Source: Planctomicrobium piriforme (GTDB taxonomy: Bacteria; Planctomycetota; Planctomycetia; Pirellulales; UBA1268). Taken from it: a stretch of 64,000 nt of DNA. The stretch lies in assembly GCA_945861585.1 (NCBI GenBank), contig CAMAVC010000006.1:1-64000 (forward strand), read 5' to 3'. This document shows positions 1 through 64,000 of the stretch, piece after piece. A model generated the notes under the pieces. The model was not told the origin of the DNA. It saw only the letters and a list, made by a program, of their open reading frames with translations, and did no database searches. The position numbers were made by a program, and so were the translations under genes. Position 1 is the stretch's first letter; every line of letters starts with the position of its first letter.

Positions 1-1287
1 ATTGCCGTCACGCTGCTCTGGGATCGTGCCAATCATTACAAGAAGGTGGAAGATTGGACCAACCTGTCGGCCGTGCTTGAGCAGATGACGAAACTCCAGC
101 CGAACTTCTACTCGATCTGGGACTTTCAGGCCCACAATCTGTCGTACAACATCTCCGTCGAGTTCGACGACTACCACGACCGCTACGCCTGGGTGATGAA
201 GGGCATCGAGTTTCTGCGGCAGGGCATCGCCCTCAACCTGCGCGAGCCACGGCTCCTGGGCCGGATGGGCTGGTTCATCGGTCAGAAGATCGGCCGGGCC
301 GACGAGAAGAAACAGTATCGGCGGCTGTTCAAGGCCGACGACGACTTCCACGAGCGCGACCGCCCGGGACGCACGCTTCCCGAGCGCGACAACTGGCTCG
401 TGGCTCGTGAGAAATACCTGGCCGCCCAGCAGCTGGCCGACTCCGGCGCGGCCCTCAAGACCACACCGCTGATCTTCCACAGCGAGCCGATGATGACCGC
501 GATCAATTACGCCCGGGCGCTCGAGGAAGACGGCGTCTTCGGCGAGACGGCCCGCGAAGCCTGGAAGCTGGCCGGCGACGAGATGCGCCGGTTTTCGGTG
601 CGTGAGATTCCCACGAGCTGGGACGTGCCGATCCGGCTCGGCATGCGGGAGGCCGAATTGGCCCGGGCCACGAAGCTCGGCGAGGAACTCGAGACGCTCC
701 TTCCCGGCCTCTTCAAGGAGCTGCAGGACCGCAAGCGAAAATCGATCTCTGCCGATCAGCGCACGGCCCTCGACACGCCCCCCATCGACCGGACAGAGGC
801 CCAGCAGCAGGCGGCTGCCGAGGCCGAGGCGGCCCTGGGCGTGACCTGGCCGATGGTGGCCCGCGAAGCCCCGGCCGAAATCCGCGATAAGGCCCGCGAG
901 CTGGCCCGGCAGTATGTCGAGGCCTCCGAGACGGCCGAGATCATCGCCCGCTACCGCGACATCGTGAACTTCGACTTCTGGCGGGCCTCGTGCGAGGTGG
1001 AGGTGACGGAGCCGGCGCTGCGGGCCCGCGAGCTGGTCTGGCAGGCCGAGCGTGAGTTTGAAAATGCCCGGCTCTTGCCCGCGAAAAAAGCCTACGAAGA
1101 GGCCTTCGCCGCCTGGCGTGAGGTGCTCGACTCGTCGCCCGTGCTCAAGGCCGACGACCTGACGGGCGATGACCTCGTGGAGATGATCGACCGCTACCGC
1201 AAGGTGCTCGACCAGCTCGACGAGAAGTTCCCGCAGCCGTTCATCCTCCAGGACGTGCTCGACAAGGCCGGCCCGGCGGGTCAGTGA
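1..1287 (+). CDS. Hypothetical protein, 5'-truncated by window edge; C-terminal part paralogous to the next gene
   Basis: Frame is open from nt 1 (IAVTLLWDRANHYKKVEDW...) into the 46..1287 ORF. Shares RYRDIVNFDxW, LEExGVFGxxA and FILxDV blocks with 1495..2328. Confidence 0.75.
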   Translation: MAVTLLWDRANHYKKVEDWTNLSAVLEQMTKLQPNFYSIWDFQAHNLSYNISVEFDDYHDRYAWVMKGIEFLRQGIALNLREPRLLGRMGWFIGQKIGRADEKKQYRRLFKADDDFHERDRPGRTLPERDNWLVAREKYLAAQQLADSGAALKTTPLIFHSEPMMTAINYARALEEDGVFGETAREAWKLAGDEMRRFSVREIPTSWDVPIRLGMREAELARATKLGEELETLLPGLFKELQDRKRKSISADQRTALDTPPIDRTEAQQQAAAEAEAALGVTWPMVAREAPAEIRDKARELARQYVEASETAEIIARYRDIVNFDFWRASCEVEVTEPALRARELVWQAEREFENARLLPAKKAYEEAFAAWREVLDSSPVLKADDLTGDDLVEMIDRYRKVLDQLDEKFPQPFILQDVLDKAGPAGQ

Positions 1288-1494
1288 CGGCTGGGCGGTC
1301 AGGACGGCTCGATGCCAAGTGTCCGGCGTCACGAAGACGCCGTGATCTCGGCGGTGGCACGGCGCTGATACCGAAGGCATGAACCACCTCTGGCTCCGAT
1401 CCGTACAGTTGCCACCACAGCAGACGGACACACGACCAGTGGCAGGTCGTCCGCCTTGTCTGGGGAATCAACCTATTCGCGAAAGGAGATCGCC

Positions 1495-2328
1495 ATGGCC
1501 ACCGTCGTCGCCTCTGCTCACCGGCACCATGCCTTCTGGTTGAGAATCGTCGAGGATCTCGCCCTCGTGTTCGCCTGTGCGGCGATCGCCTGGGTTGGTT
1601 TCGTGGGCCTCGTCCGGAGGCCTGCCTCGTGGCGAGAGGCCATGTCGGGGGCGGCGTTGATCGTCAGCCCTCCGGCCGTCGAGCCGCTGCCGCTGGTGGC
1701 TGCCAGCCGGCCGATGCTGACGGCGGTGGCGGCTGCCACGGCGCTCGAGGAGCGGGGTGTGTTCGGAGCGGAGGCCGCGGCTGCCTGGCACAAGGCACTC
1801 GACGAATGCCGCAGCTTGGCTATACAGCCGATCGCGCGACCCCACGGCGAGCCGCTGCACCTCTGGCTGTTGGAGGCGGAACGCGAGCGGGCGGAAGAGA
1901 TCGCCCTCCTCATCTCCGCAGCGCCGGAGCAGGCCGCAGCGTTGACCGAGCTGTGTGACGACGCGCTCGCCAACGCGGACCAGATCCAACGCTACCGGGA
2001 TATCGTGAATTTTGACCACTGGAAGGCGGTCTGCGAGGCCGGTGTTTCGGCGGATGGGATGGCGGCGCGGGAGGCTGGCTGGATGGCGATGCGCGCCGAT
2101 GACGCGGGCCGGCTGGGCGAGGCGAAGGATGCCCACGAGGCCTCGTTCAAAGCGTGGCGCCGGGTGCTCGACGCACAGCCGGCACTCCTCGACGACGCGC
2201 TCGTGGTGGAGGCGCTTGCGGATCAGATCGAACGCTATCGCACGGTGCTCGCGGAGAAGGGCGCCGCGTTCCCGGCGTCGTTCATTCTTCACGACGTCGT
2301 CGTTCGCGGTCGTTCGCCCGCCGGCTGA
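1495..2328 (+). CDS. Hypothetical protein, paralog of the preceding gene with an N-terminal TM segment
   Basis: ATG at 1495 preceded by AAAGGAG; conserved blocks shared with the upstream ORF. Confidence 0.75.
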   Translation: MATVVASAHRHHAFWLRIVEDLALVFACAAIAWVGFVGLVRRPASWREAMSGAALIVSPPAVEPLPLVAASRPMLTAVAAATALEERGVFGAEAAAAWHKALDECRSLAIQPIARPHGEPLHLWLLEAERERAEEIALLISAAPEQAAALTELCDDALANADQIQRYRDIVNFDHWKAVCEAGVSADGMAAREAGWMAMRADDAGRLGEAKDAHEASFKAWRRVLDAQPALLDDALVVEALADQIERYRTVLAEKGAAFPASFILHDVVVRGRSPAG

Positions 2329-3618
2329 TCACGCGCGGGTCACGAGGAGTTTGTCGATCCGGCGGCCGTCCATGTCCACGACCTCGATCGACAGTCCTTG
2401 CCACTGCGCTCTGTCGCCGGCCGAGGGAATCCGCTCCAGGAGCGCGAGAACGAGCCCCGAGACGGTCGAGTAGTCGCGGGGCACGGAGTCGAGCTTGACC
2501 TCGAATCGCTCGGCGAGGGCCTCGATGCCGGCCCCGCCGTCGACGAGCCAGGAGCCATCGTCGCGCCGCACGAAGGCCGTCTCCTTGTCGCCCCGGTGCT
2601 CGTCGTGGATCTCGCCCACGAGCTCCTCGAGCACGTCTTCGAGCGTCACCATCCCCTCGGTGCCGCCGTATTCGTCGAGCACGATCGCGAGCTGGTTTTT
2701 CTCTTTTTGAAACAGCCCGAGCAGTCGATCGAGCGGCATCGTCTCGGGCACGAATAACGCCTTGTGCATCATCTTGCGGAGTTCGATCGGCCAGCCCATC
2801 CAGTTGTTGCGCAGCACGTCCTTGAGCGATACGTAGCCGAGGATATGGTCGAGCGAGCCCTCGTAGACGGGCAGCCGGGAGTAGCCCGCCATGGCGATCG
2901 CCCCGAGCACCTCCCCCGGCGGCGTGTCGATGTCGAGAGCGTCGAGATCGATCCGCGGCCGCATGATGTCGCGAACCGTCCGCTCGCCGAGCCGCAGCGC
3001 TTCCGTCGCCACCGCCTGCTCCACCGCCTCGAGCACTCCCTCCGCTCGGCCAGCCTCCAGCAGGTGCTCGATGTCGTCGACCGAAACGCTCGGCTCGTCG
3101 TGCTTGTGGGCGCCGAGCAGAAACAGCACGGCCGACGTGGCGGAGCTGAGCCCCCACACGAGTGGCTTCGTGAGCCCTGCGAACCGCTGCATGAAAGGGG
3201 CGACGAATCGGGCGATCGACTCGGCCTGCCGGAGTGCCAGCCGCTTGGGCACGAGCTCGCCGAGCAGGAGCGTGAAGAACGAGAACACCGCCACGAACAC
3301 CGTGAGGGCGATCGGCTGCGCGGCCCCGGCGAGGCTGCGTGGGCTGTTCGCGGCGATCAGCGCGGCGATGTCGCTCACGATCTGGTCACCGCCGTAGGCG
3401 GCCGCCAGCGTGCCGACGAGCGTGATGCCGATCTGCACCGTGGGCAGAAACTTGTCGGGGCTCGACGCCAACTCGAGCGCCTTCTTGGCAGCGTCGTCGC
3501 CGGCGTCCGCCATCTGCCGCAGCCGCCCGCGGCGGCTGGCCACGATCGCCATCTCCGCCCCGGAAAAAAATCCGTTGGCGAGAATCAAGGCCAGAACGAT
3601 GAGGAGTTCCTGGAGCAT
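2329..3618 (-). CDS. Hemolysin-family / CNNM-CorC-like membrane protein (DUF21, CBS pair, transporter-associated domain)
   Basis: 429 aa; N-terminal membrane domain (ALILANGFFSGAEMAIVASRRGRL), CBS region (RDIMRPRID...), C-terminal DEYGGTEGMVTLEDVLEELVGEIHDE. Confidence 0.9.
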   Translation of the reverse strand: MLQELLIVLALILANGFFSGAEMAIVASRRGRLRQMADAGDDAAKKALELASSPDKFLPTVQIGITLVGTLAAAYGGDQIVSDIAALIAANSPRSLAGAAQPIALTVFVAVFSFFTLLLGELVPKRLALRQAESIARFVAPFMQRFAGLTKPLVWGLSSATSAVLFLLGAHKHDEPSVSVDDIEHLLEAGRAEGVLEAVEQAVATEALRLGERTVRDIMRPRIDLDALDIDTPPGEVLGAIAMAGYSRLPVYEGSLDHILGYVSLKDVLRNNWMGWPIELRKMMHKALFVPETMPLDRLLGLFQKEKNQLAIVLDEYGGTEGMVTLEDVLEELVGEIHDEHRGDKETAFVRRDDGSWLVDGGAGIEALAERFEVKLDSVPRDYSTVSGLVLALLERIPSAGDRAQWQGLSIEVVDMDGRRIDKLLVTRA

Positions 3619-3630
3619 GGCGGTGCGGCG

Positions 3631-4788
3631 TCAGCCGGCGGCGTGGTCGCGGCGGGTGATGGCGAGGTTGTCGCGGTGGATCACCTCATCGTAGGGGCAG
3701 TAGCCGAGCTCGTCGGCGATGCGTTCCGTCTTCAGGCCCGCGATCCGCCGCAGCTCGGCGACGGGATAATTCACCAAGCCTCGGGCGAACTCACGGCCGT
3801 CCGCGGCTGCGAGGGCCACCACGTCGCCCGTGGTGAATTCGCCCTCGAGCTGCTGCACACCTGCTGCGAGCAGACTGCGGCCCTGCGCGACGACGGCGTC
3901 GCGCGCCCCGTCGTCGACGATCACAGTGCCCCTCGGCTCGGCAGACCAGCCGAGCCAGCGCTTCCAGGCGGGCAGCGGAGTGGCCCGCGCGAGGAATGCC
4001 GTGCCGATGTCTTCCGCAGCCATCAGCCGCTCGAGCACGTGGTCGTCGCGGCCGCAGGCGATCACGCAGTGGGCACCCGCCTCGGTGGCGATGCGGGCCG
4101 CCGCGATCTTGCTTGCCATGCCCCCCTTCGACAGGCCGCCGAGCCGGTCGCGGGCCAGGCCTTCGATGCGGGCGTCGATCCGCTCGACGAGAGGCACCCG
4201 GGCCGCCCCAGGCTCCGCTGGATGGCGGTCGAACACGCCGTCGACGTCCGACAGAAGCACGAGCAGATCGGCACCGAGGAGCGTGGTCACGAGCGCCGCG
4301 AGACGGTCGTTGTCGCCGAAGCTCGTGCGCAACTCCTCGACGCTGACGGTGTCGTTTTCATTGATGACCGGGATCACGCCGTAATCGAGCAGGGCGCGAA
4401 GCGTGTTGCGGATGTTGAGATAGCGGGACCGGTCCTGCACGTCGTCGGCCACCAGGAGCACCTGCGCGGCGTGCCGCTTGCTGCCGCGAAACACCCGCTC
4501 GTAGGCCTCGATGAGGCTGCTCTGCCCGATCGCCGCCACGGCCTGCAGATGGGCGAGCTCCCGGGGCCGCGTCGTCAGGCCCATCCGGCCCATGCCCGCC
4601 CCGACGGCGCCGGAGCTGACGAGCACGACCCGCCTGCCCTGGGCCAGAAGGGCCTCGAATTGCCTGCCGAGCGCCTCGATCCGGGCGATATCGAGCAGGC
4701 CGTCGCTCCCGGTGAGCACGCGGGTGCCGACCTTCACGATGACGAGTCGGGAGGTGTCGGCGAGGGTCCGGCGCGACGGATCAGCCAT
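3631..4788 (-). CDS. proB: Glutamate 5-kinase with C-terminal PUA domain
   Basis: 385 aa; VIVKVGTRVLTGSDGLLD, VLLVADDVQDRSRYLNIRNTL, VIPVINENDTVSVEEL, GGMASKIAAARIATEAG. Confidence 0.93.
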   Translation of the reverse strand: MADPSRRTLADTSRLVIVKVGTRVLTGSDGLLDIARIEALGRQFEALLAQGRRVVLVSSGAVGAGMGRMGLTTRPRELAHLQAVAAIGQSSLIEAYERVFRGSKRHAAQVLLVADDVQDRSRYLNIRNTLRALLDYGVIPVINENDTVSVEELRTSFGDNDRLAALVTTLLGADLLVLLSDVDGVFDRHPAEPGAARVPLVERIDARIEGLARDRLGGLSKGGMASKIAAARIATEAGAHCVIACGRDDHVLERLMAAEDIGTAFLARATPLPAWKRWLGWSAEPRGTVIVDDGARDAVVAQGRSLLAAGVQQLEGEFTTGDVVALAAADGREFARGLVNYPVAELRRIAGLKTERIADELGYCPYDEVIHRDNLAITRRDHAAG

Positions 4789-5002
4789 GGAGGTGGAGCG
4801 AACGGAGAAGCGAGCCGTAAACGAGACCGAATCCTACCCACCCGGTGCCACCGTCGGCCACCGCACCGCGACGCCGACGATTCGCCGCGGCCGCGACCGC
4901 GGTTTTCGTGCCGAGAGAGATCGAGCCGTTGAGGGACGTCGGGATCGGCCGCTATAGTCCGGGGGTGGCGTGGTTTTCCAGCCTTCCCTCCGGACGTCTC
5001 CA

Positions 5003-6571
5003 GTGAGCGAACTCCATCACGAGTGCGGCCTGGCGGCGATCTACCACCTGCCCGGCGGCGAACCGAGCCCGCTCTGCCCGGCCCAGGGGCCCGAGGAGGT
5101 GTCGCGGCTCGTGCCGCGGATGCTGCTCGACATCCAAAACCGCGGCCAGCTGTCGGCCGGCATGACCGCGTGGAATCCTCACCGCAGCCATCTGCTCGCG
5201 ACACTCAAAGACGTGGGCACCGTGAGCGAGGTGTTTCGCCTCGGCCACCGGGGCAAGTATGAGGCGCTGATGGAGCAGCACGTCGGCCCGGCGGCGATCG
5301 GCCACGTGCGCTACGCCACCTGCGGCGCCGACGACCGCGGCTATGCTCAGCCGCTCGAACGGCCGCACATCCAAAAGCGCAAGTGGTTTGCCTTCGGGTT
5401 CAACGGCCAGCTCGCCAACTACCCCGAACTCCGGGCCGAGATCCTCGCCGGCGACGACAACCATCTCGCCCGCGACAACGACACCGAAGTGATCATGCAC
5501 GCGATCGGCAATGAGCTCTCCGGGCTCGCCGATCCGCAGCCCGTGGACCTCCTGACCGCGATCGCCGCCCGGTTCGACGGGGCGTGGAACCTCGCCATCC
5601 TCGATGCCTGCGGCCGGATGATCGTGGCCCGCGATCCGCTCGGCATCCGGCCGATGGAATACGCACGCCTCGGCCCGCTGGTGGCGGCCGCCAGCGAGAG
5701 CGTGGCATTGCTCAACCTTGGCTTCCCGGCAGAGTCGATCCATTCGCTCGAACCGGGCACGGCGCTCATTATCGACGGCGGCGAGATGCGGATCGAACGC
5801 TTCGCACCGAGTCCGCGGCAGGCCCACTGCTTCTTCGAGTGGGTCTACTTCGCGAACGTGGCCAGCACGATGGACGATCGGAGCGTGTACCTCACGCGCA
5901 AGCGGCTCGGTGAGGAACTCGCGCGGCTCGAGACGGTGCCGATCGACGCCGATACCGTCGTCGTGCCCGTCCCCGACACGAGCAAGGCTGCGGCCGACGC
6001 CATGGCCTACGCCCTCTCGATCCCCTGTGTCGAGGGCCTGATCCGCAACCGCTACACCGGCCGCACGTTCATCGACGGCGCCTCGAGCCGCCGGCAGAAG
6101 GCTGAATCGAAGTACACGCCGCTCCGCGAGGTGCTCGAAGGCAAGCGGGTGCTGCTCGTGGAAGACTCGATCGTGCGGAGCACCACGATGAAGGTGCTGC
6201 TCGGCCGGATGCGGTCGCTCGGCCTGGCCCGTGAGATTCACGTGCGCGTGGCCTGCCCGCCGATCGTGGCTCCCTGCTTCTACGGCATCGACATGTCGAC
6301 GATCGACGAGCTCTTCGCCCCGGCTTTCCTTCCCGACGGCCGGCTGACGGCCGAAGCGCAGACAGCAATGGCGGCGAAGCTGGGCGCCGATTCGCTCCGC
6401 TACCTCCCGATCGAGTCGGTCGCGCGCTCGATCGGCTTCGACGCCACCGAGCTCTGCCAGGCCTGCATCACGGGCGAATACCCGACGCCGGCGGGCGAGC
6501 GGCTCTACCAGGTCGCCCTCACGCAGACGGCCAACGGCCAGGCCGGCCGCACGTACGAGGCTGCACGATAG
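5003..6571 (+). CDS. purF: Amidophosphoribosyltransferase (class II glutamine amidotransferase plus PRTase)
   Basis: [13 protein letters not shown]-terminus, PRPP motif [22 protein letters not shown]. Start GTG 5003 inferred; the ORF opens at 4970. Confidence 0.88.
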
Positions 6572-6636
6572 GAACGCGCCGGCTTCGGGCTTCCCGGGTC
6601 TCAGTGCGCCGTACAGGCGGCACCTGGCAACCGCCC

Positions 6637-6774
6637 GCAATCGGAGCCGGCGGTAGGCATGCTCGACTCCGGTCGTGTTGAGAGTACACAACTCGTGGGT
6701 TTTGCTCGGGCGCCCATAGTCCTCAACGACTCCCTTCGTCTGCGCGTGCCCACCGACCGACTCCGCCGAAACTG
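6637..6774 (+). repeat. R5-R4 module upstream of R1 copy A
   Basis: cggagccggcggtaggcatgctcgactccggtcgtgttgagagtacacaactcgtgggttttg, then cctcaacgactcccttcgtctgcgcgtgcccaccgaccgactccgcc; inverted copy at 39117..39252. Confidence 0.85.
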
Positions 6775-6796
6775 CTGAGCGCCTACGAGTTGAGGA

Positions 6797-6938
6797 GGCT
6801 TCGGGCTCCCCGTGTCCCGCTCGCCGGCGTATTTGACCAGCGGAGCCATGGATGGCGCAGCGCAGGCAAATCCGAGTGAGCCGCAGCCTGGAGGGCGGAG
6901 GCGAACGTCCGGCGACGGGATATGGGGAGCCCGAAGCC
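6797..6938 (+). repeat. R1 element copy A (142 bp, subtype I arms GGCTTCGGGCTCCCC/GGGGAGCCCGAAGCC)
   Basis: Perfect 15 bp inverted ends; two mismatches to copy B at 57203..57344. Confidence 0.9.
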
Positions 6939-6943
6939 GGCGG

Positions 6944-7615
6944 CTACGTGACCCGCGTGACGGTTGCGGGGTGGTCGTTGCGCACGAAGACGGCCCGCCA
7001 CACGGGGGCGCCGGCGAGGCGGGTGCGGCGCTCGAAGTGGGTGTGGTAGTCGAGGTCGTGCTCTGCCGTGCGGGGCTCGATCGGGGCCGGCTCCGAAAAC
7101 AGCCCGGTGGCCCGCGTGAAGTCGAGCGATTCGAGGAAGTATTCCTCGACGTCGGTCCACACGTGGAGTGCGCCGCCCGCCGGGAGCACGCGGCCTGCGT
7201 GCCGGAGGAACGTCTCCGAGAGCACGCGACGCTTGCGGTGCCGGGCCTTCCACCAGGGATCGGGAAAGTAGACGTGGATCGCCGCCAGGCAGGCGTCCGG
7301 AAGCAGGCCGCGCACGAGCCACGTGGCGTCGCCCTGGATCATGCGGGCGTTGGAAGCCGCGCGACGGGCGAGCCGTGCAGCACACAGGCGGGCATAGCCG
7401 ACCGCGAGTTCGGCACCGAGAAAGTTGTGGTCGGGGCGGGCTGCCGAGGCGGTGTCGAGAAACAGGCCCTTGCCGCTGCCGACTTCGAGTTCGATCGGGG
7501 CCGTGGTCGGAAAGAGTGAGGCCGGATCGAGCGGCACCGGCAGGTCGGCGAGCGCGACGAGGTGCGCCGAGAGGTCGAGGGCGGGATCGAGCTTCTTCGG
7601 GGGCCGGCGCGGCAT
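6944..7615 (-). CDS. trmB: tRNA (guanine-N7-)-methyltransferase
   Basis: IELEVGSGKGLFLDTA, IHVYFPDPWWKARHRKRRVL. Confidence 0.92.
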   Translation of the reverse strand: MPRRPPKKLDPALDLSAHLVALADLPVPLDPASLFPTTAPIELEVGSGKGLFLDTASAARPDHNFLGAELAVGYARLCAARLARRAASNARMIQGDATWLVRGLLPDACLAAIHVYFPDPWWKARHRKRRVLSETFLRHAGRVLPAGGALHVWTDVEEYFLESLDFTRATGLFSEPAPIEPRTAEHDLDYHTHFERRTRLAGAPVWRAVFVRNDHPATVTRVT

Positions 7616-8142
7616 CAGTGGGCCGGCGCCCCGCCGGACGATTCGAGGAGAAAGTCGATCGGCAGGGGCACGCCTTTGATCACGCCGTCGACCACGATGC
7701 TCTCACGAACGACGCCCTGGAAGCGGCACACGATCATCGCCTTTGGCCGCACCCGGACCCGCTCCACGGCGATCACGAGGCGATCACCGGGAACCACGGG
7801 CTCTCGAAACCGCACGTCTTCCATGCCGCCAAACCCGATCAGCTTGGCATCGAGCAGGTTGTGCTTCTGCGTGTAGTAACTCGAGAGCTGGGCCGCCGCC
7901 TCGCACATGAGCACGCCCGGCATCAAGGGCATCGCTGGGAAGTGCCCGCGCACCCAGAATTCCTCGCGGGTGACGTCTTTGTAGCCCACGCACAGGCCGC
8001 GGGCCTGGTCCTCGTGAACGATCGCCGTCAGTTGCTCCATCTCGAACCGCTGCTTGTTCCAGCGGCGGATCTCGTGGATGTCGGCGATGACGTGGTCGAG
8101 GTCGTATTCGCTCGGATGGATGATGTAGTCGCGCGGTGCCAC
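7615..8142 (-). CDS. fabZ: 3-hydroxyacyl-ACP dehydratase FabZ-family (hotdog fold)
   Basis: GHFPAMPLMPGVLMCEAAAQL motif, VVPGDRLVIAVE. Confidence 0.85.
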   Translation of the reverse strand: MAPRDYIIHPSEYDLDHVIADIHEIRRWNKQRFEMEQLTAIVHEDQARGLCVGYKDVTREEFWVRGHFPAMPLMPGVLMCEAAAQLSSYYTQKHNLLDAKLIGFGGMEDVRFREPVVPGDRLVIAVERVRVRPKAMIVCRFQGVVRESIVVDGVIKGVPLPIDFLLESSGGAPAH

Positions 8143-8169
8143 GGCCGTACTCCGTCGGACGAATCCGAA

Positions 8170-8268
8170 TCAGGTTCGGATGTGCTTGCGCTTGGCTTTC
8201 CGAGCCTTGCTGTTGGCGGGCCGGGCGCCGTGGTTGGCCTTCTTGAGGCGCCGATGAGGCTTTGCCAT
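8170..8268 (-). CDS. Small very basic protein, 32 aa (MAKPHRRLKKANHGARPANSKARKAKRKHIRT)
   Basis: Below the ORF-track cutoff. ATG preceded by CTGGAG at ~9 nt; lies directly upstream of fabZ on the same strand; K/R-rich composition resembling small ribosome-associated proteins. Confidence 0.55.
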   Translation of the reverse strand: MAKPHRRLKKANHGARPANSKARKAKRKHIRT

Positions 8269-8375
8269 GCGATGAAACTCCAGGCGATGCTGACTCCGCC
8301 CGGCCCATGCCGAGCGTTGGCGGAGTTGTACCACGCAGTCGTCGGGGCCGCCACGCCGCCCCCGTCAGGCACGGC

Positions 8376-8897
8376 TCAGGGGCGGTGATTCGCCGCTGCG
8401 GCCCGGCGTTCTGCGGCGATCGCTTCGCGGAGGCTCGTGCGCAGGATCTCCACGAAGCTGGCGCCGAGAAATCCGAATAGTCCGCCGATCACGGCCGACG
8501 AGATTCCGCCGATGACGGCGCCGGCCCACGAGCACGTCGTGAACGCCACGAGGGCCCACGTGCCGCACGCTCCGCCGCACACTCCGCCGATGGCCGCGGA
8601 GACGGGCACGAGGCGGCCAAGGCTGCCGGAGCGTTCGAGGTGTGTGGGCCGGGGGATCGGCACGGCGACTGCCGGCAGTCGGAAGCCGCGCCGACTGGAG
8701 AGATCGCGATCGGTCGCCTCGCGCATCTTCGTGCCGAGCGCGTTGCCAGCCACGTGGGCCGCCAGGCTCGCGAGCACCACGACGGCGGCCAGCCAGCCGG
8801 CGATCCCCAGCCACGTGATCGCCGCGCAGGCCACGGCCACGAGCACCACGAGCCAAGAGTAGGTGACCAGCCGCATGCGATGCCTTTCCCCCCTCAT
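8376..8897 (-). CDS. Hypothetical membrane protein (4 or more hydrophobic segments)
   Basis: 173 aa; hydrophobic stretches LVVLVAVACAAITWLGIAGWLAAVVVLASLA and GAVIGGISSAVIGGLFGFLGASF. Confidence 0.6.
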   Translation of the reverse strand: MRGERHRMRLVTYSWLVVLVAVACAAITWLGIAGWLAAVVVLASLAAHVAGNALGTKMREATDRDLSSRRGFRLPAVAVPIPRPTHLERSGSLGRLVPVSAAIGGVCGGACGTWALVAFTTCSWAGAVIGGISSAVIGGLFGFLGASFVEILRTSLREAIAAERRAAAANHRP

Positions 8898-8925
8898 CGT
8901 AGCAGCGTGGACGAACCCGGCTGCA

Positions 8926-9022
8926 GGAAACCCGAGGCGTGAGCCGAGAGGATGCCGCGCCGGCTCGGGTTACCCCGAGCCTCCTCCACCGGAAGCCCGA
9001 GGCGTGAGCCGAGAGGATGCCC
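8926..9022 (+). repeat. R2 half-units (two direct copies) flanking a collapsed R1
   Basis: ggaaacccgaggcgtgagccgagaggatgcc and ggaagcccgaggcgtgagccgagaggatgccc. Confidence 0.8.
8962..8981. repeat. Collapsed R1 palindrome (arms only)
   Basis: GGCTCGGGTTACCCCGAGCC, no interior. Confidence 0.7.
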
Positions 9023-9036
9023 CCGACCGGTTTCGG

Positions 9037-10545
9037 TCAGAAATCTCGGTCGACCGCTTCTTCGCGGTAGATCGGCAGCAGGCGGTAATAGACCTCGAGC
9101 GTGAGCACGGCGAGCGCCGTGTGGGCCAGACGGCCGCCAGGCGCCGTGTCGTGGTCGGCGAAGAACCAGCTGCCGGCCTCGTGGCCGAATCGCGCCTGCT
9201 GCGACACGAGCTGATCGCGGTGTTTGGCGTTCCAGCGGGGCCAGACGGGATGGTCGAGCTGGAGGAGCGCCTGCGCGAGGTAGAAATTCTGATAGATGTT
9301 CGTCGGGTGCGGGCCCGGCTTGGCCAGATTCGTGACGCCGCGCTGGAGCGCCTCGTGGCCGCTCCCCCAGCCGGTGTACATGCGGCACAAGAGGCCGACC
9401 GCCGACGTGCAGGGCTTGGCGGCCGGCGTCCGGTAGCCGTAGGCCGCGCCGCCCTGGGTCTGCACCCGGTCGAGGAACCGCTTGGCGGCCTCGATCGTGG
9501 GCGAAGGCACCTCGACACCCGCGAGCATCGCGCTCTTGAGGGCCGCGATCTGCCACGCCGTGACGGTGATGTCGCCCGCCTGCCCCGGCAGATACCGCCA
9601 GCCGCCGCCGTGCAGATCCTGCGCCGTCTCGGTGAACCGCACCGCATCGCGGACGTAGGGCAGGAGCATTTCGTCGCCCGTCATCCCGAGCGCTTCGGCC
9701 AGCACGAGCGTGGTGACGCCATGGCCGTACATCGTGCCCTCGCAGAAGTCGCCGCCCCGCGGCGTGGGCTGCATGCGGCTGACGAGATAGTAGATGCCGC
9801 GCGACACCGTCTGCTGATAGGGGCCGTCGGCGTGCGTGCTCCCCGCGCCGAGAAACGGCAGGAGCGCGATCGCCGTGCTCGCCGTCGAGCCGGTGAGCGT
9901 GCCCGGATCGCGGCACGCGCCGTCGCAGCGGCAGCCGGAAAGGTCGAACTGCCACGAGCCATCGACGGCCTGATGGGCCGCGAGCCAGGCGAGGCCGGCC
10001 TCAACGGCCGCTTCGCTCGCCTGCGAGCCGCCGCGGGCACGCGCGGCCGTGCCCCGGGCGGCGCCGCGCCGCGGCGCGAAGGCCGCGGTGCCGCTCGCGA
10101 GCGTGCCAGCAGCCTTGGCTGCGGCACCGCCCACGCGCACCGACACGGCCCGGGCCGGCAGACCGGTGGGATCGAGGCGGATCGGCGGGGCATCCGCGTC
10201 GGCGGCAGGCGTTGCGATTGGGTCGTGCACGGTCACGAGCGGCACGTCGTCGACGGGGAGTTCTTGAGACTCGAGAGTCGGGGCGGCCGCGGCAGCCTGC
10301 GCGTCGTCGTGCGGCAGGTCGTCGCCGAGTGCGACATCGACGAAGTGGTCGTCGCCGGCCGCCTCGGCTTCGCCAAACCGCAGCTGGATCGGCTGGGGCG
10401 GCGGCATGCGCCGCGTCTCGAGCGCCAGGATCGCGAGGATGATGCACACCACGACGTGGGCGACGAGGCTCAGATAGCCCGCCCGCACGGCGGGGCTCGC
10501 CACCGCGCGTTCGATCCACGGGGTATCAGGGCTCTCGCTCGGCAT
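9037..10545 (-). CDS. Squalene cyclase/prenyltransferase-like alpha/alpha-toroid repeat protein with N-terminal TM
   Basis: 502 aa; repeat motifs WLAAHQAVDGSWQFD, GGGWRYLPGQAGD, TSAVGLLCRMYTGW; paralog of 11142..12785. Confidence 0.75.
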   Translation of the reverse strand: MPSESPDTPWIERAVASPAVRAGYLSLVAHVVVCIILAILALETRRMPPPQPIQLRFGEAEAAGDDHFVDVALGDDLPHDDAQAAAAAPTLESQELPVDDVPLVTVHDPIATPAADADAPPIRLDPTGLPARAVSVRVGGAAAKAAGTLASGTAAFAPRRGAARGTAARARGGSQASEAAVEAGLAWLAAHQAVDGSWQFDLSGCRCDGACRDPGTLTGSTASTAIALLPFLGAGSTHADGPYQQTVSRGIYYLVSRMQPTPRGGDFCEGTMYGHGVTTLVLAEALGMTGDEMLLPYVRDAVRFTETAQDLHGGGWRYLPGQAGDITVTAWQIAALKSAMLAGVEVPSPTIEAAKRFLDRVQTQGGAAYGYRTPAAKPCTSAVGLLCRMYTGWGSGHEALQRGVTNLAKPGPHPTNIYQNFYLAQALLQLDHPVWPRWNAKHRDQLVSQQARFGHEAGSWFFADHDTAPGGRLAHTALAVLTLEVYYRLLPIYREEAVDRDF

Positions 10546-10906
10546 GGCCTTGCCTGTCGGGGCGACTTTTCCGTCGGGGCAAATCGTACGCTCGGGAAAG
10601 ACTGCGCTCCCCGCGCAGACGGCGATCCCTGTGACCGATCCCCGGGAGTCATCGACCAGCCCGTAGGACAGGCTTCAGCCTGTCATGCCTCAACTCGCCC
10701 AACCCGGCGCGGGGTTACCCCGTACCGTCTCGCCTGTCCTGCCTTGCTCAGCCGATTCGCATCCGGTAACCACCCGCATTCGGAGCCAAGGGAGGCATGC
10801 TCGAGGGATGCTTCACGGCACGGCACGGCATCGTGCCGTCCGTTCCTTGGCCGACCTCCGTCGGCTGGTGATGACCCGGCCGTCCGGGCCTGGCGTCAGA
10901 GGGTCC

Positions 10907-10962
10907 TCAACGACTCCCTTCGTCTGCGCGTGCCCACCGACCGACTCCGCCGAACGTTCTCA
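10907..10962 (+). repeat. R4 unit next to R1 copy C
   Basis: gggtcctcaacgactcccttcgtctgcgcgtgcccaccgaccgactccgccgaa. Confidence 0.85.
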
Positions 10963-10980
10963 GCGCCTACGAGTTGGGGA

Positions 10981-11122
10981 GGCGAGGGGTTACCCCTGCC
11001 GTTGAGCCGGCGTATGTGACCAGCGAAGCCATGGATGGCGCAGCGCAGGCAAATCCGAGTGAGTGGAGGCCTGGAGGGCCGCAGCGAACGTCCGGCGAGA
11101 CGGTACGGGGTAAACCCGAGCC
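10981..11122 (+). repeat. R1 copy C (142 bp, subtype II arms)
   Basis: ggcgaggggttacccctgccgtt...acggtacggggtaaacccgagcc; interior matches A/B (accagcgaagccatggatggcgcagcgcaggcaaatccgagtgag). Confidence 0.85.
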
Positions 11123-11141
11123 GGCGCGTGGCCAACCGAAC

Positions 11142-12785
11142 CTATTCTTTGAACTCTTCGTCTACGCTCTGCTGGCCGTAGATCGGGAGATGGCGGTAGT
11201 AGACCTCGAGGATCATCGTGGCCATCGACGTGGTGTAGAGGCGACCGCCCTGCTCCGGGCCATGGCCTTTGTCGAATTCCTCGAACCAGCTGCCGGCTGC
11301 GTGGCCCTTGGTCTGTTGCGACTTCACGAGCATGTCGCGCATCTTCGTGTTCCATGCCACCCACACGTCGCCCTCCATGTGATGGAGGATCTGCGTCGCA
11401 TAGTAGTTGTAGTAGAGATCTTTGCTCGGGCCATTCTTGGCGAGCCGCAGGACGCCGCGTTGCAGGGCTGGGTTGTCCTTCTTCCAGCCGAGATACATCC
11501 GGCAGAGGAGCCCGACAGCCGACGTGCCGTAGGCACTACCGGGATCGGTGTAGCCGTACATCGAGCCCTCGTCCTGTTGCACACGATTGAGGAAATCGAC
11601 GGCCTTCTTGATCGTGAGCGGGTTCACCTGGAGAAACGCCATGTGGCCGCTCTTGAGTGCCATGAGCTGCCAGCCGACGGCCGATGTGTCGCCCGGCTGC
11701 TTCGGTGCATACCGCCAGCCACCGCCCACCGGGTCTTGCGCCGCCATGATGTAATTGAGGGCGAGTTGGGCCGGGCCCTGGAGCCGTTTGTCTTGCGTCA
11801 TCGCGTAGGTTTCGGAAAGCGCGATACCGGCCAGGCCCTGGGCGTAGAGGTTGCCCCCCTTCTCGTATGCCTTGCCCTGACCCTTCACGGCCATCGCGGC
11901 GAGGAAGCCGATTCCGGCCTCGAACTGTTTCTTATAGGGCCCCTCTTTGTGCGTGTAGCCGCGGCCGAGCATCGGCAGGAGCGCCATTGCCGTAGCCCCT
12001 CCGCGGTCTTGGATCTTGCCGGGGTGGGAGCAGTTGCCGTTGCAACTCGGGCACTTCGTGAAGTCGAAGCTCCAACTGCCATCCGGCATCTGGTGGTTGA
12101 TGATCCATTTGATGGCCGCCTCGACCGCGGCCTCGCTCTGGGCACTGCCGCCGCCCGCCTGCACGAGCTTGTTGCGCATCGTGGGATCGGTGCGTCCGCC
12201 GAGGCCGCCGGCCTGGCCACCGATCGCGCCCACGCTCGCGAGCAGGTCGGACGAGGCGGCCGTCTCGGTGCTGAAGTCGGTGAACTCGACCGACACGGCC
12301 GCGGCGTCGATATCGGCCGCGTCGCTCACCACCTGCACGTCTTCCACGACCGCGGCATCGGGCAGCACGACCTCGTTGCTCACTTCTTGCGTCTGTGGCT
12401 GGTCGAGGGGCGTCTCCTCCTCGAACTCTTCGAACTCCTCGACCACTTCCGGGGCCGACGAGACGATGACCCGCGGGGTCTCTTTCGGCGGCGGCTCTTG
12501 TACGATGAGGGCCATCGAGAGGAGCACGACGATGTGCAAGAGCATGCTCACGGCCCATGCCGGCGCAGTGCGCAGGATGCCGCCGCCCGAGCGATGTGGC
12601 GGATCGTCGGCAGCGTGGGCCTGAGCGGCAGCCGCCTGGGCCGCCGCAGCGGGCGCGGCCGGTGGTTTCGGCGGGGCGGCTGGTTTGGCGGCGGTGGCGG
12701 CCGGTGTGGGAGCGGCTGGCTTGGGAGGCGAGCCGGCCGGAGCCTGTGGCTTCTTGCCTGCGCCTGGCTGGATTTGGCTGGCCAT
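11142..12785 (-). CDS. Squalene cyclase/prenyltransferase-like alpha/alpha-toroid repeat protein with Ala/Pro-rich N-terminus and TM
   Basis: 547 aa; WIINHQMPDGSWSFDFTKCPSCNGNC, GGGWRYAPKQPGDTSAVGWQLMALKS. Confidence 0.75.
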   Translation of the reverse strand: MASQIQPGAGKKPQAPAGSPPKPAAPTPAATAAKPAAPPKPPAAPAAAAQAAAAQAHAADDPPHRSGGGILRTAPAWAVSMLLHIVVLLSMALIVQEPPPKETPRVIVSSAPEVVEEFEEFEEETPLDQPQTQEVSNEVVLPDAAVVEDVQVVSDAADIDAAAVSVEFTDFSTETAASSDLLASVGAIGGQAGGLGGRTDPTMRNKLVQAGGGSAQSEAAVEAAIKWIINHQMPDGSWSFDFTKCPSCNGNCSHPGKIQDRGGATAMALLPMLGRGYTHKEGPYKKQFEAGIGFLAAMAVKGQGKAYEKGGNLYAQGLAGIALSETYAMTQDKRLQGPAQLALNYIMAAQDPVGGGWRYAPKQPGDTSAVGWQLMALKSGHMAFLQVNPLTIKKAVDFLNRVQQDEGSMYGYTDPGSAYGTSAVGLLCRMYLGWKKDNPALQRGVLRLAKNGPSKDLYYNYYATQILHHMEGDVWVAWNTKMRDMLVKSQQTKGHAAGSWFEEFDKGHGPEQGGRLYTTSMATMILEVYYRHLPIYGQQSVDEEFKE

Positions 12786-12962
12786 TGAATTCGGCCCGTG
12801 GACGGCGACCCGATCTCTCCTTTTATAGTATCGACGCCAGGGAGGTTCGCAAACTGCGACCGGGCCTTTTGGCCCGTGCGACGCAGGGCCGCTGGCGGCG
12901 TCCCGCTGGGATGATTACGATCGCGGCTTCCTGGTCAGAGGCTCCCCGCAACGAGAATCCAG

Positions 12963-13127
12963 ATGGCAAAAGGCAAGAAGAAGCTCGAAGTGATCCACCT
13001 CGTGTGCGAGGAAACCGGCGATCAAAATTACACGCTGCGGCGGAAGACCGGTGGCGAGAAGCTGAAGGTGAAGAAGTATTCGCCGCGGCTCCGCAAGCAC
13101 ACCGTGCACAACGAGAAGCGCAAGTAG
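12963..13127 (+). CDS. rpmG: 50S ribosomal protein L33
   Basis: 54 aa read directly: MAKGKKKLEVIHLVCEETGDQNYTLRRKTGGEKLKVKKYSPRLRKHTVHNEKRK*. Missed by the ORF track (too short). Confidence 0.88.
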   Translation: MAKGKKKLEVIHLVCEETGDQNYTLRRKTGGEKLKVKKYSPRLRKHTVHNEKRK

Positions 13128-13130
13128 CCC

Positions 13131-14231
13131 TCAGCCAACCGCGGCGAGCACCGTGGCTACGTCTGCCGGATCGACCCGCTCGACGCGGTCGGCCCGGCGA
13201 GAGAGCCCCGGCTCGATTGCTGCCTCGGGCATCGCCAGCACGAGCCGGCATTCCGCCCGGCGGGTGAATCGGGCCGGGCCAGGCCGCGTGACGATTTCGA
13301 TCTCGCACGTCTCGCCCGCGCCGACGCACGCTGCCACCGGAATGGCGGCGCCGACGGCCCGGCCGAGCGGCGTGTCATCGAGTGGGGCGGGCACGCCCCA
13401 GCGGACCGTCTCGATCCCGCGAGCGGCGAGCCCCTGTCGGCACCGCGTCAATCGCCCGCGGCGCATGAAGTAGGCGACGTTCGGCCCGTCGCGCCAGCGG
13501 GCCGTGGCCGTGGGATCGGTGGGATGCCACACATGCAGCGAGCAGGTGCGATCGAGGATCGACTCGAGCCGCACGCCAGCGGCACGCAGCCGCAGGCCGA
13601 GGTCGTCGTCTTCCTGGCCCCAGCCGACGAAGCGTTCGTCGAATCCATTCACCAGTTCAAAGTCGCGCCGCCAGACGCCGAAGTTGCCTCCCGCCAGCCG
13701 GGGCTTGGAAGGATGGCGGAGCAGGGTGTGCCACCAGGCCTTGCGAAACCTGCGGCGCAGGAGCCGCCGCTCGCCGGCGGGCGCGAGCGCGGCGAGATCG
13801 ACGCCCGCCAGTCTGCCGGGCACGAGCACGGCACTGGCCGCTTCCGGCAGGCGGGCACAGTAGCCGAGGTGGGCCACGCCCGGCCGCCGGCGGGCGAGAT
13901 ACGCCGCCACGTGGTCGCGAGGCAGGATGCAGTCGCCGTCGAGAAACAGCAGATAATCGCCGGCGGCCAGCCGCGCACCCTGGTTGCGTACCCGGGCCAG
14001 GCGGAACCCAGCGTGCGGCTCGCTCGTGAAGTGCACGGGCAGGCGCGCCGAGGCGGCGAAGGCGGCCACCACGTCGGCCGTCTCGTCGCGTGAGCCGTCG
14101 TCGGCCACGATCACCTCGATCCGTCCGTCGACGCCGGCCTGGGCCGCGATCGACTCGAGCACGAGGGCCAGATGCCGCGGCTTCTCGAACGTGTTGACGA
14201 TGAGCGAGCAGTCGATGCCGTGCGACCTCAT
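13131..14231 (-). CDS. Glycosyltransferase family 2 protein
   Basis: DCSLIVNTFEKPRHLALVLESI, VIVADDGSRDET, LFLDGDCILP, GWGQEDDDLGLRLRAAG. Start ATG overlaps the lpxK stop (ATGA). Confidence 0.85.
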   Translation of the reverse strand: MRSHGIDCSLIVNTFEKPRHLALVLESIAAQAGVDGRIEVIVADDGSRDETADVVAAFAASARLPVHFTSEPHAGFRLARVRNQGARLAAGDYLLFLDGDCILPRDHVAAYLARRRPGVAHLGYCARLPEAASAVLVPGRLAGVDLAALAPAGERRLLRRRFRKAWWHTLLRHPSKPRLAGGNFGVWRRDFELVNGFDERFVGWGQEDDDLGLRLRAAGVRLESILDRTCSLHVWHPTDPTATARWRDGPNVAYFMRRGRLTRCRQGLAARGIETVRWGVPAPLDDTPLGRAVGAAIPVAACVGAGETCEIEIVTRPGPARFTRRAECRLVLAMPEAAIEPGLSRRADRVERVDPADVATVLAAVG

Positions 14232-15328
14232 GCCGCGCCTCCGTTGCCGGGAGCGCCGGGGCCGGCACGGATCGCAGACTGCACGAGCCGGTCGAGCTCC
14301 GCCTCGCCGGCGAGAAACTCGATCGCGATCTCGACCGCGGCGAGCGGGATGTCGCGGAGCGTCTCGTGCGGCAGCTTCACGAGGTCTTTGAGCGTGGTGA
14401 GCGCGAGATCGGCCCGGGCATCGGTGGCCAGGCTGCCGAGCAACGCCACGTCGGCGGCGGAGTAGGCGTGATGATCCGCAAACGGCCGAAACTCGACCAC
14501 CTCCGCCCCGAGCCGTTCGAGCGTGCGCCGGAAGGCCGCCGGATTGCCGATGCCGCAGAAGGCGGCGACGCGCCGCCCGCGGACCGCATCGAGCGGCAGC
14601 TCGCGGCCGGATGTGGTGCGCAGCCGATGCGGCGCGTGCGCCGCGTGGGCCCACACCTGTGGCCCGCGGCGGCCGCAGAGGTCGGCGAGCGCGGCGACGA
14701 TCTCCCGCCGCCGGTCGGGCTCGATGGCATCTGCACGAGTGAGCACGACCGCGTGTGCCCGCGCGAGCCCGCCGAGCGGCTCGCGGAGCATGCCCCGCGG
14801 AAACAGATGACCACAGCCGAAGGGATCGGTGGCATCGACCGCGACGATGTCGAGATCGCGAGCCAGCCGCCGGTGCTGGAAGCCGTCGTCGAGCACGATC
14901 GCCCGTGCACCGTGCGCCGCGGCCACGGCAGCCGCAGCCACGCGATCGCGGTCGGCCACGTGCGCCACGCCGGGAAGCACGAGGGCGAGCTCGGCCGCTT
15001 CGTCGCTCGTTTGCCCTGGGCCGGCGCCGTAGCCGCGGCTCACGATGGCAGGCTGCCGGCCGCCCGCGAGGCACTGCCGCGCCGTCCAGGCCACGAGCGG
15101 CGTCTTGCCCGTGCCGCCGAGCGTGAGGTTGCCCACGGAAATCACCGGCACGGCAGCGGATGTCGCCGACAGGGCGCCGAGGTCGTAGGCGGCATTGCGG
15201 GCCCGCACCGCAGCGGCGTAGGGCACTGCGAACGCCCCGAGTGCGGCGCGGGCAAGCGTCGCTGCCGCGCCACGGCGTGAACCGTCGACGAGCCGGCGGA
15301 ACGCTTCAGCATCGGGAAGAAGAGACAT
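14228..15328 (-). CDS. lpxK: Tetraacyldisaccharide 4'-kinase (lipid A)
   Basis: VISVGNLTLGGTGKTPLVAWTARQ, VSRGYGAG, VLDDGFQHRRLARDLDIVAVDATDPFG. Start inferred at MSLLPDAEAF. Confidence 0.9.
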   Translation of the reverse strand: MSLLPDAEAFRRLVDGSRRGAAATLARAALGAFAVPYAAAVRARNAAYDLGALSATSAAVPVISVGNLTLGGTGKTPLVAWTARQCLAGGRQPAIVSRGYGAGPGQTSDEAAELALVLPGVAHVADRDRVAAAAVAAAHGARAIVLDDGFQHRRLARDLDIVAVDATDPFGCGHLFPRGMLREPLGGLARAHAVVLTRADAIEPDRRREIVAALADLCGRRGPQVWAHAAHAPHRLRTTSGRELPLDAVRGRRVAAFCGIGNPAAFRRTLERLGAEVVEFRPFADHHAYSAADVALLGSLATDARADLALTTLKDLVKLPHETLRDIPLAAVEIAIEFLAGEAELDRLVQSAIRAGPGAPGNGGAA

Positions 15329-15557
15329 ACGCTCCACGCTCGAATGTCGGGCACGATAGCAAATCGCGAGGCAAGTCGCCGGCCGAGCCCCGAGACAGAA
15401 ATCCCCGGTGGCAGCCGGGGGCTCCGGGTTGTGGCGGGATCGTGCACCCACGAAATGCCGAGAGCGCGGCGAACCGGGAGGGTGGTCCGGCCGATATACT
15501 TGGTGGTGATCTCGACCGCCGGCGGCTGCCGCCGCCGGCACCCTCGGAGCCTCCGCG

Positions 15558-18500
15558 ATGGCGACCGTTTCCGATCCTTCCGCCCCGGCCGGGGTGGTCG
15601 AGCCGGTCGTGCCGCCCGGAGCGAGTCCGGCCGATGCCAGCGCCGACCTCGCCGTCGCAGGCTGGCAGTCGGGTGGCGAGGCTGAATCGAAGTCCGATCG
15701 GTATCTTGCCCGGCGGCTGGCCGCGGCGAGCGCCGATTTCAAGGGCGTGGCGCTCACGACCTTTGTCTTGGGCGCGGCGGTCTGCGGAGGGGCGTGGCTC
15801 GTGCTCGGCATTCTCGTCGAGCACTGGCTGGTGCCCGGTGGCCTGTCGCCGAGCCTGCGCTGGGCGTGGCTGGGTGTCGCGGCCCTGGCCCTGGTGGCTG
15901 CCGCCATTCGCTGGCTCGTGCCGCTCATGCGCTACCGGGTGAACCTCGTCTACGCCGCGCGTGCCATCGAGCGCGAGCATCCGGAGCTCCACAACGATCT
16001 CGTCAACACGGTGCTCGTGAAGGCGCACCCCGAAGCGAATCCGTCCAAGGTCGTGCGATCGCTCGAGCGGCGCACGGCGAAGCAGCTTGCCGACGTGCCC
16101 GTGGAGGCGGTGATCGATCGTACGGTGCCACTTCGACTGGCCTACGTGCTCGCGGCGCTCGTCGGCCTGGCTGGCCTCTACGAACTGTCCGCACCGAAGA
16201 GCCTGCTCGTGAGTGCCGCTCGCCTGCTCGCGCCATGGGTCGGTTGGGCGGCGCCATCGCGGGTGCGCATCGAGCCGCCGCAGTTGGCCTGGCGGATGCC
16301 CGCCGAGCAGGGGCCCCTCGACGAAGCGCTCGACCGCCGGCGGATCGCCGTCGAGGCCGGCAGCGCCACGCTCGTGCGCGGGCGGCAGCTCGTGGTGGCC
16401 GCCGACATCCGCGGGCTGCGACGCGATGAGAAGCCCGTGGTCGTGGTGGCTCCGCTGCGGGGCGATGGCGCCGTCGATGCGGCGGCGGCGGCGTGGCGCA
16501 CGGAGTTGGGTCGCGGGCAGGCGGTGGGCGGAGCGCAACGGCTGTTTACGGCGATTCTGCCCGACGCGGCCCGCGGCCTCGATCATGCGGTTGAGATCAC
16601 ACTCGAGGCTGGCGACGCCCGCACCGCTCCCATTCGGGTGGCCGTGGTCGATTCACCGACGCTGCTCGTGCGCGAGATCCGCTACGCATTTCCTGCCTAC
16701 ACACGCCGGCCACCCGAGACAGTGGCCTGGCAGGGCGACATCCGCGCCGTCGAGGGCACGGAGGTGACGATCGTCGCGGAGAGCAATCAGCCGCTCGAAG
16801 ACGCCTGGATCGACTTCGACGGCGACGGAGGCCGCGACCTGCGGTTCGCCAAGTCGGCTGCGGATCTCGCGCGGGTGATGAAATCGTTTCACCTGCATCT
16901 CGATGCCGACGGTGTGAAGCCGGAGCATGCCTCGTATCGACTGATGTTTCAACCGCGGGCCGCGGCCGACACGGGCCGGGAGGCCGTGATCACCGACGCC
17001 ATGGAACATCGCATCGAAGTGCTCGCCGACGTGGCCCCCGAAGTGGCGATCGAAGAGCCGCGCGAGTCGCCGCTGCGGGTGCCGCCGGCGGCACCGGTGA
17101 CCGTGCGCGTGCAGGCGCACGATCCCGATTTCGCACTGGCCCGCGTCACGATCGAAACCCGCCTGCAAGGCGGCGCGGCTTTGCCGGAAGTCGTCGTGCT
17201 CGAGCAGGAGCAGTCAGGCATGTTTCGCGGCACGGCGCAGCTCGTGCCGGAGCGGCTCGGCGCGGGCCCTGGCGCCACGCTCGAATATCGCGCGGTCGCC
17301 ACCGACAATCGCCCCAAGCGGCCCAACGTCGCTCATTCGCCGTGGCAGGCCTTGCGGATCGATCCCTCGGCGCCGCCGCGGCAGCCCGAGCAGCCACCAG
17401 CCGGCCGCAAGCAGTCGGACGACGGTCGTTCGCAGGGCGAGGCTGGTGCCGACGGGCAGCCGGGCGCGTCGGGACAGTCTGGCGAAAAGAAGCAGCCGGG
17501 CGACGGCGGGAATGATCAGCGTTCGGGCGGGGATGATCCGCGATCGAAGGACATGCCGCAGAATCAGGGCGGCGACGACCAGCGCTCCACGCCGCAGCCC
17601 AAGCAGTCGCCCGACGGCAAGCAGCCGGGCAAAGAAGACGGGCAGCAGCAAGGCGCGCAAAACGGCGACCAGCAGCAGCCGCAAGACGGCAAGCAGCCGG
17701 GCGATCAGCAGGGGCAGGGAAAGAATCAGGGGCAGGGGGCCGAGCAGGGGCAGGGCCTCGGCGCCGAGGGCCAGCGGCAGGGCGGGCAAGAGCAAGAGTC
17801 GGGCAAACCGCAGTCAGGCGGCAAGCAGAGCGGCGGCAAGCAGCCGGGCAGCGAACGTGACGCGGGCGGAAAGGCCGGGGGCGCCAAGCCCGGCGCGAGC
17901 GGAGGCCAGCAGGCTGACGGCGGCGCGGGTCAAGAGCGGAGCGGCAAGCAATCGCAGGGTGGAGATGCCCGTGGCAAGGCTGTCGCCGCCGACGGCACCA
18001 ACGACGGCGAAGCGATGGAGCGCATCTTGGAGCATCGCCGCGAGCAGGGCGGTAAGGATGGTGGCGAGAGCGGTGAGAGCGCCGGGCAAGAAGCCGATGG
18101 TGGCAAGGAAGGGCAGGGCAAGGAAGGCGACGCGAAACAGCAGGGCCAGCAGTCGGGCAACGGCAGCGGTGCCGGGGGCGAGAAGCAGGGCTCCCAGCCT
18201 GGCGAGCAGGGCAGTGGGAAGCAGTGGGCAGGAGAACAAGGCGCTGGAAAACAAGGCGCTGGAAAGCAAGGGCAGGGTGAGGGCGAGAGTGCCGGCGAGG
18301 GGCAAGGTGCAGGAGAAAGACAGGGAGAAGGTGAGGAGGCCGGCGGCACCAGCCAGGCCGCGGGCAAGCCGGGCGGCCAGACGGCGGATGGCAAACCCAG
18401 CGGCGCGGCAGGCGACACGCAGTCCGGTGGTCAGCAGCCCGGTGAGCAGGCCGCGCCGACGGAGACGGGAAGCGATTCGCAGGGCAAGGAGCAGGGCCAG

Positions 18501-19082
18501 GGCGCCGGCGGCAAGCAGGGCAAGGGAGCCGGGGGCAAGCAGGGCGAAGGCACTGCGACAGGGCAGAAGCCGGGCGATTCGCAGTCCGCGGCATCCGGTC
18601 AGCCGGGAAGCGGCTCCGGGGAAACAGGCAGCGGCGGCTGGGCTGGCGGCGACTCGGCGAAGCGGCCAGAAGGCCAGCCGCTCCCCGACGGACCTGCGCC
18701 CTCGAAGGAGACCGAGTGGGGCGAACAGAATCTGACCAACGCCCGCAACGCGGCCAACCTCGCGCTCGACTATCTGCAGAAGGCGGTCGAATCGGGCGAC
18801 ACGGCAGTGCTCGATCGGCTCGGCTGGACGGCCGACGAGGCGCGGGCGTTTCTCGACCGCTGGCAGAAGATGCGGCAGTTTGCCGCAAGCGCCGATCCGG
18901 TCGAACGCGGCGAGTTCGAGCGGGCCGTGCGCAGCCTCGGCCTGCGGCCCGACGGCGTGAAGAGCTCGCGCGACGTGCCGAGCGATGCGCGGGGCGGGCA
19001 GGCCGAGGGCCGGCGCAGCCGGCCGCCGGCCGACTATCAAGAACAGTTCAAGGCCTACACGCAGGGGACGAGCGGAGAATGA
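15558..19082 (+). CDS. Large membrane-anchored protein (DUF4175-like N-terminal organisation) with a ~450 aa Gly/Gln/Lys-rich low-complexity region
   Basis: 1174 aa; two TM segments near the N-terminus, Ig-like middle part, Q/G/K/S-rich tract, short ordered C-terminus (NLALDYLQKAVESGDTAVLDRLGWT). Confidence 0.75.
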   Translation: MATVSDPSAPAGVVEPVVPPGASPADASADLAVAGWQSGGEAESKSDRYLARRLAAASADFKGVALTTFVLGAAVCGGAWLVLGILVEHWLVPGGLSPSLRWAWLGVAALALVAAAIRWLVPLMRYRVNLVYAARAIEREHPELHNDLVNTVLVKAHPEANPSKVVRSLERRTAKQLADVPVEAVIDRTVPLRLAYVLAALVGLAGLYELSAPKSLLVSAARLLAPWVGWAAPSRVRIEPPQLAWRMPAEQGPLDEALDRRRIAVEAGSATLVRGRQLVVAADIRGLRRDEKPVVVVAPLRGDGAVDAAAAAWRTELGRGQAVGGAQRLFTAILPDAARGLDHAVEITLEAGDARTAPIRVAVVDSPTLLVREIRYAFPAYTRRPPETVAWQGDIRAVEGTEVTIVAESNQPLEDAWIDFDGDGGRDLRFAKSAADLARVMKSFHLHLDADGVKPEHASYRLMFQPRAAADTGREAVITDAMEHRIEVLADVAPEVAIEEPRESPLRVPPAAPVTVRVQAHDPDFALARVTIETRLQGGAALPEVVVLEQEQSGMFRGTAQLVPERLGAGPGATLEYRAVATDNRPKRPNVAHSPWQALRIDPSAPPRQPEQPPAGRKQSDDGRSQGEAGADGQPGASGQSGEKKQPGDGGNDQRSGGDDPRSKDMPQNQGGDDQRSTPQPKQSPDGKQPGKEDGQQQGAQNGDQQQPQDGKQPGDQQGQGKNQGQGAEQGQGLGAEGQRQGGQEQESGKPQSGGKQSGGKQPGSERDAGGKAGGAKPGASGGQQADGGAGQERSGKQSQGGDARGKAVAADGTNDGEAMERILEHRREQGGKDGGESGESAGQEADGGKEGQGKEGDAKQQGQQSGNGSGAGGEKQGSQPGEQGSGKQWAGEQGAGKQGAGKQGQGEGESAGEGQGAGERQGEGEEAGGTSQAAGKPGGQTADGKPSGAAGDTQSGGQQPGEQAAPTETGSDSQGKEQGQGAGGKQGKGAGGKQGEGTATGQKPGDSQSAASGQPGSGSGETGSGGWAGGDSAKRPEGQPLPDGPAPSKETEWGEQNLTNARNAANLALDYLQKAVESGDTAVLDRLGWTADEARAFLDRWQKMRQFAASADPVERGEFERAVRSLGLRPDGVKSSRDVPSDARGGQAEGRRSRPPADYQEQFKAYTQGTSGE
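17392..18690 (+). repeat. Coding low-complexity tract (GKQ/GQ/QGAGKQ-type imperfect repeats)
   Basis: Recurring GGCAAGCAG/GGGCAGGGC units; e.g. GAGKQGAGKQGQGEGESAGEGQGAGERQGEGE. Confidence 0.85.
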
Positions 19083-20803
19083 CGCCGATGTTCGAGGGAC
19101 CGAGGTATCTGGTCGCCTTCGGACCGAAGCGTGTGCCCCACTGCTTCACCGACGTGCTCATCTTGGGTGGCGGCCTCGCGGGGCTGCGGGCCGCGCTCGC
19201 CGTCGATCCGCGGCTCTCGGTGACCGTGGTCACGAAGAACGACCTGCTGAGTTCCTCGAGCCAGTGGGCCCAGGGCGGCATCGCCGGGGTGGTCGACCCC
19301 GAAGACCGGTTCGACAACCACGTGGCCGACACGCTCTCCGCCGGCGGCGGCCTGTGCCACGGCGACGTGGTCGACTCGGTGGTGCGTGAGGCACCAGGCC
19401 GCATCGCGGAGCTGATCGCCTGGGGCACGAAGTTCGACGAGCGCGACGGCGCGCTCGAACTCGGCCGCGAGGGCGGCCACAGTCACCACCGCATCGTCCA
19501 TGCGCTCGGCGACGCCACCGGCCGCGAAGTGATGCGGGCGGTGATCGAGCGGGCCCGGCTGCTCGACAACCTCGAGGTCTGGCCCGACACGTTCACGATC
19601 GACCTCGTCACCGATGCGGGCGGCTGCCGCGGCGCGCTCGTCTGGAACAAGGCCCACGGCAAGACGCTCGTCTGGGCGCGGCGCACGATCCTCGCCACGG
19701 GCGGCGCGGGGCAGCTGTACCGCGAGTCGACGAATCCCGAGGGCGCGAGCGGCGACGGGCTCGCGCTTGCGTGGCGGGCGGGGGCCACGCTTCGCGACAT
19801 GGAGTTCATGCAGTTTCATCCCACCGTGCTCTACATCGCCGGCGGTGCCCGGAGCCTGATTACCGAGGCCGTGCGCGGCGCGGGGGCGTGGCTCGTCGAC
19901 AAAGACGGCAAGCGGTTCATGCCGGACTTCGACCCGCGGGCGGAACTCGCCCCGCGCGACGTCGTCTCCCGGGCGATCACGATGGTGATGCACCGCACGC
20001 ACCATGCCAACGTGTATCTCGATCTCTCCCACCTCGATCCCGACATGGTGCGCCGGCGGTTTCCAGGGATGGCGCAGATCTGCGCGAAGTTCGGGCTCGA
20101 CCTGGCCCGCGACCGGATTCCGGTGCGGCCGGGCGCCCACTACATGATCGGTGGCGTGGAAGTGGACGCCGATGGCCGCACCGACGTGCCGGGGCTGTTT
20201 GCAGCGGGCGAGGTGACATCGAGCGGCCTCCATGGCGCGAATCGGCTCGCGAGCAACAGCCTGCTCGAAGGGCTCGTGTATGGCGCCCGGGCTGGGCAGG
20301 CCGCGAGCGCCGACGTGCTCGCGAGCGCCGATGCCGACATGCTGCGCGTGCCCGATCTTGCGAACCCGCGGTCATCCGACACCAACGGCAGCCTCGACCT
20401 GGCCGACATCCGCAACTCGCTCCGCAGCCTGATGTGGCGGCACGTCGGCGTGGAGCGGGCGGGCGAGTCGCTCGCGGAGGCTCTCGACACGGTGGAGGGC
20501 TGGTGCCGCTACGTGCTGCCGCTGCAGTTCGCCGACCCGGAGGGCTGGCAGCTGCAAAACATGCTGGAGGTATCGCGGCTCATGATTCGGGCCGCCCTCG
20601 TGCGGCAGGAGACCCGCGGCGTGCACGTGCGTGGTGATTTTCCCAGGGCGGACGATGCCTGGCAGGCGCACATCGGCTGGCGGCGTGGCCGGGCAGACGC
20701 CCTCGTCGAGCCGCTCGCCGCGGCGGCAACGCTCGGCCCGGCGCCGGCCCCCGTGCAGCCCGGCAGGGGATTGCGGGATGCCGCGAAAGTGGGCAAAAAT
20801 TGA
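19079..20803 (+). CDS. nadB: L-aspartate oxidase
   Basis: DVLILGGGLAGLRAALAV, SSSSQWAQGGIAGV, EFMQFHPTVLY, HYMIGGVEVDADGRTDVPGLFAAGEVTSSGLHGANRLASNSLLEGLVYG. ATG overlaps the upstream stop (ATGA). Confidence 0.93.
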   Translation: MTPMFEGPRYLVAFGPKRVPHCFTDVLILGGGLAGLRAALAVDPRLSVTVVTKNDLLSSSSQWAQGGIAGVVDPEDRFDNHVADTLSAGGGLCHGDVVDSVVREAPGRIAELIAWGTKFDERDGALELGREGGHSHHRIVHALGDATGREVMRAVIERARLLDNLEVWPDTFTIDLVTDAGGCRGALVWNKAHGKTLVWARRTILATGGAGQLYRESTNPEGASGDGLALAWRAGATLRDMEFMQFHPTVLYIAGGARSLITEAVRGAGAWLVDKDGKRFMPDFDPRAELAPRDVVSRAITMVMHRTHHANVYLDLSHLDPDMVRRRFPGMAQICAKFGLDLARDRIPVRPGAHYMIGGVEVDADGRTDVPGLFAAGEVTSSGLHGANRLASNSLLEGLVYGARAGQAASADVLASADADMLRVPDLANPRSSDTNGSLDLADIRNSLRSLMWRHVGVERAGESLAEALDTVEGWCRYVLPLQFADPEGWQLQNMLEVSRLMIRAALVRQETRGVHVRGDFPRADDAWQAHIGWRRGRADALVEPLAAAATLGPAPAPVQPGRGLRDAAKVGKN

Positions 20804-20855
20804 AATCGTGTCACAATAGGTCAGCGTGTTTCCGTTTCCTCCCGGTGCCCTCCCG

Positions 20856-21593
20856 ATGACAGAGACCGATTCCGCCGCCGCCATGATCGAGGCTGACAGC
20901 CTCACCAAGTATTACGGTCCGTTCATCGCCATCGAAGACATCTCGTTTCGCGTGCCGCGCGGCGAGGTCGTCGCCTTCCTCGGGCCCAACGGTGCGGGCA
21001 AGAGCACGACGATGAAGATCCTCACGGGGTATCTTGCCCCCACTGCGGGCACGGCCCGGATCGCCGGCCACGACATGTCGACCGACCGGCTCGCCGGCGC
21101 CGAGCGGCTCGGCTATCTCCCGGAAAACGGCCCGCTCTATCCCGACATGACGCCCCGCAGCCTGCTTGAATTCTTCGCCGATGCCCGTGGCCTCACCGGC
21201 GACCGCAAGCGTGAGCGAATCGAGGCGGTCGTGAAACAGTGCGAACTCGGCAGCGTGATCGGCAAGGCGATCGGCAAGCTCTCGAAGGGCTACCGGCAGC
21301 GCGTGGGGATGGCGCAGGTGCTCCTCCACGAGCCCGACGTCTTGATCCTCGACGAGCCGACGAGCGGCCTCGACCCCAACCAGATCCGCGAGGTTCGTGA
21401 GACGATCCGCCGGCTCGGTGAGAAAAAGACGATCCTGCTCTCCACCCACATCCTGCAGGAGGTGGAGGCGCTGGCCGACCGCGTGATCCTGATCGCGGAG
21501 GGCCGGCTGCGGTTCGACGGCACGCCTGCCGAACTGCGCAAGGAAGGCCGCGGGCTCGACGAGCGGTTCTACGAACTCACCCGCTCGGCGTGA
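20856..21593 (+). CDS. ABC transporter ATP-binding protein (GldA-like)
   Basis: Walker A GPNGAGKSTTMK, signature LSKGYRQRVGMAQ, Walker B DVLILDEPTSGLDP. Confidence 0.9.
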   Translation: MTETDSAAAMIEADSLTKYYGPFIAIEDISFRVPRGEVVAFLGPNGAGKSTTMKILTGYLAPTAGTARIAGHDMSTDRLAGAERLGYLPENGPLYPDMTPRSLLEFFADARGLTGDRKRERIEAVVKQCELGSVIGKAIGKLSKGYRQRVGMAQVLLHEPDVLILDEPTSGLDPNQIREVRETIRRLGEKKTILLSTHILQEVEALADRVILIAEGRLRFDGTPAELRKEGRGLDERFYELTRSA

Positions 21594-21693
21594 GCCGGCG
21601 AAACCCCTGCGGGAGCCACGGCCGCGCTCGCAGCCGCCGGCGCCTCCCGCGAGACACCCGAACAACGACGATGGAACGAGGAGCTTTGCAATC

Positions 21694-24441
21694 ATGAAAT
21701 GGCACGTGCTCGACGCGGTCTTCAAGCGAAACTTCGTCGCCTACTTCTCGAACCCCACGGGCTACGTCTTCATCTGCGTGTTCGTGCTGCTCGGGTCGCT
21801 CGCTGCGTTCTGGCCGCCCGAGTTCTTCAATTCGAACCTCGCGAACCTCGACCAGCTCAACCGCTACCTGCCCTTCATCCTCCTTGTGTTCGTGCCGGCG
21901 ATCACGATGAGCGTGTGGGCCGACGAGCGGCGGCAGGGCACCGACGAACTCCTGCTCACGATTCCCGCGAGCGACTGGGAGGTGGTGTTTGGCAAGTATC
22001 TCGCCACCGTCGGCATCTTCACCGTGGCGCTCCTGTTTTCGTGCATCTGTAATTTGATCATTCTTCTCCGCTGGGGCACGCCCGACGGTGGCCTGTTTCT
22101 CGCGAATTATCTCGGCTACTGGTTCGTGGGCCTGGCGATGCTCGCGATCGGCATGGTGGCGAGCTTCCTCACGAGCAACCTCACGGTGGCCTTCATCCTC
22201 GGCCTCGCGCTCAACGCGCCGCTCGTGATGGCCGATCAGGCCGGCTCCGTGATGGGGCCGAAGCTGGCCGAGCGGTTTCGCGGCTGGAGCCTGGCGGAGC
22301 AGTTCTCCGACTTCGGCCGCGGTGTGGTGGGGCTCTCGTCGATCGCCTACTTCCTCGGTGTCGTGGCGGTGTGCCTCTACATCGCGATGGTGCTCATCGG
22401 TCGCCGGCACTGGGCCGGCCGCCGCGACGGGCCGCAGATCGGCCTCCACTACGCGGCCCGGTCGGCCGGCCTCGTGCTCGCGGCCATCGGCGCCGTGCTC
22501 TTCTTCCGCTCGCTCGACCTGCGTGCCGATCTCTCCGAGGAGCGAATCAGCTCCCTCTCCCCCGACACGCGCCGGCTGCTCGCCGGGCTCGAGGCCGACC
22601 GCCCGATCGACATCAAGGCCTACGTCAGCCCGACGGTTCCCGAGGACTACGCCCAGACGCGGATCAACCTCATCAACATGCTGCGGCAGTTCCAGCGGCT
22701 CGGCCGGGGCAAGGTGAACGTGGAGGTGATTTCGACCGAGCCCAAGACGGAGGCGGCCGCGCTCGCCAGCCAGCAGTTCGGGATCGAGCCCGTCACGGTG
22801 CTCTCGCGGGTGCGCGGCACGTATCGCGACGAAGAGATCTTTCTCGGCTGTGCGTTCACGAGTGGCCTGGAGAAGGTCGTCGTGCCGTTCTTCGACAAGG
22901 GCACGCCGGTGGAATACGAGCTGATTCGCTCGATCTGCACCGCTGCCCAGCAGAAGCGAAAGCGGCTCGGAGTGCTCACGACCGACGCGGATCTCTTCGG
23001 CGGCTTCGACATGATGAGCGGCCAGCAGCGGCCGCGGCAGCCGATCGTGGAGGAGCTCGAGAAGCAATACGACGTGGTGCAGGTCGACCCGACGGCGCCG
23101 ATCACCGAGAAATACGACGTGCTCCTCGCCGTGCAGCCCTCGGCGCTCGGCCCCGAGCAGATGGCGAACCTCGTGGCCGCGGTGCAGGCCGGCCAGCCGA
23201 TCGCGATCTTCGAAGACCCGCTGCCGGTGCTCATGCAGTCGGTGCCGGGCACGGCCCAGCCGCGCCGGGGCCCAGGCGGGCCGATGGCGATGTTCCAGCC
23301 GCAGGGGCAGCCCAAGGGCGACATCGGCCAGCTCTGGCAGACGCTCGGCGTACGGTTGCGGTCGGGGGCCGGGCGGCCCGCGATGGGGCAGATGGGCGCC
23401 GATCCGTTCGTCGTCTGGCAGGACTACAACCCGCATCCCAAGCTCGAGCTGCCGAGTGAATTCGTGTTTATCGATTCCGACATGGGCGTGGGCGGCTCGG
23501 AGAAGACGACGGGCTTCAATCCCGAGCAGCCGATCACGTCGGGCCTGCAGGAGGTGCTGTTTCCGTTTCCCGGAGCGATCTCCAAGGATGAGAAGGCCGA
23601 CGTGACCTGGACGCCGCTCGTGCAGACGGGCGTGCGGTCGGGCACGATCGAGGTGGAGCAGGTGATGGGCAACCGCGGCGACATGCGACAGCTGCGGGTG
23701 TTCGAGAAGCCGGGCCGCGAGGCGATGGTGCTGGCGGTGGCCCTCGAGCGCAAGGCGCCGGCCCCAGTCGAGGGCGCCGCGCCCGCCGCTGCGCCGGCCA
23801 CAATCCGGGCGGTCGTGGTCGCCGACATCGACCTCCTCGACGGCCGGATCTTCGGCCTCCGCAACCGGCCCGACGAGGTGTTCGGGCTCGATTTCGACAA
23901 CGTCACGTTCGCCCTCAATGTGCTCGACCAGCTCGCCGGCGACGACCGCTTTCTCGACATCCGCAAGCGGAAGCCGCGGCACCGCACGCTCGAGCGGATC
24001 GAAGACACGGTGGCCGAGGCCCGCGAGCAGGCCGACGCCGAGCGGCAGAAGTTCATCGCCGAGTTCGACGAGGCCGAGCGCGAGGCCAACGCCTCGATGC
24101 AGAAGGAAGTGGGCGAGTTCGAGAAGAAGATCAAAGAGATGGAATCGGCCGGCGACGCCGATCCGCAGGCGGCGATGCAGGCGGTGCAGCAGCTCGCCAG
24201 CCGGCAGCGGCTCGCGCAGCGCCGGCTCGATACGAAGATCGAGCAGCTCAAGCGCACGCGCGACGCCGAGGTCGAGGCGGTGGAGCGGCAGCTCGGGGGG
24301 AAAGTTCGCCAGGAGCAGGATCGGCAGAAGTGGCTGGCCGTACTCCTGCCGCCGATCCCGCCGCTCGTGGTGGCCTTTTTCGTCTACTTCCGCCGTCGGG
24401 CGCTCGAACGCGAGGGCGTGTCGAAGGCCCGGCTTCGCTAA
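21694..24441 (+). CDS. ABC transporter permease (GldF-like) fused to GldG-like auxiliary domain
   Basis: 915 aa; six N-terminal TM segments, then SLDLRADLSEERISSLSPDTRRLLAGLEADRPIDIKAYVSPTVPEDY, coiled coil and a C-terminal TM. Confidence 0.8.
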   Translation: MKWHVLDAVFKRNFVAYFSNPTGYVFICVFVLLGSLAAFWPPEFFNSNLANLDQLNRYLPFILLVFVPAITMSVWADERRQGTDELLLTIPASDWEVVFGKYLATVGIFTVALLFSCICNLIILLRWGTPDGGLFLANYLGYWFVGLAMLAIGMVASFLTSNLTVAFILGLALNAPLVMADQAGSVMGPKLAERFRGWSLAEQFSDFGRGVVGLSSIAYFLGVVAVCLYIAMVLIGRRHWAGRRDGPQIGLHYAARSAGLVLAAIGAVLFFRSLDLRADLSEERISSLSPDTRRLLAGLEADRPIDIKAYVSPTVPEDYAQTRINLINMLRQFQRLGRGKVNVEVISTEPKTEAAALASQQFGIEPVTVLSRVRGTYRDEEIFLGCAFTSGLEKVVVPFFDKGTPVEYELIRSICTAAQQKRKRLGVLTTDADLFGGFDMMSGQQRPRQPIVEELEKQYDVVQVDPTAPITEKYDVLLAVQPSALGPEQMANLVAAVQAGQPIAIFEDPLPVLMQSVPGTAQPRRGPGGPMAMFQPQGQPKGDIGQLWQTLGVRLRSGAGRPAMGQMGADPFVVWQDYNPHPKLELPSEFVFIDSDMGVGGSEKTTGFNPEQPITSGLQEVLFPFPGAISKDEKADVTWTPLVQTGVRSGTIEVEQVMGNRGDMRQLRVFEKPGREAMVLAVALERKAPAPVEGAAPAAAPATIRAVVVADIDLLDGRIFGLRNRPDEVFGLDFDNVTFALNVLDQLAGDDRFLDIRKRKPRHRTLERIEDTVAEAREQADAERQKFIAEFDEAEREANASMQKEVGEFEKKIKEMESAGDADPQAAMQAVQQLASRQRLAQRRLDTKIEQLKRTRDAEVEAVERQLGGKVRQEQDRQKWLAVLLPPIPPLVVAFFVYFRRRALEREGVSKARLR

Positions 24442-24479
24442 CCATGACAAGCAACCTACGTGAACGAGGAGTGAACGGT

Positions 24480-26096
24480 ATGGAATCGGCAACGACCGCA
24501 GGAGGGCTGTCTCCCGTGATGCAGCGCACAGCCCTCTTTCTGCTTGGCGGGTTCGGCATGCTCCTGCTCGGCGCGGCGGTGCAGCCGCGGTTCCAGGGCC
24601 GCGTGGAGAAGCCGGCCGAGGAGCGGGTGCTGTTTCCCGAGCTCTCCGATGCGTCGAAGGCGGCGAGCCTCGAGATCATCAAATACGACGAGGAGTTGGC
24701 CACGCTCGCGCCCTTCAAGGTGGTGCAGTCGGGCGGGGTGTGGGTGCTGCCCTCGCATCAGAACTACCCGGCCGACGCCAAGGATCACCTGGCCGCAGCG
24801 GCCACGGAGCTCGTGGACCTGAAATCGCTCGACGTGGTGAGCACGTCGCCGGCCGACCACGAGACGTTCGGCGTCATCGAGCCCGATCCGGAAAAGATCA
24901 AGCCGGGCATGACGGGCATCGGCGAGCTCGTGGAGGTGCGCGATGCGGCGGGCACGAAGATCGCGCGGCTCGTCGTCGGCAAGGAGGACAAGCGGCCCGC
25001 GATGGGCGATGCGGGGGCCGGTAAGAAGCTGCGATTCGTGCGCAAGGCGGGGCAGGATCCGGTGTACCGGATCGAGATCGACACTTCGAAGTTCACGACC
25101 CGGTTCGACGACTGGATCGAGAAGGATCTGCTCAAGCTCTCGCCCTGGGACGTGCGGCGGCTCGTGCTCGACGACTACACGCTCGGGGCGGTCGAGTCGG
25201 GCGGCCGGATCATGGTGGAGCAAAACCGCAAGGACCGGATCGAACTCACCTACGACGACAAGGACGCGAAGTGGGCGCTCGCGAAGCTCGAGGCGTTCGC
25301 CGGCGGCAAGACGGCCAAGGAAGAGAAACTGGCCGACGGGCAGGAACTTGCGAGCACCAAGCTCAACGACCTGCGCAACGCCCTCGGCGACCTCAAGATC
25401 ATCGACGTCGCGCGGAAGCCGGCCGGCCTGAGCGCCGACCTCAAGGGGGCGGAGGCGTTCACGGGCGATCCCGAGGCGGTGACGTCGATGCAGCAGCGCG
25501 GCTTCCTGCCACTCAAGTCGGGCGACATCCTCTCGACCGACGGCGAGACGATCGTGGGGATGAAGGACGGCGTGGAATACGTGCTCCGGTTCGGAGCCGG
25601 CACGACGGTGTCGGGCGCCGACAAGAAAGAGGCCGACGCCGCAGAGCCCGCCGCCGACGCCGGTGAAACGGCCGGCCGCTACCTGCTCGTGATGGCGCGG
25701 TTCAACGAAGGCCTGCTCGACAAGCCGAAGCTCGATCCGGTGCCGGACGCTCCGGACGAGCCCAAGGCCGACGAGAAGAAGGCAGATGACAAGAAGGACG
25801 AGAAGAAGCCTGAGGGCGATGCCGCCGAGAAGCTCAAAGCCGCTGAGGAGGCCGATGCGAAGGCCCAGGCGGCGCTCGAAGAGAAGCGGCGCGTGGAGAG
25901 GGAAAACCGCCGCAAGCAGGACGAATACGACGACAAGGTGAAGGCGGCCCAGAAGCGGGTGCGCGACCTCAACAACCGCTTCGCCGACTGGTATTACATC
26001 GTGTCGGACAAGGAATACGCCAAAATCCACCTCACCCGCGACGGCGTGATCCAAAAGAAGGCCGAGGAGCCGAAGGAACCCGCACCTCCGAAGTGA
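24480..26096 (+). CDS. DUF4340-domain protein, TM-anchored
   Basis: Follows the GldFG-like gene; hydrophobic N-terminus LFLLGGFGMLLLGAAV; charged C-terminus. Start could also be 24444. Confidence 0.7.
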   Translation: MESATTAGGLSPVMQRTALFLLGGFGMLLLGAAVQPRFQGRVEKPAEERVLFPELSDASKAASLEIIKYDEELATLAPFKVVQSGGVWVLPSHQNYPADAKDHLAAAATELVDLKSLDVVSTSPADHETFGVIEPDPEKIKPGMTGIGELVEVRDAAGTKIARLVVGKEDKRPAMGDAGAGKKLRFVRKAGQDPVYRIEIDTSKFTTRFDDWIEKDLLKLSPWDVRRLVLDDYTLGAVESGGRIMVEQNRKDRIELTYDDKDAKWALAKLEAFAGGKTAKEEKLADGQELASTKLNDLRNALGDLKIIDVARKPAGLSADLKGAEAFTGDPEAVTSMQQRGFLPLKSGDILSTDGETIVGMKDGVEYVLRFGAGTTVSGADKKEADAAEPAADAGETAGRYLLVMARFNEGLLDKPKLDPVPDAPDEPKADEKKADDKKDEKKPEGDAAEKLKAAEEADAKAQAALEEKRRVERENRRKQDEYDDKVKAAQKRVRDLNNRFADWYYIVSDKEYAKIHLTRDGVIQKKAEEPKEPAPPK

Positions 26097-26146
26097 TTCG
26101 GCTACGTAGGACAGGCTTCAGCCTGTTACCTCGGCGCGCCCAAGCC

Positions 26147-26287
26147 GGCTCGGGGCTACCCACGCCCCCTCGCCGGACGTTCGCTCCGGGCATCCCTGCC
26201 CTCCGCTCACTCGGAGGTGCCTGCGCTCTCGCCCTCCGGGCTCCGCTGGCCACCTACGCCGTCTCGAGGGCATGGATAGCCCCTCGC
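26147..26287 (-). repeat. R1 copy H (diverged, inverted)
   Basis: ggctcggggctaccc...ctcgccggacgttcg...ctccgctggccacctacgccgtc...agcccctcgcc. Confidence 0.7.
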
Positions 26288-26408
26288 CTTCCCTTGAACA
26301 GGGAGGCGAGGGGGTCGGCGAACGCTCGAGGAGCATTGGGCCGCCGCGGCCCACGCGACGAGACTTTTGCCGCCCCCGAGCCGGCAACACACCTGTCTCG
26401 GATGCGCC

Positions 26409-27071
26409 CTACAGCGCCAGCGCCCGGATGTCGCGAAACTCGACCTTCATCACGAGTCCGGCGTGGATCTGCAGGCCGATCGGCGCGGGATCGGCATACT
26501 TCGGATCCTTGTACTGCGACACCTGCTCGCCGTTGAGCCAGACGGTGAACGTGTCGCCCTTCGCCTCGACGCGGATCCGGTTCCACTCGCCGGGCTTGAG
26601 CAACTCGGCAGCCTTCGGCGCCCGGGCCTCCTCGGGATATGTGCCGGTGTAGAACGAACAGGTCATGTCGCGCTTCAGGCTCCGCGACACGCCGATCTGC
26701 ACCTGCAGTTCGGGCTTCCGCACCATGATGCCGCTGTCGATCTCGCCGGTAAACCGCACCTCCGCCTCCACGATCACGTCGCCGTACGGCTGTTCCGTGA
26801 AGAGCATCGAGCCCTGCTTGCGGTCGTCGCTCTGGCCGACGATCGCGCCGTCGACGACGCTCCCGTAGGCGGGCTCGTTCGGCGCCTGCCAGCCGGAGAG
26901 ATCCTGGCCGTTGAAGATCGAGGGCAGGGATGCCGTGGGAGGCGTCTCGGCCCCCGCGGATGCGACGTTGAGCAACATCGTGAGAAAGGCGATTGCAGGA
27001 AACTGGAGGAGAGCCAGTGATGAATGAGGAACTCGAGTCATGGGTGTTCTCACTGAGGCAATGAAATCCAC
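26409..27071 (-). CDS. DUF1080 (3-keto-disaccharide hydrolase-like) secreted protein, copy 1
   Basis: SIFNGQDLSGWQAPNEPAYGSVVDGAIVGQ...FTGEIDSGIMVRKPELQVQIGVSRS. Mature domain nearly identical to 37050..37658. Confidence 0.85.
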   Translation of the reverse strand: MDFIASVRTPMTRVPHSSLALLQFPAIAFLTMLLNVASAGAETPPTASLPSIFNGQDLSGWQAPNEPAYGSVVDGAIVGQSDDRKQGSMLFTEQPYGDVIVEAEVRFTGEIDSGIMVRKPELQVQIGVSRSLKRDMTCSFYTGTYPEEARAPKAAELLKPGEWNRIRVEAKGDTFTVWLNGEQVSQYKDPKYADPAPIGLQIHAGLVMKVEFRDIRALAL

Positions 27072-28031
27072 TTACGGGATCGAGACGGCCTGCCCGTCCG
27101 CTCGGCGGGCGAGATTGTTCCAGGTTACTGCCTCGATCAGCTCGCTGATGAAGTGCACCGACCCGTCGGCCATGCAGAGATTGAGCCCGCCCGGATGGAG
27201 GCTGACGGGCATGTTGTTGGAGTACCACAGACTCGTCGGATTGTTTGGCGTGCGCCACAGCCACGTTCCTTGCCCGCGGTTCGTTCCCGCGACGACCCGG
27301 ACCACCTGGAGGAACCCACTGCTCCCCATGACCGCACTCACGGCCTCGTATCCCTGCCGCTCGCAGACCATGATCGTTTTTGCCAACCCATCCTGCACCT
27401 TCGCAGCCCTGCAGCCCGAGTTGGCCCAGAACATGCCATTCGGTTCGGCCGAAGCCGCAAGCGGCGTCACTCCGTCAGGGCCCGTGGAGAGGAGCGAACA
27501 GTTGGAGCCGTTGGTGCCTGTGGAGCCAGAGTAGTGAAAGCTCTGGCCGCCCGGCCCGGAGTTCGTCTGCGCTGGATTTGTCGGGCATTTGACGAACGCA
27601 AAGTAGCCATAGAGCGGGCTCTTGCCGAGCGGCTGCGACGCCAGATCGAGCCGGTCATACACTGCCTGCAGATCGACGTATGGAAACAAAGCCGACATGA
27701 AGGACAGCGACGTCGTTTCCTGCTGATTCGGGCTCGGTGAATTGCAGGCGATCAGGCTGCCCGGGAAGGGGCGGTCACTCCGCGTCGCGAGATTCGCCGG
27801 ATCGAGAAACTTGTGCTGCTGAATCGGCGGAAATACCCCTTTTGACGAGTGATACGACTGGCACGCCAGCCCGATGTCGCGGATCTTCGCCTGACACGTG
27901 GCGCGGCGGGCCGATTCTCGCGCTGACTGCACGGCTGGAATAAGCAGCGCGACCAGCAGGCCGATAATCGCGATGACGGCAAGCAGCTCGATCAGCGTCA
28001 TGCCGCGGCGGCCGGCGAGCATTACCATCAC
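27072..28031 (-). CDS. DUF1559 domain protein with prepilin-type N-terminal motif
   Basis: GMTLIELLAVIAIIGLLVALLIPAVQSARESARRATCQ; C-terminal HPGGLNLCMADGSVHFISE. Confidence 0.92.
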   Translation of the reverse strand: MMVMLAGRRGMTLIELLAVIAIIGLLVALLIPAVQSARESARRATCQAKIRDIGLACQSYHSSKGVFPPIQQHKFLDPANLATRSDRPFPGSLIACNSPSPNQQETTSLSFMSALFPYVDLQAVYDRLDLASQPLGKSPLYGYFAFVKCPTNPAQTNSGPGGQSFHYSGSTGTNGSNCSLLSTGPDGVTPLAASAEPNGMFWANSGCRAAKVQDGLAKTIMVCERQGYEAVSAVMGSSGFLQVVRVVAGTNRGQGTWLWRTPNNPTSLWYSNNMPVSLHPGGLNLCMADGSVHFISELIEAVTWNNLARRADGQAVSIP

Positions 28032-28462
28032 GGCGCCTCCTGCTCACAGTTGAAGTCGAGCGCGTTCATCCCCACGGGCCGCACCTCGGCGGAAAGTGGC
28101 GACGTTGCCGGCGAACGAAACCGTTGCGGTATCGCGCTGCCAGGGTTCGCGACGGCCAGGAATACCTTGTGGTGCCCGACGATGGCGCCACGTCGCCCCC
28201 CGGGGCCGACCAAAACATACCTCCCGTCCGCCGCAATTGCTCCGATCGACATTGGCCCGTTCGTGCCGCGGGCCGCGTCGGGCATGAACATGATCTCCGC
28301 ATCGCTGGCGGTTAATGGTTTGCCTGCAACTGTGACTCTCCCCTCCACGGGAGCAAACGTGATCGGATCGTGATGCCGGCAGCCGGCCGCCGCGATCGCA
28401 ACGGACATACAGACGCCGGCCATCCGGGCCCCCGACACGCCCGATATCCGGTGCATGCGCAT
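28028..28462 (-). CDS. Putative lipoprotein, planctomycete small secreted type
   Basis: Lipobox-like VAIAAAGC; VEGRVTVAGKPL motif. Confidence 0.65.
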   Translation of the reverse strand: MRMHRISGVSGARMAGVCMSVAIAAAGCRHHDPITFAPVEGRVTVAGKPLTASDAEIMFMPDAARGTNGPMSIGAIAADGRYVLVGPGGRRGAIVGHHKVFLAVANPGSAIPQRFRSPATSPLSAEVRPVGMNALDFNCEQEAP

Positions 28463-28475
28463 ACAGCACTCTTAT

Positions 28476-29777
28476 TTACGCCATGATCTCCGGCAGAATC
28501 CCCGTGCTGTCGCCGTGAGAGTCGGACTGCACGCCGCTGCCCTGCAGGAGCGTCAGCCACAGGTTCGCCAGCGGTGTTTTGTCCGGAAAGACCAGATGTT
28601 CACCCAGTCGGATGCCGGCTCCGCCGCCGGCTACGATCGTGGGACAATTATCAAGATAGTGAATTGTGCGGATGTTACTGCCGAAGACCACGCAGGTGTG
28701 GTCGAGTAGCGACGAACCGTCGGGCTCCCGTACGGCGGCGAGCCTGTCGAGCAGGCCGGCCAGCAGTTGGCTCTGGAAGAGATCTCGTTTCTGCGAGGCC
28801 TCCATCCGCTCTCCGGGCGTATAGTGGCTCATGTCGTGGGGGGCGATCTTGAGGTCGAGGCTCGAGAGCAGCCGGGCGACCGGCTGGCGGTAGGTCACGA
28901 CCCGCGTGGCGTCCGTCTGCAAAGCTGCGACGATGAGGGCATACATCGCCTCGACCTCGGCGCGTCCCACGAGCCCACCCTCTGGCTCGTCGAGCGGCGG
29001 CTTTGCCTTCGGCACGTCAAGCCACTGCTCCTCCTTGGCCAGTCGTGTCTCGATGTCGCGAAGGCCTTCGAGATATTCGTCGAGCTTTCGGGCATCGGCT
29101 CGCGAAAGGCCGCGGCCCACGCGGCGGGCGTCTTCGCGCACGGCGTCAAGCACGCTGCGGCGGCCGGCGATCGCGGCTCGGCGCGCTTCGAGCGGCGTGT
29201 CATCCGCGGAGAAGAGCCGGTGAAACACGGCCGTTGGGCTGTCGATCCCTGCGACGGGCTTCCCGTGCTGATCCCAGGCGAGCGACAGGCCGGGGCCGTG
29301 GCCCGACTCCCAGGCATCGGCCGCCGTCAGCTGCAGCGATGGATAGCGGGTCGTCGTGCCGAACTGTGCGGCCGCCACCTGATCGACCGACACGCTATTG
29401 TGAAATGCCTGCCCGGGCTCGGCGAATTGGTTGGCGCTCGTGAGCCAAAACGTGCTGCCGGCGTGAGCGCCTATGCTGAACTTATTACTCAGGCCCTGGA
29501 TCACCGTGAACTGGTCCTTGTGCCGCGCGAGCGGCGCGAGGCCCGCGGGCAGGTCGTAAACCCGGCCGACCTGATTCCGATCGGGGAACCAGGTTTCACT
29601 CGTGACGCCCCAGCCGAAGCCGAGGAAGATCATCCGCTTGGGCGGCGCAGCGGGGGACGCCGAAGCTGCACGGCCGACCGCCGACTCGAATGCAGGAAGA
29701 GCGACACACGTGCCGGCCGCCTTCAGAAACTGCCTCCGCGAGGTATGCCGAAACAATGCTGACTCGAGTTGGTTCAT
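28476..29777 (-). CDS. DUF1552 domain protein with Tat-like leader
   Basis: TSRRQFLKAAGTCVALPAFES; PPKRMIFLGFGWG; LDEYLEGLRDIETRL. ORF extends to a GTG at 29789. Confidence 0.85.
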   Translation of the reverse strand: MNQLESALFRHTSRRQFLKAAGTCVALPAFESAVGRAASASPAAPPKRMIFLGFGWGVTSETWFPDRNQVGRVYDLPAGLAPLARHKDQFTVIQGLSNKFSIGAHAGSTFWLTSANQFAEPGQAFHNSVSVDQVAAAQFGTTTRYPSLQLTAADAWESGHGPGLSLAWDQHGKPVAGIDSPTAVFHRLFSADDTPLEARRAAIAGRRSVLDAVREDARRVGRGLSRADARKLDEYLEGLRDIETRLAKEEQWLDVPKAKPPLDEPEGGLVGRAEVEAMYALIVAALQTDATRVVTYRQPVARLLSSLDLKIAPHDMSHYTPGERMEASQKRDLFQSQLLAGLLDRLAAVREPDGSSLLDHTCVVFGSNIRTIHYLDNCPTIVAGGGAGIRLGEHLVFPDKTPLANLWLTLLQGSGVQSDSHGDSTGILPEIMA

Positions 29778-29785
29778 GACTAGCC

Positions 29786-32443
29786 TCACTTGCTGCGGAA
29801 CTGGGGGCTCTTCACGAGCGCATGGATGAACGACCTGGTCTCATAGCCATCGGCGGCTGCGGCCGTCACGATCTCGTCGACGAGTTGCTCGTCGCTGAAG
29901 CCGCACGGCCGGCCGAGCGCGTATTCAACGAGGGCCTTGGTGAACCCACGGGCGAAGGGCTCCTTCTGCGTCGCGAGAATCGCCCTCAGTTCAGCGAACG
30001 ACGCGAAGGCCGGACCACCAAAGAAGGCTCCCGACGCATCGACTGGCGGGCCGCTCTCGGCGGTCGCTCCGGGCGCATCGGTGTCGATCTCCCGCCAGCG
30101 ACCGACGGCGTCGAAGTTTTCCAGGCCAAACCCGATCGGATCGATCCGCCGGTGGCATTGCAGGCACTGGGGTTCCGTGCGGTGCAGGGCGAATCGTTCG
30201 CGGCTCCCGAGCGGCTGGCCGTCGAGCCGGGAGATCTGCGGCACGTTCGGCGGTGCCGGCGGCGGCGGATCGTCGAGCAGCTTGTCGAGCACCCAGGTGC
30301 CGCGGACGATTGGATTCGTCCGCTCGCCGTCGCTCCCCATCGCGAGCACGGCCGCCATGCCGACGAGCCCACCCCGCGGAGAGTCGGTCGCAAGCGTCAC
30401 CGGCCGGAACCCGTCGCCATCCACTCCGTCGAGCCCGTAGTGCAAGGCGAGGAGGCTATTCACGATCGCAGTATCGCTCGAGAGCAGCCGGCTGAGGCTG
30501 CCGTTGGTGTGAATGAGATAGGCAAAGGTCTCGTACACCTCGCGCCGGGCCGCGTCCTTCATGCTCTCGTCGAAGCCGCGATACTTCTTGGTGTTGAACG
30601 TGAAGAAATCGAGCCGGTCGAGCTTCAGCCACTGATGGGGAAACGCCGTGCAGAACGCCATGGCCCGTGGGTCGTCGAGCAGGCGATCGACTTCCCGGGC
30701 GAGCACGTCGGGATGGTCGAGCCCGCCGAGCCGGCCGAGTTCCAGCAACCGGTCGTCGGGCGGGCTACTCCACAGGAAGTAGGCCAGCCGCACGGCCAGC
30801 TCCCGGCCGTCGAGAGGCCGCGACGTTCGATCCCGGCCAGGCTCCGCCAGATACAGGAAGCCCGGCGAAGCCAGCACCACCGCCAACGGCTCGCGGATCG
30901 CGAGATCGGGTCGCATGCCGGCGGCCCGCTGGTTTTCGTAGAGCCCCACGAGGCTGTCGATGAAGCCTGGTTCCGGCTCAGCTCCGCGTAACGCGCGGCG
31001 AACGAACGCCGCAAGCACGTCGCGGGCCACGTCCGCCTCGGCTCGCCCGGAGGCCTGGGCGATCGTCGCGTTGCGCACGAAGTCCACGACTTCCGCCGCC
31101 GGCGGCAGCGGCCCCTGGACCTCGAGCCAGTCGATCCAGATCGCGGGCTCGGGCCCCGAGCCAGTTTTATCCCAGGCCGCCCGCCAGGCCTCGTATGAGG
31201 CGCCGGGATTCAGGGGTTGCCGCTCTCGCACGCAGAGCCTGCGATTGCTCGTGCTCGTGAGCGACAGTGGCACCTCGATGACGGCGGGCTCGGCCATCGT
31301 GCCCCTCACTTCATGGCTGCTGAGAGGCCTGAAGGTGTTGGTTGGTTGCTGGAGATAGCCCACCTCGATGAACCGTCGATTGGCAGGCGCGGCATCGACG
31401 GCCGCTGCTCGGACTCTCAGCATGTACGTGCCAGGAGGCCCGAAGGCGGCGATGCCGACGAGTGTGCGCACTTTATAGATTGTGAGATACGCCCCCGTCT
31501 GCCGCGCCGGCCAGGAGAGATAATCGGCATGGTAGCGGTGATGCTGGTCATACTGCGTCGAACCGCGAAAGATCGCATCGGCGGCATCCTTGAATCCAAA
31601 GTCGGTCGGCGGCGGGGCAGTCTCCAGCTGCGCATGCTCGTGGTAGAAGAGCGGCTCCCATTTGGCGTCGGCCCGCAGCCGGGCGGCGGTCTCGACATTT
31701 TCAGGCAGGGCGGCGGCGGCATCGACGGCCGCTTTCCAGCGGAGATACCGCTCGTGGTCGTCGCGATAGACGGCGGCCGCCTTCTCGACCGCGGCAATGG
31801 CATCCGTCTCCGGTTCGACGTGGACGGAGCGGGATCGCCCTCCCGCCGCCGCGAAGGCATCGTCGATCGCCCTGCGGCCGAGGGCGAGATAGGTTTCGAA
31901 CTGGTCGGACGACATGAACAGGGCCGAGCCGATCGTGTCGAACGCGCCGATGCCGTCGTCATCCGGCAGCTGCGACACGTCGATGTCGATGCCCACGAGG
32001 CTGCGGATGGTGCGGGCGTATTCGCGACGGTTGAGCCGCCGCATCGTGATTGCGCCACCGGTGTCGGCAAGCGCCCGGCGGGCCGCCTGCAGGGCCCGCG
32101 ACAGATCGTCGAGCAGTTCGGTCTTTGCGAGGGCGTCGGGCCGGGGCTCCTCCGCCGGAGGCATCTCGCCCGAGTTGAGCGTGCTCAGCACCTTCTGCCA
32201 ACGCTCGGCAGTCTCGACATCGTCGATCGTGAGTCGCAGGTCGTCGAGTCGGACGCTGGCCTCTGGATCCGCCCCGGCGTGGCACTTGAAGCAGTGGGCT
32301 TCGAGCAGCCGGCGGTGGATGGCGGGCAGTGTCGTACGGGCTGAATCCCCGGTTGCTGCGCCTGCGGCGGTCGCGGTGCCGGCCAGGGCTACCAGCAGGA
32401 TCCCGGCACAGATTAGTCCAGCGATGACGGTCGATATCTTCAC
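29786..32443 (-). CDS. DUF1592/DUF1587/DUF1588/DUF1585-type planctomycete cytochrome-like secreted protein
   Basis: LLEAHCFKCHAGADPEASVRLDDL; RLNRREYARTIRSLVGID; CLQCHRRIDPIGFGLENFDAVGRWRE. GTG start inferred at signal peptide VKISTVIAGLICAG. Confidence 0.88.
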   Translation of the reverse strand: MKISTVIAGLICAGILLVALAGTATAAGAATGDSARTTLPAIHRRLLEAHCFKCHAGADPEASVRLDDLRLTIDDVETAERWQKVLSTLNSGEMPPAEEPRPDALAKTELLDDLSRALQAARRALADTGGAITMRRLNRREYARTIRSLVGIDIDVSQLPDDDGIGAFDTIGSALFMSSDQFETYLALGRRAIDDAFAAAGGRSRSVHVEPETDAIAAVEKAAAVYRDDHERYLRWKAAVDAAAALPENVETAARLRADAKWEPLFYHEHAQLETAPPPTDFGFKDAADAIFRGSTQYDQHHRYHADYLSWPARQTGAYLTIYKVRTLVGIAAFGPPGTYMLRVRAAAVDAAPANRRFIEVGYLQQPTNTFRPLSSHEVRGTMAEPAVIEVPLSLTSTSNRRLCVRERQPLNPGASYEAWRAAWDKTGSGPEPAIWIDWLEVQGPLPPAAEVVDFVRNATIAQASGRAEADVARDVLAAFVRRALRGAEPEPGFIDSLVGLYENQRAAGMRPDLAIREPLAVVLASPGFLYLAEPGRDRTSRPLDGRELAVRLAYFLWSSPPDDRLLELGRLGGLDHPDVLAREVDRLLDDPRAMAFCTAFPHQWLKLDRLDFFTFNTKKYRGFDESMKDAARREVYETFAYLIHTNGSLSRLLSSDTAIVNSLLALHYGLDGVDGDGFRPVTLATDSPRGGLVGMAAVLAMGSDGERTNPIVRGTWVLDKLLDDPPPPAPPNVPQISRLDGQPLGSRERFALHRTEPQCLQCHRRIDPIGFGLENFDAVGRWREIDTDAPGATAESGPPVDASGAFFGGPAFASFAELRAILATQKEPFARGFTKALVEYALGRPCGFSDEQLVDEIVTAAAADGYETRSFIHALVKSPQFRSK

Positions 32444-32593
32444 ACTCGTTTTGCCCTTCCAGCCGGGATTCGTAGCAAAACCCACGGGTCTCGCCCCAGG
32501 GACCGATGCTAAGAATTGGCTGATTCCTGCCAAACTGTCTTGGTGAGTCCATATTCGCTGGCTGAGCGTCGCGCCGCAGTCAAAGGCCTGCCC

Positions 32594-33169
32594 ATGCCCA
32601 CGCCGCCCCGTGATCCCGTCACCGCCGTGCAGTCGCTCTTTATTGAGCACGGTGCCCAGATTCGCGGGTTCGTCGCCGCGTTGATGCCCGACCCAGCGCT
32701 CGTCGATGATGTGGTGCAGGAGACGTTCCTGACGATCTCGGCCAAGGCGGCTGACTACGATCCCGCCCGGAGTTTTCTGGCCTGGGCGTATGGCTTTGCC
32801 CGCCGCAAAGTCCTGGAGAATGGCCGCCGGGCCCGCCGCGGGGGGCAGCCACTGCCCGACGAGGTGCTCTCGGTTCTCGCCGTGATGGACGAGGCGGAGG
32901 CGGAACTGTCGCTCACTGCATCGCGGCTCCGGTTCGTCGACGCCTGTATCAACGAACTTACGCCGCAGGTGCGGCGGATCGTCGAATATTGCTATCGCAA
33001 GTCGCTCAAGCCGGCGGAGGCCGCGCGGCTCATGGGCTGGACACCCGGCAGCGTGCATGTCGCCTTGTCGCGGGCGCGGGCCGCCATTCGCCAGTGTCTC
33101 GAACGAAAGCTCGCTGCAGAGCCGGGCTGGGAAGCGCCCCCAGCCACCCTCCCGAATCCTGCCCCGTGA
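32594..33169 (+). CDS. ECF-type sigma-70 family RNA polymerase sigma factor
   Basis: DPALVDDVVQETFLTISAKAADYDPARSFLAWAYGFARRKVLE (region 2); AARLMGWTPGSVHVALSRARAAIRQCL (region 4). Confidence 0.88.
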   Translation: MPTPPRDPVTAVQSLFIEHGAQIRGFVAALMPDPALVDDVVQETFLTISAKAADYDPARSFLAWAYGFARRKVLENGRRARRGGQPLPDEVLSVLAVMDEAEAELSLTASRLRFVDACINELTPQVRRIVEYCYRKSLKPAEAARLMGWTPGSVHVALSRARAAIRQCLERKLAAEPGWEAPPATLPNPAP

Positions 33170-33197
33170 CCGCCTCTTTCTCCGCCATCCGTGCATC

Positions 33198-34724
33198 ATG
33201 ACCACCTCACGCCTCGCCACACTGATCGACGATTACCTCGCGGGCTCGCTTGCGGAGCCAGACCGCGCGGATCTGGTCGTCGAACTGCTCGCTCGCCGCG
33301 AAGCCCGTGAGGAGTTTTGGCGGGCGGCGAGCATGCATGCCGTGTTGTCTGAGTGGGGCAAGGCCCACTGGGGCCGAAAGGCGGCAACCGAGGGCGGCGC
33401 CGCCAGCGGTGGGCTCGTGGGGAGGCTAATCCTCGAGGCGAAGCGGCTCGGCACAGGCGGCAGCTGGGCGGCGGCGGTCGCCGTCTGCATCGGGATTTCC
33501 CTGGCGGCGGTCGCCGGCGTAGGGGCGGGCCGGGCCGTTCTTGCCCTACGAGTGGCCGATCGACCTGATCCGGCGGCCCTCGTGGTCGCTCGCGTCACGG
33601 CGGTGGACGATGCCGTCTGGACCGGCAACCGGCAGTTTCGCGAAGGGGATTCGGTGGGCAGCGGCCCGCTGCGGCTCGCCTCGGGCGTCGCCCAACTCAC
33701 GTTCGCCTCCGGGGCCCGCGTCGCGCTCAACGGCGCCGTGGACGTGGAAATCGTGAATGCCGAGCGGATGTTCTTGCGCAGCGGGAGGATCACGCCGTTC
33801 GTGCCCCCGGAGGCGGCCGGGTTTACGGTCGTGTCGCCGAGCGGCGAGGTGGTCGACCTCGGCACGGAGTTTTCCGTTGGTGTGGATGCCAGAGGCCTCA
33901 CCGACGTATATGTCATCGACGGCAAGGTGGACGTGGGCGGTGGTCATGCACGCACGCAGCCGCCGGTGCGGATGACGCAGGGGTATGGTGCCCGGCTCGT
34001 GTCGCCGGCCGCCGCAACGCCGGATCTCACGCAGCGGCCGCTCGTGATCGATCATTTCGATGAGCCTGACGCCGCCGCGCTGCGGTGGATCAATCTGACT
34101 CCGGCGCTGCCGGCTGTGGTTCGCGGGGGGAGTCTCGTCATTCCGATCCAGGAGCATGGCGACGGCGTTGATCCCGCGGTGAGGATCCTGCTCGACCACG
34201 ACTTCACACCGCTCGTTGGAGCCCAGTCGGTGATCTCCTTCAAGGCGACCTTGCCGAATGTCGGCACGGCCGGCGTGGGGCGGTGGGTGGCGCTTGTCGT
34301 GGACGGGCGTGCCGTGCCCGACGATCCCCCGGGCTTGCCGCTGGCAGCGCGGCCGGAGGCGGCGGCGGCGGTGATGGTGTCGCCCAGGTGGCACTCCAAC
34401 GTCCGGATTATGGGCCGGCCTCTCCCCAGAGGGAGGATCTTTGCCCGCACGGAAGAGGCCGTCGGCCCCTACCAAGTGGTCGTGCGGATCGACGATACGC
34501 CCGAAAACCGCCGGTCGGCCGGCGGGGCCACGGTCGACGTGATGGTCAATGGCGTGGAGATCGCCACGGCCGAGCGGATCGACCTCGGAGCCTCGCCGCG
34601 GCTCGGGTTTCAGACGTTTTTTCGGGATGGCGAGGGGCAGGGGGGGGCTGGTGACACCGGGGCCGGACTGGCCCTGATCGACGATTTCAGCGTCAGCGTG
34701 GAACGCCCCGGTGCCGGAACTTGA
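33198..34724 (+). CDS. FecR-domain anti-sigma-like transmembrane protein with C-terminal LamG-like region
   Basis: N-terminal DDYLAGSLAEPDRADLVVELL, TM GGSWAAAVAVCIGISLAAVAGV, FecR stretch AGFTVVSPSGEVVDLGTEFSVGVD. Confidence 0.85.
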   Translation: MTTSRLATLIDDYLAGSLAEPDRADLVVELLARREAREEFWRAASMHAVLSEWGKAHWGRKAATEGGAASGGLVGRLILEAKRLGTGGSWAAAVAVCIGISLAAVAGVGAGRAVLALRVADRPDPAALVVARVTAVDDAVWTGNRQFREGDSVGSGPLRLASGVAQLTFASGARVALNGAVDVEIVNAERMFLRSGRITPFVPPEAAGFTVVSPSGEVVDLGTEFSVGVDARGLTDVYVIDGKVDVGGGHARTQPPVRMTQGYGARLVSPAAATPDLTQRPLVIDHFDEPDAAALRWINLTPALPAVVRGGSLVIPIQEHGDGVDPAVRILLDHDFTPLVGAQSVISFKATLPNVGTAGVGRWVALVVDGRAVPDDPPGLPLAARPEAAAAVMVSPRWHSNVRIMGRPLPRGRIFARTEEAVGPYQVVVRIDDTPENRRSAGGATVDVMVNGVEIATAERIDLGASPRLGFQTFFRDGEGQGGAGDTGAGLALIDDFSVSVERPGAGT

Positions 34725-34801
34725 ATTTTTCGCTAAGAAATTTCCCCCTTGTGGCAAATTCCCATGATCGATTCGGGGCGCCGCGATCAGGGGAACTCAC
34801 A

Positions 34802-36562
34802 GTGACCAGCGAGAGGCAGGAAAAAAGAAGTGGTTTAGCCCGTTATGCGGGCACTTTCGGCCTCCTCGCAACCGTGTTGATCGCGGCCACGGCCCCCGAA
34901 GCGGTCGCCCAGAGCGGCACATGGTCGGCGGTGAGCGGCGGCAATTGGAGCAACTCCGCCAACTGGCAGGGGGGTACGATCGCGTCGGGGAGTGGCAATG
35001 CGGCCACGTTCAGTCTCGCCACGGGGACGACCGTCACGCTCGATTCCAACTACACGCTGCAATCGCTCTCATTCAGCACCGCCAACTGGACGCTCGGCGG
35101 CAGCGGCACGCTGACGTTTGCCGGCGGCTCTCGTTCCATCTCCGCACCAAACTCGGGCACCGTGACGGTCTCGGCAGCGCTGTCCGGCACGACCTGGACA
35201 AAGTCTGGCAACGGCACGCTCCTGCTCACCAACGGCAACAACTCCAACGGTCAAATCACGGTCAACAATGGCACGCTTCAGCTGGCGGACAGCACCGTCT
35301 ATGCCGCTGGCAATCAAAATATCACGACCACGATCATGGGTACGAACGGCGTAAATGTCGGTGGGAGGACGCTCGAGCTTCGATACAACGGACAGAATGA
35401 CGACACATCCCAGATCCTCACAATGTCGGCGACGCCCGGGGCCGTGTTGTTTGCAAATGGGGCCGTCGTAGACGTGAATCGGCAAGGCGGCACGGGTGCG
35501 AACAAGACGATTGGAATTGGAAGGCTCGAGTCGAATAACGTCAGCACGGTCACGTTCACGGGCGGGAATGGCTATGCACTGCAGGCGAGCCAAATCCTCC
35601 TTCAGGCCAATGCCACAAACGTGACGCTCAATCCGACGACGGCCAGGGTTTCAATTCTGGGATCCGTGGGCGGCTTCGGAGCGAATGCCAAAACACTTAC
35701 TCTCGGCGGCACGGCGACCGGTAATACGGTGTCCGCCAACATCGGTAACGCAAACGGTGCTGTGTCACTGGCGAAAGCCAACAGCAGTTCTTGGACGCTT
35801 TCTGGCAGCAACACATTCTCCGGTTCGACATCGATCACGGGCGGCCTGCTCGAAATCGCCTCGACTGGTCGATTCACGGCCACGACCGGTATCACGCTCA
35901 ACGGCAGCGGGGCCGAGTTCCGCTACAACTCCGCGACGCCCCTCGCCCGGCCGTTCACGCTCACTCAGGGCACGCTCTCCGGCACCGGCACCATCAACAC
36001 CGCTGTGAGCGTCGGTACGAATGCCATCCTCTCTCCCGGCAATTCGCCCGGGACGCAGGCCTTTTCGGCCGGTCTGACGTGGGCTCCCGGCGGCACGTAT
36101 CGCTGGGAACTGGCTGCCCTCACCGGTGTTCCGGGCACCACGTGGGACCTGCTCGACATCACGGCGGGCACGTTCGATCTTTCGAGCCTCGGGGCTGCAG
36201 AGGGCAGTCGGTTCGCGCTCGACCTCGCCACGCTCGGGGCGGGCGGAGCTTCGGGCTCGCTCGCCAGCGGCTACGACGGCGGCACCTATTCGTTTTTGAT
36301 CGCCGACTTTGGCGGCGCAGCATTCACGGTTCCCGGTACGTTCTCGACGGCTGCAGGGAGCGATCTGACCCCGCTGTTTTCCCTCAATCTTGCCAATTGG
36401 CAGGGGCCGCAGCCCGATGCGGGCAACATGTCGGTCCGCGTGAACTCCAGCGGCACCGGAATCGAATTGATCATCGTGCCTGAGCCGGGCGCCGTCGCGC
36501 TGGCCGGCGTCGGCATCGGCCTCGTCGGCTGGGCCGTCACGCGCCGGCGTCGAAAAAAATAG
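34802..36562 (+). CDS. Autotransporter-associated beta-strand repeat protein with PEP-CTERM sorting signal
   Basis: Thr/Asn/Gly-rich beta repeats (GGNWSNSANWQGGT, LSGSNTFSGSTSITGGLLEIA) and C-terminal VPEPGAVALAGVGIGLVGWAVTRRRRKK. Start ambiguous: TTG 34721 or GTG 34802. Confidence 0.85.
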   Translation: MTSERQEKRSGLARYAGTFGLLATVLIAATAPEAVAQSGTWSAVSGGNWSNSANWQGGTIASGSGNAATFSLATGTTVTLDSNYTLQSLSFSTANWTLGGSGTLTFAGGSRSISAPNSGTVTVSAALSGTTWTKSGNGTLLLTNGNNSNGQITVNNGTLQLADSTVYAAGNQNITTTIMGTNGVNVGGRTLELRYNGQNDDTSQILTMSATPGAVLFANGAVVDVNRQGGTGANKTIGIGRLESNNVSTVTFTGGNGYALQASQILLQANATNVTLNPTTARVSILGSVGGFGANAKTLTLGGTATGNTVSANIGNANGAVSLAKANSSSWTLSGSNTFSGSTSITGGLLEIASTGRFTATTGITLNGSGAEFRYNSATPLARPFTLTQGTLSGTGTINTAVSVGTNAILSPGNSPGTQAFSAGLTWAPGGTYRWELAALTGVPGTTWDLLDITAGTFDLSSLGAAEGSRFALDLATLGAGGASGSLASGYDGGTYSFLIADFGGAAFTVPGTFSTAAGSDLTPLFSLNLANWQGPQPDAGNMSVRVNSSGTGIELIIVPEPGAVALAGVGIGLVGWAVTRRRRKK

Positions 36563-36652
36563 CCAAGCTTCGCCCTGCGGCTACCGCGATTTCCCGCGGG
36601 TGTTCAAGCCGGCTGTGAAAGATCCAGCGGCGTCCGACGTCTCCTTGAGCAG

Positions 36653-36841
36653 TGCCGCTTCTTGCCGCTCAAGTCGGGCGACATCCTCTCGACCGACGGC
36701 GAGACGATCGTGGGGATGAAGGACGGTGTGGAATACGTACTCCGGTTCGGAGCCGGCACAACGGTGTCGGGTGCTGACAAGAAAGAGGCCGACGACGCGA
36801 AGAAGGCAGATGACAAGAAGGACGAGAGGCAACCGGAGGGC
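36653..36841 (+). pseudogene. Remnant of the DUF4340 gene (corresponds to ~25498..25816, internal ~130 bp missing)
   Basis: Near-identical stretch cgcttcttgccgctcaagtcgggcgacatcctctcgaccgacggcgagacgatcgtggggatgaaggacgg...aagaaagaggccgac, then rejoining at gcagatgacaagaaggacgag. Confidence 0.88.
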
Positions 36842-36920
36842 GTCTCGACATGGTGTCGAACGTGCCGTGGCCGGCCTCCGCCGGCTGGTGTCGACCCGGC
36901 CCTCCGGGCCTGGCGCTCGA

Positions 36921-37044
36921 GGGCATCCTCTCGGCTCACGCCTCGGGCTTGCTTGGACCGGGCATCCTCTCGGCTCACGCCTCGGGCTTGCTTGGATCGG
37001 GCATTTCGTCAGGAAGCCCGAGGCGTGAGCCGAAGGGAATTCGG
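36921..37044. repeat. R2 units (two direct plus one inverted)
   Basis: gggcatcctctcggctcacgcctcgggcttgcttgga twice, then ggaagcccgaggcgtgagccgaagggaat. Confidence 0.85.
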
Positions 37045-37049
37045 GTCCG

Positions 37050-37658
37050 CTACAACGACCGCGCCCGGATGTCGCGAAACTCGACCTTCATCACGAGTCC
37101 GGCGTGGATCTGCAGGCCGATCGGCGCGGGGGCCGCGTACTTCGCGTCCTTGTATTGCGACACCTGCTCGCCGTTGAGCCAGACGGTGAACGTGTCGCCC
37201 TTCGCCTCGACGCGGATCCGGTTCCACTCGCCGGCCTTGAGCAACTCGGCAGCCTTCGGCGCCCGGGCCTCCTCGGGATATGTGCCGGTGTAGAACGAAC
37301 AGGTCATGTCGCGCTTCAGGCTCCGTGACACGCCGATCTGCACCTGCAGTTCGGGCTTCCGCACCATGATGCCGCTGTCGACCTCGCCGGTGAACCGCAC
37401 CTCCGCCTCCACGATCACGTCGCCGTACGGCTGTTCCGTGAAGAGCATCGAGCCCTGCTTGCGGTCGTCGCTCTGGCCGACGATCGCGCCGTCGACGACG
37501 CTCCAGTAGGCGGGCTCGTTCGGCGCCTGCCAGCCGGAGAGATCCTGGCCGTTGAAGATCGAGGGCAGGGATGCCGTGGGAGGCGTCTCGGCACGGCCGA
37601 TGGCGGCCAGTGCGATCACGGCGACGCACACGAGCAGGACAGGACGGACGCAGTGCAT
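37050..37658 (-). CDS. DUF1080 (3-keto-disaccharide hydrolase-like) secreted protein, copy 2
   Basis: MHCVRPVLLVCVAVIALAAIGRAE signal peptide, then a domain differing at only about 7 positions from copy 1. Confidence 0.88.
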   Translation of the reverse strand: MHCVRPVLLVCVAVIALAAIGRAETPPTASLPSIFNGQDLSGWQAPNEPAYWSVVDGAIVGQSDDRKQGSMLFTEQPYGDVIVEAEVRFTGEVDSGIMVRKPELQVQIGVSRSLKRDMTCSFYTGTYPEEARAPKAAELLKAGEWNRIRVEAKGDTFTVWLNGEQVSQYKDAKYAAPAPIGLQIHAGLVMKVEFRDIRARSL

Positions 37659-37785
37659 GAGCGACTTCTCCGGATGGGGTGACTGAGAGGGCTCCAGCGT
37701 AGCACGCGGCCCGGGCCTGCTTTGCGCCGCGTGGTGGCCGCCGGTACCATGTTCGGGTTCCGCCCGAGTCCCCCGGCAGCGCCCC

Positions 37786-38820
37786 ATGTCCGAGATCCTC
37801 ACCTCGCCCCGGCCGTCCCGCTTCGGTCGGGCCGTGGGATTTCGGCTCGCCGGTGTCGGGAGCTACGCGCCGCCCACCGTGGTCACGAATGCCGACCTCG
37901 CTCGGCTCGGCTGCGACCCGGCCTGGATCGTGGAGCGATCCGGCATCCACGAGCGGCGGCACGCCTCGCCCGAGATGGCGACGAGCGACCTGGCGGCCGA
38001 GGCCGGTCGGGCCGCGATCGCCCAGGCAGGCGTGGCCCCGGCCGACGTCGACCTCGTGGTGCTCGGCACGTTCACGCCCGACATGTGCATCCCGTCGACG
38101 GCCTGCATCGTCCAGGAAAAGCTCGGCCTCGACGCGGCCGCGATGGACGTGACGGCCGCCTGCGCCGGCTTCGCCTACGCCCTCGTCACGGCGGCCCAGT
38201 TCGTCGTGGCCGGATCGAGCCGGCTCGCGCTCGTGATCGGCGCCGACACGAACTCGCGGGTCGTCGATCCCGACGACATCAAGACCTGGCCCCTGTTCGG
38301 CGACGGCGCCGGGGCCGTGCTCCTCGAGCCTGTGGAGCCTCAGCCCTCGGGCCGGGAATCGGGGCTCCTTGCCTTCTCGCTCGGCTCCGACGGCCGTGGC
38401 GCGGGGCTCCTGCAGTGCCCAATGAGCGGCTCGCGGCAGCCGGTGACCATTGAAGGCGCAGAGCGGCGCGAGCAGTTCATGCAGATGGACGGCCGGGCCG
38501 TGTTCAAGTGGGCGATCCGGCTCGCCGAGGAAAACATCCGCCAGGTCGTCGAGCGGTCGGGCGTGCCGCTCGAGGCGATCGATCTCTTCATCCTCCACCA
38601 GGCCAACGCCCGGATCATCGAGGGCGCCCGGACGGCGCTCGGCGTCGATGCCGACCGCTTCATGGTGAACCTCGACCGCTACGGCAACACGTCGAGCGGC
38701 TCGATCCCGCTCGCGCTCGACGAAGCGTGGCGCACCGGCCGCGTGGGCCCGGGCAGCACGATCGTGATCTGCGGCTTCGGCGGCGGCCTCGCCTGGGGCA
38801 GCGCCGTGTGGAGGCTGTGA
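37786..38820 (+). CDS. fabH: 3-oxoacyl-ACP synthase III
   Basis: SYAPPTVVTNADLARLG, MDVTAACAGFAYALVTA (catalytic Cys), LHQANARIIEGAR, NLDRYGNTSSGSIPLALDEA. Confidence 0.93.
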   Translation: MSEILTSPRPSRFGRAVGFRLAGVGSYAPPTVVTNADLARLGCDPAWIVERSGIHERRHASPEMATSDLAAEAGRAAIAQAGVAPADVDLVVLGTFTPDMCIPSTACIVQEKLGLDAAAMDVTAACAGFAYALVTAAQFVVAGSSRLALVIGADTNSRVVDPDDIKTWPLFGDGAGAVLLEPVEPQPSGRESGLLAFSLGSDGRGAGLLQCPMSGSRQPVTIEGAERREQFMQMDGRAVFKWAIRLAEENIRQVVERSGVPLEAIDLFILHQANARIIEGARTALGVDADRFMVNLDRYGNTSSGSIPLALDEAWRTGRVGPGSTIVICGFGGGLAWGSAVWRL

Positions 38821-38947
38821 TGCCGTGCGACGGTCCTGCGCCGGTCATAGACCATGCTTCAGCCGGCCATGCGTTCGTCAACTCGCCAAAGCCGGCTCGG
38901 GGTTACCCCGTACCGTCTCGCCGGACGTTCGGGGCGTTGGGCGCGCC

Positions 38948-39089
38948 GGCTCGGGCCTACCCCGTACCGTCTCGCCGGACGTTCGCCTCCGCCCTCCAGG
39001 CTTCGGCTCACTCGGATGTGCCTGCGCTGCGCCATCCATGGCTCCGCTGGTCACATACGCCGTCTCAACGGTAGGGGCAGCCCCTCGCC
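38948..39089 (-). repeat. R1 copy F (142 bp, inverted), preceded by a partial extra arm at ~38892-38930
   Basis: ggctcgggcctaccccgtaccgtctcgccggacgttcgcc...catccatggctccgctggtcacatacgccgtctcaacggtagggg. Confidence 0.85.
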
Positions 39090-39116
39090 TCCCCAACTCG
39101 GAGGCGCCGAGGACTT

Positions 39117-39252
39117 TCGGCGGAGTCGGTCGGTGGGCACGCGCAGACGCAGGGAGTCGTTGAGGACTATCGGCAACTGATCAAAACCCACGAGTTATGT
39201 ACTCTCAACACGACCGGAGTCGAGCATGCCTACCGCCGGCTCCGAATGCGGG
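39117..39252 (-). repeat. R4-R5 module (inverted) next to R1 copy F
   Basis: ggcggagtcggtcggtgggcacgcgcagacgcagggagtcgttgaggac...aaaacccacgagttatgtactctcaacacgaccggagtcgagcatgcctaccgccggctccgaatgcggg. Confidence 0.85.
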
Positions 39253-39284
39253 TTCTTTTCACACTGCAAGAATCGTTGCGAACT

Positions 39285-41096
39285 ATGAGTGATTCCGTAA
39301 TCGAAAAGAAGCTCCCTGCCCGACGCGATGTGCCCGCCGGGGATACGTGGGATCTCGCGAGCCTGTTTTCCTCGGATGCCGAGTGGGAGGCGGCGCTCGC
39401 GGAGTGGGAGAAGATGATTCCCGGCTTCGAGGCGTTCGCCGGCACGCTCGGCCAGTCGCCCGAGAAGCTCGCGGCGTGCCTCGCGCACGACGTGGCTGTC
39501 GATCGGGCCGGCGACAGGCTCGGCACGTATGCCCACCTGCGGGCCAGCGAGGATCAGGGCGCGGCCGAGTCGCAGCGGATGGTGGGGCGGTTTCAGCACG
39601 TGGCCACGCGGGCGGGCGAGAAGGCGAGCTTCATCCGGCCGGAGATCCTCGCGATCCCGCCGGCCACGCTTACCGCCTGGCTCGAGCTGCCGGCACTCGC
39701 CGAGTACAGGCTCTTGCTCGAGCGGCTCGTGCGCACGCGGCCGCACGTGCTGTCGGAGCCCGAGGAAAAACTGCTCGCCATGCAGGGCACGTTCGCCGGC
39801 ACCGCGGGGAAGGTCTTCCGGCAGCTCACCGACGCCGACATGAAGTTCGGCAGTGTGACGACAGGGAACGGGGAGCGAGTCGAGCTCTCGAATGCCACGT
39901 TCATCACGCTCCTGCACGACCCGGTGCGCGAGACGCGGCGGACGGCGTTTCATCAGTACTACGACCAATACGAGGCCCATGCCAACACGCTCGCAGCCAC
40001 GCTCTCGGGCTCCGTCGAGCGCGACGTGTATGCAGCGCGGGTACGACACTACCCGAGTGCAGTCGAGGCGGCGCTCTTTGGCGACAACGTGCCGCTGGCC
40101 GTCTACGACCAGTTGATCGCCGCCGTACGGGCGAACCTTCCGGTCGTGCACCGCTACTACGGCCTGCGGAAGCGGATCCTGGGTCTCGACGAGATCCACC
40201 ACTACGACTGCTACGTGCCGCTCGTGCCCGAGCTCGAGCAGCGGCACATGTGGAGCGAGGCCGTGAAGGTGGTGATCGAGTCGCTCGCGCCGCTCGGGCG
40301 TGACTATTGCCAGCGGCTCGAGCGCGGACTCTCCGGCCGCTGGTGCGATCGTTATCCCAACGCCGGTAAGCAGTCGGGCGCCTTCAGCTCCGGCACGTAC
40401 GACTCCGACCCCTACATCCTCATGAACTTCCAGGAGGAGGCGGTCGAGCACGTCTTTACGCTCGCCCACGAAGCGGGGCACTCGATGCACACGCGATATT
40501 CCGCCGAGGCCCAGCCCTACCACTATTCGGGCTACACGATCTTCGTGGCGGAAGTGGCGAGCACGTTCAACGAGCAGCTGCTCACGCGATTGATGATCGA
40601 ACGGGCGACGTCGGCCAAGGAGCGGGCCGCGATCATCGTGCGTGAGATCGATTCGATCAGGAACACGATCGTTCGTCAGACGATGTTCGCCGAGTTCGAG
40701 CGCACAAGCCACGCGTCGGCCGAGGCGGGCGAACCGCTCACGCTCGAACGGATCCGCGGGATCTACCGCGAACTGCTCGACGCCTACTTCGGCCCGCACT
40801 TCGCCATCGACAAGCAGCTCGAACTCGAATGCCTGCGGATCCCCCACTTCTACAACGCGTTTTACGTCTACAAATACGCGACCGGCCTCTCGGCGGCGAT
40901 CACGCTGGCGAAGAAGGTGGCCGAAGGGGGCGTGAAGGAGCTCGACGCCTACCTGCGGTTCCTGAAGGGCGGCTGCTCGAAGTGGCCGCTCGACCTCCTG
41001 CGCGACGCCGGAGTCGATCTCGAAAAGCCCGAACCCGTCGCCACGGCCCTCACCCAATTCGGCCGCCTCGTCGACGAACTCGACGGCCTGCTGTGA
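39285..41096 (+). CDS. pepF: Oligoendopeptidase F (M3 family metallopeptidase)
   Basis: HEAGHSMHTRYS zinc motif, GDTWDLASLFSSDAEW N-terminus, YKYATGLSAAITLAKKV. Confidence 0.92.
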   Translation: MSDSVIEKKLPARRDVPAGDTWDLASLFSSDAEWEAALAEWEKMIPGFEAFAGTLGQSPEKLAACLAHDVAVDRAGDRLGTYAHLRASEDQGAAESQRMVGRFQHVATRAGEKASFIRPEILAIPPATLTAWLELPALAEYRLLLERLVRTRPHVLSEPEEKLLAMQGTFAGTAGKVFRQLTDADMKFGSVTTGNGERVELSNATFITLLHDPVRETRRTAFHQYYDQYEAHANTLAATLSGSVERDVYAARVRHYPSAVEAALFGDNVPLAVYDQLIAAVRANLPVVHRYYGLRKRILGLDEIHHYDCYVPLVPELEQRHMWSEAVKVVIESLAPLGRDYCQRLERGLSGRWCDRYPNAGKQSGAFSSGTYDSDPYILMNFQEEAVEHVFTLAHEAGHSMHTRYSAEAQPYHYSGYTIFVAEVASTFNEQLLTRLMIERATSAKERAAIIVREIDSIRNTIVRQTMFAEFERTSHASAEAGEPLTLERIRGIYRELLDAYFGPHFAIDKQLELECLRIPHFYNAFYVYKYATGLSAAITLAKKVAEGGVKELDAYLRFLKGGCSKWPLDLLRDAGVDLEKPEPVATALTQFGRLVDELDGLL

Positions 41097-41119
41097 TTTT
41101 GCAGCGGACGTGTGCCTCG

Positions 41120-41201
41120 GGAAGCCCGAGGCGCAAGCCGAGCGGATGCCCCGGTTGCGAACCTCCGCGCGTATTCCCTTCGGCTCACGCCTCGGGCTTC
41201 C
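41120..41201 (+). repeat. R2 element, 82 bp inverted-repeat pair
   Basis: ggaagcccgaggcgcaagccga...tcggctcacgcctcgggcttcc. Confidence 0.85.
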
Positions 41202-41212
41202 TGCGTTGAGGA

Positions 41213-41372
41213 GGCTTCGGGGTTACCCCTACCATTGAGACGGCGTATGTGACCAGCGCAGGCAGGATGCCCAAGCGGAGGCGCTCCCGCCGGCGCAGGC
41301 ACATCCGAGCGAGCGGAGGCCAGGATGGCCGCAGTGAGCGTCCGGCGAGATGGTACGGGGTAACCCTGAGCC
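41213..41372 (+). repeat. R1 copy D (160 bp, subtype II)
   Basis: ggcttcggggttacccctaccattgag...gagatggtacggggtaaccctgagcc. Confidence 0.88.
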
Positions 41373-41427
41373 GGTGCCGCTCATTTGATGCCGGCGTGCT
41401 ACAACAGGCGGCTTCAAGGAGAATCCC

Positions 41428-42774
41428 GTGGCCGATGTGATTCCGAAAGTCGTCGTGGTCGGCAGGCCGAATGTCGGCAAGTCGAGCCTGTTCAACTGGC
41501 TCGTCGGGAAGCGCATCGCCATCGAGGATCCGACGGCGGGCGTGACCCGCGACCGGCTCGTGCAGCGGATCGAGCTCGACGGCCGGATCGTGGATCTGGT
41601 CGACACCGGCGGCATGGGTTTCGACGACCCCGACGGCTTGGCAGCGAAGATCGACGCCCAGATCGAGGCCGGGCTCGTCGAGGCGGCGGTCGTAGTGTTC
41701 GTCGTCGAGGTGCGGAGCGGCCTGCTGCCGGCCGACCGCGATGTGGCAGCGCGGCTGCGCAAGAGCGGGGCGACGGTGCTGCTCGTGGCGAACAAGGCCG
41801 ACGACCCCAAGTACGACCTGCAGGCCCACGAATTCGACGGGCTCGGGTTCGGCGAGCCGCTCGTCGTGAGCGTGCGGCAAAACAGAAATCGCGACGACCT
41901 CGTGGAGGCGATCGTCGAGCGGCTGCCCGAGGCCTGGCCCGAGGAGTTGGATCAGGCCGAACTGCCGGAGATGAAGCTCGCGATCGTGGGGCGGCGGAAC
42001 GTCGGCAAGAGCACGTTCGTCAACGCACTCGCGCACGAGGAGCGGGTGATCACGAGCCCCGTGGCCGGCACCACGCGCGACAGCGTCGACGTGCGGTTCG
42101 AGGTCGACGGCCACTCGTTTTTGGCGATCGACACCCCTGGCCTCCGTCGCGCGAAGAGCCGCAAGACCGACATCGATTTTTACTCCACGCACCGCGCCCA
42201 GCGGAGCATCCGCCGGGCCGACGTCGTGCTCTTGTTCTTCGACGCCTCGGAGCCGATCGGCAAGGTCGACAAGCAGCTTGCCGAGGAGGTCGTGGAGGGG
42301 GCGAAGCCGGTCGTGCTCGTGGTCAATAAGTGGGACCTCTATGCCGGCGGCGTGCAGCAGAAGGAATGGGTCGAGTATCTCCGCGAGACGTTCCGCACGA
42401 TGCCGTGGGCGCCGGTGGAGTTCGTGACGGCCACGCGCGGCCGCAACGTAAAAGCGGTAGTCGACACGGCGCAGCGGCTCTTCCGGCAGAGCCGCACCCG
42501 CGTGCCCACGGCCAAGCTCAATGCGATCGTGCGGGCGGCGATCGAGGCCAATCAGCCACCGGCTGATCCGCGCGGCAAGCCCGTCCGAATCTTCTACGCC
42601 ACCCAGGTGGAGAGTGCGCCGCCCACGATCGTGTTTTCGACGAGCGCCCCGAAGAGCGTGTCGGAGCCGTACCGCCGCTACCTGCTTGGCGTGCTGAGAA
42701 AGCACACGCCATTCAAGGAAGTGCCGATCAAGCTCCTCGTCCGCGGCCGGACCGCCGAGGCACCCGACGCGTAG
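41428..42774 (+). CDS. der: Ribosome biogenesis GTPase Der (EngA), two G domains
   Basis: VVVGRPNVGKSSLFNWLVG, DTGGMGFDD, AIVGRRNVGKSTFVNAL, VVNKWDL, C-terminal KH-like domain. Confidence 0.95.
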   Translation: MADVIPKVVVVGRPNVGKSSLFNWLVGKRIAIEDPTAGVTRDRLVQRIELDGRIVDLVDTGGMGFDDPDGLAAKIDAQIEAGLVEAAVVVFVVEVRSGLLPADRDVAARLRKSGATVLLVANKADDPKYDLQAHEFDGLGFGEPLVVSVRQNRNRDDLVEAIVERLPEAWPEELDQAELPEMKLAIVGRRNVGKSTFVNALAHEERVITSPVAGTTRDSVDVRFEVDGHSFLAIDTPGLRRAKSRKTDIDFYSTHRAQRSIRRADVVLLFFDASEPIGKVDKQLAEEVVEGAKPVVLVVNKWDLYAGGVQQKEWVEYLRETFRTMPWAPVEFVTATRGRNVKAVVDTAQRLFRQSRTRVPTAKLNAIVRAAIEANQPPADPRGKPVRIFYATQVESAPPTIVFSTSAPKSVSEPYRRYLLGVLRKHTPFKEVPIKLLVRGRTAEAPDA

Positions 42775-42836
42775 TGTTGTCCGGCTCAGGGCAGCCCCGT
42801 ACCGTCTCGCCGGACGATCGGGTCGATCGGCACGCC

Positions 42837-43142
42837 GGCTTCGGGCTCCCCATATCCCGTCGCCGGACGTTCGCCTCCGCCCTCCAGGCTCCGGCTCACT
42901 CGGATTTGCCTGCGCTGCGCCTGGCGGCTTTCGCGCCGTCGCCGCCGTCCCGGCGTCGGCGCCGGCTTACGGTCGCCGAGCAAAGCTCGGCTCCCCACGC
43001 GAACGTCAGGGCCGGAGGCCCACTTTTGCACCAGCGGGCGGAGGCCCGCCAAGCGAACAGCGGCACGATGCCGGGTGTTCGCGTGAAGATGGCTCCGCTG
43101 GTCAGCTACGCCGGCTCCTGGGACACGGGGAGCCCGAAGCCT
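42837..43142 (-). repeat. R1 copy G (subtype I, inverted) interrupted by ~164 bp of other hairpin-rich sequence
   Basis: Arms ggcttcgggctcccc (42837) and ggggagcccgaagcc (43128) with both half-interiors present but separated. Confidence 0.8.
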
Positions 43143-43150
43143 CCTCAACG

Positions 43151-43231
43151 AAAGCCTGAGGCGCAAGCCGAAGGGAAAACGCGTGGAAGTGCGCAGCCGG
43201 GGCATCCTCTCGGCTCACGCCTCGGGCTTCC
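43151..43231 (-). repeat. R2 element, ~81 bp
   Basis: gaaagcctgaggcgcaagccgaaggg...ggcatcctctcggctcacgcctcgggcttcc. Confidence 0.8.
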
Positions 43232-43240
43232 AGACGGGGA

Positions 43241-43261
43241 GGCTCGGGGTTACCCCGAGCC
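43241..43261. repeat. Collapsed R1 palindrome (arms only)
   Basis: GGCTCGGGGTTACCCCGAGCC: 10 bp arms with a 1 nt centre. Confidence 0.75.
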
Positions 43262-43309
43262 GGATTGGGCGTAAAAACGTGACAGGCTGAAGCCTGTCCC
43301 ACGCGCTGC

Positions 43310-43690
43310 TTACCGGTACGCCTGCGCGCCGACGGCCGGGAAGCGGTAGCCGCCAAAACCTAAGGGGGCGTAGACGGGCCAGTCGCCCGGCTTCACGCCT
43401 GGCGGCAGGCCATACATCTTCCAGGTCGGCGTGCGCGGGTTGGTCGGCGGTACAAAATATTTCGGCCGCTGGCGGTGGCCCGTGACATAGGGCGACTTGC
43501 CCGGTGCGTACGGCGCCTGCCGCTGCGGGGTGCCGTGCGAGAGCGGCTTGGGCTCACCGACGCGGCTCACGTCTTCGGCGCGGGCGGCCGTGCCGAGGGC
43601 CAGGACGCAGAGCAGGGCGGCCAGCGAGCGGCGGGCGAGATGCACGAGGAGAATCTCCGGGAACGCGAACTCTCCGGGTGGTATCGGCAC
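43310..43690 (-). CDS. Small secreted hypothetical protein
   Basis: Hydrophobic leader LAALLCVLALGTAARAED, then Pro/Tyr-rich sequence. Confidence 0.5.
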   Translation of the reverse strand: MPIPPGEFAFPEILLVHLARRSLAALLCVLALGTAARAEDVSRVGEPKPLSHGTPQRQAPYAPGKSPYVTGHRQRPKYFVPPTNPRTPTWKMYGLPPGVKPGDWPVYAPLGFGGYRFPAVGAQAYR

Positions 43691-43731
43691 GCGCGGTCGG
43701 GCGACTTCGGGAATTCAGCCGCCGTCGGCCG

Positions 43732-45360
43732 CTATTTTTTGGGCTTCGCGGGCCGTCTGGCAGGCTTGTCCTTGCGAGCGGTGCCCCAGCGAATCGCAAC
43801 GGGCAGCCCGAAGGCCTGTTCGAAGAGTTCGGTGCGCCGTTCGGCCCCCCACACGTCGACCTGCGGCTCCTCGTCGGCCATCACCTCGAGCACAACGCCG
43901 TCGTCGGAGACGCTGGCCAGCACGTCGCGCACCAGTTGCGAGCGGCTGCGGTCGAGCCCGCCGGCCAGGCGGAGGATCGCCGCCATCCGCTGCACGCGCT
44001 GCTGGTCTTCCGCGGAGATGCGGGCGAGGTTCTCATGTTTGCGCTTGGGGTGGGCCCCGCGATGGTAGCGGGCGACGTTGGCCACGAGCTCGAGGTCGTG
44101 GGCCCGGATGCCTGGCAGGCGGCTGTTGCGGATCAGGTGGTAGCTGTGCTTGTGGTGCTGGTCGTAGTTGATCACGTAGCCCACGTCTTGGAGCCGTGCG
44201 GCGATCTCCAGCAGCAGGCGGTCGCCGGGCACCAGCGCGAGCGGCTCGGCGAGCTGTTCGTAGATGCGGCCGGCGAGCCGCGCGACCTGACGGCCGTGCT
44301 CGAGCTCGCCGGAGCAGGCGGCGGCGAGCCGTTCGATCGCCTCGTCACGGTGCGTGGGATCGGTGTCGGCGGTGGCGGCGCCGCCCAGCAGGTCGTCGAT
44401 CATCTCGCGCACGAGACCGTCGCGCACCCCCCGCGTGTGGATCACGAGCGTGTTGACCCGAAACCGTGTCAGCAGGGCATCGATGATCGTGAGGCCTGCC
44501 AGAATGATGTCGGCCCGGTCGGGCGTCATGCCGGCCATCGAGCGACGGGCCCGCAGCGGCATCTTCGCGAGGCGGTCGAGCAGATGCCGCACCTCCGCCT
44601 GCGACACCTTGTAGCCGGCCACGGGAATGTCGACCTGCTTCTTCGCGGCCATCATGAGCTCGGCGAGCGTGGTGAACGTGCCGCCGGAGCCGACCATGAA
44701 GTGCGGCGCGAAGAGCGGCCGCGTGGTCCGCTTCTTGAGACACGACGCCACTTCGTCAGCGAGCCGCGCGAGGTCGGCCGGCGCGGCCTGCTCGCCGAGC
44801 CCGAATTGCTCCGTGAGTCGCACCGCTCCGAGCGGCGTCGAGAAGATCGACTCGATCAGACCGCCGGTGGCGAAGATGATCTCGGTGCTCCCGCCGCCGA
44901 TGTCGGCCACGATGGCATTCTTGCCTGAGAGGTCGAAGGCGTGCTGCACGCTCGAAAAGGCCAGCCGGGCCTCGCGATCGCCGGGAATCACCTCGACCTC
45001 GAGCCCCACCTCTTCGCGCACGCGGCGGCAGAATTCGGGCCCGTTGCGCGCTTCGCGCACGGCGCAGGTGGCGATCGTGCGAAGCGCCGACACCTGGTAG
45101 CCCGCCGCGATCTGTTTGAACGTGCGCAAGGCCTGCACGGTGCGATCGATCGAGTCGTCGTCGAGGCGGCCGAGCGAGGAGACGCTGCGGCCGAGGCGGG
45201 TGGGCTCGCGCTCTTCGTCGAGGATGCGGTAGGCACCGCCACGGAGCACCTCCACCACCATCAAGCGGACGCTGTTGGAACCGATGTCGATCGCCCCGAG
45301 ACGGGTCGTCATCTCGGGCGACAGATAGATCTGCTTGTCTTCGGTCAGCTGGGCGGGCAT
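43732..45360 (-). CDS. Ppx/GppA exopolyphosphatase/pppGpp phosphatase family
   Basis: LGAIDIGSNSVRLMVVEVL, NAIVADIGGGSTEIIFA, C-terminal HD-like region. Confidence 0.9.
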   Translation of the reverse strand: MPAQLTEDKQIYLSPEMTTRLGAIDIGSNSVRLMVVEVLRGGAYRILDEEREPTRLGRSVSSLGRLDDDSIDRTVQALRTFKQIAAGYQVSALRTIATCAVREARNGPEFCRRVREEVGLEVEVIPGDREARLAFSSVQHAFDLSGKNAIVADIGGGSTEIIFATGGLIESIFSTPLGAVRLTEQFGLGEQAAPADLARLADEVASCLKKRTTRPLFAPHFMVGSGGTFTTLAELMMAAKKQVDIPVAGYKVSQAEVRHLLDRLAKMPLRARRSMAGMTPDRADIILAGLTIIDALLTRFRVNTLVIHTRGVRDGLVREMIDDLLGGAATADTDPTHRDEAIERLAAACSGELEHGRQVARLAGRIYEQLAEPLALVPGDRLLLEIAARLQDVGYVINYDQHHKHSYHLIRNSRLPGIRAHDLELVANVARYHRGAHPKRKHENLARISAEDQQRVQRMAAILRLAGGLDRSRSQLVRDVLASVSDDGVVLEVMADEEPQVDVWGAERRTELFEQAFGLPVAIRWGTARKDKPARRPAKPKK

Positions 45361-45439
45361 GGGTCGCAGCGTGCCTCGGGCCGGGGAGCCCAATCATACC
45401 TCGCGTTTTCCTGATCGGGCCGTCGGGTACACTCTTGGC

Positions 45440-46426
45440 GTGCTGCCCGTTCGCCCCCCGATCGTGTTTTCGCCCGCCGGCACCCGGCCCTTCACGGCCT
45501 CCCCCTGCGTGGCGACGGTCGGGAACTTCGACGGGGTGCACCTGGGCCACGCCGCGATCGTGCAGCGGCTCGTGGAGATGGCCCGCCGGCTCGGGCTGCC
45601 GGCCGTCGTGCTCACGTTCGACCCCCATCCCGCGGTGATCCTCCGCCCCGAGGCCGCCCCACGGCCGCTCACCACGCCCGCCCGCCGGGCTGAGCTGCTC
45701 CTCGGGCTGGGCGTGGATGCCGTGTTCGTGCAGCCCGTCGACGAACAGTTCATGGCGATCGAAGCCGAAGACTTCTATAGAAAGCTCCTGCGCGAGCGAC
45801 TCGGCGTGCGCGGGCTCGTGGAAGGGATCGATTTCCGGTTTGGCGCCGGCCGCCGCGGCACGATCGACATGCTTGCGGACCTCTGCCGCGGCGACGGCGT
45901 CGAGCTCGCCGTGGTCGGGCCGGTCGAGCACGGAGATGAGCCCGTCTCGAGCTCGCGGCTCCGCCGGCTCATCGCGGCGGGTGGCGTGGCCGCGGCCAAT
46001 TCGATGCTCACGGCACCGTATCGCTGCACGGGGAGCGTGATCGAGGGCGCGAAGCGCGGCCGCACGCTCGGCTTTCCGACGGCGAATCTCGGCGGCCTCG
46101 CCACGCTCGTGCCCGGCCAGGGCGTCTACGCGGGGCGGGTCACGGTCGCTCCCGGCGCGGATGCGTGGCCCGCTGCCGTACACATCGGGCCGAACGTATC
46201 GTTCGGCGAGACGGCCGTGTCGGTCGAGGCCCATCTCGTCGGCTTCGAGGGGGATCTCTACGGCCGCACGCTCCACGTTGACTTCCTGGAGCGGCTGCGC
46301 GAGACTCGGCGGTTCGCTTCGGTCGCCGAGCTCACGCAGCAGCTCACGGACGACGTGCAGCGGGCTCAGGCCGTCAGCGGGCAGCCTGCGAATTCTTCAA
46401 CGCCGAGGAGCAGACATGCGACTTGA
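45440..46426 (+). CDS. ribF: Bifunctional riboflavin kinase/FAD synthetase
   Basis: ATVGNFDGVHLGHAAIVQRL, GRTLGFPTANL, HLVGFEGDLYGRTLHVDFLERLRETRRF. Confidence 0.92.
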   Translation: MLPVRPPIVFSPAGTRPFTASPCVATVGNFDGVHLGHAAIVQRLVEMARRLGLPAVVLTFDPHPAVILRPEAAPRPLTTPARRAELLLGLGVDAVFVQPVDEQFMAIEAEDFYRKLLRERLGVRGLVEGIDFRFGAGRRGTIDMLADLCRGDGVELAVVGPVEHGDEPVSSSRLRRLIAAGGVAAANSMLTAPYRCTGSVIEGAKRGRTLGFPTANLGGLATLVPGQGVYAGRVTVAPGADAWPAAVHIGPNVSFGETAVSVEAHLVGFEGDLYGRTLHVDFLERLRETRRFASVAELTQQLTDDVQRAQAVSGQPANSSTPRSRHAT

Positions 46427-47405
46427 TTGGGCGACCCTTCTCGGAGTCCTCCGCGACGCACAGTCGTTCGTGCTCACGAGCCATGTGCGGCCCGACTGCG
46501 ACGCCCTCGGCAGCGAACTGGGGATGCTCGGCATCCTGGAGGCCATCGGCAAGGACGTGCGGATCGTCAACGCGCAGGCCACGCCGGCGAACCTGAAGTG
46601 GATCGACCCCGACCGGCGGCTGGAGTCGCTCGCCGAGGGGGTGAAGAAAGACGACCTCGTGAGCCGCGACGTGCTGATCGTGCTCGACACGAGTGCGTGG
46701 GCCCAGCTCGGGGCGATGGGCGACGTGGCCAAGGCGATGCGGGAGAAGGTGCTCGTGATCGATCACCACGTGAGCGAAGACGACCTCTCCGACCGCTGGT
46801 TCAAGGACACGTCGGCCGAGGCCACGGCGCGAATCGTCTACGAGATCGGCCTGCGGCTCAAGGTGCCGCTCAGCAAGCGGATCGCGACGCCGCTCTATGC
46901 AGGGCTTTCGACCGACACCGGTGGATTTCGGTTTCCGAACGTGAGCGGTGAGTCGTTTCGCGTGGCCGCGCGGCTCGTCGACGCGGGTGCCGACCCCACG
47001 GCGATCTACCGCGAGCTCTTCGAGCAGGACTCGCTCGCCCGGCTGCATCTCGTGGGTCGCACGCTGGCCGGGGCCCAGGCCTCGCACGGCGGCCGGGTGA
47101 TCGTGTCGACGGTGCGGCAGAGCGACATCAAGGAGGTGCAGGCCCAGCCGGCCGACACCGAAGACCTCGTCAATCTCACCCTCGCGGTAAAGGGCACCGA
47201 GGTGGCTGTGATCCTCATCGAGCAGCCCGATGGACGCATCAAGACGAGCTTCCGCAGCCGCTCCCAGGTCGATTGCAACGCGCTCGCGGCCCGCTTTGGC
47301 GGCGGCGGCCACAAAGCTGCTGCCGGGGCGATCCTGCCCGGGCCGTTCGACGTGGCCCACGAGCAGGTGCTCGCCGCCGTGGACGATGCCTGCGGCGGGG
47401 CGTAG
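46416..47405 (+). CDS. nrnA: Bifunctional oligoribonuclease/PAP phosphatase (DHH/DHHA1)
   Basis: SHVRPDCDALGSELGM, VIDHHVSEDDL, CNALAARFGGGGHKAAAGA. Confidence 0.9.
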   Translation: MRLDWATLLGVLRDAQSFVLTSHVRPDCDALGSELGMLGILEAIGKDVRIVNAQATPANLKWIDPDRRLESLAEGVKKDDLVSRDVLIVLDTSAWAQLGAMGDVAKAMREKVLVIDHHVSEDDLSDRWFKDTSAEATARIVYEIGLRLKVPLSKRIATPLYAGLSTDTGGFRFPNVSGESFRVAARLVDAGADPTAIYRELFEQDSLARLHLVGRTLAGAQASHGGRVIVSTVRQSDIKEVQAQPADTEDLVNLTLAVKGTEVAVILIEQPDGRIKTSFRSRSQVDCNALAARFGGGGHKAAAGAILPGPFDVAHEQVLAAVDDACGGA

Positions 47406-47445
47406 ATTCGCGGATGGTTCCGCGCGGCATCAGGAGGTTCGCAGC

Positions 47446-47991
47446 ATGTCCAGGCAGAGTCCCGATCCAGCGCCCGGCCGCCGCAGTTTCCTCACCGAGG
47501 CGCTGGCCATCGCCTGCGGCGGACTCGCGACGCTCACGCCCGTGGCCGCCGGCGTGTGGGCCTTTCTCGATCCGCTGCGGCGCAAGGGCGGGGCAGCCTC
47601 GTTTCTGCCGGTGACGGAACTCGCGGCCGTGCCCGACGACGGGGTGCCGCGGCAGTTCGCGGTGATCGCCGAGCGGGCCGACGCCTGGACGGGCTTCGCG
47701 GCCGAGCCGATCGGCGCCGTCTATCTTCGCCGCGGTAAAGGATCCGACACAGTCGAGGCCCTTTCGGCCACCTGCCCGCACGCGGGATGCTTCGTGGAGA
47801 TGGAGCCGACGGGCCGCTGCTTCCGCTGCCCCTGCCACAACAGCACGTTTACGCTCGAGGGTGGGATCGTCGCCCCGAGCCCGAGCCCCCGACCGATGGA
47901 CGGCCTCGAGTGCCGCGTGGCCAAGAATGGCTCTGTCGAGGTGAAGTGGGAAAGGTTCCGCGCCGGCGTGGCCGAGAAGATCGTCCAGTGA
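47446..47991 (+). CDS. Rieske (2Fe-2S) protein
   Basis: CPHAGC...CPCHNSTF ligands; Tat-like leader RRSFLTEALAIACGG; AGGAGG upstream. Confidence 0.93.
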   Translation: MSRQSPDPAPGRRSFLTEALAIACGGLATLTPVAAGVWAFLDPLRRKGGAASFLPVTELAAVPDDGVPRQFAVIAERADAWTGFAAEPIGAVYLRRGKGSDTVEALSATCPHAGCFVEMEPTGRCFRCPCHNSTFTLEGGIVAPSPSPRPMDGLECRVAKNGSVEVKWERFRAGVAEKIVQ

Positions 47992-48011
47992 GGCATGCCC
48001 CCGAAGAGAAA

Positions 48012-50057
48012 ATGGAGATCATGAAATCCTCTTCTGCGGCCGCTGCCGGTTCCCGCAAGGGCCCGCTTGGCCGCCTCGCCGACTTCCTCGACGATCGCAC
48101 CGGCTACCGGGCGGTCATGCACGAGGCCCTCTACGAGCGGGTGCCGGGCGGCGCCCGCTGGCGCTACGTGTGGGGCAGCACGCTCGTGTTCGCCTTCATG
48201 ACGCAGCTGATCACGGGGCTCTTTCTGTGGGCGAGCTACTCCGCGAGCGCCCAAACGGCCTGGGAGAGCGTCTACTACATCCAGCACGAGATGGCCGGCG
48301 GCTGGCTCCTGCGCGGCATCCACCACTTCATGGCCCAGGCGATGGTGGTGCTGCTCGCGCTGCATCTCTTGCAGGTGGTGATCGATGGCGCCTACCGTGC
48401 GCCGCGCGAGGTCAACTTCTGGCTCGGGCTCGTGCTCATGATGCTCGTGCTCGGCATGGCGCTCACGGGCTATCTGCTGCCCTGGGATCAGAAGGGCTAT
48501 TGGGCCACGATCGTGGCCACGAACCTCGCCGGCATCGTGCCGGTCTTCGGGCCCTCGATCCAGCAGCTCGTGATTGGCGGCACTGAATATGGCCACCACA
48601 CACTGACGCGGTTCTTCGCCTTGCACGCCGGGTTTCTCCCCGGTGCCCTGATCCTGATGCTCGTCGTGCACCTCTCGCTCTTTCGCAAGCACGGCCTGCA
48701 TGCCAAGCAGCCGATCACGAAGCCCGACGCGATGTTCTGGCCCGATCAGGTGCTCAAGGACGCCGTCGCGATGCTCGCCGTGATGGCCGTGGTGCTCGGC
48801 GTGATCCTCGTGCCGGCACTCAAGGCGATGCTCGCAGGGGAGCCCGTCCACGCCGGTCATCTCGGCGCCGAACTCGGCGCGCCCGCCGACCCCTCGCTCC
48901 CCTACGCCGCCGCCCGCCCGGAGTGGTACTTTCTGTTCCTGTTTCAGTTTTTGAAAGTGTTCGAGGGCTGGGGGGCCACTGGTGAATTCCTCGGCGCGAT
49001 CGTGGTGCCGGGGCTGATCATGGGCGTGATGTTCCTGATGCCGATCCTCGGCAACTGGAAGCTGGGCCACCGCTTCAACGTGGCCTTCACGCTCGGCGTC
49101 ATCGCCGGCGCCGGCCTGCTCACGGCGCTCGCGCTCAACGAAGACTACTACGCCCTGTGGGTCGACAAGGCGCCGCTCGCCGAGGCGCAGAAGCTCTACG
49201 ACGAAACCGGCGGCGACGAGGCGAAGCTCACTGCGGCGCTCGGCGGAGACAAGGCGAAGCTCGCCGCCATCGAAAAGCAGTGGGAGACGCTCGAGAAGAT
49301 CCGCCGCTCGCAGGCCTTCCTCGACGCCGCCAAGCAGGCCAAGCTCGACGCCGCCCGGGCGATCGAACTCGCCGGCCGCCCCGAGAAGATTCCGCCGGCC
49401 GGCATGCTCGAACTCGTGCGGGCCGACGCCAAGCTCCAGGGCCCGCGGCTCTTCGCCCAGCACTGTGCGAGCTGCCACGCCCACGTCGACCCGCAAGCGC
49501 CGGCCGCCGCGGCGATCCTCGCCAAGTCGTCGGCCGCCAACCTCTTCGAGTTTGGCAGGGCCTCGTGGATGCGCGGCCTGCTCGATCCCGCGCAGGTGGC
49601 CGGCCCCGCCTACTTCGGCAACACGGCCCACAAGGACGGCGACATGGTGAGCTTCGTGCAGGGCGACCTCGCCGATGCCGACCAGTGGAAGAAGGACGAC
49701 ATCGAGGCCGTGATCGTGGCCATGGCCGGCGAAGCCGGCCTCGCCGCTCCCGGCGTGCAGCCGGCGATGCTCGAGAAGGGCCGGGCGCTCGTCGCCGACG
49801 GCGAACGCTGCGGCGGCTGCCACAAGGTCGGCGACAACGGCACGGCTCTCGGCTCCGCCCCCGACCTCACCGGCTGGGGCTCGCGCGAGTGGCTCGTGGG
49901 GATCATCACTGACCCGACGCACGAGCGGTTTTACGGCGACTCCAACGACCGGATGCCGAGCTTCGGCAAGGCCGCCGAGGGCGCCGCGCCGATGCTCTCG
50001 CCGCAACAGATCGGCCTGCTCGCCGACTGGCTGCGCGGCGAGTGGTATCGGCCGTAA
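48012..50057 (+). CDS. Cytochrome b fused to a C-terminal diheme cytochrome c region
   Basis: Cytochrome b motifs (GGWLLRGIHHFMAQAMV, GYLLPWDQKGYWA, RPEWYFLFLFQFLK), then CASCH and CGGCH in one ORF. Confidence 0.92.
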   Translation: MEIMKSSSAAAAGSRKGPLGRLADFLDDRTGYRAVMHEALYERVPGGARWRYVWGSTLVFAFMTQLITGLFLWASYSASAQTAWESVYYIQHEMAGGWLLRGIHHFMAQAMVVLLALHLLQVVIDGAYRAPREVNFWLGLVLMMLVLGMALTGYLLPWDQKGYWATIVATNLAGIVPVFGPSIQQLVIGGTEYGHHTLTRFFALHAGFLPGALILMLVVHLSLFRKHGLHAKQPITKPDAMFWPDQVLKDAVAMLAVMAVVLGVILVPALKAMLAGEPVHAGHLGAELGAPADPSLPYAAARPEWYFLFLFQFLKVFEGWGATGEFLGAIVVPGLIMGVMFLMPILGNWKLGHRFNVAFTLGVIAGAGLLTALALNEDYYALWVDKAPLAEAQKLYDETGGDEAKLTAALGGDKAKLAAIEKQWETLEKIRRSQAFLDAAKQAKLDAARAIELAGRPEKIPPAGMLELVRADAKLQGPRLFAQHCASCHAHVDPQAPAAAAILAKSSAANLFEFGRASWMRGLLDPAQVAGPAYFGNTAHKDGDMVSFVQGDLADADQWKKDDIEAVIVAMAGEAGLAAPGVQPAMLEKGRALVADGERCGGCHKVGDNGTALGSAPDLTGWGSREWLVGIITDPTHERFYGDSNDRMPSFGKAAEGAAPMLSPQQIGLLADWLRGEWYRP

Positions 50058-50069
50058 CGTTCGGAATCA

Positions 50070-50151
50070 GGAAGCCCGAGGCGTGAGCCGAGAGGATGCC
50101 CCGGTGCCAAAACGCTACGCGTATTCCCTTCGGCTCACGCCTCGGGCTTCC
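50070..50151 (+). repeat. R2 element, 82 bp with perfect 22 bp inverted arms
   Basis: ggaagcccgaggcgtgagccga...tcggctcacgcctcgggcttcc. Confidence 0.9.
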
Positions 50152-50164
50152 AGACAGACAGGGA

Positions 50165-50305
50165 GGCTCGGGGTTACCCCTGCCGTTGAGACGGCGTATG
50201 TGACCAGCGCAGGCAGGAAGCCGGAGCGCAGACACATCCGAGCGAGCGGAGGCCAGGATGGCCGCAGTGAGCGTCCGGCGAGACGGTACGGGGTAACCCC
50301 GAGCC
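50165..50305 (+). repeat. R1 copy E (141 bp, subtype II, perfect 16 bp arms)
   Basis: ggctcggggttacccc ... ggggtaaccccgagcc. Confidence 0.9.
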
Positions 50306-50343
50306 GGTGCAGCTGAGTTGACTGCAGACAGGCGGGACGCCCG

Positions 50344-51579
50344 TCACGCCGTGCCGCCGAGGATCGTGGCGCGGGCGACGCGGCCGACGCCGAGCATGTA
50401 GGCCGCGGTGCGCAGCGGAACCTTGCGCGACGTTGAAAGCTGCCACACCTGCTCGAAGGCCTCGCCGAGGACGCGGTCGAGCTCCTGGTAGACGCGGGCC
50501 ACGCCCCACTGGTAGTGCTGCCGGTTTTGCACCCATTCGAAGTAGCTGGCCGTCACGCCGCCCGCGTTCACGAGGATGTCGGGCGCGACGACGATGCCGC
50601 GCTCGTCGAAGATCGCGTCGGCGTCGGCCTCGATCGGGGCGTTGGCGGCTTCGACGACGATCGGGGCCTTCACGGTGGCGGCGTTGGCCTTCGTGAGCAC
50701 GCCGCCGAGGGCCGCGGGGATGAGCACGTCGCAGTCGATGGCGAGGAGTTCGGCGTTCGTGAGCGCGTCGCCGCCGGTGAAGCCCGCGAGCCGGCCACCG
50801 TGTTCGCGGGCGTGCCGCAGGCAGGCGAGCACGTCGAGGCCCTCTGGGCGCTGGAAGCCGCCGTCGGCGTCGCTCACCGCCACGATCGTGCATTCGGCGT
50901 CGTGGAGAAACTTCGCCGTGTGCGTGCCGACGTTGCCGAAGCCCTGGATCGCCACGCGGGTGCCGGGGATGCGGCGACCGAGACGGCTCAAGAGCTTGAG
51001 CGTGAGCGCGCCCACGCCGCGGCCCGTCGCCTCTTCGCGGCCCGGGATGCCGTGGTAGTCGATCGGCTTGCCCGTGACGCACGCGGGAGAGAAGCCGTGA
51101 TACTTGTCGTATTGGTTCATGATCCAGGCCATCACTTCAGCCGTGGTCCCCATGTCGGGCGCCGGGATGTCGACGTCGGGGCCGAACAGGTCGTGAATCG
51201 CGTCGACGAACCGGCGGGTGACACGCTCGAGTTCGCGGCGCGAGAGCTTCGTGGGGTCGAGGGCGATGCCCCCCTTGGCGCCGCCGTAGGGCAGGTTCAC
51301 GACGGCCGTCTTCCAGGTCATGAGCGCGGCGAGAGCCCGGACCTCGTCGAGATCGACCTGCGGGTGGTAGCGGAGACCGCCTTTCATGGGGCCGCGGGCG
51401 TCGTTGTGCTGCACGCGGTAGCCCACGTAGGTGGCCATCTCACCCGAGTCGAGCTCCACGGGGATTTGCACCTGCACCTCGCGTTTCGCTCCGAGCAGCT
51501 GGCGGCGGATGCCCGCGGAGAGATCGAGGCAGTCGGCGGCGCGGTCGAAGTAGATGCGAGTGGCTTCGCTCGAGCGCAT
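50344..51579 (-). CDS. gdhA: Glutamate dehydrogenase
   Basis: GPMKGGLRYHPQVDLDEVRALAALMTWKTAVVNLPYGGAKGGI, PAPDMGTTAEVMAWIMNQY, AIQGFGNVG, VNAGGVTASYFEWVQN. Confidence 0.95.
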   Translation of the reverse strand: MRSSEATRIYFDRAADCLDLSAGIRRQLLGAKREVQVQIPVELDSGEMATYVGYRVQHNDARGPMKGGLRYHPQVDLDEVRALAALMTWKTAVVNLPYGGAKGGIALDPTKLSRRELERVTRRFVDAIHDLFGPDVDIPAPDMGTTAEVMAWIMNQYDKYHGFSPACVTGKPIDYHGIPGREEATGRGVGALTLKLLSRLGRRIPGTRVAIQGFGNVGTHTAKFLHDAECTIVAVSDADGGFQRPEGLDVLACLRHAREHGGRLAGFTGGDALTNAELLAIDCDVLIPAALGGVLTKANAATVKAPIVVEAANAPIEADADAIFDERGIVVAPDILVNAGGVTASYFEWVQNRQHYQWGVARVYQELDRVLGEAFEQVWQLSTSRKVPLRTAAYMLGVGRVARATILGGTA

Positions 51580-51729
51580 GGTGCGGGCTCCATGAGGCAG
51601 GGTGTGGACGGATCCGGCGATCTTACTCTGAACGCGAAAAAAGCCGTCCAGGGGCGTGTGCCACGTGGCCGGCGGTCGGCCGCAGCGGGTACGATGTGAG
51701 GCCACCGCCTCGCGATCGAGAGTCCGACG

Positions 51730-54699
51730 ATGCCCACCCCCACTCCCCAGCAGTTTTGGACGCTCGTCGCCGAGACGGGGCTCGTCGATCGCGACCGTCT
51801 CGAAGCGCTGCAGGCGGAGTTCGAGATGGAGTCGCTCTCGCCGGCGGCGACCCCCGACGCCCTCACCGAGGCGATCGCCAAGTGGCTCGTGCGCCGCAAG
51901 GTGATCACGGTTTGGCAGGCGCGGCGGCTGGTGCGCGGTGACCGCGGGCCGTTCTTCATCGGTGACTACCGGCTGCTCGAGCGGCTCGAGAAAGACTCGT
52001 ATCAGGGAAGCGGCAAGGGGTATTTGTTTCGGGCCCGGCACGAGCCGTCGGGCCGCTCCGTCCTGCTGATGCTGCTCGATGCCGAACGGTGCCGCGACCT
52101 CGAGGTGTGGACCGCCATCGTGCGCCGCACGACGGCGGCGAACCGGGCGACCGATCCCGTCCTCGCCCGCACCTGGGCGCTCGAGCAGAGCGGCGGCCAG
52201 CGGTTCATCGTGTGCGAAGACGTGGGCGGCACTCCGCTCACGCCGGAGCTGGCGGCCCGCGGCCCACGGCCGATCGCGGAGGTGGGGCCGCTGATGGTCG
52301 CCATCGCGCGCGGCGTCGCCGAACTCCACCGTCTCGGCGTGGTGCATGGCGGCATCTCGCTCGAAGCCCTGCGGCGTCAGGCGCCGGCCGCTGGCGCAGA
52401 GCTGGCAACGGGCCGCATCCGACTGCTGCAGTTTCCCCTCGTCGCCGATCCGCATGTCGCAGCTCCGCGGCCCATGATCGACAGACCGGAGTCGATCGCG
52501 CTGTTGGGAACACGGGCCGCTTTTCTCGCGCCCGAGCTCCTGCTGCCGGGCGCCGCGTGTGATCCCCGGAGCGACGTGTATGCGCTCGGCTGCGTGATGC
52601 AGGCGTTGCTCACCGGCACGTTGCCGTGCTGGCAGGGAAGCCCGGAGCAGACGCTGTCGCAGGCCGCATTCGTCGGGCCCGAGCCGCTCACGCCGCCGCA
52701 GGTGCCGCTCGAGATCGCGACGCTGGTCTCGTATCTCGTCGCACGTGATCCTGCCGCCCGCTATCAATCCGGGGCCGAAGCAGCCGATGCGATCGCGGCG
52801 TGTCTTGGCCTGCCCCCGGTGTCGCCGTCGCTCCCCCCGCAGCAGCCGTTGATCGACCAGGTGGTTGCGGCGGCTCCAGCGCCGCCGGTCGTCGCCCAGG
52901 CAGCAGCCGTCACCGTCTCCGAACGCAGTGAGCGACCGTCGTTCATCACGCCCGTCGATCCACCGCGGGCGGCCGCCCGCCCCACGACCCCGTGGGCGAC
53001 GTATGCGCTGGGGCTCGCGGCCCTGGCGGCAATCAGCGGTGGGGCGGTCGCAGTCTTGACCAGGCCAAGTTCCGAGCGACCGCAGCCTGAAGCGGCGAGT
53101 TCCGAGAAGGTCGCACCAGCGGCCAATGCGGCGGTCGCGACGACGGCGACCGGGCGGCCCGCCCCGGAGGCATCCGAGCCCACGGCTGTTCAGCCGGAGG
53201 CGACCGCGGGAAAGGCCCCGCTTTCCGACCGCGAGACGACGACGCTCGTCGACGCCGCGGACGTGCCGTGGGCGGCCCCCACGGACGGCGCACCCCCGAC
53301 GCTCGCCTACCTGCCGCCCGGATCACAACTCGTGTTGCTCGCCCGGCCCGCCGACCTGCTCGCGGGCGACGAGGGGCGGCTCTTCGTGCGGGCGCTCGGA
53401 AGCCGCGTGGAGCGTGCGCTCGCGATGGTCGCCGCCGCATGCGGCTGCTCCGTCGACGAGGTCGAGTTCGTGCAGGCGGGATGGCAGGCCGATCCGGAGG
53501 CCGGGCCCGACGCCGTGGTGGGGGGCTATGCGGCCTGGGGCCGCGACCCGCTGCCCGTGGCGGCCGACGACGATGCCCGTGAGAAGGCCTGGGGCCGGAC
53601 GACGGCACGCGATATCGACGGAGAGACGGTGCACGCCGGAGCAGGGGTTTCGTATTGGCTGCCTGACGACGGCCGCGTGCTCGTGGCGGCGCCGGAGAAT
53701 CTCCTCACAGAGATGGTGCGATCCCGCAGGGCCGACGGCGATCGGCGAGCCGCACAGGACTGGCGCGAGAGGCTCGAAGCGACGCTCCCACCCGATCTCG
53801 AAGACCTTGTCGGCATGCTCGACGAGACCCGTCATCTCACGCTCTTTGGCTCGCCGACCTACCTCCTCCACGACGGCCGGCCGGTGTTCGCCGGTCCGCT
53901 GGCGAAGCTCATCGAGCCCCTCGGCGCGATCCTGGGGAGTGAAACGGCTGCAGCGGCGCTGTCGCTGCACTGTGCCGACACCTTCTACGCCGAGATCGAC
54001 GCGATCGGAGCGACGGCGCGCTCTGCCAGGAAAGAAGCCGTGGATCTCGGCGAACGGATCGCGGCGCTGGCGGATGCGATCGAGGAATATTGCAACACGC
54101 TCGATCCGCATCCGTATGGCCGGAAGCTGGTGATGCGTCTCCCGCGGATGCTGGGCATTCTCGCCGCCAACCTTCGGACGGGATCCAGTGGCAAGGCGAT
54201 CGTCGTCAATTGCCATCTTCCCCGGCATGCAGGCCACAATCTCGCGCTCGCCGCCGAGCTCGCGATCGAGCAGACGCCGGGCGCGGGGGCCACCATCGCC
54301 GCCGTGGCGACGCCGGCGGCCGGCCAGTCGGCGGCCGACCGGCTGGCGAAGCGAATCTCGCTGACGTTCGCCCGCGACACGCTCGAAAAGTCAATCCAGA
54401 TGCTCGCCGAGGAGGTCGGCGTGCCGATCGAGATTCTGGGCAAGGATCTCGAGCTCGAGGGCATCACGAAGAACCAGTCGTTCGGGCTCGACGAGAGCGA
54501 CCAGCCCGCCGAGGCGATCCTCCGTACGATCCTTGCCAAGAGCAATCCGGACGGCAAACTGGTTTACGTATTCCGCAAGAATGACGCCGGCGAGTCGATC
54601 GACGTCACCACGCGGGCGGCCGCCACGAAGCGGGGCGACGAGGTGCCGGCGGTGTTTGCCGACCGGGCAGTGAAGCAAGAGGAATCAAAGTCACCATGA
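51730..54699 (+). CDS. Protein-kinase-fold (probable pseudokinase) membrane protein with a large C-terminal region ending in an STN-like segment
   Basis: Kinase C-lobe landmarks ([39 protein letters not shown]), [25 protein letters not shown]-terminal [37 protein letters not shown]. Confidence 0.75.
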
Positions 54700-55712
54700 T
54701 CATCGTCATGCACGCCGGTGCGGTCGCCGGGGATCTCGATCGAGTCGTGAGCCGGGTCGAGGCGCTGAAACTTCGGCCGCACGTGATCGTGGGCACGGAG
54801 CGGACGGTGGTCGCCGTCGTCGGTGACGAGCGCGACGCCACGGGCGCCGGCTTCGAGACGCTGCCCGGCGTGGCCTCGGTGCTGCCGATTCTCGCGCCCT
54901 ACAAGGTGGCCAGCCGCGAAGTGCAGGCGGAGACCACGCTCGTGAAGGCCGGCCCGCTCGAAGTGGGCGGGAGCCGGATCGGCGTGATCGCCGGGCCCTG
55001 CTCAGTGGAGAGCGTCGAGCAGATCGTGGGCACGGCCCGGGCCGTGAAGGCCGCGGGCGCCACGGGCTTGCGTGGCGGGGCGTTCAAGCCGCGGACGAGC
55101 CCCTACAGTTTCCAGGGAATGAAGGAGAAGGGGCTCGAACTGCTCGCCGAGGCCCGGCAGGCGACGGGCCTCGCGGTGGTGACGGAAGTGGTCGCCCCCG
55201 AAGACGTGCCGCTCGTCGCCCGCTATGCCGACGTGCTCCAGATCGGGGCCCGCAACATGCAGAACTACCGGCTGCTCGAGGCGGTTGGCCGCACGCAGAC
55301 GCCCGTGCTGCTCAAGCGGGGGCCGGCGGCGACCGTCGAGGAACTGCTCTTGGCCGCCGAATACATTCTCGATGCCGGCAATTTGCAGGTGATGCTCTGC
55401 GAGCGCGGGATCCGCACGTTCGAGACGCACACCCGCTTCACGCTGCCGCTGGCGACGGTGCCCTGGCTCCATGCCCGCACGCACCTGCCCGTGGTCGTCG
55501 ATCCGAGCCATGGCACGGGCCATGCGAACCTCGTCGAAAGCATGGCCGCCGCGAGCGTCGCTGCGGGCGCCGACGGCCTGATCATCGAAGTGCACCCCGA
55601 TCCCAAGTGCGCGTCGAGTGACGGCGCCCAGACGCTCGACTTCGCCGCCTTCGGCCGGATGATGGACGTCTGCCGCCGCGTGGCCGTGGCGGTCGGCCGT
55701 TCACTCGGCTGA
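54696..55712 (+). CDS. aroF: 3-deoxy-7-phosphoheptulonate synthase
   Basis: [63 protein letters not shown]; starts in an ATGA overlap. Confidence 0.93.
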
Positions 55713-55734
55713 GCCCTCAGTGCGGAAGCATCGC

Positions 55735-56883
55735 ATGGCCTTCTCCGCGCTGCCGCTGGCGTATTGCACGAACGTGCATCCGTGCCGTGTCGTCACCGAC
55801 GTGCCCGCGGTGCTCGATCGCTACGCAGCCCCGGTGAGGGCGATTTCGGGCTTCGAGATCTCCGTGGGGCTCTGGCTCCCCGAGGCTGCCGTCGACGAGG
55901 CAGGTGCCGCCGACGTCGTGGGCCACGCGCTCGCGAGCCACGGGCTTTCCTGCCACACGCTCAACGCGTTTCCCTTCGGCGAGTTTCACGGCGCCCGCGT
56001 GAAGGAGCAGGTGTATCTGCCCGACTGGGCTGATCGCCGCCGGCTCGATTACACGCTCTCCTGTGCCCGCCTGCTCGCCGCGATCGTGCCGCCGGGCGGC
56101 GAAGGCAGCATCTCGACGCTGCCGCTGGGGTTCAAAGGCTTCGACCACAGGCCCGAGTTCATGGCGGCGTGTGCCGATCACCTGCTCACGTGCGCTCGCG
56201 AGTTCGCCGCACTCGAAGCCGCCACTGGCCGCACGATCCGGCTGGCCCTCGAGCCCGAGCCCTGCTGCATTCTGGAGACGACGGCCGAGACGGTCGCCTT
56301 CTTCACCGCGCTCTTCGAGCGGGCGGCCCGTGCCGGCATCGAACAGGAAGCCCGTCGCCACCTCGGCGTGTGCTACGACGTGTGCCATCAGGCGGTGGAA
56401 TTCGAGGACGCAGCGACGGCCGTCGCCGCGCTCACGGCAGCCGGCGTCCGGATCAACAAGGTGCAGATCAGCTGCGCGATCGAGGCGACCGACCCGACCG
56501 ACACGGCTCAGCGCGATGCGCTGCTCGCCTACGTCGAGCCCCGCTACCTGCACCAGACGTTCGCCCGCGGCGCGGATGGCACGCTGCACCACGCCGTCGA
56601 CCTCACCGCCGACCTGATCGCCGATCCCGCGTGGCACGCCCGCGGCCCGTGGCGGATCCACTACCACGTGCCGGTCGACGCCGAGCGGATCGGGCCCCTG
56701 CGCACGACGCGTAGCGAACTCGTGCGCGCCCTCGCCGCGATCAAAACCCTCGACTACGCTCCACACCTCGAAGTCGAAACGTACACCTGGCCCGTGCTCC
56801 CGGGCGCCGATCCGGTCGATCTCGCCGCCGGCATCGCCCGCGAACTGATCGCGACCCGCGTGCTGATCGGAAACACCGCCTAA
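55735..56883 (+). CDS. EboE-like metabolite traffic protein / sugar phosphate isomerase-epimerase (TIM barrel)
   Basis: LAYCTNVHPCRV N-terminus; LALEPEPCCILET; GVCYDVCHQAVEFED. Confidence 0.6.
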   Translation: MAFSALPLAYCTNVHPCRVVTDVPAVLDRYAAPVRAISGFEISVGLWLPEAAVDEAGAADVVGHALASHGLSCHTLNAFPFGEFHGARVKEQVYLPDWADRRRLDYTLSCARLLAAIVPPGGEGSISTLPLGFKGFDHRPEFMAACADHLLTCAREFAALEAATGRTIRLALEPEPCCILETTAETVAFFTALFERAARAGIEQEARRHLGVCYDVCHQAVEFEDAATAVAALTAAGVRINKVQISCAIEATDPTDTAQRDALLAYVEPRYLHQTFARGADGTLHHAVDLTADLIADPAWHARGPWRIHYHVPVDAERIGPLRTTRSELVRALAAIKTLDYAPHLEVETYTWPVLPGADPVDLAAGIARELIATRVLIGNTA

Positions 56884-57046
56884 CCGATCGCCGGTCGAAC
56901 TCGCCCAATCCGGCTCGGGCTTACCCCGTACCGTCTCGCCGGACGCTTACCGCGGCCATCCCCATCTCGCCTCTCCGTCTGGGAGAGGCCGGCCGCAGGC
57001 CGGGTGAAGGTGCTTGGAAGCAGCATTGGGAGCAGCCTCAGGGCAT

Positions 57047-57087
57047 CCTCACCCCGGCCCTCTCCCCGAGGGAGAGGGAGAGAGGGC
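57047..57087. repeat. REP-like hairpin ctcaccccggccctctccccgagggagaggg
   Basis: CCCTCTCCCC/GAGGGAGAGGG stem; resembles a REP-type sequence seen in many unrelated bacteria (hypothetical translation PHPGPLPEGEG). Confidence 0.7.
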
Positions 57088-57111
57088 AACCCCTCGCCTC
57101 CCTGTCTGTCT

Positions 57112-57193
57112 GGAAGCCCGAGGCGTGAGCCGAAGGGAATACGCGTCGTGTTTCGCCACCGGGGCATCCTCTCGGCTTACGCCTCGGGCTTCC
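57112..57193 (-). repeat. R2 element, 82 bp, core inverted relative to the other R2-R1 composites
   Basis: ggaagcccgaggcgtgagccgaagggaatacgcg...ccggggcatcctctcggcttacgcctcgggcttcc. Confidence 0.88.
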
Positions 57194-57202
57194 GCTTGAG
57201 GA

Positions 57203-57344
57203 GGCTTCGGGCTCCCCGGGTCCCGCTCGCCGGCGTATTTGACCAGCGGAGCCATGGATGGCGCAGCGCAGGCAAATCCGAGTGAGCCGGAGCCTGGAGG
57301 GCGGAGGCGAACGTCCGGCGACGGGATATGGGGAGCCCGAAGCC
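57203..57344 (+). repeat. R1 copy B (142 bp, subtype I)
   Basis: 140/142 identical to copy A by direct reading. Confidence 0.92.
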
Positions 57345-57402
57345 GGTGCGTCTCAGTGGATACAAGCATGACAGGCTGAAGCCTGTCCCGCATGAAGTGA
57401 AG

Positions 57403-58743
57403 TTAGTCGAGGACAAGCAGGGCGATTGTCGTATAGAGCACGATGCCCACGATGTCGACGATCGCCGACACGAAGGGGTTGCTCATCAGGGCCGGGTCGA
57501 GGCCGATCGAGCGGAAGAGGAGCGGCAGCACCGAGCCTACGAGCGTGCCGAGCATCACGACGCCGAGCACCGTGAGTGGGATCACGAGGGCCTGGAGCGG
57601 CGTGGGTGCGTAGACGAGCGCGAGCAGATAGCCCGGCACGGCCAGGAGCGTGCCCAAGAGCAGGCCGAGCACGAACTCACGCTTGAGGATTCGGCGCCAG
57701 TCGGAGAGCTTGCAATCGCCCGAGGAGAGGGCCGTGATCACGAGCGTGGCCGACTGGTTGCCCGAGTTGCCACCGCTGGCGATCACGAGCGGGATGAAGG
57801 CGATCAGCCAGGCGTGCGTGAGCGGGGCGCGGGCCATCACCATCGCGGTGACGGCGGCGGTCGCGAACAGGATCGTGAGCCACACGCCGCGCTTCCAGGT
57901 CATCGTGACGAGGGCGGCCTCGAGGTAGCTCTCGCCGAGCGGTGTGATGGCGGCGATCCGCTGGGCGTCGTCGGTGGCGTCCTGGCGGACGGCGTCGAGC
58001 ACGTCGTCGTGCGTGACGATGCCGACGAGCCGGTTTTTGTCGTCCACGACCGGGATGGCGATGAAGTCGAAGCGGGCGAGTTTCTCGACGACCTGCTCCC
58101 GCGGTTCCTCCACGCGCACGCTGATTGGGTCGCGCTGCATGAGGTCGGAGACGAGGGCCGTGGGCTTGGCGAGAATCAGGTCGCGGAGCGACACGAAGCC
58201 CACGAGGTGCCGCTCGGCGTCGAGCACGTAGATGTAGTAGATCGACTCGCTGTCGGGGGCCTGGGTGCGGAGCCGCGTCACCGCCTCGCCGGCCGTGATG
58301 TCGGCGGGGAGCGACGCGTATTCGGTGGTCATGAGCGCCCCGGCCGATTCCTCGGGGCAGGAGAGGAGCATCCGGATGTCGTGCCGCTCAGCCTTGGCGA
58401 CGAGCGGGAGAATCTCTTCGACGAATTCCGGGTCGAGCTCGCGGAGGAGGTCGTCACGGTTGTCGGCGGCCATCCATTCAAGCAGCTGGCCCAGGTGGGG
58501 CCGGTCGGCCGCCTTCACGAGGTCCACCTGCCTGGGCATCGGGTAATAGGGGAAAATTTCCGCCTGGCGTTCGACCGGCACGGCGTCGAGGAGCTGCCAC
58601 AGCTCGCTATCGTCGAGCCCCTCGGAAAACTCGGCCACCGTCGCCGGATGGAGTTCCTCGGCCACCTCGCGCAGGCCCGCCTGATCGCCCTCGGCGAGCA
58701 TCACGCGCAGCTCGGGAATCAGGAGGGGATTGGCGGTGACCAT
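57403..58743 (-). CDS. mgtE: Magnesium transporter MgtE
   Basis: N-terminal MgtE_N, CBS pair, and TM region FIPLVIASGGNSGNQSATLVITAL. Confidence 0.94.
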   Translation of the reverse strand: MVTANPLLIPELRVMLAEGDQAGLREVAEELHPATVAEFSEGLDDSELWQLLDAVPVERQAEIFPYYPMPRQVDLVKAADRPHLGQLLEWMAADNRDDLLRELDPEFVEEILPLVAKAERHDIRMLLSCPEESAGALMTTEYASLPADITAGEAVTRLRTQAPDSESIYYIYVLDAERHLVGFVSLRDLILAKPTALVSDLMQRDPISVRVEEPREQVVEKLARFDFIAIPVVDDKNRLVGIVTHDDVLDAVRQDATDDAQRIAAITPLGESYLEAALVTMTWKRGVWLTILFATAAVTAMVMARAPLTHAWLIAFIPLVIASGGNSGNQSATLVITALSSGDCKLSDWRRILKREFVLGLLLGTLLAVPGYLLALVYAPTPLQALVIPLTVLGVVMLGTLVGSVLPLLFRSIGLDPALMSNPFVSAIVDIVGIVLYTTIALLVLD

Positions 58744-58825
58744 GGGAGGGGGCCGGGGCGGCGGGAGGCGGGAACGCGCCTATACTCAGCACACAGACGC
58801 GCGGACGACCGAAAGCCAGTATGCC

Positions 58826-60211
58826 ATGAACATGCCGGGAATCGAATGCAGGCTCGGCCGGTGGGCAAGGATGGCGCTCGCCCTGATCGTCGTCGCCCAC
58901 GTGGGGGGACGAGCCCGGGCGAGCGAGCAGGCCGACTCAGGCTGGGAGCTGCTGCGGTCGCGGGCGTATCTGCCGGCCGACTTCGACCAGGAGGTGTTCG
59001 ACGCCCTCTGGACGACGTGGCCCGAACCGCTCCGCAGCCGGGCCGAGCGTGCATCGCCCGAGGAGCGGCGGCGGATGGCGATGGAACGCTACGGCCTCGA
59101 TCCCGATCCCGACGATCCGTCGCGGGCGCTGCAGTATGTGCGCGGGGCCACCGGCTCGTGGACGATGAGTTGTCTGGCCTGCCATCAGGGTCAGGTGGCG
59201 GGGAAGGTGATCCCGGGGCTGCCGAATTCGAACTATGCCCTCGAGACGCTCACCGAGGAAGTGCGGCTCGTGAAGGTGAAGCAGCGGAAGCCGTTCGGCC
59301 ACATGGACATGGGCTCGCTGCTTTTGCCGCTCGGCACGACCAACGGCACGACCAACGCTGTGATCTTCGGCGTGGCCCTGATGCGGCATCGCGACGCCGA
59401 CTTGAACATCATCCAGCGGCCGCCGCGGTTCGACCTCGTGCACCACGACATGGATGCGCCCGCGTGGTGGCACTACCGCCGGCGTGCGGGCCTCTACGCC
59501 GACGGCTTCGCGCCCAAGGGGCATCGGATGCTGATGCAGTTTCTGCTCGTCAAGGAAAACGGCCCGGAGAAGTTCGCCGAGTGGGAAGACGAGTTTCGCC
59601 GGATCCAGGGCTGGATCGAGGCGCTCGAACCGCCGCGGTGGCCCTGGGCCGTGGATGCTGCGCTCGCTGAGCAGGGCAGGGGAGTATTCGAGAACCACTG
59701 TGCCTCGTGTCACGGCACCTACGGCCCGGGCGGGAGTTACCCGGAGCGCATGGTGGCGCTCGACGAGATCGACACCGACCGCGTGCGGTTCGACTCGCTC
59801 ACGCAGAAGGAGCGGAGCGACTTGAACGAGAGCTGGTTCGGCCATCGCGGCCGCGATGTCGAGCGGCTCAAGAACCGTGAGCCACCGACTGGCTACGTGG
59901 CGCCGCCGCTCGATGGCATCTGGGCGACGGCACCGTACTTGCACAACGGCTCCGTGCCCACGCTCTGGCACGTGTTGCATCCGGAGGAGCGACCGACCGC
60001 GTGGCAGCGCACCCGCTCCGGCTACGACCAGGCCCGGGTCGGCCTCGAGATCACCGCGGCCGCCGCGCCGCCGGCAAGGCTTCCGAGCGCCGAGCGGCGC
60101 AGCTGGTTCGACACCTCGAAGCCGGGCAAGAGCGCGGCTGGCCACGATTTCCCCGCAGCGCTCGACGACGCGGAAAAGGCCGCCGTGCTCGAATACTTAA
60201 AGACGCTGTAG
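58826..60211 (+). CDS. Secreted diheme c-type cytochrome
   Basis: CLACHQG and CASCHGTYGPGG; PLDGIWATAPYLHNGSVPTLWHVLHP. Confidence 0.85.
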   Translation: MNMPGIECRLGRWARMALALIVVAHVGGRARASEQADSGWELLRSRAYLPADFDQEVFDALWTTWPEPLRSRAERASPEERRRMAMERYGLDPDPDDPSRALQYVRGATGSWTMSCLACHQGQVAGKVIPGLPNSNYALETLTEEVRLVKVKQRKPFGHMDMGSLLLPLGTTNGTTNAVIFGVALMRHRDADLNIIQRPPRFDLVHHDMDAPAWWHYRRRAGLYADGFAPKGHRMLMQFLLVKENGPEKFAEWEDEFRRIQGWIEALEPPRWPWAVDAALAEQGRGVFENHCASCHGTYGPGGSYPERMVALDEIDTDRVRFDSLTQKERSDLNESWFGHRGRDVERLKNREPPTGYVAPPLDGIWATAPYLHNGSVPTLWHVLHPEERPTAWQRTRSGYDQARVGLEITAAAAPPARLPSAERRSWFDTSKPGKSAAGHDFPAALDDAEKAAVLEYLKTL

Positions 60212-61609
<1,398 letters not shown>

Positions 61610-61700
61610 CGACGGCAAACGTGCGGCGCAAGTATGGCCAATGGCACTTCCGCCAGATCGTATGCCTTATTCGCTTTGACGTATCTCTAAGGGGGCTTGC

Positions 61701-62816
61701 TTGACCGCCAATCAAAAAGGGGGAAATAAACCCGTTTCTACGCCAGACAGCGATGCTCATGCACTGCCGCCTCTGCGAAGCGTGCATACCGAAAACTTCC
61801 CGCACATATTGGCCGAGATGCGCTCTTCCCTTGCGGTCACCACGTATCAAGCCGGGAAGTTGGTTTTTCTCAGACCGCAAAATGGCAAGCTCAACACCCA
61901 CTTCCGGGCATTTGATTCACCGATGGGCCTGGCGGCCAACCATCAGATTCTCTCCATTGGCACACCGGGGCATATTTCCCACTTCCGCAACATGCCGGCA
62001 GTTGCACACAAACGCGAACCAATCGGCCACGTCGATGCCTGTTACATGCCCCGAGATTCGCACACCACAGGCGACATTCTTGTCCACGAAATGGCGTATG
62101 GCGACAACGATGAACTGTGGGTTGTGAACACCCGTTTTTCATGCTTGTGCACCTTGGATAACGTCAACAGCTTTGTGCCCCGCTGGAAACCGCCCTTCAT
62201 CAGCGGCTATTCCCCGAATGATCGCTGCCATCTCAATGGCCTAGGCATGGTTGATGGTAAGCCGAAATTTGTTACCGCTCTTGGCGAGACCAACACACCC
62301 ACGGGTTGGCGAGCCAATAAAAAAAATGGTGGCATTTTGATGGATGTGCCCACCGGCGAAATTATCACGCGCAATCTTTCCATGCCCCACTCGCCCCGCT
62401 GGCACAACGGGCAACTCTGGGTGCTCGAATCTGGCAAAGGCACGCTCTCTCTTGTGGATCTTCAAACAGGCAAGCACGAGGCTGTCGCAACTGTTCCTGG
62501 CTTCACCCGGGGCTTGGATTTTTTTGGCCCCCTCGCGTTCATCGGGCTATCCCAGGTACGGGAAACCGCAGTGTTCAGTGGCATACCCATCACCGAGCAC
62601 AACATCGAACGCAACAGCGGTGTGTGGGTTATCAATATCCAAACAGGTCAGGTCGTTGCCTTTGTGAAGTTCGAAGACGCGCTGCAGGAAATCTTTGCAG
62701 TACAGATTCTCCAAGGCATTATCAGCCCAGACCTCATCAATGATGAACTTGAAATGATCCACAGCTCTTACGAATTACCCGATGAGGCTATGAAGTATGT
62801 GGAACTACCAGATTAG
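61701..62816 (+). CDS. TIGR03032-like family protein
   Basis: LAVTTYQAGKLVFLRPQNGKLNTHFRAFDSPMGLA, YMPRDSHTTGDILVHEMAYGDNDELWVVNTRFSCLCTLD. Visibly lower GC than the preceding genes. Confidence 0.7.
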   Translation: MTANQKGGNKPVSTPDSDAHALPPLRSVHTENFPHILAEMRSSLAVTTYQAGKLVFLRPQNGKLNTHFRAFDSPMGLAANHQILSIGTPGHISHFRNMPAVAHKREPIGHVDACYMPRDSHTTGDILVHEMAYGDNDELWVVNTRFSCLCTLDNVNSFVPRWKPPFISGYSPNDRCHLNGLGMVDGKPKFVTALGETNTPTGWRANKKNGGILMDVPTGEIITRNLSMPHSPRWHNGQLWVLESGKGTLSLVDLQTGKHEAVATVPGFTRGLDFFGPLAFIGLSQVRETAVFSGIPITEHNIERNSGVWVINIQTGQVVAFVKFEDALQEIFAVQILQGIISPDLINDELEMIHSSYELPDEAMKYVELPD

Positions 62817-63176
62817 TCCTGCACGCTTACCGAGTCGTAGCCTAGGCAAGGTGCGCTCGGATCGCTTCGTGTGCTGGGAGGTGGCCGCCGGATCCGGGCG
62901 TGCAGATCAGGCGGGGCTTGCCGAGAGAGCACGCTATCAGCAGCAGCATGATGGCCGGAAAGCGACGAGTATTTCGGGAAGGCGGGCAACCGCCCTGGCT
63001 GCCGAGTCCGGAAAACACGCGGCTTTTCTCCGGTAAAACCGACTGCCCTAGTGTCGCCAGGGGCGGCAGCAAGAGTCTCCACACAAATTTGTTGCGTTTT
63101 CGGGAAGAAGAGCCTAGGTTCTGTTTTCACTTTTTTGGCCAATCGACCGCACCGCCACGCACAGAGGGATTTGTCA

Positions 63177-64000
63177 ATGTCGATGCCGCTATCCAGCTGG
63201 TCGGCTCAAGGTTTTAGCCGAGCATTTCAGAAAACGTTGACGAACCTTTTCCGGCCTCGCGGAGTTCCTACCCTGCGCCGCCGCTCAAGGCGGCCGGCCC
63301 AGCAGATTTCGCTCGAGTCGCTGGAACTCCGGCAGATGCTGTCGGTGAGTACGGTTACGACCACCGCAGATTCTGGTGCGGGTTCGCTAAGGCAGGCGAT
63401 TCTCGATGCCAACGCGACAAGTGCCAACGATGAGATTGTTTTTGCTGCCTCGCTGTTCACGAATGGCGTCGGCACGATCACCCTGGCTAGTGGTCTTCCG
63501 GCGATCGCAGCAACGTCAGGCGCAGGTTCGCTTTCCATCACGGGCCCTGGGGCTTCTTCACTTACCATTGATGCCAACCAAGGCAACTTCAGTATTTTCA
63601 GTATCAATAAAGCGGGCAACCTAACCATCTCTGGCGTTACTGCGACCGGGGCCAAACTCTTTGGTGATGGCGGGGCCTTCAATAACTCTGGCACCCTCAA
63701 CCTCTATAGCTCCACCATTTCTGGCAATTCTGTAGCCCGCAAAGGCAATGCCAATGCCGGCGGTGGCATTTCCAACAGCAACTCGGGCACCGTCACCGTC
63801 TCCAATTCCACTATCAATAATAACTCCGCATACTATGGCGGCGGCATCAGCAACAGAGGCTCCCTCACCATCACTAATTCCACACTCTCTGGGAACACTG
63901 GGAATTACGGCGGTGGCATCTTCAACAGCGGCACCCTCACCGTTTCCAATTCTACCATCGATAATAGTAAGTCCGCATACTATGGCGGTGGCGTCTTCAA
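63177..64000 (+). CDS. Large surface protein, 3'-truncated: planctomycete LExRxMLS N-terminal motif, CSLREA-like SLRQAI motif, parallel beta-helix repeats
   Basis: Frame is open from ATG 63177 to the window end: MSMPLSSWSAQGFSRAF...ISLESLELRQMLSVSTVTTTADSGAGSLRQAILDANA...GGGISNRGSLTITNSTLSGNTGNYGGGIFNSGTLTVSNSTI. Not in the ORF track. Confidence 0.85.
   Translation, partial: MSMPLSSWSAQGFSRAFQKTLTNLFRPRGVPTLRRRSRRPAQQISLESLELRQMLSVSTVTTTADSGAGSLRQAILDANATSANDEIVFAASLFTNGVGTITLASGLPAIAATSGAGSLSITGPGASSLTIDANQGNFSIFSINKAGNLTISGVTATGAKLFGDGGAFNNSGTLNLYSSTISGNSVARKGNANAGGGISNSNSGTVTVSNSTINNNSAYYGGGISNRGSLTITNSTLSGNTGNYGGGIFNSGTLTVSNSTIDNSKSAYYGGGVF

Follow-up and report, generated by a model that had tools for sequence, protein, structure and literature searches.

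An intergenic repeat with a conserved RNA-like fold, probably a new family of small mobile elements

Described repeat families and their likeness to R1

Descriptions of small repeats usually present them as simple palindromes. REPINs and BIMEs are inverted REP doublets whose movement is attributed to RAYTs (Bertels and Rainey 2011, PMC3116915), and CGTC families 1 to 4 carry a CGTC tag, an 8-9 bp stem that opens with A-T pairs, a 4-5 nt loop and a CCA-like tail (PMC3733652). We analysed R1, an intergenic repeat of a lake planctomycete, in a 64,000-nt stretch (the window) of contig CAMAVC010000006.1 of Planctomicrobium piriforme (GCA_945861585.1). Like REPINs and BIMEs, R1 has two inverted end modules around a spacer, a single-strand fold with compensatory changes, hundreds of extragenic copies that are rare between divergent genes, lone end modules resembling remnants, and no target duplication. 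Unlike them, it is about twice as long, has a fixed two-armed core conserved in sequence and fold instead of a variable spacer, and its units are further paired as divergent dimers. Like GTAG-type REPINs, R1 disperses as an inverted doublet with a single-strand fold; it has neither the terminal GTAG tag nor a linked, repeat-flanked RAYT (Y1) gene. As in CGTC-tagged REPs, its 3' half begins with CGTC, is about 35 nt long and palindromic and also occurs alone (PMC3733652), there is no known dedicated transposase, and copies are placed in convergent and co-directional gaps (Di Nocera et al. 2013, PMC3733652). Its stem, however, reads CGTC-CGGC without the initial A-T pairs usual in CGTC-1 to CGTC-4, is longer, and sits within a 142-nt unit. 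Judged from its sequence, R1 falls outside the GTAG and CGTC REP families described so far.

With the ERIC, Correia and RPE MITEs, R1 shares a length of 100-200 bp, non-coding intergenic copies, two ends closing a stem, and a copy number that differs widely among related genomes (PMC2229807, PMC10969869). It differs in being GC-rich, in lacking TA ends, and in its three-way junction, covarying inner arms and strand-specific G-U pairs; of the features of MITEs it has the terminal inverted repeats and lacks the target-site duplication. Hairpins with GGA-containing loops are found in TwoAYGGAY motif RNAs, and R1 resembles CsrB-type sRNAs in having them. Unlike both kinds of RNA, it matches no Rfam model at the gathering score, shows no sign of having its own gene, and occurs as hundreds of scattered copies.

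Copies of R1 in the window and in related genomes

All eight places at which the preliminary description had located a copy were recovered by BLAST, and a covariance model applied to the window matched seven copies over their full length (111-151 bits, E 1e-23 to 1e-32) and one partially, at 42860-42944 (Table 1). The copies at 6797 and 57203, which had been said to match at 140/142 positions, are indeed 98.6% identical over 142 bp. The length of 141-142 bp given for most copies is close to that in the genome at large, where 53 of 55 copies measured have 141-143 nt and the remaining two 160 nt, but does not fit the copy at 41213. The copy at 42837 is R1 but not a plain copy, being a single R1 interrupted by a nested repeat from another family. 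Copy 8, its partner and the REP-like pair at 57109-57193 together form a divergent dimer. The AAGCCCGAGGCG.. pairs are a family separate from R1 that elsewhere flanks a RAYT gene (locus L045), and GTAG-REPs (GTAGGACAGGCTTCAGCCTGTC), also separate from R1, are present in the window.

Table 1. Positions of R1 copies, R1 fragments and adjoining repeats in the window (CM, covariance model).
Feature	Position	Strand	Evidence
R1 copy 1 (type A)	6797..6938	+	CM 150.7 bits at 6795-6940
R1 copy 1, P1	6797-6819 with 6916-6938, plus 6825-6828 with 6907-6911	+	fold
R1 copy 1, P2	6831-6837 with 6865-6871; hairpin 1, 6845-6856	+	fold
R1 copy 1, P3	6876-6906; hairpin 2, 6885-6897	+	fold
R1 3' half, solitary, CGGCGAGACGGTACGGGG...	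10704..10734	-	repeats D5, I25
R1 copy 2 (type B ends)	10981..11123	+	CM 137.6 bits at 10979-11124
R1 copy 3, divergent subfamily, 76% identity	26147..26288	-	CM 121.8 bits at 26145-26290; BLAST
R1 copy 4, then extra 3' half-copy 38892-38930	38948..39089	-	CM 129.1 bits at 38946-39091; repeats D5/I20
REP-like inverted pair (AAGCCCGAGGCG..) adjoining R1	41117..41201	.	repeats D4/D6/D7
R1 copy 5, ~160 bp, larger hairpin-1 arm (additional bases)	41213..41372	+	CM 111.1 bits at 41211-41374
R1 3' half, solitary	42781..42812	-	repeat D5
R1 copy 6, halves 42837-42921 and 43089-43141	42837..43141	-	partial CM matches 42860-42944, 42982-43143
Further AAGCCCGAGGCG.. REP-like pairs	43147-43231, 50067-50151, 57109-57193	.	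repeats D4/D6/D7
Core-less R1, left end fused to right end (GGCTCGGGGTTACCCCGAGCC)	43239..43263	+	sequence; CM 16.8 bits
R1 copy 7 (type B)	50165..50306	+	CM 140.1 bits at 50163-50307
R1 partner of copy 8, core swapped for another palindromic repeat	56910..57100	-	sequence read directly
R1 half-copy within copy 8 partner	56910-56961	-	repeats I18/I21
R1 copy 8 (type A)	57203..57344	+	CM 144.5 bits at 57201-57346

Confinement to the window, a finding that the preliminary description had held would count against it, was not observed: the covariance model detected R1 genome-wide and family-wide, with at least 150 full-length matches in the 3.67-Mb genome, many more than chance would give, and copies in 21 of 24 further genomes of the same family. 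The same search returned 0 copies in 15 other families of the order and 0 in 293 additional genomes of the phylum. R1 is specific, among the genomes searched, to one family of Planctomycetota. Related genomes span copy numbers of 0 to at least 150. Rfam gave 0 matches at the gathering threshold across the window, and a single R1 copy searched with E up to 10 gave four weak, unrelated matches only, the best of them being a CRISPR repeat at E 0.54; a known Rfam RNA family was rejected on these results.

A two-armed fold maintained on one strand

The fold of R1 consists of a long terminal stem, P1 (~25 bp), closing a three-way junction with two arms, P2 and P3. Both arms carry an identical G-A-rich 3x3 loop (5'-GNA/GNA-3') and a GGA end loop, and P3 contains tandem G-A pairs. 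The ends of the element read GGCTTCGGG.. and ..CCCGAAGCC, and the long inverted termini described earlier are 31-bp terminal inverted repeats at 90% identity. RNA-fold z-scores against dinucleotide shuffles were -5.9 to -7.4, the minimum free energy fold of copy 1 (z -7.4) giving the three-way junction. Double-sided, compensatory changes were found at 31 of 47 pairs, the covariation score was 0.345 versus 0.141 in shuffles (0/500), and 93.3% of the cells were paired versus 28-41% with slid partners. When covariation was assessed against a tree-based null, the eight top column pairs were all complementary and nested, and three of them had 0 exceedances in 20 replicates. Covariation across the copies, on whose presence the preliminary description had made its reading depend, is strong and structure-specific. 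In 62 independent sequences, 90.0% of the cells were paired, double-sided changes occurred at 27/47 pairs, and the G-A pairs were kept. G-U pairs far exceeded A-C pairs (115 vs 18, and 117 vs 34 in the 62 independent sequences), which indicates that one strand is the folded one, and the plus strand was the better folder in 44/45. The shape of R1, a forked hairpin readable from one strand only, is preserved while its letters change. As far as the fold goes, this strand specificity would bear out the earlier suggestion of a structured RNA. Across the genera of a whole family, R1 presents a two-armed, one-strand fold with conserved non-Watson-Crick pairs.

The end loops raise the question of whether R1, once transcribed, might act as a dispersed CsrA decoy in the manner of CsrB, with its two GGA-loop hairpins as the binding sites. 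Both loops contain GGA in 60/63 sequences, and 31/63 have the CsrB repeat CAGGA(U/A/C)G (PMC7652899), versus an expectation of 3.9 and none on the opposite strand; this genome also has five CsrA matches. However, families and genera that lack R1 have CsrA equally, so that its presence does not discriminate, the R1 hairpins are stable, GC-rich and small-looped, unlike most SELEX ligands (PMC7652899), and stability alone could maintain a GNA-type loop. We consider such a decoy role very improbable.

Dispersal, genomic placement and candidate mobilisers

Homology between R1 copies ends 0-9 bp past the 3' end in 332/393 pairs, and on the 5' side it ends at 0-9 bp or at 150-172 bp, the latter being the partner R1. 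Close neighbours were divergent, with 5' ends facing, in 20/20 pairs, and close pairs were divergent in 11/13 cases in public genomes. The unit is either a single 142-nt R1 or a pair of divergent R1s spanning ~310 bp, their 5' ends turned towards each other. Sister species have short R1-free intergenic gaps at the sites of 6797, 41213, C10:34678, C10:39921/40191 and C26:7216, and sites are frequently filled in one species and empty in another; at 38948, 50165 and 57203, R1 is present in several species. No clean single-R1 insertion site was found, the relatives having short gaps versus whole repeat blocks here, and loss or block transfer may be an alternative source of the presence and absence of blocks. 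Unit-length homology, divergent dimers, empty sister sites and variable copy number agree with the preliminary reading of a non-autonomous mobile or REP/BIME-like element.

In length, terminal inverted repeats, intergenic position and copy number, R1 is MITE-like (PMC10969869, PMC2229807), as would be expected of an ordinary MITE from a DDE-transposase IS, with terminal inverted repeats of ~25 bp and with target duplications that have been lost with age. We regard this origin as improbable. Direct repeats flanking 20 dimers and 51 singles were as in shuffled flanks, giving no target-site duplication despite many copies at 97-99% identity; covariation and the G-U excess extend into the inner arms, and a double-stranded terminal repeat substrate needs neither. 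Moreover, R1 is not AT-rich (GC ~0.7), and no IS bearing R1 ends was seen in the loci examined, in an assembly often broken at R1.

Gene context was taken from a GC3-trained gene caller, and the window genes match blocks conserved in relatives. As described before, every window copy lies downstream of at least one stop codon and five lie between convergent genes; the other three lie between co-directional ones. Among 58 gaps with R1, 26 are convergent and 1 divergent, versus 36 and 56 of 321 other gaps (Fisher, 1.3e-8 for convergent and 1e-3 for divergent). In co-directional gaps R1 lies a median of 66 bp past the stop codon. Its orientation shows no preference for the sense strand of the gene upstream (7 sense, 14 antisense), and the aligned copies showed no T-run at their ends. 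The terminator module proposed in the preliminary description was rejected on these two grounds. The position just past stop codons, together with the strand-specific, RNA-like fold with its non-Watson-Crick pairs and the retention of R1 at some orthologous sites, would also suit a cis-acting 3' UTR RNA (a stabiliser, processing or termination module) that is spread by recombination and whose fold is kept since each copy serves its neighbour gene; ERIC and Correia elements alter transcripts once inserted (PMC2229807, PMC10969869). This is an unlikely account of R1 given the missing sense bias, dimers that always hold one copy per orientation, sister species that are often empty at R1 sites, and the near genera G006, G007 and G019, in which R1 was not found.

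We think it reasonably probable that R1 is mobile but non-autonomous, an element of BIME/MITE type that spreads via a folded single strand. This strand, as ssDNA at replication forks or, less likely, as a transcript, would be recognised and then copied or moved by a trans-acting enzyme. Such recognition would explain why the fold is kept in hundreds of copies at non-conserved positions, and also the missing target duplication, as proposed for HUH/Y1 transposition of REPINs. Insertions would be tolerated chiefly beyond stop codons, and copies would therefore pile up between convergent genes. The genome has two Y1_Tnp genes: C106, which is RAYT-like and is flanked by the AAGCCCGAGGC repeat and not by R1 (L045), and C9, which is flanked by none of the repeats searched. 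Among genomes of the same genus, four that are rich in R1 (G002-G005) gave no Y1_Tnp match. In view of the missing association between Y1_Tnp and R1 in 40 genomes, and of the different repeat around the RAYT-like ORF of L045, a RAYT was rejected as the mobiliser of R1. An attC-like recombination site was dropped as well, the copies being single or divergent dimers and not cassette arrays.

A more speculative idea, to which we give little weight, makes R1 the first known example of a class of bacterial mobile elements that disperse via a folded, RNA-like three-way junction. This junction, with its duplicated G-A-rich tertiary motif, would be the target of a putative host or element protein, and R1 would possibly be RNA-based (reverse-transcribed or CsrA-binding) instead of using ssDNA. 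The R1 fold offers a testable substrate for a putative mobilising or binding protein, and an element found in one planctomycete family only and without an Rfam match can be used to probe what moves RAYT-less REP-like elements. Contigs often terminate within R1, and the repeat helps to account for assembly breaks in genomes of its family.

Copies of R1 in the genome and its relatives

All eight copies of R1 that the preliminary description placed in the window were recovered, and those at 6797 and 57203 are identical at 140 of 142 positions, as it had claimed; its positions stand, but the copy at 42837 is split by a nested repeat rather than intact, and that at 41213 measures approximately 160 bp. 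In the whole genome (3.67 Mb in 157 contigs, the window being contig C6), a blastn search with a single copy as query returned approximately 40 strong matches, full or contig-end, several of them cut at contig ends, and a covariance model trained on 45 sequences with the fold described below gave at least 150 full-length matches. Because only 5 of the 7 full-length window copies are among the matches listed, the actual number is probably a little over 200. Contigs frequently end inside or near R1 (C5, C10, C14, C42, C90, C100, C143, C144, and others); the assembly is therefore limited by the repeat, and the numbers of copies counted in this MAG are lower bounds.

Confinement to the window, which the preliminary description had considered, does not apply: the covariance model also detected R1 elsewhere in the family, where 22 of 25 genomes including this one carry it (2 to at least 150 copies). 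It found none in the 3 others (G006, G007, and G019), nor in 15 genomes representing other families of the order, nor, with stricter filters, in 293 further genomes sampled from the phylum. R1 matched no Rfam family. An exact-pattern scan of public genomes gave matches in MAGs labelled Planctomycetota, Planctomycetia, or Planctomycetaceae, and also in some labelled "Candidatus Kuenenia" and in one labelled "bacterium"; isolate names of several point to lakes. The title "Candidatus Kuenenia stuttgartiensis" of several of these MAGs looks like a mislabel.

A common fold and its strand

An alignment of 63 non-redundant sequences from 13 genomes shares one fold, a three-way junction with a terminal stem of approximately 25 bp (P1), an arm P2 bearing hairpin 1, and an arm P3 bearing hairpin 2. 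P1 subtypes compensate for their differences (GGCTTCGGGCTCCCC..GGGGAGCCCGAAGCC versus GGCTCGGGGTTACCCC..GGGGTAACCCCGAGCC), and P2 pairs as ATTTG/CAAAT in some copies, ATGTG/CACAT in others, and ATCTG/CAGAT in another. The covariation that the preliminary description proposed to look for was found: against a null in which substitutions were re-placed on a tree (approximate, because copies recombine), the top 8 column pairs were all complementary and nested, 3 of them without exceedance in 20 replicates and the others with expected numbers of 0.15 to 0.30. In alignment A2, 31 of 47 pairs showed changes on both sides and 93.3% of cells were paired, values reached by no shuffle. A second set comprised 62 public sequences that shared less than 90% identity with every training row and were aligned independently of the model: 90.0% of their cells were paired, versus 33% to 38% with slid partners, and at 27 of 47 pairs two Watson-Crick types occurred that differed in both bases. 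Because the retrieval pattern itself prescribed part of hairpin 2 and the 3' strand, this set lends independent support to P2, to hairpin 1, and to the 5' strand, but not to the prescribed bases.

Both arms carry an identical 3x3 loop, 5'-GNA/GNA-3' (first arm, G48.A65 in 63/63 and A50.G63 in 62/63 sequences; second arm, G88.A106 in 44/63 or C-G, and A90.G104 in 56/63), and P3 contains tandem G-A pairs (61/63 and 63/63). GGA occupies the end loops of both hairpins in 60 of the 63 sequences. R1 may have a host RNA role and, judging from sequence, may bind CsrA: the motif CAGGA(U/A/C)G, which CsrB repeats carry in their hairpin loops (PMC7652899), occurs in 31 of 63 R1 sequences versus 3.9 expected from shuffling, yet csrA is present in genomes with or without R1.

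G-U pairs outnumber A-C pairs in the helices (115 versus 18; public set, 117 versus 34), and in 44 of 45 sequences the better fold is that of the plus strand. Since no such asymmetry would be expected of a double-stranded DNA cruciform, we infer that what stays folded is one strand of fixed sense, either RNA or ssDNA.

The repeated unit, its sites and its likely spread

Between similar copies in this genome, homology stops at most 9 bp from the 3' end of R1 in 332 of 393 pairs. The 5' limit is mostly 0 to 9 bp, with a second group at 150 to 172 bp, which is the dimer partner, and a smaller one at 75 to 95 bp, where a REP pair sits. All 20 neighbouring pairs less than 400 bp apart are divergent with 5' ends facing (12 spaced 14 to 24 bp), as are 11 of 13 in public loci. 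Other repeats are nested within dimers, and 3'-half modules starting CGAACGTC also occur solitary or in tandem.

The copies at 6797 and 41213 are each missing in three sister species, G001 retaining a core-less hairpin at the latter; G003 lacks those at 38948 and 50165, where other species do have R1, in some cases as a dimer of other subtypes. Two further 20-kb regions add four gaps that contain R1 in this genome but are short in one or more relatives. A search for target duplications around R1 found none.

Genes around R1 were called with a simple caller made for this analysis and trained on codon-position GC. The 58 R1-bearing gaps (26 convergent, 31 co-directional, 1 divergent) are more often convergent (Fisher, 1.3e-8) and less often divergent (Fisher, 1e-3) than the 321 gaps without R1 (36, 229, and 56, respectively), and single copies in co-directional gaps are sense in 7 cases and antisense in 14. 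Such a context speaks against a function of R1 in the sense strand of 3' UTRs and is consistent with insertions being tolerated past stop codons.

R1 is most likely a non-autonomous mobile element with a conserved two-armed core, which would spread by a folded single strand, as has been proposed for REPINs (PMC3116915). The earlier reading as a non-autonomous mobile or REP/BIME-like element is retained, on the unit-length homology, the divergent dimers, the sister-species gaps without R1, and the variable copy number. R1 would work similarly to REPIN and ERIC-type elements, although its core sets it apart from REPINs. It is best called a small mobile repeat, yet in the defining features that were tested it departs from GTAG-REPs (no tag and no RAYT link), CGTC-REPs (a stem of different type; PMC3733652), and MITEs (no target duplication; PMC10969869, PMC2229807). 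Y1 transposases, considered as a partner, showed no association with R1.

Neighbouring and nested repeats

The REP-like repeat AAGCCCGAGGCGTGAGCCGA forms inverted pairs that adjoin R1 copies or separate them. In locus L045 it flanks a RAYT-like Y1 transposase ORF, with which it makes a probable REPtron. A repeat of approximately 160 bp lies directly against three R1 copies on their 5' side, and composites of it with R1 recur in the genome. Core-less R1, in which left and right ends are joined as one hairpin, is also present in the locus L058 orthologue of 41213, and probably arose by recombination between GGGGTTACCCC and GGGGTAACCCC. Two pairs of window stretches, 93% to 96% identical and approximately 11 kb apart, suggest from their sequence a partial gene duplication.

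Coordinates of R1-associated and other repeats (window positions unless a locus is named)
Feature	Coordinates	Remark
REP-like repeat (AAGCCCGAGGCGTGAGCCGA)	41117-41201, 43147-43231, 50067-50151, 57109-57193, 8922-9026, 36921-37047; L045 ~1137-2083	
RAYT-like ORF	L045:1264-1842	
Split R1 copy 42837	42837-42921 and 43089-43141	nested repeat between halves
Repeat of another family (GGGAGCCGGGCTTTGCCCGGCGACCGTAAGCCGG...)	42922-43088	nested inside R1 copy; relatives in loci L022 and L034
~160-bp repeat (..GCGCGTGCCCACCGACCGACTCCGCCGAA..)	6634-6796 and 39090-39252 (inverted), partly 10903-10980	
GTAG-tagged REP (GTAGGACAGGCTTCAGCCTGTC)	10663-10684, 43281-43298, 57370-57387	often shortly beyond R1 3' end
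Core-less R1	43239-43263	
R1 dimer with nested repeats	56910-57344	example
Stretches 93% to 96% identical	26409-26708 with 37050-37349; 25492-25642 with 36648-36798
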